Origin: Xanthostigma xanthostigma
Taxonomy: Eukaryota > Arthropoda > Insecta > Raphidioptera > Raphidiidae
Length of the DNA stretch: 64,000 nt
Assembly (NCBI GenBank): GCA_963575645.1
Contig: OY754467.1
Span: 37,445,108 to 37,509,107, forward strand
Direction of reading: 5' to 3'
The notes under the pieces are model-generated. The model was not told the DNA's origin, searched no databases, and saw only the letters and a list, made by a program, of their open reading frames with translations. A program made the translations under genes and the position numbers. This document shows, one piece after another, positions 1 to 64,000 of this stretch (the stretch's first letter is position 1; the number at the start of each line of letters is the position of its first letter).

Positions 1-134
1 CCAACGCTATAGCAGCAATTTTTTTTCTCAATGTCACATTATCTAAATTATATTACTTGATAAAAAATAAAAGTTTAATTCCAGTTTTCTGAACGGAGAG
101 ATACGTAACTTCGAGTCGGTATCGCTGCTGTTAC

Positions 135-624
135 TAGGGTTACCAGATTGGCGGGACTTGGCTGGATTGTCCAGCAATTTTACACGTTGTCCAGTGTCCC
201 GGTTTTAGGCAAAATGTCCAGCTAAAAATAAAAAACATGCACCGCCAGAGCTAATAATTCGATTAAACTTTGAAGAAAACTGTACTAATTTTAAATCTTT
301 TCTAAATACAGAGAAAGGTTCTAAAATTATAAAGGCGGCTAAGGGAAATACTCAGTATATGTGGCAAAAAAGTGACTTGAAAGGTACCATTGACTGTTAG
401 ATTAAGCTACCTCTGTTTTTGTACCAATTTCAGCTGTTCAGCTCAATAGTTCATATTTTCGTTTTTCTTATAACAATAATACCTAAGTACATAGGTATTA
501 CTTAATTAAATGTCGTGTTTCGGTTGATTAATGCAGATTTTTATTTTGTCCAGCCTAAAATTCTTTGGTCCAGATATTTAAGAATATTGTCCAGAAATTT
601 TGATTTCCCAATCTGACAACCCTA
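135..624. mobile_element. Non-autonomous hAT-like element
   Basis: The ends are inverted repeats (TAGGGTTACCAGATTGG at the left; the right end read in reverse gives TAGGGTTGTCAGATTGG). The element is flanked by an imperfect 8-bp duplication, gctgttac at 127-134 and gctattac at 625-632 (7 of 8 match), which is the hAT signature. The 490-bp interior is AT-rich with several GTCCAG motifs near both ends and has no transposase reading frame, so it must have been moved in trans. It is distinct from, but similar in its ends to, the element at 24,853-25,372. Confidence 0.8.
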
Positions 625-677
625 GCTATTACCGTAATTACGGTAACTATGGTGACAATACCCGTGTCGTCGCGGTC

Positions 678-712
678 TGATTAGAACTCTTCAATAATTT
701 TATTTATTGATG
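678..712. repeat. Short remnant of the 6,642/42,037 retroelement family
   Basis: The sequence gtctgattagaactcttcaa followed directly by attttatttatt matches the left flank and the extreme right end of the element at 42,037-42,263 with the whole middle missing. It is best read as an internally deleted copy. Too short to prove. Confidence 0.4.
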
Positions 713-716
713 ACTC

Positions 717-1252
717 AAAGGACCCCGCACAAACCTTATAGGATTTGGTTCTCGATTAAATTGATCGAAAATGGTTTTATTTTATAGTTTAAAGGTCACT
801 AAGAAAAAGTGTTCATGGGCGCATAATCTAAAAACCAATAGATTTTTAGCTACAGATATGTTTAGCGAGATTTTAGATATAGGGATATCCATTGAATTCA
901 CAATCTTAAAAATCCTAAGCTCTAGAAATATGTTTTCGAATGCGCTGAATCCAAATATGACATTATTATTTTATACAGGGTGACACCTTCCAACATTACC
1001 TACCTAGTTTTCGACTATTTTTTTATTTATAAAAAAAAGTACAAAAGTTGAACATGGAACATGTTTGTAAATTCAATGGATATAACCTATATCTAAAATC
1101 TCGCTAAACATATCTGTAGATAAAAATCTCTTGGTTTTTAGGCTATGCACCCATAAACACTTTTTCTTAGTGACCTTTAAACTATAAAATAAAACCATTT
1201 TCCATCAATTTAACCGAGTACCAAATCCAATAAGGTTTGTACGGGGTTCTTT
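717..1252. mobile_element. Palindromic MITE, family A, copy 1
   Basis: Two long arms are inverted copies of each other: the left begins AAAGGACCCCGCACAAACC and the right, read in reverse, begins AAAGAACCCCGTACAAACC. Homology continues inward for about 180 bp per arm. The middle has no coding content; reading frames here are by-products of the arms. A second copy lies at 33,695-34,212 in the same orientation. Superfamily not assigned because no clear target duplication is visible. Confidence 0.7.
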
Positions 1253-1889
1253 AGGACTCTTTCCCGTTTCGTCAAAATCTGTATCATAAATAAAAACGAA
1301 ACAAACTTTGTATCCAAATTACGAACTACTTCTTCCACAGAATAGATGTGTTTGGTATATTAGTGCAGTGTAGATACCTTAATAATTTACAGTGGAAAGT
1401 GTTAGGTATATAATCCAAGGTTAGACTTTTGTATAACAAACGCAAGTGTCAAAAGTGTCTTTTAGACTGGAGGACGATACCAAACACATCTATTATATCA
1501 ATTATTTCTCAAACTCGCTTAAGAATCCATTTTCAAGAGATTTTAACGTTCGCCAGAACAGCAATGATTCAAGATGTTTGGACAGTCTGTATAGGTAAGC
1601 AACACAAAAGTATGTTTAAAATTGTAGGTCCAATTCGATTTCCGGTTTATAACTTATCGAAACGAGAGAGAAATGCTCTGAGCTGTTAAGCAGCCGTCGA
1701 TTTATTACATCAACGTGGTGATGCTCATCTTCTACGTCAGTGATTTTCAAACGTGTTTGTGCCATGACCCCCTTTCAATTTAAGTAAACGATATTTCAAT
1801 ATATACTAATTTTATGATAGAAGACTGTGGACCTATTTGCAAGCAGAGCTGGAGAATATCTTGTATCTAAGAGACGTTGTTTCGTATCT
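1253..1889. other. Unassigned intergenic DNA
   Basis: A 15-bp inverted pair (agatgtgtttggtat at about 1,346 and its complement at about 1,479) is the only structure I see. A reading frame of about 86 codons at 1,429-1,689 shows no recognisable motif and is probably not a gene. Near 1,738 the sequence CAGTGATTTTCAAAC resembles one end of the hAT at 58,606 but has no partner end. Confidence 0.4.
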
Positions 1890-2075
1890 TAGATTCTTTT
1901 TATTATGAAGAATATTTGGTACCTAATGGCGTTTTCGGCATCGAGAACTGCCCCGGGGCAGCCCGGTAACTATTTGTTTATTGTTTACATATAATAATTA
2001 TTTAAGCAATAGTTACCCATTCGACCTGCCCTGCCCCGGGGCAGTTCTCGATGCCAAAGACGCTCTAAGATACTT
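1890..2075. repeat. Inverted repeat with GC-rich core
   Basis: Arms at 1,928-1,975 and 2,008-2,062 are complementary and include gcatcgagaactgccccggg with its inverted partner; TCTTAGAT/TCTAAGATA flanks extend the pairing weakly. The arms are much richer in G+C than the surroundings. It is probably a small fold-back element. No target duplication was identified. Confidence 0.65.
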
Positions 2076-2137
2076 TTCAAGTAATTAAGATACTTATAAC
2101 AGGGAGTTTGAATACAACATTAAACTGGTCCTGATTG

Positions 2138-2222
2138 TATAAAAACTGTAATAATATGATCACATTCTAAGGGCATTGTCAAATCAAGTTTTTTACAATG
2201 TTTTTTTGCACCCAGCATTAAT
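2138..2222. repeat. Short dispersed repeat, copy 1
   Basis: The stretch containing tgtataaaaactgtaat and the following attctaag...cattgtc...acaatg is similar to 32,650-32,745, which keeps the same order of words. Family unknown. Confidence 0.45.
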
Positions 2223-2410
2223 ATTTTAAGAAGCTTGTATCTTGTTTTTTTAACTTCCCGCTTTAAAAAAAAAAAAAAAAAATTTTTTTTTTCAAAAATC
2301 GGGAAGTTATTGGTTTCACCCCGATTTTCGAAAATCGAGTTTTCGCCAGATCTCGACGTTTTGAGGTCCTAGGAAGCTATTGAAACTATTTTGGCGATGA
2401 TGTCCGTAGG

Positions 2411-2419
2411 GCTGTATGT

Positions 2420-2456
<37 letters not shown>
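2411..2456. repeat. GT/GTAT microsatellite
   Basis: Alternating gt repeats flanked on both sides by gtat units. Confidence 0.95.
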
Positions 2457-2674
2457 AACCTTTTATATCTTTTGAACGGAGTGTCGGACTGAAACGCGGT
2501 TTGCGGCATCTGACGTGATCTTGGTGAACTTAGACTTCCTGAAAATTTGAAACGATTCGGCCCAAAAAATTTTGAGAAATCTTAAAAAAACAAGTTTAAA
2601 AAATTTTTAAAAATTTGTTTTTGTAAAATATTTTCTAAACTACTAAACCGATTAATTCCAAAATCTAACCAGCT

Positions 2675-3850
2675 CTTCTCCTTAACAAACTGCGTCGATT
2701 TTCGCAAACCGCATCAAAATCGGTTCGTTTGTTCACGAGATACCGTGAACGAAAAAATAGTAAAAAAGTGTTTTTTTAAAATGATTCTTAAAATTGTTAT
2801 CAGATCGATTTTTTTGTAATAAATTACTTTCTTAGGCTAAAAAAACTGCGTCGATCGCCGCAAACCAGATCAAAATTGGTTCATTTGTTCATGAGATAAC
2901 GTGAACGAAATATTAGGAAAAAAGTAATTTTTTATAATTACTCGTAAAATTCTTATCAAATCGATTTTTTTGTAATAATTTACTTTCTTAGGTTAAAAAA
3001 ACTGCGTCGATCGCCGCAAACCAGATTAAAATTGGTTCATTTGTTCATAAGATAACGTGAACAAAAAATTAGGAAAAAAGTAATTTTTTATAATTACTCG
3101 TAATAATCTTATCAAATCGATTTTTTTGTAATAATTTACTTTCTTAGGTTAAAAAAACTGCGTCGATCGCCGCAAACCAGATTAAAATTGGTTCATTTGT
3201 TCATGAGATAACGTGAACGAAAAATTAGGAAAAAAGTAATTTTTTATAATTACTCGTAAAATTCTTATCAAATCGATTTTTTTGTAATAATTTACTTTCT
3301 TAGGTTAAAAAAACTGGGTCAATCGCCGCAAACCAGATTAAAATTGGTTCATTTGTTCATGAGATAACGTGAACGAAAAATTAGGAAAAAAGTAATTTTT
3401 TATAATTACTCGTAAAATTCTTATCAAATCGATTTTTTTGTAATAATTTACTTTCTTAGGTTAAAAGAACTGCGTCGATCGCCGCAAACCAGATTAAAAT
3501 TGGTTCATTTGTTCATGACATAACGTGAACGAAAAATTAGGAAAAAAGTAATTTTTTATAATTACTCGTAAAATTCTTATCAAATCGATTTTTTTGTAAT
3601 AATTTACTTTCTTAAGTTAAAAAAACTGCGTCGATCGCCGCAAACCGCATCAAAATCGGCTCATTTGTTCACGAGATATAGTGAACGAAAAATTTGTAAA
3701 AAAGTGTTTTTTTAAATTGCTCGTAAAATTCCTATGAGATCGATTTTTCTGTAATAAATTACTTTTTTAGGATAAAAAATTGCGTCGACTGCCGCAAATC
3801 GCATCAAAATCGGTTCATTTGTTCATGAGATTACGAAAATTTCGTAACAA
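2675..3850. repeat. 156-bp tandem repeat, about seven units
   Basis: The word ctta preceding the aaactgcgtcg motif recurs at 2,831, 2,987, 3,143, 3,299, 3,455 and 3,611, exactly 156 bp apart, with diverged units at about 2,675 and 3,767. The inner five units are nearly identical to one another while the outer two differ at many sites, the pattern expected from homogenisation of the array centre. Each unit contains gaacgaaaaattagg and tcaaatcgattttttt. Unit length is close to nucleosomal DNA. Confidence 0.9.
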
Positions 3851-4138
3851 AGTGTTTTTTTTTTGAGCTCGAAGAGCTAAAAAATAAACTTCTTGCTATA
3901 TTTTATATATTTTTGAGCGTTTTAAACTCGAAAATAGCGGGAAGTTACAGGGATGGCCTGCAGGGTCAAACTTTTTTTCAAATTTTTATCTTACTTTTTT
4001 TAAGAATCTGTTTGTAAGATATTCTAAATAAATATCTAGCTATGTACATTGTACTCGTTTGACATATAAAACATAGGTATCTGACGTAATTCTTAAATAA
4101 TTAAATACCTACTTTACCAACTATACGATTGGATCTAT

Positions 4139-4583
4139 TTAAGGTAGTACGAGCACCAAGGCAATTTTAAATAAAAGGCTTGATTTTTTTATATGAAGTT
4201 GGACTAAGTCTAAACCAATTCTGACAATTTTAGGAATAGGGGGGGTTGCCCGATTATTTAAATAAATAAATGACTTCAAAAGTAGGCATATTTAACATTG
4301 GCTTTATGTTTAAATTAAAGTTAAAACCTTAATAAATATTGAAAACAAAAAAAAACCCGTTGTGCCCGACTAATTAAAAAGATATTTAATCTTTTTAATT
4401 AGTCGGGCACAACGGGTTTTTTTTGTTTTCAATAATTTATTAAGGTTTTAACTTTAATTTAAATAGTTTTTTTTTTAGTTTCCACCGACTAGTTTTGGAG
4501 AAATCAATGAAAACATCTACCGAAATATTAAAAAAAAAACAAGCCTTCTATTTAAAGTTGCCTTGGTGCTCGTACTACCTTAA
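4139..4583. mobile_element. TTAA-flanked inverted-repeat element with nested hairpin
   Basis: TTAA occurs at 4,139-4,142 and 4,580-4,583. Inside, the left end GGTAGTACGAGCACCAAGG and its inverted copy form terminal repeats of about 40 bp. The centre (4,309-4,466) is a second, nearly perfect palindrome with arms of about 75 bp and a loop of only a few bases. TTAA flanks suggest a piggyBac-like mechanism, but the terminal bases are not the usual CCC, so this is tentative. Confidence 0.65.
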
Positions 4584-5757
4584 GGCAAAAAAATTAATAA
4601 AAAATGGACAAATCAATCGTGAGCTGAGAGCCGTGAAGCAGTATTTTTCTTAGGAAGGGGATTCAAAAACAAAATCCTGTTTTATCATCTTTTTGAAAAC
4701 AACGGTAATAATTTACAAAAATTTATCGCTAGAAATCTCTCGGAAAAATATTATATATTGTGACTTCTAAGACTAAATAAATAACCAAGTTTTATAATTT
4801 AAAAATAAACCCCGAAAGAATTCAAACAATAAAAAATGTATTATGTGAACGACGTGAACTCTTTGACTACGCACAAACTAATCGACTTCTGGCTTGTTTT
4901 TAGAGTCGATCAAAAATTTTAGGTCATGATGATTCATGGAAAAAAATGTACAGGAATGTAGTAAATCCCGTACGTATCAAAATATATTTTAATTTCTTGC
5001 GGTTTCTTTTAATTGAATTGCTTTATAGGCACATTATTACTACGACAAAACTTACCTCAAATATAGACGAAAATCCCAAAAATAATACCACAAAAATGTG
5101 TCACCTTCCATAAATTCCACAGATGTAACAATAAGAAGTAGATAACTAAAAAAAAAAAAAAAACAATCGCATTTGACTAAAAATAAGAACAAATATTTGC
5201 TCCTTGTATAAAAAGAGAAATCTTAAATAGGAAGGTTGCAAATTATTAAAATAATTATTATCCAAAATATATTTAAAAAAAACTTACCTTAATTAAACAA
5301 AAGTAATAACAGGTGCACAGAAAGTGAAAAGACATTATGATATTTGAAGTAACAAATGATTACTAAAGTATGGTAAACACATTTCATTGTAATGCATTTT
5401 GGAAGATACCACAACGATTGCAGGTAAATCCCGCTGATAACAAACAATTAAGGCACTTTGTGTAATGTCGTTAGTCATTTGTTTATTAGTTGTCAAGACG
5501 TACATCGTGTTGCAATTAAAATGTTCATTTTACCATTTTTTCAGAATTTTATATTTCAAAAATCAAACAGAAATAGTGTTCCCCAAAACAGCAGACATAG
5601 GTATATAGAGACAAGCTTTGTCAAAAATTTTGAAAATGAAGTGATAATCTGCTGTTTTACTGTAGCTACGCATAAAATATATCGTATATAGCTCGTGTGC
5701 AATTGTATTACAACTCGTGTGACTGATAAAATATAATCCCTTACGACATTAGGTATA
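4584..5757. other. Unassigned AT-rich DNA
   Basis: I see no gene, tRNA or clear repeat. Short frames such as 5,458-5,691 carry no recognisable domain. Confidence 0.4.
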
Positions 5758-5960
5758 AATATCTATATAAAAAAACGAAGTTCCCCGTAGCGTCTGTGTG
5801 TCTGAACGCGATAAACTCAAAAGAGCAATAAACGAGGAAGGTTTCTGTATATAATTTGTAAATATTTTGTACAAAATGGCTGAACTATGACAGGTGTTTT
5901 GCCAAAAAAAAAAAAACCTGTTTTCATATGCTTACATGGCTAACATTGGCCAAATCTTTA

Positions 5961-6474
5961 TGCCGGCACTTCACATGGCTGTTTGTATTTGTGTATTTGG
6001 CATATTTGGCAAACGATTACCAAGTGTGGACAGTCTATTTGACAAAGTGCTGGCCTTATTTGCCTATTTGACAAATAAGGCCAATACCAAATACGCGTTA
6101 CCGTGCGCTTGTCGGTTTTTCGACGCACATCAAAGGAGTCAAATAGGCAAATACGCAAATAACCCGTCCAAACAATGGCCATATTCAGAAGTGCACGCGC
6201 CGTGAACCTGTACGGACGTGCAGTATTTTTGTGTCTGTGCTGTGAGCGAGAACTGGAACAATTACTATTGAAAATGAATTGGGACAATGAAACAGTGCTA
6301 AAATTCCTGGAATTTTGAACCTTGCGTTCTGCTGCCAAATGTTTGCTATTTGACTGCCATGTGTGGATGGTTGTATTTGCCTCTATTTGCATGTTTGTCT
6401 TGAACGTCATATATTTTGCCAAATACAACAAACACCCAATAGCGAACACAAATAGCCATGTGAAGTTCCACCTT
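5961..6474. mobile_element. PIF/Harbinger-like MITE, copy 1
   Basis: Flanked by TTA at 5,958-5,960 and 6,475-6,477, the 3-bp target preferred by PIF/Harbinger elements. The ends share inverted GGCACTTCACATGGCTATTT-type sequence (this copy has slight changes). The interior holds several short inverted repeats (ggccttatttgcc ... ggcaaat). A 14-codon frame at 6,274-6,318 is described separately. A copy of 522 bp lies at 31,599-32,120, also flanked by TTA. Confidence 0.8.
6274..6318 (+). pseudogene. Mini-ORF resembling the start of a MADF/Myb-SANT-like protein
   Basis: The frame reads MNWDNETVLKFLEF then stop, 14 residues. The pattern W-x-x-E-x-x-x-x-F-L-E-x resembles the first helix of MADF/Myb-SANT-like domains in insect proteins. 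PIF/Harbinger elements commonly encode a second, Myb-like protein, so this may be the remnant of it in an internally deleted element. The identical peptide is kept in the second copy (31,913-31,957). At 14 residues chance resemblance cannot be excluded. Confidence 0.35.
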
Positions 6475-6641
6475 TAGATATACATCAAAACAATTTATAC
6501 TTTGACAGTTCTGCTGTGTTGACGGGAAGGTCAGTATAATATTTCCAGAAAAGTTTTGCACCGCGTGAATCTGATACGGGCCGCTAGTTTCAAATAAAAT
6601 GACGAGGCTGTTACATTTTTAAGTTGGGTTACTTGTGATCA

Positions 6642-6973
6642 AAACTTTGATTAACGTCTGAATAGAACAAATAGAATAGAATAGAACAAATAAATAAAAT
6701 TATCGACCAATTTTTTTAGACTATATATTAACAAAAATTATAAAATTATAATTCAATAGATGATTATTGATTTTTTATTAATATTTCGTTAACAAAAAAA
6801 AATTCAAACTATATTTCTATTAGAAAATAAGTAGATACTAATTAATTTTTATATTTTTTAGATTATTTCTGAAGAAGATGCAAATCCGGCCCGAAACGTC
6901 ATCTATTGAATTATGATTTTCTAATTTTTGTTAATATATAGTCTGAAAAAATTTGGTCGATAATTTTATTTAT
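6642..6973. mobile_element. Small retroelement with 13-bp target duplication and hammerhead-like motif, copy 1
   Basis: Flanked by ttacttgtgatca (6,629-6,641) and ttacttgtggtca (6,974-6,986), 12 of 13 matching. The element begins aaactttgattaacgtctga and ends gataattttatttat. Its two ends are inverted copies of each other over about 60 bp. Next to the right arm is CTGAAGAAGATGC...GAAACGTC (6,869-6,900). Long, variable target duplications argue for reverse transcription at the target rather than a cut-and-paste transposon. Penelope-like elements or retrozymes are possible classes; no protein is present to decide. Confidence 0.65.
6869..6900 (+). ncRNA. Hammerhead-core-like motif
   Basis: CTGAAGA (fits CUGANGA) is followed by A, a decayed stem (GATGC/GGCCC with loop aaatcc) and GAAACGTC. 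In this copy the stem pairs poorly, so activity is unlikely. It belongs to the motif set at 12,021, 12,266, 26,961, 42,131 and 53,521. Confidence 0.35.
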
Positions 6974-6986
6974 TTACTTGTGGTCA

Positions 6987-8199
6987 TTTGAAAAATAATT
7001 TTCAAAAAATCCCAAATACGTTTCAAATCGTTACTTCTCAATATTCTTACATCAGATCGTTAAAAATAGGTGATAGCATAGTTATCGGATCATGTATTGA
7101 AAAAAAAGGAAAGAATAAGGTATCTCGTTTTTTATATTCGATATTCGCGTAATCAGTTTGTCAGCTGCAATGAACCGTCTACAATTTCCACAATTCACGT
7201 CGTCTCATCCACGTTGTCTTCTCTTATCTTTTGACCCTCAACGTATTTTTTTTTCTTTTGCGTTTCGCATTTATCTTATCGGTTGCGTAGTCAACCAGTC
7301 ATTCATACGAAAGCATTTTCAATGTCTGCTGTTGACTAAAAATTCTAAAAACACCGAAGGTTATTCTACAAACTAATTTTCCAAGACTAATATCCGATTT
7401 CGACGAAATTATTTATCAATTTTGATAGTAACATACAAAAAAAATTAAAATACTTGTCTGAAATAGTTTTTGTACACTCATGACTTTGAGTAAATAACTT
7501 ATCAGACGATGTTTGGATGTTTTTTTTTATCAAATATTTCATGAATTGTGACGCATTAATTATTAGTTAGAAAAATCGTACAGGAGGCCCCCATTTAAAT
7601 TTGAAATTCTTATTATCATCGGATCGACCTAGCGATATATTGTAAATATAATTAAAATCAGTCCAGTAATTTTGACGTAATGTCCGAACAAACATTGACG
7701 GGCATAAAAAAAAATACATATATATTTTATTTATATACCTACTAGCTTTTGACCCACTGCTTTGCTCGCATTACCTAATATCGATTTTGAAAAGATATAG
7801 GGCTTGAAAATAGCCGAGTGTGTAGAGATGATGTTTCCATGACTTCTCTATTACAAGCTTATTACAAGCTATTACAAAATTTAGTCGTGTGTACAATTGA
7901 AGAGCAAAAAAAAAACAATTTTTTTAACAACCTAACTTGCAAAATTTTGGCGTTTGTTGTGGTGGGTGTCCGGACATTGGATATTAAAATGTACTAGATT
8001 TTTTAAAAAGTACTAGATTATTGCTTCAACGTACTAGCGTACAGAAAATGACAAAAAAGTACTAGATCTAGTACAATTGTACTAGACTGGCAACGCTGGC
8101 TTCCAGTTCTCAAACCTTACCCAAGAGTCATTACCAATTATATTTTCAGTGTAATATTAAAAAATAATAAATTGATAAAAACATAAGTGCACACTCCGG
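6987..8199. other. Unassigned DNA with old retroposon traces
   Basis: No gene. Near 7,560-7,790 phrases such as atcggatcgacctagcg, aaatcagtccagtaatttt and ctagcttttgacccactgct resemble decayed LINE 3' tails. At 7,985-8,095 the word gtactagat is repeated several times and the stretch ends in ctggcaacgctgg, which may be one end of a hAT-like element, but I found no partner. Confidence 0.4.
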
Positions 8200-8202
8200 T
8201 AA

Positions 8203-8268
8203 GTGCAGGCCGGGATCGAACCGCGGATCTCCGAGTATGAGACAGACGCGATGACCGTTATTCCACAA
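8203..8268 (-). pseudogene. tRNA-like sequence (SINE head or tRNA pseudogene)
   Basis: Read on the minus strand it has a recognisable B box (GGTTCGATCCCGG), an A-box-like GGTCATCGCG region and a loop around CTCATA. The acceptor stem does not pair and the T stem has a mismatch, so it is not a working tRNA. Confidence 0.45.
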
Positions 8269-8674
8269 GATCAATTATTACAAATGGTGCTATTTTTACA
8301 GTACAGCGATTAGTCTTATTCATGTTAACAGAATAGTTTTATTGATTAACATATACCATTTTCAATGTGTTTAATGATTGAAACGTTTTATTAACTGTAA
8401 TAAAATAATAAAATTGTCTATAACAATTAAAAAACTAAACGCGAGTCAATGAGTTCCAATAGATTTCTATTCTGATAGTAAACGAAGCGAATAAAAAATA
8501 TATATTAAGTCGACTCGTCAAGAATTGCGACCTGTAGAGCTCGGACTTACAAACGTACGTACAGACCAACAGACAGCTCCTGTCATCAATCAAAAACTGG
8601 TTCCATTTTAGAGAACAGAATCTCCCCTTTTTAAAAATCTACAACTTGAATCGATTTTTTTGCGGTATTAAGTA

Positions 8675-8857
8675 CAGTATAACCCCTCTAATCCGTCACC
8701 TTTGATCACCTATAGTCGGAACGCAGATTACACAGAGAAAAATACAGATTTACAGTAAAATAGACAATCTCTGAACTCAAAAATTACTGTAACCACTGAA
8801 AACTGCACAGTACAGTTCGGCTCGAGGAGCCGAGGGCGGACGAGAGGGATTCTACTG
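8675..8857. mobile_element. pogo/Tigger-like MITE
   Basis: TA flanks the element at 8,673-8,674 and 8,858-8,859. The ends CAGTATAACCCCTCTAATCCG and, inverted, CAGTAGAATCCCTCTCGTCC share most positions and begin with CAG, as pogo/Tigger ends do. It is 183 bp with no coding capacity. Confidence 0.7.
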
Positions 8858-8859
8858 TA

Positions 8860-9854
8860 CTTGTATAAGTGAAACTCAGCTTTGACGCGCAAAACGATAA
8901 TAGAGCACGTCATGCCGAAATCGTGGTGTCTACAATATTAAGACTTGGTGCTGGCCTCAAATAAGCCTATCTGTTGCGGTGGCTTTAAAAAAAAAAACTT
9001 TAGCCGGATAAATAAAATTTGGATTTGAGTGTTGCGATTATCATCAAAATCGGTCTAGCTGTTATCAGGTGATGCTGCTGGTACAAACAGACAAAAATAA
9101 TTGTGGAAACACGTTTTCTTCACTAATCTGTCATACAAAATACCAAAAAAACGAGAAACAAGAAAATGATATTTCCTCTTTTATATAGGTATTACTACTG
9201 ACTACTGAGTCGCAGTCACAAAATGAAATGTCTAGACGGAACATATCATGAAATGTCCAGTTTTTTTTTAACATACGGTTTATTGGCCAGTGGCCTCTAC
9301 ATCTTCTGACATAATCAGACATGTCAATACGTTCGGAAGAAGAAATGCCCGCAGTTATAACAGATTTAAAAATTGAAAAAGGAATGTACGTGACTATATT
9401 TCAAAAATTTAAATTTAATCTTTACTAAAAAGTATTTTGGAATTAACTACCACAACCATTATTTCAAAATTAATAAAAATAAAATACGTAATTGGACTAA
9501 TTTAACATTAAAAACTTTTGATTACCGCTGTTGTGTAAGGTCCAGGTTTGAATAGTTAAAGGTCATGTATTTATATTATAATTCTATACTGTAAAAGAAT
9601 TAATTATCACTGAAGCATAAATCAAAATTAAAAAAACCCAGTTTTATTGTGGGCCTCATCCCCTGCGTTATCATGAGGAACGTACGTGATCTATTTTTGC
9701 AGGTTTTTTTTTAACGGGAAACATTCGAATAAAAATTTAAAACGATACTTGACTGCCTTCTGTACAATTTACTTATATACGACATAGATACTATATTATT
9801 TTTAAGCAGTATGTTTTAAATAAAAAAAGTTTTTAAATGTTTTATACACTATTG
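8860..9854. other. Unassigned AT-rich DNA
   Basis: A phrase tcatcaaaatcggtctagctg near 9,040 resembles a LINE 3' tail. Nothing else can be supported. Confidence 0.35.
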
Positions 9855-10020
9855 GATAACTAACAGTTAATTCCGGCGTTGCCCGTGCCCCCTTAATATA
9901 TAGCCTAAACAACTCCTAGAGTAACGTTCTATACAGCCGTGAAAAACAAACTGAAATCTGTTCAGCAGTTTTCAAGTTTACCGCGAACATATACAGACAG
10001 ACAAACACAAGCGAGAAAAG
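9855..10020 (+). mobile_element. LINE 3'-tail fragment
   Basis: The order gcgttgcccgtgccccctta, gaaatctgttcagcagtttt and cagacagacaaaca is the pattern of decayed insect LINE 3' ends (probably RTE or related). It has no coding sequence and no visible target duplication. Confidence 0.4.
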
Positions 10021-10043
10021 AACTATGTATAACTTTATTGTAA

Positions 10044-10448
10044 TCATATACTTTTATTCTATACTGAGCATAGGAATAAAATCGCATTCGAACCATTAGG
10101 TGCAAACATATACTTCTGACTTTTTTAAGCCGTAAGCACTGCCGTATCCAGGAGGGCAAAACAAGCACGGGGGATCCGGCTTAAGAAATTTCTAATTTTC
10201 CCCCTCCTGGGCCAAAATCGGGTACGCCCATGTTAACATCATAGAAAAAGACAGTTTTTGAAACAAAGATACTTTATTCAGATTGAATGCAAGTACATCA
10301 ACCAATCCTATCATCGGAGAAATCAAGGAATTGCATCGCAGAAAGAGACGCAGATATATTTTCAATACACTTGGTTGCCTTCACTCACCGCACATTGAGT
10401 AGATAGACAATGATTCATATAGTAATTTATTAAATATATGATTGTAAT
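10044..10448 (+). repeat. Dispersed repeat family C, copy 1
   Basis: About 400 bp shared with 25,995-26,402 (opposite strand) and, without the central part, with 28,164-28,472. Shared words include gcataggaataaaat, cctatcatcggagaaa and gacaatgattcatatag. The central part, from gtatccaggagggcaaaac to cccctcctgggcc (about 10,143-10,232), is inverted-repeat-like and is replaced by other sequence in copy 3, so it may be a nested insertion. Confidence 0.75.
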
Positions 10449-11955
10449 AGAGATATTGCAGAATTCTTACAAAACATATACGGCCAGCACCAAAATCAAA
10501 GACACTAGAGTATGAACTCAATAGCTCCTAAAATAAGAGGTCACTGGTGTTTCTGTACGTATCGAAACGGAGGTATACCTATACCGAAACCATGAAGAAT
10601 TCTTCAAAAATTGAAGTAATAGTTTAGCCCGGTTTAATTTAAGTAAACAAATAATGAACAATTAAAACGACAACTGGAAATTAGTAAAAAAAGGAAATTT
10701 AACGACGCAAGTGATAAAAAAAGAAACCGTATATGTAATATGTGCTATTTAGTGGGCAGATTATCGGTGACTTTTATGAGGGAGGCTCAGTTTTTTTTTT
10801 TTTAATTCTTTATATGCCTTAACATTAATTCGAGAACTTGGTACGTTATTATTTGATACCAAAAACTATATTTATAGTTCTCTATGTTCGGCTATACTTG
10901 GGTTAAGATAAAGTTAGTGTCAAAACCAACATTAACGAGAATAAGGCCGCTAGTTAATATAAATTAAGGGCTGTCTGTATTCCCCCTGAAACTTTAAATT
11001 AAATATTTGTGATTTTGTTTTCAAAAGATCCGCAATTCGATTAAGTGGAAATGATTTTTTTATTTTTGTCTGTTGCAGAAAAATGTCTCAATGTGTAATC
11101 AAATTTTAATTGTTATAAAGTTATTTATGCACCTGGTTTCACCAAGTTTCGTAACGATTCAATTACACGTCTAAACATTTGAGTTTTCAAACCACAAAAA
11201 ATAAAATTAGGTTTCTGAGAACTTTTACATAATTTATTACGAACTTGAGGTGTAAGTGACGCGAATTTTTACTTTCGAGCGACCATAATTGTGAAGATGT
11301 CTTGGAATGATAAAAAAGTCAAAATCGAGATTTCGCGAATGGTTGACATACCATTCAACAAATCAAAACCAAATTTTAAACTTAATTTTTAGGGCGTTCC
11401 TAAGATTTATTTTTTTTTTCCTATTTCCTCAAATAAGAGTTTACAGATGACCGAATCTTTGTAAAGTGGGATTTTCTGAAAAACGGCTCTAACGATTTAA
11501 TTATAAATTTCACAAACCAACGTCATTTGAATTCTAGAATTATTTAATTCAAAAAGAATAAAAAAATGAATACAATTTCGCGGTCGATGTCAGTGAGATG
11601 GGGTCGCGACAATTTTTTATTTTGGTAAACAGTTGAACACCTAATGCAACATAAAGCGTTTTTGTTTTTGTCATACTTGTCAAGAACTGTCAATATAAAA
11701 AGGGACCAGTCAATTGACACCTTAACGCCATCATTAATCCATTCGTCTAATAGCACCCACTACAAATAATTTTATTGGAACAGATGATAACAACTGATAA
11801 TTAACTACTCTATATGCATTGGAGAAGAGGCTATTGTCATAAAATTTTAATAACAAGACATTTAACCGAAAATTAAAATTGTTAGGGGGTAGATCCGGGA
11901 GCCTAATATTGCACAACGCAAAACGCAGAAAATCTCTTTAGGATATAAATGTATA
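10449..11955. other. Unassigned DNA
   Basis: No reading frame with a recognisable domain and no clear paired ends. Phrases like ggtttcaccaagtttcgtaac (about 11,130) resemble decayed retroposon tails. Confidence 0.35.
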
Positions 11956-12362
11956 CGATGAAGGAAGGTTTTGGTTGAGGATCATAAATAAATAAGCTTT
12001 ACAAATGTTACGCTAGTGGCCAACGTTTCGAAAAATTTATTTTCATCTTCAGGGCCTCAAGCTGGTCTAAAGGTGGTAAATTGTTAAAACAATATACATG
12101 ATCATATTATTATGAGTTAAAACATATTATAAACATCTTATTATAAAAACCATTAAAAAAATTATTAAATTTTGGTTTTTATAATAATATGTTTTAACTC
12201 ATAAGTAATAATATGATCATGTATATTGTTTTAACAATTTACCACTTTTTGACCAGCTTGAGGCCCTAAAGATGAAAATAAATTTTTCGAAACGTTGGCC
12301 ACTAGCGTAACATTGGTAAAGCTTGTTTATTTATGATCCTCAACCAAAACCTTCCTTCATCG
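11956..12362. repeat. Long fold-back with hammerhead-like motif in each arm
   Basis: Left arm 11,956 to about 12,146 and right arm about 12,172-12,362 are inverted copies with few differences, separated by about 25 bp. Each arm carries the GAAGAT-stem-GAAACGTTGGCC motif; the left keeps CTGAAGA, the right has CTAAAGA. It encodes no protein. Confidence 0.85.
12021..12052 (-). ncRNA. Hammerhead-core-like motif (left arm)
   Basis: On the minus strand: CTGAAGA, T, a perfect 5-bp stem GAAAA/TTTTC with loop TAAAT, then GAAACGTTG. It is bordered by GGCC on both sides, which can pair with itself. The inverted copy at 12,266-12,296 keeps the stem and GAAACG but has lost the CTGAAGA. Confidence 0.4.
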
Positions 12363-12884
12363 TAACATTCTATTGGATCAGCACTACTTTATGCTGAAGA
12401 TATAAATTAATATTACAAAGAAAATGCGGCTCCTATCAAACCCTACAAAAATAATATGTACATCCCTCGAATTCAATTGTGTCAAAGGCAAGTTATTCCT
12501 TTATTGTAAGTATTGCTTACATAGTAATATTATGAAAATATTATTTTACTATTAAACAGAAATTAATATTCATTTACAAAATGTAAGTATGTTAGCTTAA
12601 AAGACATATTATAAACGAAGATTAAATCAATTGAATGTACGGACACATAATACATCACCAAGACAATTCGCGCTTTGCTTTTATCGCATTCTGTTTACTA
12701 ATCGATCAGACTTAATGGTGTACACACTGCTGTACATGATGGCGAGATATCAATAATGGGGTCGTCCCACGTTCTTTTTACTATTCCAACCCACAAGTGG
12801 TCAAAATTCACATTTCAAAATTTTACAATATTTTTTCATTTTGAGGTCCCCGAATCCCAAAAACATATTTTTGGAAAACTTCTG
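12363..12884. other. Unassigned DNA
   Basis: Nothing supportable. The frame from about 12,756 runs into the repeat at 12,890 and is not convincing as a gene. Confidence 0.35.
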
Positions 12885-12889
12885 TGCGT

Positions 12890-13050
12890 CAGTTTGTCTG
12901 TGAACACGATACAGGTTAAACGGATGTTCGGATTGAAACCAATTTTTTGGGAAGATGTTTGGTATGCAAATATGAAGAGCGCATGCGCAGAAGAGATATA
13001 TGCTATAACGCCATTTTCATATAATAATGGTATACTTTTCTTAACGGCTT
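12890..13050 (+). repeat. Dispersed repeat family D, copy 1
   Basis: Shares cagtttgtctgtgaacacg, aaacggatg, gaagatgtttggtatgcaaa, catgcgcagaagagatatat and aatggtatacttttc in the same order with 43,636-43,832. Class unknown. Confidence 0.7.
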
Positions 13051-14130
13051 AATCTATTTATTTTTCCAAGTATTTTAACGCTAATTTTAAAACGCGCGCT
13101 AATCTTGGCGTAATCTGATTCGAACCAATGAAATAGCTTGATCGAAAAGTGCAGAAGGTCTAAAATAGCCACGATTGCATGTTTGCTTCTGATATTGTGC
13201 AAAGAGGCTATTAGTATCACCGTTATCGATTGATAAATCTAGGATATGTAAACATAATCAACTAGGCTGAACAAACGAACGTCTAATTCGATCGGTGTTT
13301 CTTAACATAGGGCGTTGGTTCACGTTTTACCGTGTGACGTAATAACACTATTGGCTGGAGTCAGAATGCGTCACGTCAAACCCCACAAGTCTGTTTGCAA
13401 TCTGACATAAATTGTGACCTAATCCTCATCATGCATGTTGAACTGGATCTTAGCCAAATAAGAATAAGATTACATGAGAAACGTGGTTTTTAATTCAGCG
13501 AAACAATCCAATTTTATATTAGACTTTGTATTATTTTTTTTTTCAATTGTTATTTGTAAATAATAATAATATTTGTCTAGCAACATTGTTCTCCGAAATA
13601 ACATTTTTATTTAATTTAGATAACGTCCAAATTATAATAATAGAATTCCTGATTTGTCTAGAACCGTTTTTAATGTAGTTTAAATCAATTATAAAAAAAA
13701 TAATAATTTTCAATTTGACCACATTTTGATCCAATTTTTCCTAAACCTTAAATGAATTGGAGAAAGCTTTTAAAGAAAATAAAATTATTTTTATTTCAAA
13801 ACTTTTACTGCAATTCAAAAGTAGAAACCAAGATAAAACAAATTTTGTGAATTTGACCCTGTTACTAAGAATAACAACAAAAAAGATTATCTCTTCAATA
13901 AACCTTTTTGAAAATATTCGTACCGAAGCCTACACGATACTGTGCCTACACGTTGTCTTGCAGCTATTTCTGTCTCCTAAAATAGAAAATGTAATAAAGC
14001 CCATCTTTTGACGACTTGTGTTATTTTGTGCCGTAAATATTTGCTGATCATAAATCTCACGAAATGTCAAATTATTTTTCGAAATTTCATTTTATAATAT
14101 TTTGACAATTTTTAGACACTACAATATCAC
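13051..14130. other. Unassigned AT-rich DNA
   Basis: Frames on both strands around 13,543-14,011 are lysine/asparagine/isoleucine-rich low-complexity translations with no domain. I see no repeat ends. Confidence 0.35.
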
Positions 14131-14373
14131 CAGTGACCTAGCTAGGGTTGATAGGGCCTCGCTGCAAAATATTCGCTGAGATCTTTTCACATCTTAACAT
14201 ATATAAATAATATATATAAAGGTACTAGGGTAGTTAAAAATGTGTTTCACCCAAACTTCGTTTCTCGAAGTCTTATGACATTTAAACTGTTTTATTTTTT
14301 TGGGCATATATGGAAAATAATCAGGGGTTTGGGACCCCCGGGAGTCTCGCCGAGCTGCCCTGTCATAGTACGC
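14131..14373. mobile_element. Possible MITE with CAGTGRCSTA-type ends
   Basis: The left end CAGTGACCTAGCTAGGGTTG and the inverted right end AGTGGCGTACTATGACAGGG are partly complementary and resemble the ends of the outer hAT at 50,791. No matching 8-bp flanks are visible. Confidence 0.4.
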
Positions 14374-15949
14374 CACTCTTTTTGAAATTTACTTCCTCGA
14401 TTAGCAATGTTTCACAATTTTTACAAGACGAACCGATAACCCGCTTACAGAAACCCGTAAAAAGCTTTTGAATTATTTCAAAAATGTTCGAATTGTCTAA
14501 CGTAACGCGAATTGTCTTAGTTTGGAGCATTAACATCATATTAAATCATTATTCATTACACATAAGAGATAGGGAAATGTCTCGTTTAGTTTACTCACCA
14601 TTCCTTGCTGCAACGAATTTGCCACAGCCAAAACACGAAAGAGAAGCTCAAAAACACAGCCAAATCGATTCAACAGTACACACTGTTCCTCGATACACTT
14701 GAAACAAATCCAGTAAAACACAATAATTCACAACAATGCATATTAAAATTTGCACAATTCACTTTACACTTGTTTGTATCCTCGATGACATGAAACAACT
14801 GATGTCAATTTCTTTACACTGTTTGGAACATTTCGAACACGATACGGAATTTTACTAGACAATTATCTTTTTAGATAATATCAACACAAAAACACGCATT
14901 GGACAGTCTATTCCGTGTTTAGGTAATTTTTTTACACAGAAAAAAAAGTAGTAAACATATTTATCATAAACAATTTATTCAAAATTCTGCGTACAGAAAA
15001 CTGCACAAAACAATATTTTAACGTAATTTTTATCAAATTCATAAAAGTTTTCTTTTCAATTAGTTTAATGATTATTAAAAAATAAAAAAAATATTTAATT
15101 AAACGATAACCGTTGATACAAAGTTTACATCAACATGTTTATATGTATTTTAACGATAGCAGCTGTATTTACCGATTTCAAAAAAATATTTATTTGGGAC
15201 ACAAAGAACGAAAGTAAATGAGACAATTAAGAGACAGAATCAAAAAAGATGACAAATAAACGACTGACTCCAATAACAATGCAGTGCTACGATGGTGATT
15301 GACGCGCATTCACCGTCCTTTGAGATAACATAATTAATTAATTATATTAAAAACAAGTTTTTGTGTCAAAAGTAAGTTCACACAATAAACAAACACAAGT
15401 GTACGGTACTCTACTATATCTGACAGACGACTGTTTTCCTGAAAGGTTGTTCGTGTTGCAGAGTGCAGACTGAATGTAGGTACACACACACTCAGTCGAT
15501 GCAGACCCGCACTAAGATAAGTAGGCTGTGCGCTCAGCGCCGCCAGGTCCGGAAACTTACGTCTCACTAACACCGTTCACCGGCGTCACTAAAGGACCAC
15601 GTGTTAACGTACCCAAAAAGAAAAATGGCGACTGTTACAGTGAACAGCTGATTGCACAAATCTTAGGTTATGTACCTGTGATCGAATGTAAACATGAAAC
15701 AAGCATTAAATATGTCAAGTCATTGATCATTTTTTTATCTTCTGAAACGATGGCACTAAATAAAATTACGGTAGAACTCGTGTATTTTCAATCTGGCGTG
15801 ACTAATCGACACATGTATTTTCAACTTTTTGTTCGTCCTCGCTTCGTAACAATTATAGACGATAAAAAACTTTATTGATTTGAGTTAAACGTTGTCTAGC
15901 GTTAAAATAATTATTGATGTTGAACATTACTGACAAAAATATATTAGAA
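14374..15949. other. Unassigned DNA; possible minus-strand splice donors
   Basis: Read on the minus strand, GGAATG|GTGAGTAAAC near 14,590-14,605 and GAGAC|GTAAGTTTCC near 15,550-15,570 match donor consensus, and 15,430-15,610 is richer in G+C than its surroundings. They could be untranslated first exons of a gene lying to the left, but no coding exon is visible there. This is a weak inference. Confidence 0.25.
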
Positions 15950-16480
15950 TTATTAGACGTTTCGTTTATATATTTAGACTTTTTCAAGTACTGCAAAGTT
16001 GTATTTTCTTCATACCTCGATCGAAAGTGCATACTTTCGGCACCAATTGTAAGGCAGAAAGTCTAACATTTACTCCTTGATGGGATTACACGCTACAATA
16101 CGGGAAGTTCGTGCGGTAGTAAAGCAAAAACAACCAATCAACTTTATTGTTTAGATGTCGTTTCCATAGCAACCCTATTACATTTTAGCTAATAGTCGCG
16201 AACGGCTGTCATTCTTGTTTTTACGCATAACCTCAATGCTTCTTGCTTGGAATTTATCTGTGTTTATATGTAATTAATTAATAAATGTATTTAATGAGCG
16301 TGCTTACGACTGAGGTATGAAGAAAAATAGTATTCACCACACTGGCCGAAAGTGTGATACTTTGCCCTTCGCACCATGCGTACAGGGCAAGAATATCACA
16401 CTTTCGGCCCTTGTATTGTAATATACTAATTATTTTACAGTACTTGAAAAAGTCTAAATATAAAGACGAAACATCGTATA
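15950..16480. repeat. Fold-back element with nested hairpins
   Basis: Left arm (about 15,955-16,020) and right arm (about 16,311-16,476) share, in inverted order, gacgtttcgtttatat, tagactttttcaagtact and ttcttcatacctc. Inside is a second palindrome at 16,339-16,410 (ggccgaaagtgtgata with its partner) and a short one at 16,021-16,039 (cgaaagtgcatactttcg). Confidence 0.7.
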
Positions 16481-16920
16481 ATAAATAAATCAAATATATT
16501 TTTGTTCAAATGCCTGCGATTTTATCTTAGTATTGTTAAAAACGATGGACACGATATCTAATATAAATCCTCTCTCAGTGTCGTGCTAAGGAAGAATAAC
16601 GGACGTTCTGTTTTTGATCATCTGGACATACACTTTACTTCCCTAATACAGCACTAAAGTGTTTCCGCGATCTGTGTTGAGTACGGTCCTGGCCAAAAGT
16701 CCACTTATCGGCCACGCACTGTTGCCCATGTCGCCCTGGCTTATTCTATAGTGCATTTCATACTAGCATTACACTGCCGTGTTGTAAAACCGTTGCTAAC
16801 AACAAACAATTGTTGCGGATATGTTCCCTTGTTTTCAATTCAAAACAGAGAATGGCAGGACAATTTTTATTTCGAGAATACTTCGTGTCACTTTCTTTTG
16901 TTATAGGTTGTGTTTACGAT
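16481..16920. other. Unassigned DNA
   Basis: Nothing supportable beyond chance frames. Confidence 0.35.
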
Positions 16921-17453
16921 GCCTACTAGCGCCGCTAGTGGGTCATAGAGAATTATTTCATTCACTTTTTATGGAAATCGCAACATGTTTCTATGGTTAT
17001 TAATCAAAAACTTTAGTTGGTCATTATATGTGTCAAAAAAAATATAATAAGGAAAACTGCTGTTAATTTTATATAAAATAAAATTAAGATTGCAAACCAT
17101 TATATAAATAGCATAACATAAAAGGTACGTGCTAATTATGACGTACAATATATAAATAATTAATTTGTTTACACTGACAGCGTAACGTCAAATTATTGCG
17201 CCAATAATCTTTATTTTACTTAAATCGCCATCAGCGCAATAGCCCGGAACACAACAAGCATTTCCAGAGTGCCTAGTTTTGCTCATGTTTTCTTTGTAAT
17301 TAAAAAACTTGATAAAATTATAACTATTTTCACTTTTAATAAACATTGCTCACGGACATACGGAAAATTTGAGTTTGAAGTTTCCCCTAGTGCTCACCAC
17401 AAACGCTCGCATCGATAAATTTGTAACTTCGCCGCCTTGCTCATATAGCCCAT
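16921..17453 (+). repeat. Dispersed repeat family E, copy 1
   Basis: About 530 bp matching 56,241-56,783 on the opposite strand, the latter inside intron 2 of IFT140. Shared landmarks are gcctactagcgccgctagtg, ttacactgacagcgtaacgt, tttccagagtgcctagtttt and gcgatttaagtaaaataaag in inverted sense. No inverted ends, coding capacity or poly(A) were seen. Confidence 0.8.
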
Positions 17454-18342
17454 AGCCGTGGTCGAAACATCGTCTGTTTAATTGTCAAACTTCTCAGATT
17501 CAACAAAGCCCAAATTAGAAAAAATCACTTTTTTAAATGTATTTTATATTATAAAAAAAAAAATTAATATTTTTGTTGTTTTTTTCTGTATAGGTAGGTA
17601 AATTTTAAACATTAGGTAATATAAAATGCGTAAGGAGCGTAGTTTCCGTTGTGTGTCCAAGAGAACATCTTTTTTATTAAACTCCATGATTAATATTTAA
17701 CAGAATTATACCTATAGCATTTTATGTGAATTACATCTTAATCCTGGCCACACAAGAATAAATAATATGGTCCCATTTTTACCTGTAAATGTTATTTGAT
17801 TTTCTGTAAGTATGGATTACACCATAGTCATCAGACTCAGCCTTTGCCCTATTATATATCGGTAGTTCTCAATCTTTTTACAAAACGACCCATTTTACAG
17901 CGTCCGATAATGGACATGAAAAGTTGAACTGAAAAAATCTCTTCCATTATATTACATTGTAACGTACAGAATTGTCTGAAACTCTTTTGATGAAATAGAA
18001 GTAGCAGGTGTTTTTGACCACGAAGTATAGATAGAAGGAACCCGAACGCAATGTTAAAAAGGCTGCTTCAATTTGATGGACAGATCTTTAGTAGATAGAG
18101 TAGGTACACCACTCGTTTAAACCGTTGCGCAACCAAAAATCGCACAGTACCTTCCCATATTTTTAATCAATTATTATATAACTTGGGAGTTTTAATAAAT
18201 AACGTTTGTTCTTTGTTGATTGAGCCGCTTTAATGTCTATCAAAATAATCATTACGGTACGTCCTGAACATCAGCGCTATTAGTGTCTAAAAATGAACTC
18301 GTTTTTGTGGACACAAAAATCTTGATAAAGTCTATGTCGTTC
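17454..18342. other. Unassigned DNA
   Basis: Near 17,863 gtagttctcaatcttttt resembles an isolated hAT end like that at 58,606; nothing else is supportable. Confidence 0.35.
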
Positions 18343-18617
18343 CAGTGTTGCCAGAAAGTTTTAATTTAAGTCGCCCCATCTATGATCAAAAGTCGCGAAA
18401 TATTCTTAATAGTCGCCCAACGTCATTTGCACGGTTAAAAACTGAACTAGAGGGACCTGAATTGTGCACCTTTGTCAAGGGAAATAATTTAATAATGACT
18501 TGGGCTTTCAGTTTTCACTCAATTTCAGTGAAATTAAGGAAATTTGTTGTGACATTAAAAAAAAAAACAATATTTTTTGTAACGGTTTTTGTACTTTTAA
18601 CTTGTTGCCAACGCTGA
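18343..18617. mobile_element. Possible hAT-like remnant
   Basis: The left end CAGTGTTGCCAGAAAG and the inverted right end CAGCGTTGGCAACAAG are similar, but the 8-bp flanks (tgtcgttc and aggattaa) do not match, so the borders may be wrong. Several TCGCCC words lie near both sides. Confidence 0.35.
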
Positions 18618-19013
18618 GGATTAAAAAGAGCCTAATTTGCGACTTGTCGCCCAAACTTAAAAAAGTAGCGTGTCCATGAAAAAAATCGCCCAATATACTC
18701 GGTGTGTTAAACCACAGACATAGAGAAGTGGACAACATACGCCGCGTATCGAAAAATGGTCGACAGGGTTGAGAGAGACGGGACGTGTGACGGTCAGCTT
18801 ATATCTCTTTTCTATATAGTACTGCTATATAGGACGTTGGCCATCACACGCTCTATCTCTCTTCCATTTTTGATGACCACTTTTAATACATTGTTAAAAT
18901 ATGGATGACACCGTCCAGTTTCTCTGTGTGTTAAACTTTCTACTGTATTTAATTACCAAATCGTACACTGAATACAAAACTGCTGCAAGGTCTAAATATA
19001 TATAAAACAACAA
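18618..19013. other. Unassigned DNA with an imperfect inverted pair
   Basis: Around 18,750-18,880, aaaatggtcgacag...gagagacgggacgtgtgac pairs loosely with tcacacgctctatctctcttcc. It is possibly a decayed fold-back. Confidence 0.35.
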
Positions 19014-19366
19014 AAAAACTTTTTAACAAAAAAATTAAACCGCCGAAAAACTGAAAAGCAAAAAATAATAAATCTTTTTATTTAACTAAGTAGTTGAACG
19101 TACGTGACAGTCTAGTATATCTAAGTAATTTTGAGTCGGCGTCAAACAATCAATGAACAAAGATCACTAAAAGAAATAATTAAATCAAATTAGAGAACTC
19201 TCGTGAACTCTCAGAGATTTCCGGCGAAGGATTGTTGACGCCGACTCAAAATTACTTAGATATACTAGACTGTCACGTACGTTCAACTACTTAGTTAAAT
19301 AAAAAGATTTATTATTTTTTGCTTTTCAGTTTTTCGGCGGTTTAATTTTTTTGTTAAAAAGTTTTT
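19014..19366. repeat. Near-perfect long palindrome
   Basis: Left arm 19,014-19,150 and right arm 19,230-19,366 are inverted copies. Read along their length I find only one difference (gtcaaacaatc against gtcaacaatc). The spacer is 79 bp. Such fidelity in otherwise decayed intergenic DNA implies recent formation or gene conversion between the arms. No coding capacity. Confidence 0.95.
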
Positions 19367-19427
19367 ATTTTATAATTTTTTGTGGCTATATAATTTATAA
19401 TTGTAATACACAAAGCATGAAAATCTG

Positions 19428-19850
19428 TGAGTGAACTAAAAATCACCCCTATTTTCCCACCCTTAGGGTAGGAGTTTTTTTTCCAAATTTATATGAGACG
19501 AGCCTCGAGGTATACCCTATCCAATAAAAAAATAATTATCAAAATTGGACCACTCTGTAAAAAGTTATGTGTGGTCATACATTACAATCAGTGAGTGAAC
19601 AATCAATCATCCCCTGTTTTCCTACCCTTAGGGTTGGAATTTTTTTACCAAATTTATATGGGACCAACTTCGGGGTATACCCTTTCAAATAAAAAAATAA
19701 TTATCAAAATCGGACTACTCTGTAAAAAGTTATGCGTGGTCATACATAAATAAAAAAAAAAAAAAAATAAAAAAAAAAAAATATACGCGTCGAATTGAGA
19801 ACCTCCTCCGTTTTTGTTTTTCGTCGGTTAAAAAATATGAACTTATTTCG
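19428..19850 (+). mobile_element. LINE 3' end with two 163-bp tandem units
   Basis: gtgagtgaac begins units at 19,428 and 19,591, 163 bp apart, each with acccttaggg, ccaaatttatatg, aaaaaaataattatcaaaat and a shared gtggtcatacat end. An A-rich tract follows, then cgtcgaattgagaacctcct and ccgtttttgtttttcgtcgg. The last phrase is the 3' terminus of a LINE family common in insect genomes. Tandem units before the terminal phrase are also seen in such LINE tails. Confidence 0.65.
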
Positions 19851-20591
19851 CTAAAAAAGTAGGAAAAATCATGATTTTTTCTTTATTTGCACAATTCTTT
19901 AACTTATTTTTACAGATGTGGTGTATTTATGAGAGCTATAACACAATTTTTCACTTGGGCAGTTTTTGTATTCAACGTGAGATATGATCTATATATTTTT
20001 AAAACAGCAGTAAAAGTATTGCAGAGTGTAAACTTAACAAATTGTGTTCCCCCATCCCTTACTGACAGGCTGGAAATGTCTTATTCTCGGCCCGCCGAAA
20101 AATTTGGGGTTCCAGAACCTTATGAATGACTTACAATTATGAACGATAATCGATTACATGCGTGAAATTTTTTAATCTTTATTTTTAATACATATTTGAA
20201 AACAATCTCGACCCGAAATTGTCTTCTTATCGATCATTAAAGTTTCCAGTCCATCCTTTTATATTATTATAACGTATTTTGTGACATTCAAACAAAATGA
20301 AATGTATTAGGTTCTATAATTATTTATTTTTATATGCGACTGGATTGACGGAGCAACTCTTGTTTTGAAATAATGTTGGTAAAAAAATACAAAAACAAAT
20401 TTGGTTTTAACGTGTTACTTGGATCTTTTAAATATGTAATTTTTAACGTGAAATGAAATGTTTTGCCTGTTGTCAAAATATATCTATTTCTGTTTTATGT
20501 TACTGATTAAATGAACTTTATGGTGATGCGCGTAAAGTCATTTCCTGGTTCACATTTCCGTTAGAGAAAATTCTGCATCACTTTATTAATT
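19851..20591. other. Unassigned DNA with an exon-like stretch
   Basis: At 20,027-20,129 a plus-strand frame reads VNLTNCVPPSLTDRLEMSYS, then RPAEKFGVPEPYE and stop. It follows a possible acceptor (attgcag) and is richer in G+C than its neighbours. I do not recognise a family and see no partner exon. Confidence 0.25.
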
Positions 20592-20940
20592 ACTAGCGAT
20601 CCCGGCTGGTTTCACCCGGGTGCAAAACAACGAATGGGGGAGACATGAGTGCGCACATTCATCTTAGTTTACCGAGATGAATGTTGTGCGCAACTTTCAT
20701 GATGATCGGAGTTACCGTTCAAAAGTTTTTGTCGGACGGACAAATTTTGAGTTACATTTTGCAACATTTTTCATTGATGCTCCGCTCCTATCGGTCGTAG
20801 CGTAATATTATATAGCCTAGAGCCTTTCTCGATAAATGAGCTATCCAACAAAAAAAACATTTTCAATTCGAACCAGTAGCTCCTGAGATTAGCGCGTTCA
20901 ACCAAACAAACAAACTCTTCAGCTTTATATATTATTAGTA
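20592..20940 (-). mobile_element. RTE-like retroposon, copy 1
   Basis: Begins ctagcgatcccggctggttt and ends aacaaacaaactcttcagct. Homologous, in opposite orientation, to 35,711-36,068, with the same order of words throughout (gagttaccgttcaaaa, ttgtcggacggacaaatttt, atgagctatccaacaaaaaa, gagattagcgcgttcaacca). It is a short non-coding 3' unit widespread in insects. Strand is given so that the AAAGCTGAAGAG end is 5'. Confidence 0.75.
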
Positions 20941-21288
20941 TATTATTATTACGCTAAGCCACTGGTTGAAAACCTCTGTTCCACAATAAATGTAATTGGT
21001 AAATGTTTAATACTAGGTATATTATGGATGGCTTAATGACTTTAACAACATGAAGACAAGGAAAGGTAATATTTATTGCGGTGCAAACTATGTCAGACAT
21101 ATACAGTTCTCCTTATTTTCTACCCTGTAAAATTTTATTTAATAATCCTTGTAATTCTCTTTTTTTGCAAGATATCACTTGTTTTACAACCATATTTGGA
21201 TATAATTATGATTTCAAAAATAACTCCTAGTTATTTTGAAAAGCTGAACTTTCCTTGGGGCGGAAGTTAGAAAAAAAGATTGCTACTA
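20941..21288. other. Unassigned DNA
   Basis: Nothing supportable. Confidence 0.35.
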
Positions 21289-21633
21289 TTTAGGGATCAT
21301 CTATAAATTTTTTTTATAAGTTTTCTATAGACACCTCCCTCCCTCTATGTCACATTTAATTACATTTTTATTGAACCCACCCCTGCCAAGTGACGTCACA
21401 CTATAACACTTTTATACCCTATAATTTAATAATTCGTAGAAAAAAAAATTTTTACAATTAGGTACTTACATTAAATACAAACGATCCATGGATCGAAAAA
21501 TATATATTTTAAAGATTTGACTTTGTGACATCAGAACATTTAAAATCCACGGGACCCCCTGTGACATTTTCGTAACAAATAAGATGACCCCCCTCCCCCT
21601 AACGTGTGGCGTAATTTATGGATTATCCTTAAA
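21289..21633. mobile_element. MITE with GGATMATCYATAAATT ends
   Basis: The left end ttagggatcatctataaatt and the inverted right end tttaaggataatccataaatt match. C-rich tracts (cccccctccccct) lie just inside the right end. It is 345 bp and non-coding. Superfamily not determined. Confidence 0.65.
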
Positions 21634-21900
21634 CTGCATTCAGAGTTTTGAAAAATGGTAATGAAAAACTAAATTAAAATATAGTGCATAAAACGAAAAT
21701 TAAAACACAACCTTTTTTTATAGTCAGCAACTCTATAGTAGCGTGAAAAACATTAAATACATTAAGAAATTCGAGAAATAATTCCTTGAATATTAGGTAG
21801 ACATCTTTTTTTTAAGAATTTAATACCAAAAATTTTATTTTTGTGGGTGATTCAAAAATTTTATTAGAACATAAATTTGCACGCCTCCCAATAAAATAAG
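21634..21900. other. Unassigned DNA
   Basis: Nothing supportable. Confidence 0.35.
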
Positions 21901-22167
21901 GGGCCATTCAAGTATTACATAAGCACCAAAGGGGGGATGGGGCCTTTGCTTAGCTTATTTTTGATGACATGGTCACATGGGGGACGGAGGAGTCTAAATG
22001 GTGATTACGTCAGCAACAATTACTTGAAAATTTGAACAGATTTAAAAAGATATATACCGATGTTTACGTAAGCATAGGAGGGGGGTAAAAGCTTTGCTCA
22101 CTTTTGCTGACAAGGGGGAGGGGGGTAATATACTAAAATTTTGCTTACGTAATACTTGAATGGCCCC
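21901..22167. mobile_element. GGGCCATTCAAGTATTAC MITE, copy 1
   Basis: Terminal inverted repeats GGGCCATTCAAGTATTAC extend with cgtaagc. G-rich tracts follow the left end. A longer relative sits at 37,923-38,461. Confidence 0.8.
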
Positions 22168-22934
22168 TAACTGTTCATGCTTTCGTAGCGATCGTAAAAT
22201 GACACATATTTAACATTGGTACTGTAAATCAGTTGCGTATAGTAAAAGAAACTTCTTGCTGCCACTTCCAATGCAACCCAATTATCTAAGGTTGCCGCAA
22301 GGCAAGTAGAGCTTCACGATGAAAAAACCACTATGACCAGCCGTCTAAAATGATCACTATGATATGACAAGAGGTAATTACGTTCCAAAGTAACGTATGT
22401 TGTTCCATGTCACCGCAATCACGACGGTCGCTCCAACCGAGTAGCTAACCAACGCCGATGTAACGTCCGACCGTGTGTTTCCTCGGTCGGGATCTACGTG
22501 ACAAAGTCACAATGATTTTTCACTGTGATTTTTGTATAACTGGAATAACTGCAGTCACTGTGATCTCATAGTAACGACTTTTGCCATGTCCAGTGGTCCA
22601 GTGGATCGTCATCGCTTGATTACTTTCAATTCGCCTTTACCTATACGAAGTGACAGAAAAACGATATCGTATATTCGTAATTCGTATATCGCTGCTGAAT
22701 TGCTGTCATGTTGTACCGTGTGCGAACGGCCTAATACACACGGAACACGATTCTGAACTCAAATTGTAGCAGAAATATTTGAAATCTTCACCAGAACGGA
22801 AGTTTCAGAGTGAACTGCATAATGTAACTGCGACCACCTTGTGATTATCGTCGCCGTGACTCACTCTACGCGTGAAGAGTTCGCCGTGAGTCACCCTCGC
22901 GGACATGCGTCTTATTTTGCGGTCGGCCTAAACA
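22168..22934. other. Unassigned, slightly G+C-richer DNA
   Basis: Contains many short inverted words (gtgacaaagtcacaatg, tcactgtgattttt, gcagtcactgtgatc) and ends in sequence joining the hAT at about 22,935. It may be a decayed repeat; no gene. Confidence 0.35.
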
Positions 22935-23480
22935 CTGGCGGCGCTTAAACATTTTAAATAGGTGTTTTACAGGATTAATTGGAGGTACCTCCTAACATGG
23001 GCTAGGAATGAAGGAGAGAGTGTTAATTAAATTATGAACCACATCCATGTTTATGATGTTTTAATTGTTTTTCAAATACTGCTGATAATAAACTGCGATA
23101 TACACAGTGCCACTAGTCACTATTGCCATAAGCCGTGTGTCGTGTATCATGCGTATGTGTATGTACGACATACGTACCGCCGAGTCAAAGCCATCAAAGG
23201 TGTTGACTGAACGAAATGGATTCAGTAAGCACTGCTAGTATAAGGCAGTGATAGATGCTTATTTGTACTAATGTGCTGACGGTAAGTGCAGCTCAAAGCT
23301 GATCTAAATAACACACCATAACTTGTGGGTTATGAGTTGCACTGTGTACAGCGGGGTATCTGAAGACGTTTCATGATGATAGCTTTACGGAGCGCAGAAC
23401 AGCGCCTGCAGAACACACACGAGCTTTGTGTTTTAGCGGTTGATTGTGTAACTATTACACTATTTCCTAATATTGGTTAA
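22935..23480 (-). mobile_element. hAT family F, copy 1 (partial)
   Basis: Matches, in the opposite orientation, 49,340-49,879 of the complete hAT at 48,873: shared cactggcggcgc end, gccataagccgtgtgtcgt, gagtcaaagccatcaaaggt, aatgtgctgacg, cagctcaaagc, cacacgag and gattgtgta...actattacactattt. It lacks the region that carries a nested MITE in the other copy, and its second end is not visible. Confidence 0.7.
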
Positions 23481-23986
23481 ATATTGAAAATATAATATAC
23501 TGCAGTCGAACCTGGATGAGCAAGAGTTCAAGGGATAGCGATCTCTTTTTCGCTTATGGAGGTTTACCACTAGCCCGAGTTTCTAGTTTATAGAGGCACA
23601 AGAGTGGTCTTTCTCACTTATAGAGGCCTATAAGAAATACAGAAAATTTGTAGTGATAAACATGTATGTATTATTCGACATAGATAATAATTGGACATAG
23701 ATGATACAAAAAGAAAACAAGAAAAAAACAATGATACAAAAACAATGTTAGTTAGTTCAGCTATTTATCTCTCATTCTTAAACTTCGTGGAACTATTAAT
23801 ACGTTCGACTATCACTTGTAGAGGTGCAGGCAAGTAGTAGGTAGTCTCAGCTATAGAGGTCCATGAGTGAAATCGCTATGTGCAGCTGCTTGGAACGAAG
23901 GCGTTGAACGACAATGCGCACGTAGCGGCGAAAGATAGCAAACCTTCTGCTCGTGTACTACCATTGACATAAACCTGAGGTGAAAA

Positions 23987-24840
23987 ATGACAGTTCGTAA
24001 ATGCTGCATTATTAATTGTAATAACTAATAATACATTAAAAAAAGTGATGTTAGCTTTTATTGTTTCTCAAAATATAAGCATAAGTTAATTCAAAGATAA
24101 AAATGGATTTCCATCGTGAGAAAGCAGAAGTAAGTATCATAACCTTAATTTTACATTGACAATAATGTTCCAAAAAAATTAATGTGAACACACTATGAAA
24201 ATATATTATTTAATATAAAATAAATATAAGAATAATGACATTTAATAATTTTTATGAAATTACAACTTGAATTTTGTTATAAAATTAATAAAATAAGACA
24301 TATTCTTTTATTTTTTAGTGGATATACGAACATCCAGTTGGAATCCTACATCACAAGATCTAATTTGCAGTGCACATTTCATTGGGAACAAAAAGGGAGA
24401 AGAAGAACTGGGTCCTAATTACGTACCTAGCAATTTTTTTTTACCTCAAAGGAAACCAATATTAAATGAGAATCAAGTTTTGACAAGACATCAACGTTTC
24501 ATTAAACGTAGGCTACAAAATATTTCATTAGTGGGTTCAAGTTCAAAAAATGATAAAGATTCAAGTCTGAATTAAAAAAGTGCTGCAAATACGGAAGATA
24601 TTAGTTCAGTGTATGAAAATAACTGACAGTGTACATGGCAATTTAATGATTGTTGATTCGAGTACCAAAAGCAGAAATGATGTAGAATGCCAAGCTGATA
24701 TTTTTGCTTATTGTAATACCTAGTGTTGAAAAAATACTGTTTTGTAATAAAATTATTCAAAAAGGCTCTAATACATGTGATGCTCAAACTCAAACTGAGA
24801 TTAATTGAAATAAATACCACAAAACAGTTTAGAAATCAGA
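23987..24840 (+). pseudogene. THAP-domain transposase, N-terminal part, broken
   Basis: An upstream piece at 23,987 starts MTVRKCCIINCNN and then hits two stops; further on it reads YCFSKYKHKLIQ, stop, KWISIV. After a likely intron (donor GTAAGT near 24,130, acceptor at 24,318), the next piece has SSWNPTSQDLICSAHF (24,336 on). Together they give the C2CH pattern of a THAP zinc finger: C-x2-4-C early, W in KW, then C-x2-H in CSAHF, followed by YVPSNFF. A DAQTQTEI phrase near 24,780 fits the linker of such proteins. The splice phases do not join in frame, and several stops are present, so it is a relic. Domain recognition is firm; family placement is less so. Confidence 0.7.
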
Positions 24841-24852
24841 AATGTGGTAGCC

Positions 24853-25372
24853 TAGGGTTGCAGGCGTCTGGCTTTTTATGGTCGTGTCCGGCTTTTGTTA
24901 GGTCTATGTACTTTTAATTATAGACTTTTTGATATTTTTCAAGAGTTTGAAATTGCTATTTTTTAATAAAGATCTTTTTGTTTTTATCCAAAAGAATGGA
25001 TATACGTTTTTGATTTGGTTAATAAAAACTTTTAGTATGTTGTTATATTTTTTTAATTTACCTATTAATAGATTACAGAAGACTGAACATTTTTCACTTC
25101 ATCAATATCATAGGTATAAATACAAATGATAATAATAGGTGCGTAGAACTGTTAATGTTGTTAATTTTATAACCAATCTGTGATTCACATTAAATAATTA
25201 ATAAACAACTTTATTACGAACCTAACTGAGTTTTTTTTATTTTAAATGTGATGTTGGGCTTTAAAAAGGTGTGTTTGACTTTTAAAAAATGTATGTCCGG
25301 CTTTTAGGGAAAAATGTCCGGCCTAATACAGCGCCGAATCCGGCTTTTGAATTTTAAGGCCTGGCAACTCGA
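24853..25372. mobile_element. hAT-like insertion in the THAP relic
   Basis: The ends tagggttgcaggc and, inverted, tcgagttgccaggc match. The flanks tggtagcc (24,845-24,852) and ggtacgcc (25,373-25,380) look like an 8-bp duplication with one base lost on the left. The transposase relic resumes after it. The interior has tgtccggctttt motifs near both ends and no coding capacity. Confidence 0.6.
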
Positions 25373-25380
25373 GGTACGCC

Positions 25381-25720
25381 TCAAAAATAGTTTGTCGAAT
25401 GTCGATACAGCAGTTGAACCTGATTGTGATGTACAATGAATTTGTTGATGATTCAATTACTTTTCAAGGAACAGTTACAAATGATAAACAGCTAAGAAAT
25501 CTTTCTGGTGTATCATTTGAGACATAATTATTTTCTGAACAAATTGACAGTTTCACAAAAAATTCAAATATCTAAAAATTAAACTATTTATTTTTCTTTT
25601 CAAGATGAAAACTGCTTTGACATTTACAGCAATAGGTGCAATATTTTCCGTACACAGGACAACACTGTCTAGAATTTTTATTCCACTTTAGAAAATCTAG
25701 CTGAAACAACATCAATCACA
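25381..25720 (+). pseudogene. THAP/DDE transposase, helix-turn-helix part, broken
   Basis: The translation includes FVDDSITFQGTVTNDKQLRN, then LSGVSFE, and after a gap KMKTALTFTAIGAIFSVHRT followed by TLSRIF and stops. The last piece fits the helix-turn-helix that precedes DDE_4 transposase catalytic domains (pattern K-x-x-L-x-F-x-x-I-G-x-x-F-x-V-x-x-x-T-x-S-x-I-F). No catalytic domain survives. Confidence 0.65.
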
Positions 25721-25994
25721 CAGCGATAGCTTTACCCTTTGGCACAGTTTGAGGGTGAAAATTTAAAGAATGATTTATTTTTTCAAAACCCGTTTTTAGT
25801 ATAGCATCCATACTTTTCACTTTTATCATTAACTTTAATTTTAATTCACGTTTTACTTGTTGTCCCATTTGACATAATGTATTTTAGTGGCAGTGGGTTC
25901 GCCGATAAATAACGCTAGATGTCTCCGCTTTGATGTTGCACATAGCGAATACAGGTTTCTGTTTGTCACTTATAGAGGTTTTAGAGGGTTACAA

Positions 25995-26402
25995 CCATAT
26001 ATCTATTAATTAACTATATGAATCATTGTCTATCTACTCAATGTGCGGTGAGTGAACGCAACAAAGCGTATCGAAAATATACCTGCGTCTCTTTCTTCGA
26101 TGTAATTCCCTGATTTCTCCGATGATAGGATTGGTTGATGTACTTGCATTCAATCTGAATAAAGTATCTCTGTTTCAAAAACTTTGTCTTTTTCTATGAC
26201 GTTAACATGGGCGTACACAGCTTTTGGCCCAGGAGGGGGCAAATTAGAAATTTCTTAAGCCGGGTCCCTCGTGCTTGTTTTGCCCTCCTGGATACGCCAG
26301 TGCTTACGGCGTAAAACAAGACAGAAGTATATGTTTGCACCCTAATAGTTCGATTGCAATTTTATTCCTATGCTCAGTATAGAATACCTAAAAGTATATG
26401 AT
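25995..26402 (-). repeat. Dispersed repeat family C, copy 2
   Basis: Inverted relative to 10,044-10,448 and matching along its length, including the central ctcctggatacgcc part. It abuts the right end of the THAP element. Confidence 0.75.
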
Positions 26403-26960
26403 CGCAACTTACAAAGACGGTACCCGGCATAGATAAACCGCCATTGAGCCTAAAACTCGGCATCGCAATTCGCAGGGAAAACATTTGGTGTTATTCAGAT
26501 TCAAAGCCAAGAGCACCGTCTTAGTTCCTATTTATTAATTGCCGTATCCATTTTTAATGTGCTATTCACCTTCAATACACATTCGTCTGTTAAATTATTT
26601 ATAAACAACACATGTGTAAGTTAACATTACATTACATATATAGAGCTGAGGGTTTGAACCAACAAGGGCAGTCTAAGTGTCGAAGGCCTTCCTCGCAAAT
26701 ACGTGCACTTCGTCGTCGCATACTGTCACGCTCATGTCTTGCTTCAAACACATCTGGGGGGGCCGTTCTCTGCGCCGGGACAGGTACATGTGCGTTGCAT
26801 GTAGCGCTATGGTATATTCACTAAATAGTGCACTTTTGCCATATACACTATACCGAGCATAAGAATAACATAGATAAATATTTGTTTATTATATGATAAA
26901 ATTATCGGGATACAAGGCTAAATATAAAAACAATTTTTATTCACTAGAACATTATTTTAT
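26403..26960. other. Unassigned DNA
   Basis: Frames at 26,612-26,862 overlap in two registers and show no domain. Confidence 0.35.
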
Positions 26961-27000
26961 TAGTCAACGTTTCGGCAGAAATTTTTGTCTTCTTCTTGAA
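26961..27000 (-). ncRNA. Hammerhead-core-like motif
   Basis: On the minus strand: CAAGAAGA, then 17 bases (AGACAAAAATTTCTGCC), then GAAACGTTGACTA. Spacing equals that of the copies at 6,869 and 42,131. Stem pairing is weak. The surrounding repeat has not been bounded. Confidence 0.3.
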
Positions 27001-27513
27001 CAAATTATATGTTTATTGCTCAATAAGCAAAAGGCACAGAATTCAAACGTGTGTTTGTTCTTCCATTTGCCCTTTATAACATTTACAAACAAGTTTACAG
27101 TTTTTCAATATTTTAAAACAAACCAGTAAAAATTGATTTCTAAGAATCTAAGTTTGGTTAATCACCTTATTGCCTTCTACGATCCAAAAGTAGCTTATTT
27201 ATACCGCTTGATAGAGCTTTTAAACTTATTTTATGTAGGTACATTAATTTTGATAGTGTCACTGAGTTCGTTCAGATATTTCGGGGCTGACTATGAAAAG
27301 GATTTATTAAAACAATTTTAATTACAACGGGGAGTTACATATATGACATGTCTACTACTGTATATGTATATTAAAATAATTAATCTGTAATTTAGTTTTT
27401 AGATAATTAGGCTCCTTTGTTTTTCAAATTTTAAAAGTGAGATTGTATAAATGAAGCAAGCGCCGCTCAGCCATGATCAAAATTTCATAGCGCATTAAAT
27501 ATGGGCTAATATG
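27001..27513. other. Unassigned DNA
   Basis: Nothing supportable. Confidence 0.35.
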
Positions 27514-27700
27514 TTATTGTTCCCTAAAGAGAATTTCATAAATAAATCTCATACAGGCATTTTGTAGTTTCTGTATTTTATTACGGAACTCAAAGGTTAG
27601 AGAGCCTCCATAGACAACATCCCCATATTCAATAATAGGGAGAATCAGAGCATTTACCAATCTTAGTTTCAATGTTGGTGCAATCGAATTATTAACAGCA
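27514..27700 (-). pseudogene. Non-LTR retrotransposon reverse transcriptase fragment
   Basis: The minus-strand frame contains LRLVNALILPIIEYGDVVYG followed by KIQKLQNACMRFI. This is the thumb/C-terminal segment of Jockey- or CR1-type LINE reverse transcriptases (the pattern L-x-x-P-x-x-x-Y-G-D-x-V-Y, then I-Q-x-x-Q-N-x-x-x-R-F-I). Only about 60 codons remain. Upstream it fuses with the repeat at 27,703, so the visible start methionine is not native. Confidence 0.75.
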
Positions 27701-27702
27701 AC

Positions 27703-28166
27703 CACAAAACTAGCTTGGAAAAACGTCTCGTGTGAAGCGAGCACACGAGGCTAGAAACGCTGCTAGATTTGCCTACTAGTTTTCTAGCGCTGGTTTTCTT
27801 GATTGCTGTTATGTGCTCGCTTCACACGAGACGTTTTTCCAAGCTAGTTTTGTGAACGCGCAGTGACAGTTCAAATATAAACACAGAGCAAAACGTGTCT
27901 TTTGTTTGACTCTGAGCAGAATGACGCCATGTTGGTTTGTGGACGTTTGTTCGAGTCGCCCACGTGACAAAATACTGCTTCCTGATTGGTTCTTGCTCAT
28001 ATCTGGCAGCCGGCCTAGCAAGGAAAATAGCCCCTGTTCTAATTTTAAAACCTATCTTGTGAGCTAGCAGGCCAGCCCGCAGTGACGTCATTTCCAGTTT
28101 CGTACCCAGCCTACCAGCTAGCATAACTCCTATAGCAGTGTTTCTAGCCTCGTTCGCAGCGGCCTA
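27703..28166. mobile_element. MITE family G, copy 1, with inverted duplication at its left end
   Basis: Homologous, inverted, to 48,925-49,337: shared gcgctagaaaactagtag, gtgaagcgagcac, cacgtgggcgact, gtgagctag and ggaaatgacgtcactgcggg words. The right end reads, inverted, ggccgctgcgaacgaggc. A 43-bp inverted repeat (27,703-27,745 and 27,812-27,854) joins it to the LINE fragment. Confidence 0.7.
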
Positions 28167-28472
28167 TAGGGTGCAAAGATATATTTCTGTCTTTGTTTAA
28201 TCCGTAAGAACTCGATGGCTCTGATTGGCTTAACGTCATAGAAAAGTTTTTGAAACAGAGATACTATTGACTGCACTATTTTGACATGTCTAATGATGAC
28301 ATAAAGATATGTGTCATGGCGGCTAACCAATCCTATCATCGGAGAAACCAGGGAATTACATCGAAGAATGAGACGCAGATATATTTTCGATACGCTTTGT
28401 TGCCTTCACCCCGCATTGAGTAGATCGACAATGATTCATATAGTTAATTATTAAATATATGGAGTAAATAGA
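28164..28472 (+). repeat. Dispersed repeat family C, copy 3
   Basis: Same orientation as copy 1, but lacks the central ggatccaggaggg part; between ccgtaag and gtcatagaaaa it has about 27 other bases. This helps to mark the centre of copies 1 and 2 as separate. Confidence 0.7.
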
Positions 28473-29235
28473 CAGATATTGTAATTATTATATTATATAT
28501 GCTATGGACTAACAAAGCTAACTTCACACTTATTGTCAAGACCTCTAGCGACACGATGTTCCAATGACGACCAAACTAAGAAGTAAAACTTTTAACTATA
28601 ATAATAAATAGCGTTGCTATGGGAACGCCATGTAAACAGCGGTTCGTTGTTTTTTAATATAAGATAAAATTTTGTCAAATTTTTAAAAGTCATGTTACTG
28701 TCATTATGGTGAAACGAGTGTCAGCAACAGTTACACGAGTTATAAAATAATCACGCATGATAAATATAAATGTGTTCTTTTACGGCCGTTATACGGGTAT
28801 GAAGAGCAGCTATTTAATGAGAGTTAAAAAATGGTTTTTGCTACCGCTCTATATTGTTTGTAACGTGCCGCTATATATGCAACGTACAGTTATTTATGAT
28901 ACCAGAAAATAGCCACTAAACTTCGGTTTATTAATTACATATTGTATCTTAATTCTTATGCCAATGCACTGCTCCTCATAAACACAAGAGAGAATCATTT
29001 ATATATTATAATTTGTTGGTTATTGACTTTGAGTCATTTGATTTCCAAACAGTACAGTGAATGACCGTGAGGTATTTTTATCAGCGACTTATTTGGTTCC
29101 TCAATAAAGTTCCTTTTCTATTTGTATGTAACTGATCGTTTGATGAGAGAGTATGAAGCGTTCTCGTGTTTATGCAATAAAAAATAATTGTTTTTCAATA
29201 ATGTCTTTATAATTCTTTATCTAATATATTCAGCT
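28473..29235. other. Unassigned DNA
   Basis: Nothing supportable. Confidence 0.35.
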
Positions 29236-29693
29236 GATTAGGCCAGTAAAAATGAAGATGATTTCCATAAAATCGCAAAAAGGTGCAAAGAAGGATATAA
29301 AAATGATAGGCAAACTGTCAAAATTGCATCTTCGTGCGATGACTGGAACTTATTAAAAAAGAGTTAAAAAACTGTGTTTCATCAATTTTTTGCTTGTATC
29401 TCCAGAACAGTTAGAATTAGCCATATTTTTTATTGATAATATTGTAAAAGAGATAATGATTCGCGAAAAATTAATTATTAAAGTGGAGAAGTTGAAAATT
29501 TTCTACGGCTAAGAAAATATTTAAAAACACCAAACCAAAAAAATTATCAATTAGGTACTTAATTGAATTTTTCTATATTTTATTGATTTTTAAAAATCGG
29601 GCCAAAACTGTCTCCTTATCCGCTCTGAGTTCTTCTAACTTTCGAATTAGTGAAAACTGAATTCGTCATTTTACTGGCCTATGATATTTCATA
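29236..29693. mobile_element. Possible MITE with TTAGGCCAGTAAAA ends
   Basis: gattaggccagtaaaaatga and the inverted right end (ataggccagtaaaatgacga) match over the first 15 bases. No target duplication is clear. Confidence 0.4.
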
Positions 29694-29985
29694 AAATCGT
29701 TCTTAAATCATGATTTTTGGCAGGACCTCCCAGAAACAACTCGGTGCCTGGAAAATTAATTGGGTAAAATCGCATTACTTCTGTCTTACTTTACGCACTA
29801 GTGTGGAAAAGGGTTATTTTACTACCGCTATACATGTATGAAAAGCACCTACTTTATAGGGGCTCGTGCAAAAAGTACTTTTTATTAAATTTCTTTATCG
29901 TTTAAACGACCTTAATATGTCACGAAATCAAAGGGTTTCTCGCGTATTTGATTTCTAAAACGCATTTAACGCTCGATCGTCTATA
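29694..29985. other. Unassigned DNA
   Basis: Nothing supportable. Confidence 0.3.
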
Positions 29986-29993
29986 GTCTATAC

Positions 29994-30271
29994 CAGGGGT
30001 GGTGAACCTTTCTAGGCCTACATGCCAATTAAAAAAAAAATGTGCCAACCAAAGAAATTTAGTTGTGAAAAAAAATTAATTAAACGTAGATAAAAAAAAT
30101 AATAATTTTGATAATACATTGAGCGCCATGAAACATTTTCGTATTTGTTATTTGGTGATACTTAGTCAATTGTTTTCGACATCTAGCACATTTTTAATTA
30201 TTTCGATTTTGCATCTCAATCAATGCCGTTCCAATAATAATCTGTCGCGTGCCATAGGTTCGCCACCGCTG
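29994..30271. mobile_element. hAT MITE with perfect target duplication
   Basis: Terminal inverted repeats CAGGGGTGGTGAACCT and CAGCGGTGGCGAACCT. The flanks are identical 8-mers gtctatac (29,986-29,993 and 30,272-30,279). Length 278 bp. CAGGGGTGG ends are characteristic of Charlie-like hAT elements. Confidence 0.9.
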
Positions 30272-30279
30272 GTCTATAC

Positions 30280-30607
30280 TCTTATTTCAGAATTATGTAT
30301 AACGTAAAAAATTAATGGTTTAATTAAAAATGTTCCAGTTGTAAATGAAATGAAATGAAATGAATTTCACCTCTAATCACCCGTTCTCTCTAACGTTATG
30401 AAAACTGTTAAATCAGTTAATTAATAATTACGTAATAAACAGATAATTAAATTTATAATTACTAAACTAAGATTAATTTAAGTATATTATTTAAATCATT
30501 TATATTATCTTCATAACAAAGTACAGTACAAAGAAGCTACTGTATGGTTAAAGAGCTCGATTTTATCACTGAGGACATTTAAATAATAGTCCAAGAGCTA
30601 TTGAACA
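30280..30607. other. Unassigned AT-rich DNA
   Basis: A four-fold aaatg tract near 30,343-30,360; nothing else. Confidence 0.35.
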
Positions 30608-31293
30608 TTTTTGGGTAGGTATTTAAGGCAGCGTGAAAATTTATGTAACACATCTTTTATAATGTCTGAACACAATATCGAAGACCTGGCTGAAAGGTAG
30701 TGGGACCGAGCCAGCTGTAAATTTTTAACTTTTCAAAATTTTATTTGCAAAAAAGTCCTTGAGGCATTTTAAAATTTTAATACCTTCAAATTTAGTAGAT
30801 ATTTAATAAAATAAATAATAACTAAGCCAGATCATTTAGTCGGGTCTAAATGTCTGCCAGGCGGTTACAAAACTGTCTATTTATACGTGAGAGCAAGTAA
30901 GACGCTACGGAGAGAGCAAAGGTATATGGGCTGAGTTGAAGTGTGATGCGGTGCGATTATACGCTCTCTCTCACACTTCCATCTACCCGTAGCGTCTTCC
31001 GCACTCACATACCTAAGTAACAGCCTTACATCCATTTCGATTTAAGACTCTACTAAATGATCTGGATTATTTATTTTTTATTTTATTAATTAAATAGGTA
31101 CTAAATTTGAAGATATTAAAATTTCAAAATGTCTCAAGGACTTTTTTGGCAAATAAAATTTTGCAAAGTTTAAAATTCACAGCTTGGCTAGGACCCACTA
31201 TTCTTCAGTCAGGTCTTCGATTTTGTGTTCAGACATTACAAAAAAAGTGTTACATTTTCACGCTGCACGCTGCGTCAAACACCTACCCAAAAA
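30608..31293. repeat. Large fold-back element
   Basis: Left arm 30,608-30,845 and right arm about 31,045-31,293 are inverted copies (tttttgggtaggt ends, then cagcgtgaaaa, atgtctgaacacaa, aggacttttttg). The centre holds a second inverted pair, gtgagagcaagtaagacgct and agcgtcttccgcactcac. The arms are more diverged than those at 19,014. Confidence 0.85.
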
Positions 31294-31595
31294 TAATAAT
31301 AATATAACCTTTATTTATAAAATTCCAAAGAATGTAAATTGCGTCATATAAAAAAAATTAAAAATTTAAAAATCTTCTACCCAAAAATATTTGATAGCTC
31401 TCCTACTATAACCCTGAACAATCAATTTACAGTCTTCAAAACTAATTTTTACAACAATTATTAACGATCTTTGTTATATTAAAACTAAATTGAATAGAGT
31501 AAGTAAAAGAAGGATGCCTCATTTTCTTATGAAAATAAAAGCGCCTCTTGCAATAAACAATTGTTTACACGAAAGCGATTACAATCAACTACTTC
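31294..31595. other. Unassigned DNA
   Basis: Nothing supportable. Confidence 0.3.
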
Positions 31596-31598
31596 TTA

Positions 31599-32120
31599 TG
31601 CCGGCACTTCACATGGCTATTTGTATTTGTGTATTTGGCATATTTGGCAAACAATTACCAAGTGTGGAGGGTCTATTTGACAAAGTGTTGGCCTTATTTG
31701 CCTATTTGACAAATAAGGCCAATACCAAATACGCGTCACCGTGCGGTTGTCGGTTTTTCGAGGCACATCAAAGGAGTCAAATAGGCAAATACGGCAAATA
31801 AACCATCCACACAATGGCCATATTCAGAAGCGCACGCGCCGTGAACCTGTATGGACGTGCAGTGTTTTTGTTTCTGTGCTGTGAGCGAGAACTGGAACAA
31901 TTACTATTGAAAATGAATTGGGACAATGAAACAGTGCTAAAATTCCTGGAATTTTGAGCTTTGCGTTCTGCTGCCAAATGTTTGTGTGTTTGCTATTTGA
32001 CGGCCATGTGTAGATGGTCGTATTTGCCTCTATTTGCATGTTTGTCTTGAACGTCAAATAGTTTGCCAAATACAACAAACAACCAATAGCGAACACGAAT
32101 AGCCATGTGAAGTGCCACCT
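31599..32120. mobile_element. PIF/Harbinger-like MITE, copy 2
   Basis: Flanked by TTA at 31,596-31,598 and 32,121-32,123. The ends, ggcacttcacatggctattt and its inverted copy, are better preserved than in copy 1 (5,961-6,474). It carries the same 14-codon MADF-like frame at 31,913-31,957. Copy 1 and copy 2 differ by point changes and an 8-bp difference (gtttgtgt) near 31,982. Confidence 0.85.
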
Positions 32121-32123
32121 TTA

Positions 32124-33427
32124 CACAATCTTGTTGGTAACTTTATGTTAGCATCTTTGTATAATGATAAAATCTAATTTATTATCAAAATAAACTACTT
32201 TTTTGGTTTTGGGATATCCTTGTAAGAAGATTGTGATCCGTTGATTTACTTCTTGCTATCCTCCTTTTTATTGCCTGCTTAAATCCATATTACATCATAA
32301 AACATTTTTATAAGTAGATAATAATAATTAATAATTTATTGTGACCACACACATTAATTCTCTCCATAAAAAAGTACTGTAGAATTTTAAATCGATTCTG
32401 CTCTGAAAATTCTTGATTATTGAAACGGTTTTTTTTAAACTGTGTATGATTATTGCGTATGTAACTATTTAACATGTTTTTTTTAGGTACAATTTTTACT
32501 TCAAAACATTTTTCTACGCATATTGCTCAAAATTTATTATTGCTTAGCTTGAAAAGCAATCTTTTTCTGTATAGATCAATCATTTGTTTTTGGGTGAGTA
32601 CAATTTATCTAATGTTCAACATAACGACTACGACATCAGATGCTCCTCCGTGTATAAAAACTGTAATTATACGATCGCAATCTAAGATCATTGTCTAACC
32701 AATTTTTTTAACAATGCTTTCTGCAACCCAACAATAGGTTAGTGCAATTTACAAGGGAGATAAACCAAGAATTAAATTTCTTCATGTAATATAGATTTTA
32801 TATACTACGAGGTATTTCAAACTCAAACATAAATTGCAGAAAGTGCGAAATATAGGTACTTGAAATCATTTTTTATTCGGAATTGCTTTGTTTGCTAGTT
32901 TTCTTTAATCATTACTGTTAGTTATTAATTAATTTATAGTTATTCAATAGCAAAAACGATATAGTACCATAAAAACATTGTTCCATAACCTCACTAATTA
33001 TTTTTCCTGATAAATTTCCGCGGTTTTTTCCCAAAATCTAGGTATATTCTAAATGGTTTTTAGATCACAATTGCAAGATTTTATTTTAAAATTTTGACAA
33101 TTATAGGTTTTGAAAACAACCCCATATTTAGGTTAAGTTAGCAAGAAAAGAGGTATGTATAAAGTAGGTAGTATATTATTAAGCCGGCTGTATACAGGCT
33201 GACACGGAAAACCATATATTTAATAAAAGTATATGCGGAAAACAGACGTTTTTGAATGGCTAGTACACAGTCGTTTGTAGCGATATGCTGATAGAGGATG
33301 TGTTATTTGTTCAACATGGCCCGCCGTTTTGGTGGCAACACCAGTTAACACGGTTTGCTGTAGAGTGTAGATCCCACAGCACCGCATATTGCTTGAAATG
33401 ATTATGTCTGTCGTCACAGCACGGCTC
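32124..33427. other. Unassigned DNA with one short dispersed repeat
   Basis: 32,650-32,745 matches 2,138-2,222. The rest shows no gene; 33,180-33,427 may belong to the mariner relic that follows but is too decayed to align by eye. Confidence 0.35.
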
Positions 33428-33566
33428 AATATTAGTCGAAATGGCGCAGTTCCAAGCCTCAATACGATCCTCAAATTGGTCGAAAAAGGAAAAACTACGA
33501 AGGCAAAGCCGCCAGGCCTTGCACAAATTGCGAGGACGTCCGAAAACATCGCCAGAACGAGAGAAT
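33428..33566 (+). pseudogene. Mariner/Tc1-like transposase helix-turn-helix relic (DUF4817 type)
   Basis: The frame contains NISRNGAVPSLNTILKLVEK, then KTTKAKPPG and IARTSENIARTRES. This matches the DNA-binding N-terminus of insect DUF4817-containing mariner-like proteins, where the pattern N-x-x-R-N-x-x-P-S-x-N-T-I-L-x-W-V-x-x-F and R-T-P-E-N-I-x-R-V-R-E-x is typical. The frame then shifts and no catalytic DDD domain is visible. About 46 codons remain. Confidence 0.75.
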
Positions 33567-33694
33567 CAGGAGTCCGAGTCGATCTGCATATCAACATGCA
33601 CGCAAGTTACGGATGACCCGTGACTACGTAAAAAAAGTTTACAAAACAAAATGGTAGATACCTATATGTTGACCTTTCATTTTGTAAAAATATG

Positions 33695-34212
33695 AAAGGA
33701 CCCCGCACAAACCTTCTGGGATTCGGTTCTCGGTTAAATTGATCGAAAATGGTTTTATTTTATAGTTTAAAGGTCACTAAGAAAAAGTGTCCATGGGCGC
33801 ATAGCCTAAAAACCAATAGATTTTTAGCTACAGATATGTTTAGCGAGATTTTAGATATAGGGATATCCATATACTTCACAATCTTAAAAAATCCTAAGCT
33901 CTAGAAATATGTTTCGAGTGAGCTGAATCCAAATATGACATTAATATTTTATACAGGGTGATACCTTCCAACATTACGTAGTTTTCGACTATTTTTCTAT
34001 TTCTAAAAAAAGCACAAAAGTTGAATATGGAACATGTTTGTGAATTCAATGGATATCATATCCCTATATCTAAAATCTCGCTAAACATATCTGTAGCTAA
34101 AAATGTATTGGTTGTTAGGCTATGAACACTTTTTCTTAGTGACCTTTAAACTATAAAATAAAATCATTTTCAATCAATTTAACCGAGAAACAAATCCCAT
34201 AAGGTTTGTGTT
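33695..34212. mobile_element. Palindromic MITE, family A, copy 2
   Basis: Same orientation and structure as 717-1,252, beginning aaaggaccccgcacaaacc. The right end stops at aaggtttgtg, short of the ggggttcttt seen in copy 1, so it is slightly truncated. It ends 135 bp before the aprataxin start codon. Confidence 0.75.
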
Positions 34213-34346
34213 TTGAATATCGACTGAATACTGTTCATTTGAAAAACGTGTGTTTCCCGCAAGTCACTTATATAAAATATTCGTTGAAGTCATACTTGAA
34301 AAAAAAAGAAAACATAAGTATCTAATAATTACTCGTTATATACAGT
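34213..34346 (+). promoter_or_regulatory. Presumed aprataxin promoter and 5' UTR
   Basis: Only 134 bp separate the start codon from the palindromic MITE. It holds tatataaaa-like sequence (ttatataaaatatt at about 34,269) and no CpG-rich part. The transcription start may lie in or near the MITE. This is inference from spacing alone. Confidence 0.35.
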
Positions 34347-35630
34347 ATGGCGACGAAAAGAAAATCTGAAAATGGCTCAGAATCAAATATAGCTGCAAAA
34401 TTGGCTAAACCGAACAGTGGTCATTGGGCAATGAAATTAACCGACTCAATGAACGATCCGGCCTTAAAAGTTAAAGAAGACGATAAAGTAGTCATAATTA
34501 AAGATAAATACCCAAAAGCAACATTTCATTATTTAATATTGCCAAAAGAAGATATTCCAAGTTTGAAATCAGTCACCAAAGAACACGTATATCTTCTTAA
34601 ACATATGGAACAGGAGGCGTTAAATCTATCAAAAGAAGATAAACATAAAAAATATGATTTCAAAATGGGTTACCATGCATCTCCGAGTATGCAGCGTCTT
34701 CACCTGCATTTAATAAGCACGGATATGAATTCTGAATGTTTAAAGACAAAAAAACATTGGAATAGTTTTAATTCGGATTTTTTCCTAAATTCTAAAGGTA
34801 AATAATTATAAAAATTAGTTCTAATGATTATTTTTTTCAGTACTAGTGTTGTTCAATTTTAGAATAACATCAATGTAAATATTTCTCCCAGTTTTCCAGT
34901 TAATAATTCTGTGGTGTCAGGTACAAAAATTGTTAAATATAATTTTATACGGAACTTCTGTCTAAATTGAATTCTCTTTCGTTTAATATTTGCGGCTTAA
35001 AATCTAGCTTTTTTTTGTACAATATTAAAAACAAAAAAAGATACTCCCAAAACTTTTTTGACGTGATAACGTCTTATAAATTGATGAAACACCGGCTGCA
35101 TGCACGAAAAAGTGTAACGTTCCGAAAAGTGTAACTCATAAAAGTATGCAATTTTTCATCAGTGTTTCTTTATGACGTTATCACGTAAAACTATCGTCCG
35201 TAAACCGACTTTACAGACAACCAATTTTTTTTTTGTAATTTCATTTCACAATTGTATAACGGTTCGCATAAGGCACCTGTCTATAAAATTTCATCCGAAT
35301 CGATGGAAAGATGATGGAGTTATAGGCTGTAACATCCAGAAAGACTTACATGACGAAATTGTAAGGGTTCCGCTTTTTAGCCATTCCCATTTGGCTCTAC
35401 GGAACCCTAAAAATGTATAGTTCTATAGGCATTATGTATTAGTTATTATATTTATATATTAATTGTTTTTAGATGTGATAGAAGAACTTCAAAAAAATGG
35501 ACGTGTCAAATCGATATCAAATGACGAAACCAAAAGACTTATGAATTTACCATTAAAATGCAATATTTGCGACAGTATTTTGAAAAATATGCCGTTATTA
35601 AAAAAACATTTGTTAACACATCTTAAGTAA
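34347..35630 (+). CDS. APTX: Aprataxin (HIT-domain DNA adenylate hydrolase), two exons
   Basis: Exons 34,347-34,797 and 35,473-35,630 join in phase (…AAAG|GTAAAT … TTTAG|AT…) to give 202 residues. Residues 23-145 form the HIT domain; the active-site segment is MQRLHLHLIS (about 115-124), with the catalytic middle histidine kept and an arginine in place of the first histidine of the mammalian HxHxH triad, as in other short aprataxins. KKHWNSFN follows, a family landmark. Residues about 180-200 are a C2H2 finger (C-x2-C-x12-H-x3-H). The enzyme removes AMP from 5' ends left by failed DNA ligation, in the nucleus. The N-terminal FHA domain of vertebrate aprataxin is absent. The first 20 residues are basic, perhaps a nuclear signal. 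The ATG chosen begins MATKRKSENG and is the first in the open frame. The intron holds repeats. Confidence 0.92.
35054..35425 (+). repeat. Dispersed repeat family H in the aprataxin intron, copy 1
   Basis: gacgtgataacgtcttataa, gatgaaacacc, gcacgaaaaagtgtaacgtt, gttatcacgtaaaactatcg and gtccgtaaaccgactttac are shared with 52,378-52,582 on the opposite strand. The following part, to cggaaccctaaaaatg, resembles a LINE-like tail (gggttccgctttttagcc). The retroposon class is not settled. Confidence 0.6.
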
Positions 35631-35641
35631 TTGAGTTTCAA

Positions 35642-35647
35642 AATAAA
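35642..35647 (+). terminator. Polyadenylation signal of aprataxin
   Basis: AATAAA lies 12 bases after the stop codon; another, aataaattt, follows at once. It is the first canonical signal downstream. Confidence 0.5.
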
Positions 35648-35710
35648 CAATAAATTTAACCATTTATAATTTTTTTTTCTGTCCTTATCATTTTTCTTTA
35701 CGTTCATCTA

Positions 35711-36068
35711 CACTATTATATATAAAGCTGAAGAGTTTGTTTGTTTGTTTGGTTGAACGCGCTAATCTCAGGAACTATTGGTTCGAATTGAAAAACATTT
35801 TTTTTTGTTGGATAGCTCATTTATCGAGGAAGGCTATAGGCAATATAATATCACGTTACGACCATTAGGAGCGGAGTATCAATGAAAAATGTTACAAAGA
35901 TTAACTCAAAATTTGTCCGTCCGACAAAAATTTTTGAACGGTAACTCCGATCATCATGAAATTTGGACACAACATTCATCTCGGTAAACGAAGATGAATG
36001 TGCGTACTCATATCCCTCTCCCTCATTCGGTCTTTTGCACCCAGGTGAAACTGGGCGGGACCGCTAGT
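35711..36068 (+). mobile_element. RTE-like retroposon, copy 2
   Basis: Begins cactattatatataaagctg with a gtttgtttgtttgg tract and ends in gggaccgctagt. Homologous to 20,592-20,940 in opposite orientation. It lies just downstream of aprataxin. Confidence 0.75.
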
Positions 36069-36860
36069 TATTTATAAATTTTATAAACAGAATCTCATAA
36101 TTTAAACAAAAAAAAATGACAAATAATCGACATTTAGACACATTTTATTATAATAGAAATACAGAGAATAGTAAAATACTTATGTAAGATACTTGTAAAA
36201 ATGTAAGCTTTCTAAAGATAGAAAATATCAGTTCATTTTTCGTATTTCTTTATATATTAGATATAAATATATTTTGTATATAAAAGGCATAGCTTGAGGT
36301 ATTATGGCAGTTTAACAATATTATATAATTATACTTTGTAAAGCCAAAATATCGTCTATCTACAAATAAAATATTTTGTGTTTATATTAGTTTGCTAAAT
36401 AATAGAATCGCTAAACGCGCATTAAAAAAGCGATTTCGTTTTTAAGGGCGTCATTTCCAGGGCCAAACCCACAACTATTTAGAGCGACAAAGCATTCATC
36501 ATCTAATAAATTTTGTCTCGTGTTATTTCTATTAAGTATCGCTCTTTATTGTCAAAAACCGCCTACCCCACTTGTTCTAAATCGACGTACCGAGTGCCAT
36601 GGGACAAAACGACTCAATTTGGTCTTCTCAATTTTCATTTGTTTTCGGTTCTGTGAAAAAACAGCTGTAACCCTATACAATGCTCCTATTTACAAGGACG
36701 CATATGTTTGAGCACTGTTCATCAAAATAAATTTTGAATGAGCAATTAAAATAACAGGTACGTATTAATTTACCTTAATAAAATAAATTTTAACAGATAT
36801 CCGTAATATGTAGTTATGAAATTTGACATGGTAATTCAATACTAAGGCTTTTTCTGTATA
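36069..36860. other. Unassigned AT-rich DNA
   Basis: Nothing supportable. Confidence 0.35.
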
Positions 36861-36868
36861 GATTTGAC

Positions 36869-37370
36869 CAGTGCTGGATTAACCTATAAGCAAAATAAGC
36901 GACTTCTTAGGGCATCAAGACTCAAGGGGCACCAAATCAAAACTCAGAAATGAAAGGTACCTACCTCACCAGACCCTCTCAATAATTTTTTTTTACATTT
37001 TGTCATGTTCTCAAAAATTTGATCTATACTGGTATGTCTTTAGAAGTATAAAAGTTAAAAATAAACAGTAATTTATTTCTGAAAATGAAAACGAATTTTT
37101 TTAAAATAATTTATAGTTTTGTAACTTTATTTCAATTAAATTTTACAGGCAGTCAATGAAAGCATTTATTGAAAAATTCAATTTGTTTCTTAAAATTCTA
37201 AGCTTTTTAAATTTTTTCTATCAATTTTATGACATTCACAATTTGATTTTTTTTTTATAAACTTAACATGACAGAGACAGAATACTAGAATTTTTTAGAC
37301 TGCTGTTAGCGATGAGGGACCATAGCTGCAAGAAATGCTTAGGGCATCCAGGAGTCTTAATCCGGCACTG
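36869..37370. mobile_element. hAT element with perfect target duplication
   Basis: The ends CAGTGCTGGATTAACC and, inverted, CAGTGCCGGATTAAGAC match. Identical 8-mers gatttgac flank it (36,861-36,868 and 37,371-37,378). The phrase ttagggcatc...a occurs near both ends. It is 502 bp without a transposase. Confidence 0.9.
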
Positions 37371-37378
37371 GATTTGAC

Positions 37379-37922
37379 CCATTTTGTAAATTTGTCCATT
37401 CAATTACGTATTTTTTCTGCATTTCAGAAAACCCAGAAGTTATAGAATAGTATGCAAAAAAATACATTTACTTATAAATTGCTAGTTTCAATTCTTCGAA
37501 TAAAATGTAGTAAAAACAAAAGTCTGGGCACACGGGACGAATATCCTCGTCGCTACCAGTAGTAGCGATTATTTCGCCGCAGCGTTAGCCGCTATTAGTT
37601 TGTCATGTGTAGTTATTTTTTTTATTTAGTTGCCGCGAGTAGAAGCTAGAAACTCGTACAAACACAATACCTCATTCTCAATAGGAAGTCGAAGTACATA
37701 CTCTATTAATACCAGAGCTATTACTAGTAGCGATCATAAGTCGGCTGCACTGAGATGATTGACAGATTCAAAATAAGAGGAGCATATTTTTTTAAGAAAC
37801 AAAAAACATAATATAAACACATGGCTACACATACATTGTATCCTATTTTTCCCGATGCGATTATCGTCGTCTGTCAGTGCCTACTCTGGGTCTCGGTCTG
37901 GTCCCGATCGGGAAGCAGTTTC
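37379..37922. other. Unassigned DNA; possible MITE piece
   Basis: 37,505-37,600 (gggcacacgggacgaatatc, then repeated gctaccagtagtagcga) looks like one end of a MITE of the ‘genetic-load’ type seen in insects, but the other end was not found. Confidence 0.3.
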
Positions 37923-38461
37923 GGGCCATTCAAGTATTACGTAAGCATCAAAGGGGGGAGGGGGTCTTTGATTAGCTTATTTTTTATGACATGGGGGATG
38001 GGGGCGTCTAGATGGTGATTATGTCAGCAATATTTATTTACTTTTTCTGATTTTTCTACAAAATTGTTAATGGTTTATGATATAGTAACCCTACTTGTCT
38101 ATGCTCGAAAGCGAAAAGCATGTTCAGGGATTCTCTAAGAAAATCTTTAAAAAAAATATCACCTCTTCATAAAAGGTTTACTAAAAAGGGTAAAATAATG
38201 AAATTTTGAGATAGGCACTAATTTAATTACTATCACGTTTTATGCATCTACTAACTAATTGGTGCCGACCTCGAAACTTTGTTATTTTACCGTGTGACTC
38301 TTTTTCGAAAGAGGTTACATTTTTTTACAGATTTATATTTTTAATTTATTTTCACTTAAATAAACAACAATAAAGAAACTTGAACAGATTTAAAGAAATA
38401 TACACCAATGTTTACGTAAAAAATTACTAAAATTCAGCTTACGTAATACTTGAATGGCCTC
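37923..38461. mobile_element. GGGCCATTCAAGTATTAC MITE, copy 2
   Basis: Same ends as 21,901-22,167 and the same internal words (gatggtgattatgtcagcaa; tttaaagaaatatacacc; atgtttacgtaa), but about 270 bp longer because of extra sequence at roughly 38,045-38,375. Confidence 0.75.
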
Positions 38462-39343
38462 TTGTGTTGTGCTTAGGAAATTTCATATTTTTTGGAAATA
38501 AAAACAAGTTTATAAATTTTTGGAAGCATCCATTCCTCATTCCTGGAGGTAAAAAGCATTATACACTTACTAATTCCTATTTTTGTATGTAAATATTAAC
38601 AATTATTAAAAACTCTAATTAAATAAAGCATTATCGTATAAAAATATTGTACAAATTACAGAAGAAAATAGTTTTCATTTTATGTAATAAAATGAAACAA
38701 CTATGTGTAAATGCACTCCATAAATACATTAAATAGGGTAAAAATATTAATCATATCCGCGACATTTATTTTGTAGTTAGTAGTAACTTACCTACTGTTA
38801 TTTATTACGCAGATATGTAGAAAGCCATAGGATTATTTTTTGGGTCCCTTAAATATTAGTCAAAAGCATTGGCTGCAGAGGAGAGGACTGTGGGTGTTAA
38901 GCCCCTCTTCAAATTGTAAACTAACATGTTAATACTATTTTTATAATTGATCGTGGGTACCCCACTCTCCCCAACGTCGTTCCACCGCCAATGGTCAAAA
39001 AAAAGTTATTTTGTAGTAACTGTTAGATTTTACATTAAAAATAAACTGATTCATAAGCTAATAGAAAATAATTTTATGTTTATTCATAACTTAAAACCGT
39101 TATTAAAAATATTTTTTTAATATAGAAATCATTTATGTATACACTTATAGAGTTTTTTAAGCATAAAATAACAAGACGTAAAATTTTTAAACATTTTTTT
39201 TCGTATAAATAGCCCGTCAAAAAAAGCTAAAAAAAATTAAAAAATGATAATATGACGTATCAAAAATACTTTATTCCGTAGCAAGTCTACTATCTGACTC
39301 GATTTACGAACTCTTTAAGGTTATTTATAAAAAAATAGATTAA
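38462..39343. other. Unassigned AT-rich DNA
   Basis: Nothing supportable. Confidence 0.35.
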
Positions 39344-39618
39344 CAGTAGAGTCCCGATTATTCGACCAAAATGTCACATGTGGTTGGATAAATGAAACTG
39401 TTGGACAATGTGGATAAAAACGCAGCTTAAAAAAGCCCAGTTCTATAAATTCGCTTTTATTTATTATTTTTTTTTTACTTGGAAGCATGATTTTTTTTAA
39501 TTCACGAGGTTATTTTTTTATTAAAAATAAATTATACAATCACAGTTCGTATGTCTCGAATTATGCTAAAACAGATGAAGAACAGATAAAGCATAATATC
39601 GGATAATTAGGACCCTAC
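39344..39618. mobile_element. pogo/Tigger-like MITE
   Basis: The ends CAGTAGAGTCCCGATTATTC and, inverted, CAGTAGGGTCCTAATTATCC match. The expected TA flanks are not intact. No coding content. Confidence 0.6.
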
Positions 39619-39622
39619 TGTG

Positions 39623-40459
39623 CCATTTAGTGCATCATAAAATTACGAAAATGATACAAAATTTAAATTAAAATAAAATGTGTAATCTCAATTTCATTTT
39701 GAACTGCATTTTTTTGCAATAAATTTACCAAACAACGAATATTTAATATAAAATATTGAAATAATATTTGTTATTCCAAAACTTACGCCATAAACAAAAA
39801 TATCATTAATATTAATATATTATTTAACATCGAAGCCATTAACGTAATATTAGGTATAGATAATAATTATTGCAAAACATTTTATTGTGCATACAGCATA
39901 AATAACAAAATACGTATTAAATAATGAAATGACTCCGCACGGAGAAAGCAGCTTTAGAACCGCTGTGTGCAGCTTTTCTTTTTTCTAGCAGGACCGGCTT
40001 AACATCTATTCATAACACATAGCAGAGTGTTGTAATTTCATCTTTCAGTAAATGATAGCCTACTTTTCTTCACCAAATTATTGTACTTTATTCTTACCTA
40101 CTTGCATTTAAACAAAACAAATTATATTTATACTCGCAAATTACAACATTTCGAGTTTAACTTATAAATCACCATTAAACTGTGTTCATAGTATTTTCTG
40201 TTAAAACGAATCGATGTAGAAGGATGAAATCACAATAAGTAGTATAAATAAATTAAAATTATACAAGGATTGTTTTAAAAAATCACAGAAAAATAATTTG
40301 TTCTTTAATTAATATAAAGTTTATGAAAATATCTGTTTCTTTGATCGAAAAATAGTGGCATTTAATGCAACAATAAAAAATGAACTATTCGAGTATGTAC
40401 ATTTAAACAAATCGTTAAGAAAAACTGGGACGAAATTTTTGCTTGTTAAGATTAAAAAC
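39623..40459 (-). other. 3' flank of the four-segment membrane protein gene
   Basis: AT-rich with no coding sequence. On the minus strand AATAAA occurs at 40,087-40,092, a candidate polyadenylation signal, which would give a 3' UTR of about 370 bp. Confidence 0.4.
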
Positions 40460-43251
40460 TTAATCTCTGTACGTGAAGAAGCCGTCGATTAAGAATACGA
40501 CACCATTTATGATGGCCAAAGCTCCTTTGGTCATGGACCAGTTCTTGGTCTCCTTGCTGGAGAATATCGAATCATCGTAAGCTTGGATCGTAAAGATTCC
40601 GCTTGCAATGAAGAGAGCTGAGCCTACCAAACTGTAGAAGATATCGATGCGCTTGCCAATCGGTGTTCCCATCAAATGACCTACAAATCACAGATATTAT
40701 TTAGCTCACTTATATTAATCGGATCCATATACTTAACACTTCTATATTGCTAGTAGGGGTCTGGAAAAGGATGACGACCCAACGGTGCAGACATACGTCT
40801 GTCTCCGTCATTTAGACATCAATGTTTTGCGCATGTCCGAGAATGGAGCATGCACTTGCCCACTGCAGTCACAACGCTTGCGCATAACGGATTGAGTATA
40901 AATAAGTGAGATAGAAGTATGCAGTTACTGTTTCTCTTGGTAGGCAACGCTTATATGGGAACTAGCAATATAGGAGTATTAAGTATATATAATTATATCA
41001 ATTTTAGGTCAGGGCGTTGAGAGACACATCGGGTCCTGATAAATTCTGCAGTTTTTCTGAAATATAGTGTAAAAAAACTACCCCATCCTGAGGGTCTTGA
41101 AATTATAAAAATTACTGACTTAACAATCGCAAATGACATCTTAATTTTGTAAGGATTTGGTTCTAAAATTGTTATTTTTGAATTAGCTTTGTAAAATAAT
41201 TGGTATTTAAAAAATAATCTATTTTTTTTACTTTTTTCTGGAAAAATTGTCCAAATTGTCTAATACTCTATCCCATGAACCAATATAACAATGAAACTGC
41301 GTGATCGCTTGAAACTCAATACAGCAAAAAGCAATGTAGGGACCATAAGATATCAGCTGCGCGTTAACAAAACATGTGCTTAAGTCTTCTTGTGGCAACT
41401 ATGTATGTTGGTGGAAAAGACTAACTTATTTTAAGTTTTAACAATAACAAAAATTAATTAGAACATTGTGGCGCCACTGTTTCTAACGTGCATTTCTAAA
41501 CTACAAAGATCATTAAATATTAATAAAAGATAATAATTAATTATTTTTATCTATAAATTTACCTGCAAAACTTCCGAGTAAAATAATCAGGTATCCGCAA
41601 AAAGTTCCTGTGACAAGGAGGAAGTGTTCAGAATTTTCGGGCGTGAGTCGACTTAATGTCTTGTAATGAATGGCCACGCACGCCACTGTTAATGCCTGGA
41701 AATACAAACAAAATGAATGCGACAAAATGTTTATTGCTTAAAAATAAACTGACCAAGGGAAGTCACTATAATGACTATTAGATTTTCGCCTTTTCTGTCG
41801 AGTATTATGTTTGAAAAAGTCGTTGCAATCATGTAATACACCAGCTTTTCGGGCCGGTTTCGTCCGGGTAAGTTTTGGTTTGGGCGCGAAATTATCTAAA
41901 CTCATCTGTTATTTGATGATGACAAAGATTATATGTCAGATAATATCATAATATATTATTATATACATTGATAAATCGCACATGGGTTGCCTAGCTAAAT
42001 CGCGTACCGATGCTGTTAAATTAAATAAATTCTAATCTTTGATTAACGTCTGATTAGAACTCTTCAATAAATAAAATTATCAACCAATTTTTCAGTCAAT
42101 ATATTAACAAAAAATATAAAATTAATACATTAACGTTTCAATCCGGATTTGGATCTTCTTCAGAATTGATCTAAAAAATATAAAAATAATTAATATTTAA
42201 AATTAATTTTATATTTTTTGTTAATATATTGTCTGAAAAATTGGTCGATAATTTTATTTATTAAATAGATTCTAATTAACTTTCTTGGATCAATTTCCCC
42301 GATTTGTTAATCATAAAAATCGAGCCTAAGATGAGAGAATATTATGACACAAATAAAATAAAACAAATAAACTCAAAGTACACAGAACACAACTATTTAC
42401 AATATATGTTTATGCGGATGATCTATATTTATGTACAGAAAAATTTATGTATTTCGAATTCCTTGTGTCATATTATCTCATTTTAGGCTCGATTTTTATG
42501 ATTAACAAATCGGGGAAATTGATCCAAAAAAGTCAATTAAAATTTACTTAATTTAACAACATCGGTACGCGATTTAGCTTGGCAACCCATGTGCGATTTA
42601 TCATTGTTTAATATATTATCTAATTCTAACATATTATAATCTTTGTCATCAGCAAATAACAGATGAGGGTATATATTTCTAATACCGGATCTTAGACTAA
42701 CAGTATTATTTAGTATATTATCAATGAGATATGAGATCCACTAGAAAATTCTACTGAAAATTTTAAAAAAATGTACAGTTTGTGAAGCTTCAAGGCTATA
42801 CCCATGCTGGGTAAAAAAAAACCCAACACATTTTCAGAAAACATGGGTTGACAATAACTTCAATTACTTCATTAAGGTAGTATATTAGACATATAAATCT
42901 CAAAAAAATAATAACGATCAATAGAAGTGTATTTTTTTATTAGTTGAACGTCTGTGTAAAATCAGACAAAATGATTGTAATTGGTTGTAAACTTTCTTGA
43001 AAAACGTTTTTTTTAAATATTAATGTCATCGCAGTAGGTATTTCACCATGTGGATGTCCCTTTTTCTAACACGTTGACTACGCCATTGGCCAAATCAAAT
43101 CATATAGATGTACATAGTACCTACTAAGTAATTAACTCGAAGCATGCAACTGTAATATACATATATCAAGTAAGTACACCCATTGGTTGAGTGATGCGTT
43201 TAGACTTACCAATTCAATGAATTTCACAATAGATAATCTTGACACCGCCAT
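40460..43251 (-). CDS. Small four-transmembrane protein (MARVEL-like), three exons
   Basis: Exons on the minus strand are 43,251-43,210, 41,695-41,563 and 40,680-40,460; donors GTAAGT and GTAAAT and acceptors TTCCAG and TTGTAG join them in frame, giving 131 residues. Hydrophobic segments lie at about 8-24, 38-59, 70-92 and 109-127, with short polar tails. The landmarks are VTGTFCGYLIILLGSFAGHL, GTPIGKRIDIFYSLVGSALF and GVVFLIDGFF. Similar 4-TM proteins with TPxxxRxDxFxxLxGxxLFxxxG are found across insects and resemble MARVEL-domain proteins, some of which act in epithelial junctions or membrane apposition. The function of this one is unknown. Intron 1 (41,696-43,209) carries the large fold-back and nested retroelement; intron 2 (40,681-41,562) is ordinary. 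I am confident of the gene model, less so of the family name. Confidence 0.88.
42037..42263. mobile_element. Small retroelement with 13-bp target duplication and hammerhead-like motif, copy 2
   Basis: Flanked by aataaattctaat (42,024-42,036) and aatagattctaat (42,264-42,276), 12 of 13 matching. The right arm of the surrounding fold-back preserves the uninterrupted site. The element begins ctttgattaacgtctgatta and ends taattttatttatta; its two ends are inverted copies over about 60 bp. The hammerhead-like motif lies next to the left arm on the minus strand, whereas in copy 1 (6,642-6,973) it lies next to the right arm on the plus strand, so the elements differ by inversion of the unique part. 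No coding capacity. Confidence 0.8.
42131..42162 (-). ncRNA. Hammerhead-core-like motif
   Basis: On the minus strand: CTGAAGA, A, a 5-bp stem GATCC/GGATT (one G-T pair) with loop aaatcc, then GAAACGTTA. This is the best-preserved member with a CTGANGA core. Confidence 0.45.
42676..43200. other. Remainder of intron 1
   Basis: AT-rich, no repeat recognised apart from gggtaaaaaaaaaccc at about 42,811. Confidence 0.35.
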
Positions 43252-43558
43252 TGTTACTGTCGAACGATTACAACGAATGCTCACGAAGACGCTTCCCTTT
43301 GTTCACTGTCGACAAAACGAGACAAAATGCGTAAAATATCGATTTAATTGACTTTAAGAGACAAACGCAGTTCACACCTTTTGTACTTGCATCAATATTT
43401 TTTTTTTTATAAACGAAATATTTTCTTATATTATGTTTGTATGTATTTTTTTCATTTTTTTTCGCGGTTTTACTCGCGATAACAGAAACCTTATCTCACT
43501 TAATAGTAGTGGTGATGTTAATAAAAAGGGCCAGTATAAACAAAGAGTCTTCAAAGTA
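43252..43558. other. Upstream region of the membrane-protein gene
   Basis: Should hold the minus-strand promoter and 5' UTR. No TATA box or initiator can be chosen with confidence. Confidence 0.35.
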
Positions 43559-43832
43559 CAGTGCCGTAGCGTGGACTAATCTAGATGTGGGCGAGGCCCT
43601 TTTCTTTCAGGATAGGTACCTATTCCCAAGAATAGTCAGTTTGTCTGTTAGTCTGTGAACACGATACAGGTCAAACGGATGAGCGGATTGAAACCAAATT
43701 TTGGGAGGATGTTTGGTATGCAAATATGAAGAGCCCTATTGTTTTTGGGGAAAATCGGCGCATGCGCAGAAGAGATATATGTTATAACGGTGTTTTCATA
43801 TACCTAATAATGGTATACTTTTCATAACGGCT
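43559..43832 (+). repeat. End of outer-hAT relative joined to family D, copy 2
   Basis: 43,559-43,635 (cagtgccgtagcgtggacta, then gaggcccttttctttcag) matches the outer hAT at 50,791-52,286 without the inner insertion. 43,636-43,832 matches 12,890-13,050 (family D), with an extra 24-bp piece (ctattgtttttggggaaaat) relative to it. Confidence 0.7.
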
Positions 43833-43905
43833 TGTTATTTTATTTATATTTTCAAGAAAATTTTGTCAAAAATTTTTTTTTCTAAAATTTATAGTTTCGG
43901 AAATA

Positions 43906-44424
43906 CAGTGTAACCTCTTTATAACATCCTTCGTTATAACGAAAAACTCCCTATAACGTAGAAAATTTTACAGTTTGGTTGATTTACCTTAAAACCCATA
44001 CATTAATACCCTCTTTATAGCGTAACAACCATTCTCTATTAAGATGAAATATGTTCATATTTAGGCGTATTTAACAGTGTAATTGTTTTTATACAACAAA
44101 ATGAAGATGATAAAGAGGACGATTTTTAACCATCATCAACTATTCAACAAGCACTTGATGCCGCTAAACTTATCGAAACATTCCTATTGTTTAATGAAGG
44201 TGATTCCACCACATCCCAAGAGTCCAGACATGCATAATACTTAATAAAATACAAAACAAATATTGGCATAGCAAAAACGCCAAGCAAAGTTAACAGACTA
44301 CATGGAATAAATTAATTAGGTGAAATTTGGTTATTTTTCTTTCTTCCCTCCATATAACGAAAACTCTTTATAACGAAAAAAAAATGCTCGGTCCCTTGAG
44401 ATTCGTTATAAAGAGGTTACACTG
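43906..44424 (+). mobile_element. pogo/Tigger-like element with transposase C-terminal relic
   Basis: TA flanks lie at 43,904-43,905 and 44,425-44,426; the terminal inverted repeats are CAGTGTAACCTCTTTATAAC. The plus strand at about 44,101-44,235 translates to ACEDD-like acidic sequence, then STIQQALDAAKLIETFLLFN, which fits the acidic C-terminal tail of Tigger/pogo transposases. The rest of the transposase has been deleted. Confidence 0.85.
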
Positions 44425-44426
44425 TA

Positions 44427-45920
44427 TTTTGAAAATAAAAAAAATCAGCCGCTATTTTGTTTTATGGATCTGTCAGAAATAAACTAGTTAGGCATGCTTT
44501 AATTAATTTTTACATGACGTGGAACATATTCTGTAGGTAACCATGGCAATGAATAGCAAACATCATATTGAATTCTAGCCATTACCCGCGTCACCTCACG
44601 CGATATCAGAAATTTTATTTTCTTTATTACAATCAAATGACAACATTTTTTAAGTTGGAATGGTCCCATCGCCCAATTGGCTGGAATTTTTTTTTTATTT
44701 CTCCCATTAAAAAACATACTTAATTCCAAATTTTCTACCTCTCAGGCTCTCAGCACATCTCAATGTTTTTTAATTCCATATTTTTTTATATTCGTGACAT
44801 AAATCATGAGCGTCTCATTCATAACTGATCGTTTGTCTACCGGGTCCGCTATTATTCTACAAAAAAAGTCCGATGCAGCATAATTTGTCCTTGTTTAACA
44901 GAAAATCTATAAATCCGGGCCGCTAGTATTATAATAAAATTAACGGTGCATCGGATAAAAATATAAATATAATTTATGAAACATTGCTAAAAAAGTTGGT
45001 TTCCAATTTCTACTGATATTTATGATCGCTTTTGTTACACGGTTTTTTGTACACTCTGTATATCTTTTCACCATATTATATGCATTGAAAAATAGCAAAA
45101 AACCACTCCCATAAAATACACATATTGATAATTTTTGGGTTGAGTTGTTGATTTATGAATCAAATATCCTTACATATTTACTTTAAAATAAAGTGATTAA
45201 GTACTGTAGCCCAAAAACAAAACCAACATATTTATAGAATTTTATGTACGTCTATGCCTTTTCTTCTGTTGTTTTTATTCCGAACTATAAAAGTAAACAC
45301 AATGTTTTTTTTCTACAACGGAAATGCACCTGGTGCATACAAATTATTAATAAAAATATTTACATAGCCATGGCAAGTAAATAAATGAAAATACCTACAA
45401 TAATTTTTATATGAGCCAAAAGGTAACAGTTGATAAATAATACAATAGAAAAATTATAAAATGGCATCAAATGTAATTTTTGATCTCTACTAACGCGTAT
45501 ATTTCCAGAGCTGTGATTGTTTTTGTTTTCACGTAAAAATAGGCTCACCTGTGTTAACACACAAAAAAAGATCACACTAAATTTAAAAATAGAGCACAAA
45601 ATCAAAACAAATGCGCTAATTTCACTGTCTCGGATTCACACGCCGCGTTTCGAAAACCAACTGAAAATGTCCAAATCAAGGGTAGAGAGGCCTGCACAGT
45701 GGTCGAACCTTGAACAAAATAATACACACATAGACATGTATGTACTTTATATATGAGCAATAGAGTATATAATGTATATTCTATATACCATTTAGGTGTA
45801 CGCATAATAGGGTTGAGCAAACCGCTTCAAGGAACTTGTTTTTTTATAGTTTAACGTGCTCAGCAACTTAATATGGGTGGTATAATATAAGGGTGTTTTT
45901 GAAGTGAATACTTCTTTAAA
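44427..45920. other. Unassigned AT-rich DNA
   Basis: At about 44,925 cgggccgctagt looks like a retroposon end. Nothing else supportable; the several short frames have no domain. Confidence 0.35.
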
Positions 45921-46362
45921 AACGGGGTTAAGAGTATTCGTCCCAGCAAACACCCCCCGCACCATTCATCTCAAATCTTTCCCCTCGCCTAAAAACGGTT
46001 TGCGCTCTCCCGACACTATTTTTAAATCTAGAGGGTTCTGGTAAACGACAAATGAAAGACAAAGAATTAGACTACAGATCCTTCAGGCGAATTTTTTGAA
46101 AAAAAGTTTCGTCTACGTGTGAAATATTACGTAACTTATTATTTTTTTTAAAAGGTTGTAAGTTTTTTCAGAATTTTTTTTTCAAAAAATTCGCCTGAAG
46201 GATCTGTAGTCTGATTCTTTGTCTTTCATTTGGCGTGTACCAGAACCCTCTAGTTTTAAAAATAGCGTCGGGAGAGCGCGAACCGTTTTTAGGCGAGGGG
46301 AAAAGATTTGAGATGTAGGGTGCAGGGGGTATTTGCAGGGACGAATACTCTTAAACACGTTT
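45921..46362. repeat. Long fold-back element, family K
   Basis: The arms, 45,921-46,098 and 46,184-46,362, are inverted copies (aagagtattcgtccc; ctaaaaacggtttgcgctct; ctagagggttctgg; acagatccttcaggcgaatt). The spacer is about 85 bp. A diverged single arm lies at 49,965-50,110. Confidence 0.9.
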
Positions 46363-46430
46363 CCCTATGTAACAGAATTTGTCACAAAATTGTACTATTA
46401 GTAACCCTATATAAACACTATTTTTTGTGA

Positions 46431-46506
46431 GCATTGGTATAGATCAGTGGTAGGATGCTGGCATACCACGCGGCCGGCCCGGGTTCGATTACAGTCGGGT
46501 GCGCGC
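46431..46506 (+). pseudogene. tRNA-Gly-like sequence
   Basis: Starts gcattggtatagatcagtgg and has ataccacgcggccggcccgg and gggttcgatt, closely following the glycine tRNA layout (A box, anticodon arm with CCACGCGG, B box). The 3' acceptor strand (gggtgcgcgc) does not pair with the 5' end, and the T stem is damaged. It is a pseudogene or SINE head. Confidence 0.7.
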
Positions 46507-46674
46507 AACAATTCGTATTTTTATTTTTAAGTGTACTTACCTATTATATATAAAATTTTCGACTAATTTATCAGAATAATACTTGAGCTAAAAAAACAAT
46601 ATTTGCAGTAAACCTGCCAAAATTTTGTTGTCTGCTTGTGTTTTCTTATATTTATTATTTGCAAATAACCTGCG

Positions 46675-46935
46675 AAAAAATTAAAAATGTGTTACGAGAA
46701 CGCATTACAGAAGTGAAACTTCTAGTTGCAAATCATACGATTGCACTTGGACAAGTAGAAATATGTAATGTGTTACGAGATAGTTTCACCTTCAGATTAA
46801 CTTGGACAGACGAAATATCTGAACGTGAAACTATCTCGAACACATTTTTTCCACTTGTCCAAATGCAATCGTATGATTTGCAACTAAGTTTCACTTCTGT
46901 AATGCGTTCTCGTAACACATTTTTAATTTTTTTTA
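46675..46935. repeat. Long palindrome
   Basis: The arms, 46,675-46,799 and 46,811-46,935, are inverted copies (aaaatgtgttacgagaacgc; ttgcaaatcatacgattgca) with a handful of differences and almost no spacer. Frames on opposite strands encode near-identical peptides because of the symmetry and are not genes. Confidence 0.9.
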
Positions 46936-48864
46936 TTTTTCGGTTCTATTGGCTATTAGCATTGAAGCTTAAAAAAATTCTCTTAAAATTGCAGCTTCCT
47001 AGATAAAATCTGTGAACGGCGCAAACCGAGTTTGTTTCCCATTTTATTAACATGGGAAAAACGATGCTTTTTACTCAGACATGGATATCTGGTAGATTTT
47101 TTTTTTAAATTTTTGATAGCAGCATTTTGCAGAGAATACAATTTCCCACAAAAAAAGGTCCTTAGTACTGAATCCGTGAATTCGTTATTTTCAAATATAT
47201 GCTCGTTTATAAATAATCGGCATTGATGCAAGATTGCAAGTGGAATATGAAAAGCTTAAAAAACTATTAAATTCGACACATTTGACCAGCCCTGTTATAT
47301 ACGTAATAATTTAATATGAATGTGGTCATCACTCCATTGTCTGTCCCCTTCTTTGGAGGGAGATCTTACTGCTTATCTTTGGATAAACGAATAGCCTTAA
47401 GGTCAACAGTTCTCCAATTTCAGTGATATTATTACTTAATTTTGTCACGATTTATTTTTAAAATTTTTTTAAATTTGATTTGCAAGGACATGAGAATTGA
47501 GAACTCCACAAACTTATCTTCGTTTTAGGCACGATTTTAGAAAATTAATGCTCGTCCTTCAGGTAAGCCTGCATCAATTTAGGGCGTGCTTCCAACACAT
47601 AATTTTGTATATTGTGTACTCTGCGATGTATCAATTCTTTTTTTTATTTATCAGACCGTTGGGTGTGCATGTTTTCTTTCATCAAATGTTTAAAAAATCT
47701 CTTTCTGTATTTTCCAAAGCAAGTGTTAATATTTTGCACTACTCCCTATAAAATGACATAAAAACATGTAGGTATATAGACATGTTAAGTGACCCCTTCC
47801 GAACTAGTGCTGTAATGAAAAACTAGAATACGCGATCTAACCAATCCAACAGCAATTTTCATTAACTACCTATCAGCTATGCCATTGGAAGGATAATATA
47901 ACAGTAGACGCGAATAGTAATTTCCATAAGCGCATGGTTAAAACAATCGACCTGTCAAAAATGTCAGAACATGAAGTGAAAAGCGGTTATATTATAGGGA
48001 GTTCGTGCAATAAATATCATGTATATCTCTTAAGAAATGAAATTACGACCCATGTGACTGTTAAACTCGCCATCCTCGTTTTACCATAATGTCACTACTC
48101 GTCGTAATATATCCCATTGCGCAACTAGGTATGCAATCTATTGAACGCCGTAATTAGGTACACCCGAGAGGGCGCAATCGGCAATGCGATTGTGATTGTT
48201 TTATAATTTTATTTGAATATAATATCAACCAACATTTTGAGGGCGCAAAATCAGAATCTTGCCAAGGGTGTTGAAGAATCCAGCTACGGTATACTAGTCT
48301 ATTATTGCTGTTTGCGTTTAGCCTTTTCTTCCGCAAGAACTTTTAACAAAATTCAATGTTATTTGTTATATTTGAATTCCTTTTACATATTACTGCAGCG
48401 TTGCGTACTAAAATACTGTCTGCAAGCGACACAAGATCAGGATATATCTATCACCTAGAAGTAGGTATTTTTAAAAGATTTACACAATGTGCTTCAGCAG
48501 TACGGATAACACTTACGATATTGGCAGTGACACAGAATGTTATGAGAAATAGGATTATAGCTACCCTTAAATATACCCCTAACAAAATAATACACGAAAT
48601 TCGTCATAAAAATCTCCCATTTATGTTTTTTTTTTTGTGTACAATCTGTGAGTAACAAGATAATAATAAAATTCGTAGTCATATCAAATAATCGGATTCA
48701 TACGAATTACCATACAATCACATAATATTCACGTATGAATGAGTCATGGAGCTATAAGTCTATAGTAGGGCGCACGTAGCTGCACTGTTGAGACGGTGAG
48801 AAGTGAAAGTAATCGTAAAGTTCAATGAAAAAATCTACAAACTAGTAATTTAATATTTCGTGTA
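46936..48864. other. Unassigned DNA
   Basis: Short frames carry no domain. No paired ends recognised. Confidence 0.35.
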
Positions 48865-48872
48865 CGTATCTT

Positions 48873-49879
48873 CAGTGGCGGTTCCTCTATGAGCGCTGCA
48901 GAGCTGCAGAACAACCAAAATCTTAAGGCCGCTGCACACGATGGCAGGCTGGGTACGAAGCTGGAAATGACGTCACTGCGGGCTCGCCCACTAGCTCACA
49001 AGATAGGTTTTAAAATTAGAACAGGGGCTATTTTTCTTGCTAGGTATGAGCAAGAATCAACCAAGAAGCAGTATCTTGTCACGTGGGCGACTTGAACAAA
49101 CGCCCACAAACAAACACTATGCCATAGTGTGTGTTCTGTTCAGAGACAATAAACATGCACTTTTGTTACCATTCTATCACTGCGCGCGAACCGAATTTAC
49201 TTGCAGAGCAAATTTGTAAAGTCCCGTGTGAAGCGAGCACATAATAGCAATTAAGAAAAATGCAGCGCTAGAAAACTAGTAGTGAAATCTAGCAAGGAAC
49301 CTAGCGGCAAATCCAGCCTCGTGTGCAGCGGACTTTAGGTAGTTCATACTTTTAAAATGAATTTAACCAATATAATGTCTGGAAATAGTGTAATAGTTAG
49401 GTACACAATCAACGCTAAGCGGCTAAAGTTTAAAGCCACAGGCAGACCACAAACCTCGTGTGTTCTGTGTGGTAAATGAAACGTCATCATCAGATACCCC
49501 CGGTATACACTGTGCAACTCTTGACTCACAAGTTTAATAGCGTGATCGGCTTTGAGCTGCATTTACGTCAGCACATTAGTTTACAAATAACTACTGTTAT
49601 ATGCGAAAAATTCTCACTGAATCTATTTCATTCAGTCAATACCTTTGACGGCTTTGACTCGACGGTACGACACACGGCTTATGGCAGTAGTGACTAGTGT
49701 TACAGTGTATATTGTAGTTGGATGTCAACAGTCTTTGAAAAACAGTTAATAATTACAACATCATGAACACGGATGTGATTCATAATTTAATTACTCCCCT
49801 CTCATTGGCTCGTGTGAGGAGATACATCCGGTTGACCCTGCGCAGAACACCCATTTAAAATATTCATGCGCCGCCACTG
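48873..49879. mobile_element. hAT family F, complete copy
   Basis: The ends CAGTGGCGGTTCC and, inverted, CAGTGGCGGCGC match. The flanks cgtatctt (48,865-48,872) and cgtatcct (49,880-49,887) form an 8-bp duplication with one change. It includes a nested MITE at 48,925-49,337. A partial relative without that MITE is at 22,935-23,480. Confidence 0.85.
48925..49337. mobile_element. MITE family G, copy 2, nested in the hAT
   Basis: The ends taaggccgctgcacacga and, inverted, taaagtccgctgcacacga match. The interior is homologous to 27,745-28,166. It is absent from the corresponding place in the partial hAT at 22,935-23,480. Confidence 0.75.
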
Positions 49880-49887
49880 CGTATCCT

Positions 49888-50790
49888 CAATAATTTGACT
49901 TGAAATTAGGTAAACTATTATTACAATCTAATACTGTCCAAATTAGATAGTACAGAATTTTTAAGAGCATTGAATATGCATACAAATTACTCCCTGCAAT
50001 CTTCATCTAGACTCCTTTCCAGCGCCTAAAAACGGTCACAGCTCATAATATATAGAACCAAGAATCACGCACTTCCTACAGGCGAAAAATAGAGGAAAAA
50101 ATCCTTAAAAAACCTACAACTTTAAAAAAATATACAAATTACGTTTTCTTTCCCAAAACTGTTTAAAAAAAATACGCACCTCTTTTTTAAGTTAAGATAT
50201 TATCATTGCTGTTTAAATTTAGCTAAAAATAAAAGGCAGCTGTTTAAAGCAAGATGCCACAAGAATTTAAATGATTTTCCTTAAATCGGTGAATAAATTA
50301 ATTTAAGTCACGAGTCCCTGCGACCGCTTCGTTTTCCATTCTACTAATATGCACCTGCAGTCTGAACGATAATCCATTGACGGAACCTTCATAATTAGAA
50401 GCACGGCAGTGCACTAAGCCAAGTTCTCGCAGCAAAGCAACATTGGCTTGTGTTTCCATTTACACGAATAGACTCAAAGTATCCCCGAGACGGTCAATTG
50501 CGATTGTCAATATTACTATTGATGGCAATTTCTCAACACAGTTCAGTAATTGACTGAGGCGTGCGCTAATGATACACATTTAATTGAAACTTCAATCGCC
50601 CATCATTTCCTACAATCACGTAAACATTGATAATCGCAAGTTATCGTTTCGGGGGCCTTTAAAGCCTATTTACTATCCTCATTAGCTTCTCATTGATCCA
50701 ATACATAGCCTTGGCATAAATGTCTGAACTCTGGACGTCGACCGGGATATTTTAGGATATGAGTAGAAAAAAGGGCGAAATGAAAAAGTC
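49888..50790. other. Unassigned DNA with a half copy of fold-back family K
   Basis: 49,965-50,110 has ttcatctagactcctttcca, gcgcctaaaaacggtcac and cctacaggcgaaaaat in the order of the 45,921 arm. The second arm is missing. The remainder has no feature. Confidence 0.45.
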
Positions 50791-52286
50791 CAGTGGCGTA
50801 GTATGGATTAGGGATGTTACGGAGGTGGTTTTATCGGAACCGAAGTCGGAGTCGGAACCGGAATCGGAACCGGAGTCGGAGATGGTGGCAGAAGATTATT
50901 ATTATTATTAATCGATGACAGAAAGCGTGCAAAGTGCAGAGCCCTCGTAAGGCCTCACGCCGCCCGCGTGCGGGTTCATAATTGACGCCCTTTATTGGGG
51001 ATAAACTCACTAGACGATATCTCAAATTGAAAAACGTTAAAAATCCTAAATAACTAATACTGTAAGTGCAATTAATAGAAACTTTATTTCTTTTAAATTT
51101 AAATAAACTGTAAAAAAAATATTTAAACATTGTTATGTAAAATAATTCAAACGAAATACAATCATTGAAACATAGAGTGATAGAGCTAAATTTTATTCTG
51201 AAATATATTCAATTAAAATGAAACACATTAAACAGTGAATTTTAAAAATTCACTCGTACAGAGTGAATTTCAAAAATTCTCTCTTCAAGTTAAAAAAATC
51301 ACTCCGCGGAGTAAACTATTCTCTACAAAAACAGTTTACTCCGTGCGATTTTTCACGGCGTTCTTCTCCTGTCTTACTTATGAATGAGAGAAAAATTTAG
51401 TTTCACCGCTGAGCTCAGAGAATTCATTAAGTCAAAATAATCATTAGTTTATCAATTAGGAAAAATGAATACCAGTGCAATTAATAAAAACATAAATACC
51501 ATTACGACTGAATGTGAATCCCCTGGAATTAACTTGCAATTTTTTCCGTACTACACTCACATGAGGGAAAGAATATATTATCAATTATACCATTCAGGTG
51601 CACAAGTCTTACGTAAAAAAGTATTTGTTGATTGAAAAATACTTTACTTCACTCGCACTCTTGCAGGAATCGACAGGAAAAATCAAGATATAAACATACG
51701 CGGGAGTCTCCCGATAGGGGCGCCCTGTCTACGCGCTGATGTGAATTAACTATCGAATCGAAAATTGCGCGCGAAATATTTCGAATTCGAATTTCATTAA
51801 AAAATAAATAACTACTCGTAAGAGTTTTCACGCAGGCTTGAGTATGTAAATAAAATTGATATAATATCAGTTATATATTTTTTCTATACAGTACAAAAAA
51901 CATAACACAACCAGGCCATTTGCCGCCCCTTGAATGTGCCGCCCGCGTGCATCGCACGCATCGCACTATAGGGCGCGAGGGCCCTGCCAAAGTGCATGTG
52001 GAAACAGCACATGCACAAACCGGTTCATACACGTTGACCGCAGCCGCATGCTTCGACCTCTGATTAAAAACCCCCGATTTAAAAGTGTCGGAACTGAAAT
52101 CGGAACCGGAGGTGTAAGATCAATCGGAAGTTCCGACATATCGGAGTCGGAGTCGAAGCTCCGTAACATCCCTAGACTATGGACTAATCTAAACGTGGCC
52201 CGTGGGCGAAGTCGCATCGGCGAGGCCCTTTTCTTTCAGTAGGTATACCTATTCCCAAGACCCGCCTACGCCTAGCTACCCCACTG
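50791..52286. mobile_element. Outer hAT element
   Basis: The ends CAGTGGCGTAGTATGG and, inverted, CAGTGGGGTAGCTAGG match. Identical flanks aaaaagtc occur at 50,783-50,790 and 52,287-52,294. Without the inner element it is only about 120 bp, so it was a short MITE before being interrupted. Confidence 0.85.
50808..52175. mobile_element. Inner hAT-like element
   Basis: The ends TTAGGGATGTTACGGAG and, inverted, CTAGGGATGTTACGGAG match. The flanks agtatgga (50,800-50,807) and actatgga (52,176-52,183) match at 7 of 8. Removing the element and one flank gives a sequence colinear with 43,559-43,600. The ends carry GGAACCGGA/GTCGGA-type short repeats; the interior has short palindromes (gtgaattttaaaaattcac) and no transposase. 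Confidence 0.8.
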
Positions 52287-52377
52287 AAAAAGTCAATATT
52301 ATGATTGCTAATCTGACATTAATATTCTAATATTTTTGTTTATAGCACTTACCTAAATCACAAAACCTTGGTAAAAA

Positions 52378-52582
52378 ATTGGTTGTCTGTAAAGTCGGTT
52401 TACGGACGATAGTTTTACGTGATAACGTATTCCGCTCGAATATCATATTTAATAATACATTACTGCGCTCTCGCTTGCACGCACAGGGTCAGGCGGAACG
52501 TCACGGCGGGCGGAACGTTACACTTTTTCGTGCGTGCAGTTGGTGTTTCATCAATTTATAAGACGTTATCACGTCAAAAACA
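52378..52582 (-). repeat. Dispersed repeat family H, copy 2
   Basis: Opposite orientation to 35,054 and following; shares gtttacggacgatagtttta, gtgataacgt, acactttttcgtgc and gacgttatcacgtcaaaa. Its ends fold back on each other. Confidence 0.65.
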
Positions 52583-53520
52583 ATAACGTCGAACACAGAA
52601 AAAAACGATCTTCAAGTAATCTTATATTTATTAGGTATAGTTTTCATACATGCAGAGGTAGTTTAAACTTTAATGCCATAATCAGACTCCCTGTCATGTT
52701 ACTATACATTAGATTGTACTCACATAGAAACAAATGCATGATCTACACAGAAAAAAGTCACTTTTCAAGCTAAATTTTGATCAAAAAGCCTAGAAAATGT
52801 CGTTTCAAAAAATGAGCCAAGTCATCTTCTATTAGATTTTTCGATCAACAAAAGAGTTTAGGATTAGTTGGAACTTGATTTTTAGATTTCCATTCTTTGG
52901 TGACCTGGTAGAACGGAACTTGGCACACTTGTTCACATTTTGTTCTTGGTAGGATATTACATAAGTGTCTAGCATCGTGTTTCCCGTTTCAATAAGCGCG
53001 TCGCGTCTATAATTTTAATTTACGATTAAATACGTAATTAAATGATATCAATAGTCATTTTTATCAACATTCCTCAGTGGACAATCATCGGTCCAGCTCG
53101 AGGTCATAACAAAATAAATTAATAATTAGTACAAGAATATTGTTTGGCAACCAGTAAGCGAGATTATAAGTTTAATGATGATGTCATAGCCGTGATGAGG
53201 TTGAAGCGTTTTCGCCATCCATATTGTATATTAATATTAACTGCTATATAGCTATGAGATCATGGAGTTATTTTCTGCGTTGGCTAATCGTTCCCATGGG
53301 CGGCGGAAACAAACAGGCCACTTCGTTACTGACCTGAATTATAAGGTCTAAGCTGCAATTACCTGCGTAGATGTTACACCAAGTAGGTAGATACAGATTA
53401 AAATGGATTCGAAATATGCACAACAGTCGTATACAGTTGGAAGATTAAAGGATGAATTCTGGTGGCATAAGATTAATGAACTCTTCAAATACTGAAGGTT
53501 TTTTTTATTGCATTTTAGTG
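52583..53520. other. Unassigned DNA
   Basis: Nothing supportable. Confidence 0.35.
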
Positions 53521-53560
53521 TCTGACGTTTCGGCAAACTTTATGCCATCTTCGGAGAATC
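53521..53560 (-). ncRNA. Hammerhead-core-like motif
   Basis: On the minus strand: TCCGAAGA, T, stem GGCA/TGCC with loop TAAAGTT, then GAAACGTCAGA. CT of the core is replaced by CC, so a true hammerhead would be inactive. A run of ttgttaaag-like repeats follows at 53,590-53,640. Confidence 0.4.
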
Positions 53561-55739
53561 TAGAAGATTTATATATAAAAAGTTTTAAATTATTGTTGTT
53601 AAAGTTATTGCTGTTAAAGCTGTTATTGTTAAAGTTAAAAAATTGGAAGTAAAAATATCGTATACAGTGTGGATGAATTGATCATTTCATCAGCTATGAG
53701 CAACCTATTAAAAAAATTAATTTTACGAAATAAATATTACCACTTAATATTATTATGAAAATACAAATAAAACACAATTAAATTTGATAAAAGAAGGGTT
53801 AACCCATAGAAACAAAAACAAAAAATTGTGTCAATCAAAACACCCCCAGTATGTTGAAACTGGATATTCTTTTAAAAATTCATAAATGCATAAATTGTGA
53901 GATATCAAGCAAACAACCTTGATATAACGTTTGCAATTTCAGTTCAACAATTAGAATTGTTGACAAAAAGACAGAGCAGACTTTCAGTGACATACTTCCA
54001 TCAACCGCTTCTTTCACATTTGATTGAGTGAAATGGAATGCAGATTTGTTTAACATGTCGGTGAATAGATTTACGAAATTCCGTTCCCTAAAAAAATCCT
54101 AAATGAAAACTATAGTGGCAGCAAAATATTCTGTTTACAGAATAACAAATTCATTGTTGCAAGTTTTAAAGCAGTACCTACACGAAACAGCCAACTTTCA
54201 AATTTCGTGTTAACAGACTACAATATTATTACTGGTAATCGGGTAGATAGTCATGGCAGAGTCCAGGCCGAAGGTTGAGAACAGATTATTGTTTGTTTTT
54301 AAGAATACCGCTAAACTTTTAAATAAACTTGTTTTGATTAAAATTATGATTTAAAGGCTTTTTTATAATTAACAAACATGATTGATTAACAAAAATGTAA
54401 TCATTGAATTAATCTCTTTGTAAAACAAAAACATTTTGATGTAAAAGATCTAATGGCACGTTCGTTGAGATAAAGGCGCGACATTTTTATGGGAAGACGT
54501 TGCTTGCTGTGTGTGTGCGCGTTGGATTATTACTTGGCTTTTGTTAAAGGCGACAGCTAGATGACAATTTACAGGGCACAATTTAGTAGACTTGCGCATT
54601 TTAGTTCACTAAAAAGAGCGCTCAATTTAGTTCATCTTTCTTCCGCGAACTAGTTTGCTCTTATAGTTCGTTAGTTCGCTGCTTAGGTGCTTCAGATTTA
54701 AAATGTCAATTAAAAAAATAGAAAATTTCTTAAAATAGGTTTTGGAGCGAAATATCACTGTTTACTGTGAGTTTTGTTGTTTTTCTCAATAAAATCATAT
54801 TATAGAATAATTAATATTTTTGTATCTCGCGCGCTTTTTACGGCGTTTTCCACATCCAAAATGGCTTCTACAAGGGACAGGAGGCGCTACTGTATCCGCA
54901 ATCTTATATATCTATGGTCTATGGGTACTCGATTTCTTGTCGCATGTAAAATTATAATACCATTGGGATTTCATTTTGATTATGAGCCATCTATCAGTAT
55001 TTCAGTGAACTATCTTATACAGAGTGTTTCATTGCAACCAGCTTAACCTTATCACTACAGCTTGCATCAATTCCACACTTTACGATATGACCAGTACTCG
55101 CGATTTTTTCCCTTCAATATAATTAGGTTTTGAAGAATTACTATCACCCCAACGATAATTTTCATCCTCGGAAATATACATTTTAAATAAAACATCGCAT
55201 AGGGCGGACATATTGAATATTTTGAAATGGGCTCCGCCTCCAGGTAAAATCCGAACAATAAATTATGTTCACGTACTGATTGTAGACAAATAATCATATT
55301 GTGATTCACACTGTATGTTGTTTTGAATGAACATAGTACAACGGTACAACATGGTCTCGTAGTTACATTGTTTTGAATGAAGATAGGCACATACCACTGT
55401 CAAAATACCTTTAAAATACTTGAAAACAATTCAATTTCGTTTTTCATCAACTTGCTCGCATAATTGAATGAAAAGTGCAAAGATTTTGTAAGAAATCCAA
55501 ATTACTTTGTTTTACTGATTGTTCTAAAAGTAATGACAGTGTTTGTAGCTTTTAACCTCAAGTATTGGGTTGTATACAACAATAACTCGATTGTCGCTAG
55601 TTTTAAGCAACAATTAAACGTAATTTAAATAGATTGCAGAACTAAATGGGTCATATTATATTGGTTGATGAGATACTTGTTAATATAATACTGCAGTAAA
55701 TTTAGGAATATGAATCAAGTATCAACGTAAATAAAGAAA
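53561..55739. other. Upstream region of IFT140; unassigned
   Basis: No gene or clear element. 54,600-54,690 has several tagttc/gaac words. The IFT140 promoter must lie near the right end; I cannot place it, and no X-box half site is obvious. Confidence 0.35.
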
Positions 55740-58700
55740 ATGTCTTTATATGTGGATACGACAGCACAGTTTCCTGATACGGGAACCGTAACGACAACTG
55801 CAGAATGGCATTCGACAAGTCCACTTCTAGCGGTTGCCAGCTACACACAAGATAAAGGAGGCTTCGTGAATCTTTTTGACGAACTTGTACGTTGAAATGT
55901 TTTTTTTATATATTCGATTTTGGACAGAAAATATATTAATGTTCGTTTTTAACGCAGGGAGAACCTCTACGAGACGTTACAGTCCCTTGTCATTCTGTAG
56001 CTCAAGTGTCGAACCTAGTATGGCATCCAGAAAAACCATTACTGGTGGTCAGCTGGGAAGATGGAAGCTTAAAAGCATGGGATGGGAGTTCTAAAGAATT
56101 TCAAGTAGTTTCAGCTCCACATAATTCCCCGGTTAATATTATGGCTTTCAGTGAGAAAGGAGGACGTTTAGTCACAGCTGACGCTGTAAGTTAATTTTTA
56201 AAAACACAACATGATAAAGCTATAATAATAGAGCGAGATTATGGGCTATGTGCAAGAAGACGAGTTACAAATTTATCCTTGCGAACGTTTGTGGTGAGAC
56301 CTAGGGCTAACTTCAAACTCAAATCTTCCGTATGTCAATGAGCAATGTTTATTAAAAGTGAAAATAGTTATAATTTTATAAAGTTTTTTATTACAAAGAA
56401 AACATGGACAAAACTAGGCGATCTGGAAACGCTTGTTGTATTCCAGGCTGTTGTGCTGGTGGCGATTTAAGTAAAATAAAGATCATTAGCGCCCTAATTT
56501 GACGTTATGCTGTCAGTGTAAACAAATTAATTATTTATATATTGTACGTCATAACTGATAAATAAATAATTATCACCTACCTTTTATGTTATGCTATTGT
56601 ATAATATTTTACAAATCTAAATTTTATTGTATATAAAATTAACAGCAGTTTTCCTTATTACATTTTTTTTGACACATCTGACATCATCGCCAACTAAAGT
56701 TTTTGACTAATAGAAAAATGTCGCAATTTCCATAAAAAGTGAGTTAAATAATTCTTTATTACCCACTAGCGGTGCTAGTAGGCTTCGTGCACACAGCCTA
56801 TAGACGCAGGACAACTCAATCTTTTACACTATAATCTGTACCTAGAACGCACATAATATTATTTTATGTCACTAAAGTTCCACTGTTTATATTTTTATAA
56901 TAATTGTAACATTTTGTAGTCATGCTTATAAGTTTCGATTGATATTTTTAGGCCGGATCATTAGTTGGCTGGAAAGTGGACAGTCGTAATCACCTTTTAA
57001 CGGCGTTTCACCATGACTTACGCGAAACTGTTACTCACGTAACATTCAGACTTAGTGTGCATGGAAAAACGGTGCAGAAGGAAATAGAAAATTTGGCTCG
57101 GGCCGCTGTTAATGGAGACGAACAAGCTTTGGATTTGTTTAGCAACTGGAGGCCTAAAACTGCCGCCAGTAAAATTAATGTTCACACAAATACTAGCGAT
57201 AATCATTGCTTTTATGTTGCGACGCAATCGGGTACAATTCTTTAGCCAAAATACAAAACCGCTTTTGCCGAATTTGCTATAAAGTAACAGTAATAATGAA
57301 TGACAATATATGTATTTTTTTACGTTTTCTAAATCTCCATTTTTTTCTCTGTAAATTCGTATAAAATTGGCAGGTTACATAAGAAAATATTGGAGGAAAT
57401 TAATAACGTTTTCCTTGAATATTTTCTTACGTAACCTTATAACAATTTTCTATGAATTTATAGAGACAAAATGAAGATTTCGAAAAGGTAAAATATTAAA
57501 TGTTGCCATTTGAAAAAAAATGCATGTACCTTCCGGGTTGACTTTGAAGTATAAAAAAATATACCTCGGCAGTTTCCGATATCAAGTCTCGAGTTGAACG
57601 AAAAACTACTTAAACTGTTTTTTTGTATATAGTAGAACAAGAATTATTTACTGTTACAACTTTCGGTGAATACACTGTATACTCTAAGTGTGTTTTCAGT
57701 ATTGATATTTTTGTTGATCGAACGCTATCGATAGTTTCCGATCTCACAGACGATAGTTTTAAACACTTTGTTATTTTCTGAATACACGAAAAATTCGACA
57801 GAAGCGATTTTGATTTTTAAATTATAACGACCGTTGCTGCACACTATCGATATCATCTCTAAGGTTAATGTTTTTAGGTATTGTTTATTATGTTAATCAA
57901 GCTGGTAATTGTATCGAAGTATTAAATACCGAAGGTCAACCGATAATGAATATATTGTATCATCAAACCAAAGATTCATTAATTATAATGATGGATGGAT
58001 TAACTGTTGGCCATTTTTCCGTCAGTAATAATGGTCAGCTGTCGGAACTCGTCAAAGTTAAGCTAACCGGCAAATCGCAAGCATTTTTTGGAGCCAATCA
58101 TCAGGGAATTGTCTGGGCTGGACCTGGTTTATTGGCGGTTTTAACTGGTAAGCATTATTTTATCTATCTGGATTCGCCCGGGTAAATTTTGGTTTGACAG
58201 CGAAATAACAATCGAAATAAAAGTTGGCATATAAAAAAATCCTAATAGGTCATATGCATAAAACTCCAAATTGGTTAAAATTTTTATTTCGAAATATATT
58301 TTAGTTCTTGATCATAACGTAATGGTTATTTTATTAATCTAATCACTGAAAAAAATACAACTAATAAAAAAGAAATGTAGAAAATAAGCGTTATTTTCGA
58401 ATTCTCAAAACGCATCGTGACGTCAGAGTATATATCAACAACAGTTTCCATGACGACGATGTCGTCTCACAGTAAGATTATGTCAGTATTTATAGAAAAC
58501 AACAAATAAACTTCATTTAGAACATTGATAATTTAACATCAAGGTTGGCATGCATCGTATATCATGACGTCACATAAGCCCGCGAACATGGCCGATTGTT
58601 TAAACCAGAGGTTCCCAAACTTTTTTGTCTCGTAGACCACTTGCCATGTTTTTCGGTTTTGGGTAGACCCCCTGCTTATCTGATATTGATTTTTTTGAAA

Positions 58701-61700
58701 ATGCATTAATTTCAAATGTATTTTTGACAACCGATATAGTGCTACTCACTTTGAACGATTTAAATATACGAGTATAGCGGTAGTGAAATGTAATGTGAAA
58801 TGTTTAGTTTTATACATTTGTTAATTAGATTCAATTTAAACGAATCAAATTAAAATTTACTTTCTGTTACATAAAAAAACTAAGCAAAAAATAAATGCTT
58901 TTAGTGTGAGGGATGAACCTGATGCTTTAATAATAAATTTTCAACATTTGGCATCAATTTAGTTAGATTTAATCTTAAATCTCTTCGGTTAACGATGTCC
59001 AGTTTGTTTCTTTTTTTGTTAGGAGACTTACTATCGTGGACCCCCATTTTCATTTCATGGACCCCCAATTTTTTTTCCCGCAGACATGGACCCCTTGCAA
59101 GTTGTCGTCGACCCCTGGGGGTCGATATAGACCACTTTGGGAATCACTGGTTTAAACTGTCTATTTTTGAATGTGAAATTTAATATTTTTTTCTTATGAT
59201 AATATTACATTTTTAAATGATTATCAATTTTTTTTCCGTATTATGGCTGACTAAATAATCTATTAAAAATATAAAAAAAAAAAATTATGCATATGACCTA
59301 TTGTAAAGGAATAAACAAATAGTCAAAAAGTAAGATAAGCTGTCATTTTTTCAGGCGATTTAACCGTGAGAGTATGGGATATTGAGAATAGTGATAATTA
59401 CGTTCTACCGGTTAAATTGAATAAGATTTCCGATGAAGAGAGACGTCCCGCTGGCCATTCTCCTCCTATTTTTACATGCATCTCATTTTGCAAACTGAAT
59501 AATGTTCTTTGTGCTGCTACAAATTTTGGTCAGTTATATTTCTGGTCAAGAAATAATTCAGCAAAGTCTTTCGAAAATCCCGAAGACGCATGGATTTTAA
59601 AAAATGTTAATAATATTACCGGAGCCGTGAAACAAATTTTCTGGGGAAGTATAAATATGATTGTTCCGTTAATCGCTTTGAATTGTATAACAAAGGTTTG
59701 CATCCTCAAAGAACAGACTCTGTCGACATTTTATTCGGAACATTTGTGGGCCACTCAAATAAGTGCTTCGGAAATAGTTTTGACAACTGAAAAATCCAAT
59801 ACAGTGTTGAAAACCGATATACAGATATCTAGTATAACTTTGAATAAAAATTATGTTGCTATTTCGAATGGTAAAACCATTGTTATTTATGAAGTAACTT
59901 GGAATGTGGAAAATTATGAAGAAAACGAAGATTTGTCGTCATCGAATAAATCGAAATCGAAAGACATTTTTATTAAGTTATTGTATTCGTTCCAATGCGA
60001 GAACGAAAAAATTTTGATATACGATAAAACGGTACTCGTTTTAACACCCGCTGGCGTACAGTTCCGTTCTCTAAATGGAATACCGACCAATACTACGAGT
60101 ACAACCTCAATCGAGGGTGAACAAATTGGTGTCGATTTAAACAATCATTATCTGACGATTTTCACGATGAACGGTTATATCAAAGTTTACGATTTAAGTC
60201 AAGTCGAGCCAAAATTGATTTCGTCTCCGAAAAATCTCTACGACACGTGCGATGACTTCGGTGAAGTTATTTTAGCTAAAAGCAATTGTACCGGCACAAA
60301 AGTAGCTTTCACTATAGCTTCTGCGAATCTAATACCGGCTCAAAAACTGTTCATTTGGGATATTGAAAATGATTCACTTCAAGAATACGATTTCGGAGAA
60401 GACGCTGTAAACTCTATAAATAAAGAAGATTTGAATGAAAATATCGCAGCAAATAAAATTCAGAATGCTAAAATCAGTGCTAATAGGGTGCCAATATCAT
60501 TTTTTTGGGATTCTGAAGATCCGAGATTATTGGTTTGCAGTGCTAGGAAATTAGAACGAGATATTGGAAACGGTGAAGGCAATACCGATTACAGTTATTC
60601 GTATGAAACGACTATTCAAAGTGAAGATGTTGGTATGTGCGTTTTATTAGTCTGTTGTTTCGTATGTGTTTGTTTGAAAGCTCTGAACTGATTTTGTTGG
60701 CAATACAGAACTCCTCACACACAACTGCATGTTTATAAGTCAAATTCTCCGACTGTTCGGACTGTTAGAATTTGGTTTTAGCAGTTCTAGGCACCTAGAA
60801 ATGATGGGAGTTTAGAATTGCTAATACGTAGGTCAAACAGTTCGAAGAGTAGGAGAATTTCTCCCAAAAACTTACAGTTGTGTCCGAAGAGCTCTGTATT
60901 ACCAACAAAACCAGTTCAGAACTTTCAAATAAACGCATCTTGTTTGTTGGCAACCAGAACTGTAACTGCAACTAACAGTTCTAATTTGGTCTAGAGTTCT
61001 AGAACTGTTCTAGAAATTGCGAACAAACACACAGATTGCGTCGATAACTGATATTATTTAGGAAATACATTTCGAACATATAATTAATAATAAACTTGTA
61101 TATTTTCAGAAAAGAAGTGCAGTCCATTAATTAAAGCACATCACATTATTTTGACAATGTTCATATCATCAGAGCATGATATCGTAATAAAAGAAATTCA
61201 ATCATTCCAACCAGATATACAGTTGGTAGCACTGTCTTGTCCATACGTAGCAACACTGGAAAATGGCAACATTGTGCGCTATCTGATGACAGACTTTAGT
61301 GGTTTAAAAAAGCATGATAAAGATACAAAGAAGGCTCTACTAGATTTCAGTTACAATTTGAGCTTAGGTAAGTATCGTAAAAAAATCCTAGCTATGCAAC
61401 CAGAGAGCTGTTAAAAGATTCAATTCATCATAGCTCTGTTCCACCCTTTCTGTGAACGGTAATATTATCGTCACAGTCATGACTCTTGCGCAGTAACTAA
61501 AACGGGTTCTAATCGAGATTAAGACGCTTCTAGAACTGTCCTTTAAGCCATAAAACAATGGAAAGTCGACGCATGCCCACAAAACAGATACAACATTTCA
61601 TACTAAGAGTGTTCAATGTGATCATGTCCTTCCTTATATAATTCGTCCCCCTAACTCAGAAGTCACAACACTCCACCACAATATAAATCTTAGAAATGCG

Positions 61701-64000
61701 ACTATAGTAAATAATGTTTCAGGAAATATGGACGCAGCGATTAAAGCGATAAGATTGTTGCCGAATGGTGGCGAAGCTTGGCGCAGCTTAGCGCGCGTAT
61801 GTGTATCGACTTGTCGAGTCGATGTTGCGCGAGTTTGTTTAGGTCATGTGGGCGCAGCTCGTGAGGCAAGAGCTTTGAGGTTAGCGTTACAAGATCCAAC
61901 GCTCGAACGTGAAGCTGTTGTTGCTATGCTGGCTGTACAACTGGGCTTATTGGTAAATACACTCGAAGCTGTCAAAAAATAATAGAGTCATCCCACGTAT
62001 TAAAATTGAACATTGTATATTATTTCTCAAGCAAACAAATAATGTAAACGCGTTTTTTCGTTCTTATATTCTTCCTCTGAATTGCAAACAAGAATAGGGT
62101 TATTGACAAAATTTCAAAAAGTATTTAAAATTAAAGAATAAAGGTATATGTACCCGTAAAAAATATTTTTTCTCATAAATATAACAGATTTGACTCATTA
62201 TTAGTTGTCTTTTATTTTGATTTAAAATTCTGCGCCAAAACGTCAATTGACCTTGACAGCCATGTTTACTGATTGCATACGTCACAGTAGGCAATCAGTA
62301 AACACTAAGGGTGCGTTCCGATATACACTGGGAGCACTGCCCAGTGCTCTTACTGTAGAAAAATTCGTTCCGTTATGAACGCCAGTATACTGCCGCAGTA
62401 CCCTAGGGAAATATATGACGTCATAAATAACCATATATTTCTACTGCGAGCACTGGCGTTTTCGAGGTAAGGTACTCGCCAGTACTTTGATCACGTGATC
62501 AGTCAAAGCCGCTTGAGTGCTAAACAGTTGACATTAAAAATTCTGAAATTATTTTGGACTTCTGAAAATAATGGAAAATTTGCAAAAATTGAGCTTATTT
62601 AATTAGAAATCTTTAATACGCTCATTTGAAAACTGCGTCAAAAAACGATGCTGACAGTATACTGGAGTGCGTTCCGTTTTAAATAGTAACCAGTATTACT
62701 GGCTATAAAGGAACGGCTTCACAGTATACTGAATTGACGTCACACTGTACAGTGCTCCCAGTGTATATCGGAACGCACCCTAAGCAAGCGGGTACAACGT
62801 GACATATAGCATTATAACCAACAAAGTGTTGCATTTAATATGATTGACAGAGTACAATGAATACACCAGAGAACATACACTGAACAGAGATAACGAATAC
62901 ACATGGCAGTCAGTGGCACACAGCTACCGGCCATGTTGACTGATTAATGACGTCACGCGCTGTGATTGGTGTTTGAAATCACGTGACACATAGGTTAAAA
63001 ATCGTGATTTTATTTATTTATTTTAATATATTTAACGCACTTATTTAATAAAAATAATAATTCTAAACGATATTTTAGACCATAAACTTTCATTATAACA
63101 CAGTTTTATATTTAATTTTAATCACTGTCAATAACCCTGTTAAGCAATCATATGTATTTTAAACAATGAGCATAAATCCTCATGTGATGTTGTAGAAGAC
63201 AGTCACACTTCTTTATCGATAGAAAGAGATGTAAATAAATTATCTTCCTTGTGGCTCGTTTTCAGTTTGACAAATCGATGAGCGCGATACATATCTAGCT
63301 AGCCAATCATTGGCTGTATATCATCTATGTGCTTTCGGTAGCGGCATAATTCTATGTTTAAAATTCCATTGATAAATAAATACTACGTACAATTATAGTT
63401 AAAGATTACTTATACTGCGTGTAATTTCTATTTTCACATTGTGTATACTCACAGCTTTGACTGTTATAATTTTTAGATGTTTAAAATGATGTACGACTTG
63501 CTACTTTTCAAATTTTGTAGGACGAAGCTGAACAACTTTATAAGCAGTGCGGTCGTTACGATCTTCTTAACAAATTTTACCGAGCTAGAAATAAGTTCCC
63601 TGAAGCTTTGGAAATAGCACAGCAACACAACAGAATCAATACCAAGTCAACTGCTTTTGCATGGGCCAAAGTGTTGGAAGCTGCGGGTGATGTGACGGCT
63701 GCGATAAAAAAGTATGAAGATGCAGGTTGTCAAAAAAATGTTCCAAAAATGCTTTTGGAAAAGCCAAAAGAACTTGAAGATTATATTAAGAAAAGTGGCA
63801 ATAAGTAAGTGATAGAGTAATGATTTTAGATTAATAGATATTGTAGCCCCATTGGGTTCATACTCGAAAACCAGTTTGAATCAGTTTGTCGTTTGTTTAT
63901 GTTTTTTTAGAGAGCTATTAAAATGGTGGGGACAGTATATTGAGTCTACAGGTGATATGCCTGGCGCATTGAAAATCTACGAAATGGCAGATGATATTTT
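55740..64000 (+). CDS. IFT140: Intraflagellar transport protein 140 (IFT-A core subunit), 5' nine exons, truncated by window end
   Basis: Exons: 55,740-55,886; 55,958-56,185; 56,952-57,231; 57,878-58,147; 59,355-60,632; 61,110-61,367; 61,723-61,952; 63,521-63,804; 63,911 onward. All introns are GT-AG and phases agree, giving about 1,021 residues of a protein normally near 1,400. Residues 1-720 form WD40 propellers (for example VSNLVWHPEKPLLVVSWEDG at about 67, DLTVRVWDIENSDNY at about 310, RVPISFFWDSEDPRLLVC at about 689). From about 798, KKALLDFSYNLSLGNMDAAI, then helical TPR-like repeats (MAVQLGLL/DEAEQLYKQC; KWWGQYIESTGDMPGALKIY). IFT140 belongs to complex A, which carries cargo back along cilia; in insects it is needed in ciliated sensory neurons. 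The ATG gives MSLYVDTTAQ, agreeing in length with family N-termini. Introns 2, 4 and 7 hold repeats. Identification is firm. Confidence 0.95.
56241..56783 (-). repeat. Dispersed repeat family E, copy 2, in IFT140 intron 2
   Basis: Inverted relative to 16,921-17,453 and similar along its whole length; nearly fills the 766-bp intron. Confidence 0.8.
57310..57480. repeat. Fold-back in IFT140 intron 3
   Basis: Arms at about 57,320-57,390 and 57,405-57,480 pair (aggttacataagaaaatatt; ttttctctgtaaattcgta with imperfect partners). Confidence 0.65.
58606..59149. mobile_element. hAT element in IFT140 intron 4, perfect target duplication
   Basis: The ends CAGAGGTTCCCAAAC and, inverted, CAGTGATTCCCAAAG match; identical flanks gtttaaac (58,598-58,605 and 59,150-59,157), itself a palindrome. 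The subterminal cgtagaccac / gtcgacccct phrases are typical of this hAT group. No transposase. It accounts for 544 bp of the 1,207-bp intron. Confidence 0.92.
60665..60945. mobile_element. Inverted-repeat MITE in IFT140 intron 5
   Basis: tttgaaagctctgaactgat and ttgttggcaatacagaac pair with gagctctgtattaccaac and ccagttcagaactttcaaat near the other end. Further gttctag words follow to 61,010. It starts 33 bp after the splice donor, so the intron is almost wholly repeat. Confidence 0.6.
62309..62780. mobile_element. GGGTGCGTTCC MITE in IFT140 intron 7
   Basis: Terminal inverted repeats GGGTGCGTTCCGATATACAC continue for about 30 bp; TAA flanks lie at 62,306-62,308 and 62,781-62,783. A 3-bp TAA duplication with GGG ends fits PIF/Harbinger. 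Length 472 bp, non-coding. Confidence 0.8.
62784..63520. other. Remainder of IFT140 intron 7
   Basis: 62,930-62,960 (ggccatgttgactgattaat, gacgtcac) repeats, in the same orientation, the sequence just left of the MITE at 62,255-62,290. Nothing else. Confidence 0.35.

Follow-up and report, generated by a model that had tools for sequence, protein, structure and literature searches.

The window, a stretch of 64,000 nucleotides (64 kb) on contig OY754467.1 of Xanthostigma xanthostigma, contains six sites, labelled A, B, B', C, D and E (Table 1), in which a left block resembling CUGANGA is joined through a varying middle to GAAACGTY. The initial annotation had located the motif correctly within a few bases but assigned it to five unrelated repeats; comparison of the repeats within the window gave four independent families, as A and D are homologous (83% over 143 bp) and B and B' are arms of one palindrome.

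Table 1. Hammerhead-like sites and the fold-back elements around them (positions in the window)
Feature	Position	Strand	Description
Site A	6869-6900	+	Core letters intact (CUGAAGA ... GAAACGUC); stem II broken; stem I poor, 5/10 pairs
Site B	12022-12052	-	Most complete copy, CUGAAGA-U-GAAAAUAAAUUUUUC-GAAACGUU; stem I GCUUGAGGCC / GGCCACUAGC, 8/10 pairs; cut predicted after position 12022, minus strand
Site B'	12266-12296	+	Mirror of B on the opposite arm of the palindrome; G5 to A damages the core (CUAAAGA); stems like those of B
Site C	26966-26997	-	Core damaged (AAGAAGA); stem II GACA/TGCC with one A.C mismatch; stem I 6/10
Site D	42132-42163	-	Core intact, CUGAAGA-A-GAUCCAAAUCCGGAUU-GAAACGUU; G.U closes stem II; stem I 7/10
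Site E	53524-53554	-	CCGAAGA-U-GGCA..UGCC-GAAACGUC (U4 to C); stem I 7/10
Fold-back element with A	6688-6975		No match between inverted arm and motif arm before 6899
Fold-back element with B and B'	11948-12369		One 422-bp palindrome; both sites read outward
Fold-back element with D	42053-42276		Same family as the element with A

The core CUGANGA ... GAAA is exact at A, B and D, with one substitution at B' and E and two at C. The two sides of the motif, described earlier as kept, differ in this respect, since GAAACGTY occurs in all six sites, whereas a complete CTGAAGA forms the left block in only half of them, the other three having damaged versions (CTAAAGA, AAGAAGA and CCGAAGA). GAAACGTY reproduces the type I order of a hammerhead ribozyme, with GAAAC joined to GUH and no stem III loop, and GUY is present at the expected cut site in every case. 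An intact core and an intact stem II are found together only in B and D. The remark that some copies are decayed was borne out by the damaged cores of C, E and B' and by the lack of good stems in A and C.

Four of the six sites lie inside three long palindromes, in a window that holds 12 self-palindromes of more than 80 bp, and the palindrome-bounded elements are short (about 220-420 bp) with no long ORF. This setting, together with the palindromic nature of ACGT, would suit a DNA feature, e.g., a site bound by protein or a conserved terminus in fold-back DNA transposons, the hairpin being incidental. Such an explanation is nonetheless very unlikely, as repeat and palindrome searches in the window found no inverted arms for families C and E, and the pairing described below falls in the exact hammerhead register, above that of slid registers and permuted partners. 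Neither C nor E has a second copy that could be found within the window, and repeat searches around the sites found no tandem array containing one. In the element with A the inverted arm starts matching 2 nt before the predicted cut and in that with D the arm ends 5 nt after it; an ending of fold-back arms at the cut is suggestive, but it concerns a single family and B has no such ending.

Further occurrences of the right side were set aside. GAAACGTY stands without the left block at 8380 and 15956, and at 24493 it is preceded by a left block with one mismatch (CTAATGA) and a stem of 3 bp, while GAAACGTC at 23365 and 49478 belongs to another repeat pair in which the left block is missing.

Pairing and covariation of stems I and II

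The combination GAAGA-N13..18-GAAACGTY has eight overlapping starts at five sites in the window, whereas 300 dinucleotide-preserving shuffles average 0.04 and never exceed two. GAAACGTY alone is only mildly enriched (11 vs 5.56 expected, a count of 11 being reached in 4 of 100 shuffles). A fixed geometry, defined by one extra base, GAAANNTH and at least three of the first four pairs of stem I, recovered four sites (B, B', D and E, from three families), while 300 shuffles average 0.13 and give two at most. A looser hammerhead descriptor, allowing 0-2 extra bases and any loop, separated the window only weakly from 150 shuffles, with five sites scoring at least 9 (mean 1.05, maximum 4) and a best score of 13 versus 12.

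Stem I, which the initial annotation did not include, begins directly before C3 and directly after position 17, i.e., in exact register. At five sites, 33 of the 50 pairs possible over 10 positions are formed, where the best slid register gives 26 and only one of the 120 permutations of partners, namely the true one, reaches 33; random places in the window attain the observed pairing at a fraction of 3e-4, and stem lengths of 3, 4, 6 and 8 positions gave random fractions of 0.0003 to 0.0016. With the four families, 28 of 40 pairs are formed vs 15.6 at random places (random fraction 5e-5). The register of site C was fixed by its length, which equals that of A and D.

Stem II, lying between A9 and G12 with one extra base (U or A) after A9, is paired in 76% of cells with five rows and in 85% with the four families. 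Its pairing, reported earlier for three variants of the middle, was reproduced in B, D and E, was weak in C and was broken in A. Stems I and II together are paired in 75% of cells in the four families vs 54% after shuffling, a value reached by none of 500 shuffles. The covariation claimed before was likewise recovered over the 15 pairs of both stems, scoring 0.520 vs 0.270 shuffled with five rows and 0.733 vs 0.337 with the four independent families, in each case above all 500 shuffles, although the pairing and covariation statistics rest on only these four families. The register of stem I, the invariant GUY and this covariation support the proposal of a selected RNA structure common to several families and related to hammerheads. 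Of the cleavage site and flanking stems sought for such a structure, GUY and stem I are in place, whereas a stem III of ordinary length is absent and only a loopless ACGU occurs.

The small number of independent families and the weak separation by the looser descriptor leave some room for chance resemblance in AT-rich repeats, which is the least credible of the explanations considered, being contradicted by the shuffle, slide and permutation controls as well as by the match to the Poseidon hammerhead described below.

Predicted folds agree with the two stems at some sites. The minimum-energy fold of B consists of stem I and stem II (z -1.93), both stems are also present in the minimum-energy folds of B' and E, and the centroid fold of E contains them too. 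When A, C and D are folded as monomers, stem I is missing (in D, from the minimum-energy fold). In the plain folds of B, B' and E the extra U is paired with G12, a base the ribozyme needs free, and in dimer folding with a plain energy model the double hammerhead was not the lowest-energy structure for any of the six sites.

Probable relation to the hammerheads of Penelope-like elements

The window sites thus show the core, the geometry and stems I and II with covariation, and their architecture is that of a published cleaving hammerhead, which was described from the Penelope-like element Poseidon_Ac (PAc) of the lizard-borne Anolis carolinensis set (PMC11167929). The Poseidon ribozyme comprises CUGAGGA, an extra U, a 6-bp stem II, GAAACGUC and an inner stem I CCU/AGG, so that it shares with the window sites CUGANGA, the single extra U, stem II, the loopless GAAACGUC and a 3-bp inner stem I. 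Differences are found in stem II, which has four to five pairs in the window instead of six, and in the cores, three of which are damaged in the window. In addition, the extra U of Poseidon is part of an AUG that opens the ORF of the element, with C3 and G8 upstream of it (PMC11167929), whereas the window has an AUG there only at B, B' and E, from which a stop is reached, as read from the sequence, after 12, 12 and 2 codons, respectively.

Reviews, which refer to Cervera and de la Pena (2014) and Lunse et al. (2017), attribute to Penelope-like elements a minimal type I hammerhead (small variant) that is devoid of helix III and may work as a dimer. The type I order, the reduction of helix III to nothing, the dimer-suited palindrome and the dispersal as non-coding copies are shared by the window sites, while the tandem copies mentioned in these reviews have no counterpart, the only close pair in the window being inverted. 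As the absence of helix III is typical of this minimal class, the loopless ACGU excludes a canonical monomeric hammerhead but not a minimal one.

The six sites are very probably minimal type I hammerhead ribozymes, or decayed remains of them, of the kind carried by Penelope-like elements, residing in short non-autonomous or degraded insertions. Among 10 chosen ORFs scanned with Pfam, none showed a reverse transcriptase or GIY-YIG domain that would mark a Penelope-like gene near the sites and place them in its pseudo-LTR, so that the link itself is put forward as a presumed descent. In the proposed ribozyme, the letters preceding CUGANGA would pair with those following GUY as stem I, and the varying middle would fold into stem II, with a single extra base (U or A) between it and the core. 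All that is left of stem III would be the loopless, self-complementary ACGU. An active molecule should consequently need either two copies pairing via ACGU or a protein, and cleavage would occur after the Y of GUY. Action as dimers, a role in trimming the transcripts of the elements and any present activity of the sites are inferred.

For Poseidon, C3 or G8 mutants are reported to lose cleavage and the double mutant to regain part of it, and cleavage to depend on the element's own protein (PMC11167929). In the same study, insertion in vitro was unaffected by ribozyme mutations and no RNA-seq reads ended at the cut site, so that a role of the ribozyme in mobility is unproven even there.

Hammerheads of the retrozyme type, which belong to non-autonomous circular-RNA retroelements, have to be weighed against those of Penelope-like elements, as animal retrozymes likewise carry type I hammerheads (PMC7229834) and the elements in the window are short and free of long ORFs. 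This origin is improbable, given that in most invertebrate retrozymes the hammerhead is arranged in tandem repeats and has loop contacts and a stable helix III (PMC7229834), in contrast to the loopless helix III and the lack of site-bearing tandem arrays in the window; the argument from helix III is not absolute, as amphibian retrozymes are without a clear helix III. With the Penelope-type reading, the window holds a few, mostly damaged copies of a known and ordinary kind of self-cutting RNA, and a hairpin that looks conserved across several families of repeats would be explained as the remains of known self-cleaving RNAs.

The extra base and the Rfam models

The extra base before stem II, already pointed out in the initial annotation, is not new, as it is present in the printed Poseidon hammerhead (PMC11167929) and frequent in viral-contig hammerheads, many of which carry it, mostly as U and next as A. 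In the literature searched, insect or extra-base hammerheads are named in no title or abstract opening. The viral-contig examples (L121-L126 and L151-L269) resemble the window sites in having CUGANGA, one extra base, stem II and GAAAC, but they belong to type III and possess a complete stem III, and the likeness as observed is one of architecture. The search of viral contigs for GAAGATG..CGAAACGTY returned mostly chance-level matches; among the 123 matches listed, two had a stem of five pairs, none had four and the rest had three or fewer.

It is tentatively suggested that a single additional base (U, more rarely A) separating A9 from stem II might define a broad natural class of hammerheads, arisen or kept in phage type III ribozymes as well as in the Penelope-type ribozymes of animals, which current family models would largely fail to detect; the base would then belong to the core as a selected element and would not be noise. 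As it is shared by viral-contig and Penelope-type hammerheads, its effect on folding and cleavage is directly testable.

The comparison with the Rfam hammerhead models proposed at the outset gave no match at any threshold tried, either for the window or for two sites alone. This silence is not diagnostic and does not exclude hammerheads, because at gathering thresholds Rfam also missed all 36 phage control sites, comprising 18 of 18 with the extra base and 18 of 18 canonical ones; the sole hammerhead match in the control loci lay elsewhere in its contig and not at the tested site. The microRNA-like Rfam matches inspected in the window, at 46.0-46.2 kb and 12.0-12.3 kb, coincide with palindromes.

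The paired blocks and their families

The initial annotation had described a motif, GAAGA-N-stem-GAAACGTY, recurring in five unrelated repeats, and its two blocks were indeed found 16-17 bases apart at five places in the window (sites A to E). The right block GAAACGTY alone was mildly enriched in the window (11 against 5.56 expected, with 11 or more in 4 of 100 shuffles), and the block pair gave 8 overlapping starts at 5 sites, where 300 dinucleotide-preserving shuffles averaged 0.04 and never exceeded 2. The joint occurrence of GAAGA and GAAACGTY in the window is not due to chance. The repeats proved less independent than claimed, since Blast of the window against itself grouped A with D in a single family (83% over 143 bp) and revealed B and B' as the two arms of a single 422-bp palindrome, leaving four independent families instead of five. 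Both the core and stem II are kept at B and D, stem II is lost at A, and core substitutions are present at B' (G5 to A), E (U4 to C) and C (C3 and U4 both to A).

Coordinates of the motif sites, fold-backs and other features in the window
Feature	Positions	Strand	State of the blocks
Site A motif	6869-6900	+	both present
Site B motif	12022-12052	-	both present
Site B' motif	12266-12296	+	left block damaged
Site C motif	26966-26997	-	both present
Site D motif	42132-42163	-	both present
Site E motif	53524-53554	-	both present
Fold-back bearing site A	6688-6975		
Fold-back bearing site D	42053-42276		
Self-palindromic fold-back	1929-2063		
Self-palindromic fold-back	4309-4463		
Self-palindromic fold-back	19014-19366		
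Self-palindromic fold-back	27703-27854		
Self-palindromic fold-back	30607-31294		
Self-palindromic fold-back	42260-42552		
Self-palindromic fold-back	45920-46362		
Self-palindromic fold-back	46675-46932		
Self-palindromic fold-back	57310-57501		
Tandem array	2681-3861		
IFT140 homologue exons	57814-61979	+	

Hammerhead architecture and covariation

Each site can be read in the order of a type I hammerhead, namely the 3' strand of stem I, the core CUGANGA, one additional base that is either A or U, then stem II, GAAAC directly joined to GUY, the predicted cut and the 5' strand of stem I. Stem I was absent from the initial description and thus provides a fresh test of the hammerhead model, in which the ten bases preceding the core were compared with the ten following GUY. 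Pairs numbered 5 at A, 8 at B, 6 at C, 7 at D and 7 at E (33/50), versus at most 26 with the register slid by 1 to 4; among the 120 partner permutations 33 pairs were reached by the true pairing alone, and random window places matched this value in a fraction of 3e-4. Taking 3, 4, 6 or 8 stem positions gave random fractions of 0.0003 to 0.0016, and omission of the poor copy A left 28/40 pairs versus 15.6 at random (fraction 5e-5). A strict descriptor with fixed geometry recovered four sites from three families (B, B', D and E), where 300 shuffles averaged 0.13 and yielded no more than 2. A looser descriptor, which allowed 0-2 extra bases and a loop of any kind, separated the window from 150 shuffles only weakly: 5 sites scored at least 9, where the shuffles averaged 1.05 and reached at most 4, and the top score was 13 versus 12.

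Covariation was scored in the pairing register of the hammerhead model, taken without fitting, on a small sample of four or five sequences. Across stems I and II of the five rows, 69.3% of cells were paired versus 52.4 +/- 4.0 in shuffles (0/500 as high), both sides had changed in 11 of 15 pairs (6/500) and the covariation score was 0.520 versus 0.270 (0/500; best slid register 0.240); further pair types were unexceptional in number (108/500). Because A and D are related, the analysis was rerun on B, C, D and E, giving 75.0% paired versus 54.0 +/- 5.1 (0/500), a score of 0.733 versus 0.337 (0/500; best slid register 0.289), 10 pairs changed on both sides (15/500) and 14 further types (26/500). 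The covariation originally proposed thus exceeds all 500 shuffles in score, with five rows and with four independent families alike.

Minimum-energy folds contained stems I and II at B (z -1.93), B' (z -2.11) and E (z -0.77), and these folds also paired the extra U with G12, a base that the ribozyme needs unpaired. Stem I was absent from the minimum-energy folds of A (z 0.75), C (z 1.15) and D (z 0.08), and a double hammerhead was favoured at 0/6 sites in a plain two-molecule fold.

The extra base and the silence of Rfam

The base between the core and stem II is U at B, B' and E and A at A, C and D. Viral contigs were scanned with three patterns that had an equal number of fixed bases and placed one, no or two extra bases ahead of a GGC/GCC stem II; these returned at least 120, at least 120 and 11 stretches, respectively. 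New loci analysed numbered 119, 118 and 11, three rows on loci of earlier scans being excluded from their set, and duplicates and sites close to locus ends were removed before counting. A stem I hairpin, a UH cleavage site and stem III were found together at 42/86 distinct sites with one extra base and 31/117 with none, both among the matches listed, and at 4/9 with two, versus 2.5% of random positions. The 42 sites are type III hammerheads whose single extra base stands between CUGAUGA and stem II. The single extra base was T in 68, A in 13, C in 4 and G in 1 of the 86 sites among the matches listed. In six loci of an earlier viral-contig scan, type III stems were read by eye in five, and one locus gave a sub-threshold alignment to Rfam Hammerhead_3 in which the extra base is inserted relative to the model. 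So natural hammerheads frequently have one extra base, more often U than A, and the window sites agree with this; two extra bases also occur. In the available text of PMC3088659, the core is described with insertions of other kinds and stem II with U-U mismatches at its base, and a single-base insertion before stem II was not found in that text; the insertion was also unnamed in the portions of the literature searched, which is weak evidence.

Among these contigs, canonical and extra-base forms co-occur in L155 and L167, three canonical matches lie in L309, and two extra-base matches each in L218 and L229. Type II hammerhead matches share a contig with a type III-like site at L349:6181-6249 (+), above threshold, and L125:6159-6220 (+), below it, and a Pistol ribozyme match (L211:66-129, -) shares its locus with an extra-base hammerhead.

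The Rfam search proposed initially gave no hammerhead match in the window, nor at two sites scanned alone. For calibration, the 18 shortest loci passing at a score of at least 9 were taken for each form, from 41 one-extra-base and 29 canonical sites. At Rfam 15 gathering thresholds the hammerhead was missed in 18/18 extra-base phage loci and at 18/18 canonical phage sites, the lone Rfam hammerhead among the canonical loci lying at a different place in its contig. As all 36 phage sites were missed, the silence of Rfam is not evidence against hammerheads.

Likeness to Penelope-like elements

The ribozyme of Poseidon, a Penelope-like element of Anolis carolinensis, comprises, in the element's template RNA as printed in the available part of PMC11167929, CUGAGGA, an extra U, six base pairs of stem II and GAAACGUC, with CCU upstream and AGG downstream. 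It thus shares with the window sites the extra base and the loopless GAAACGUC, and its extra U is the U of an AUG start codon. The initial observation and its reading as a hammerhead relative with an extra base were largely right; this base is common to the window sites, the published Poseidon ribozyme and many viral-contig hammerheads. The same part of that paper reports that C3 or G8 mutants abolish cleavage and the double mutant partly restores it, that cleavage depends on the element's own protein, that ribozyme mutants have no effect on in vitro insertion and that no RNA-seq reads end at the ribozyme cut site.

Minimal type I hammerheads without helix III are carried by Penelope-like elements and may work as dimers, according to the portions available of the reviews PMC7761336, PMC6155905 and PMC6466107. 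The ACGU palindrome of GAAACGUY fits the dimer idea, as it allows base pairing between two such strands. Neither a reverse transcriptase nor a GIY-YIG nuclease was found among ten chosen window ORFs, so that the ribozyme architecture by itself would provide the link to Penelope-like elements. The window sites are very probably remains of minimal hammerheads like those of Penelope-like elements. Four of the ten ORFs matched Pfam families above the cut-off, namely three pieces of IFT140, whose homologue is a split gene in the window, and one HIT-domain protein. The split IFT140 gene marks the window as eukaryotic.

In the fold-back bearing site A the inverted arm matches the motif arm only from 2 nt before the predicted cut, and in that bearing site D only from 5 nt after it; from these boundaries, the arms look as though the end of a cleaved RNA had served as their template. 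Besides the three motif-bearing fold-backs, the window holds nine further self-palindromic ones of 135-688 bp, and offset self-matches reveal a tandem array with a period of ~156 bp.
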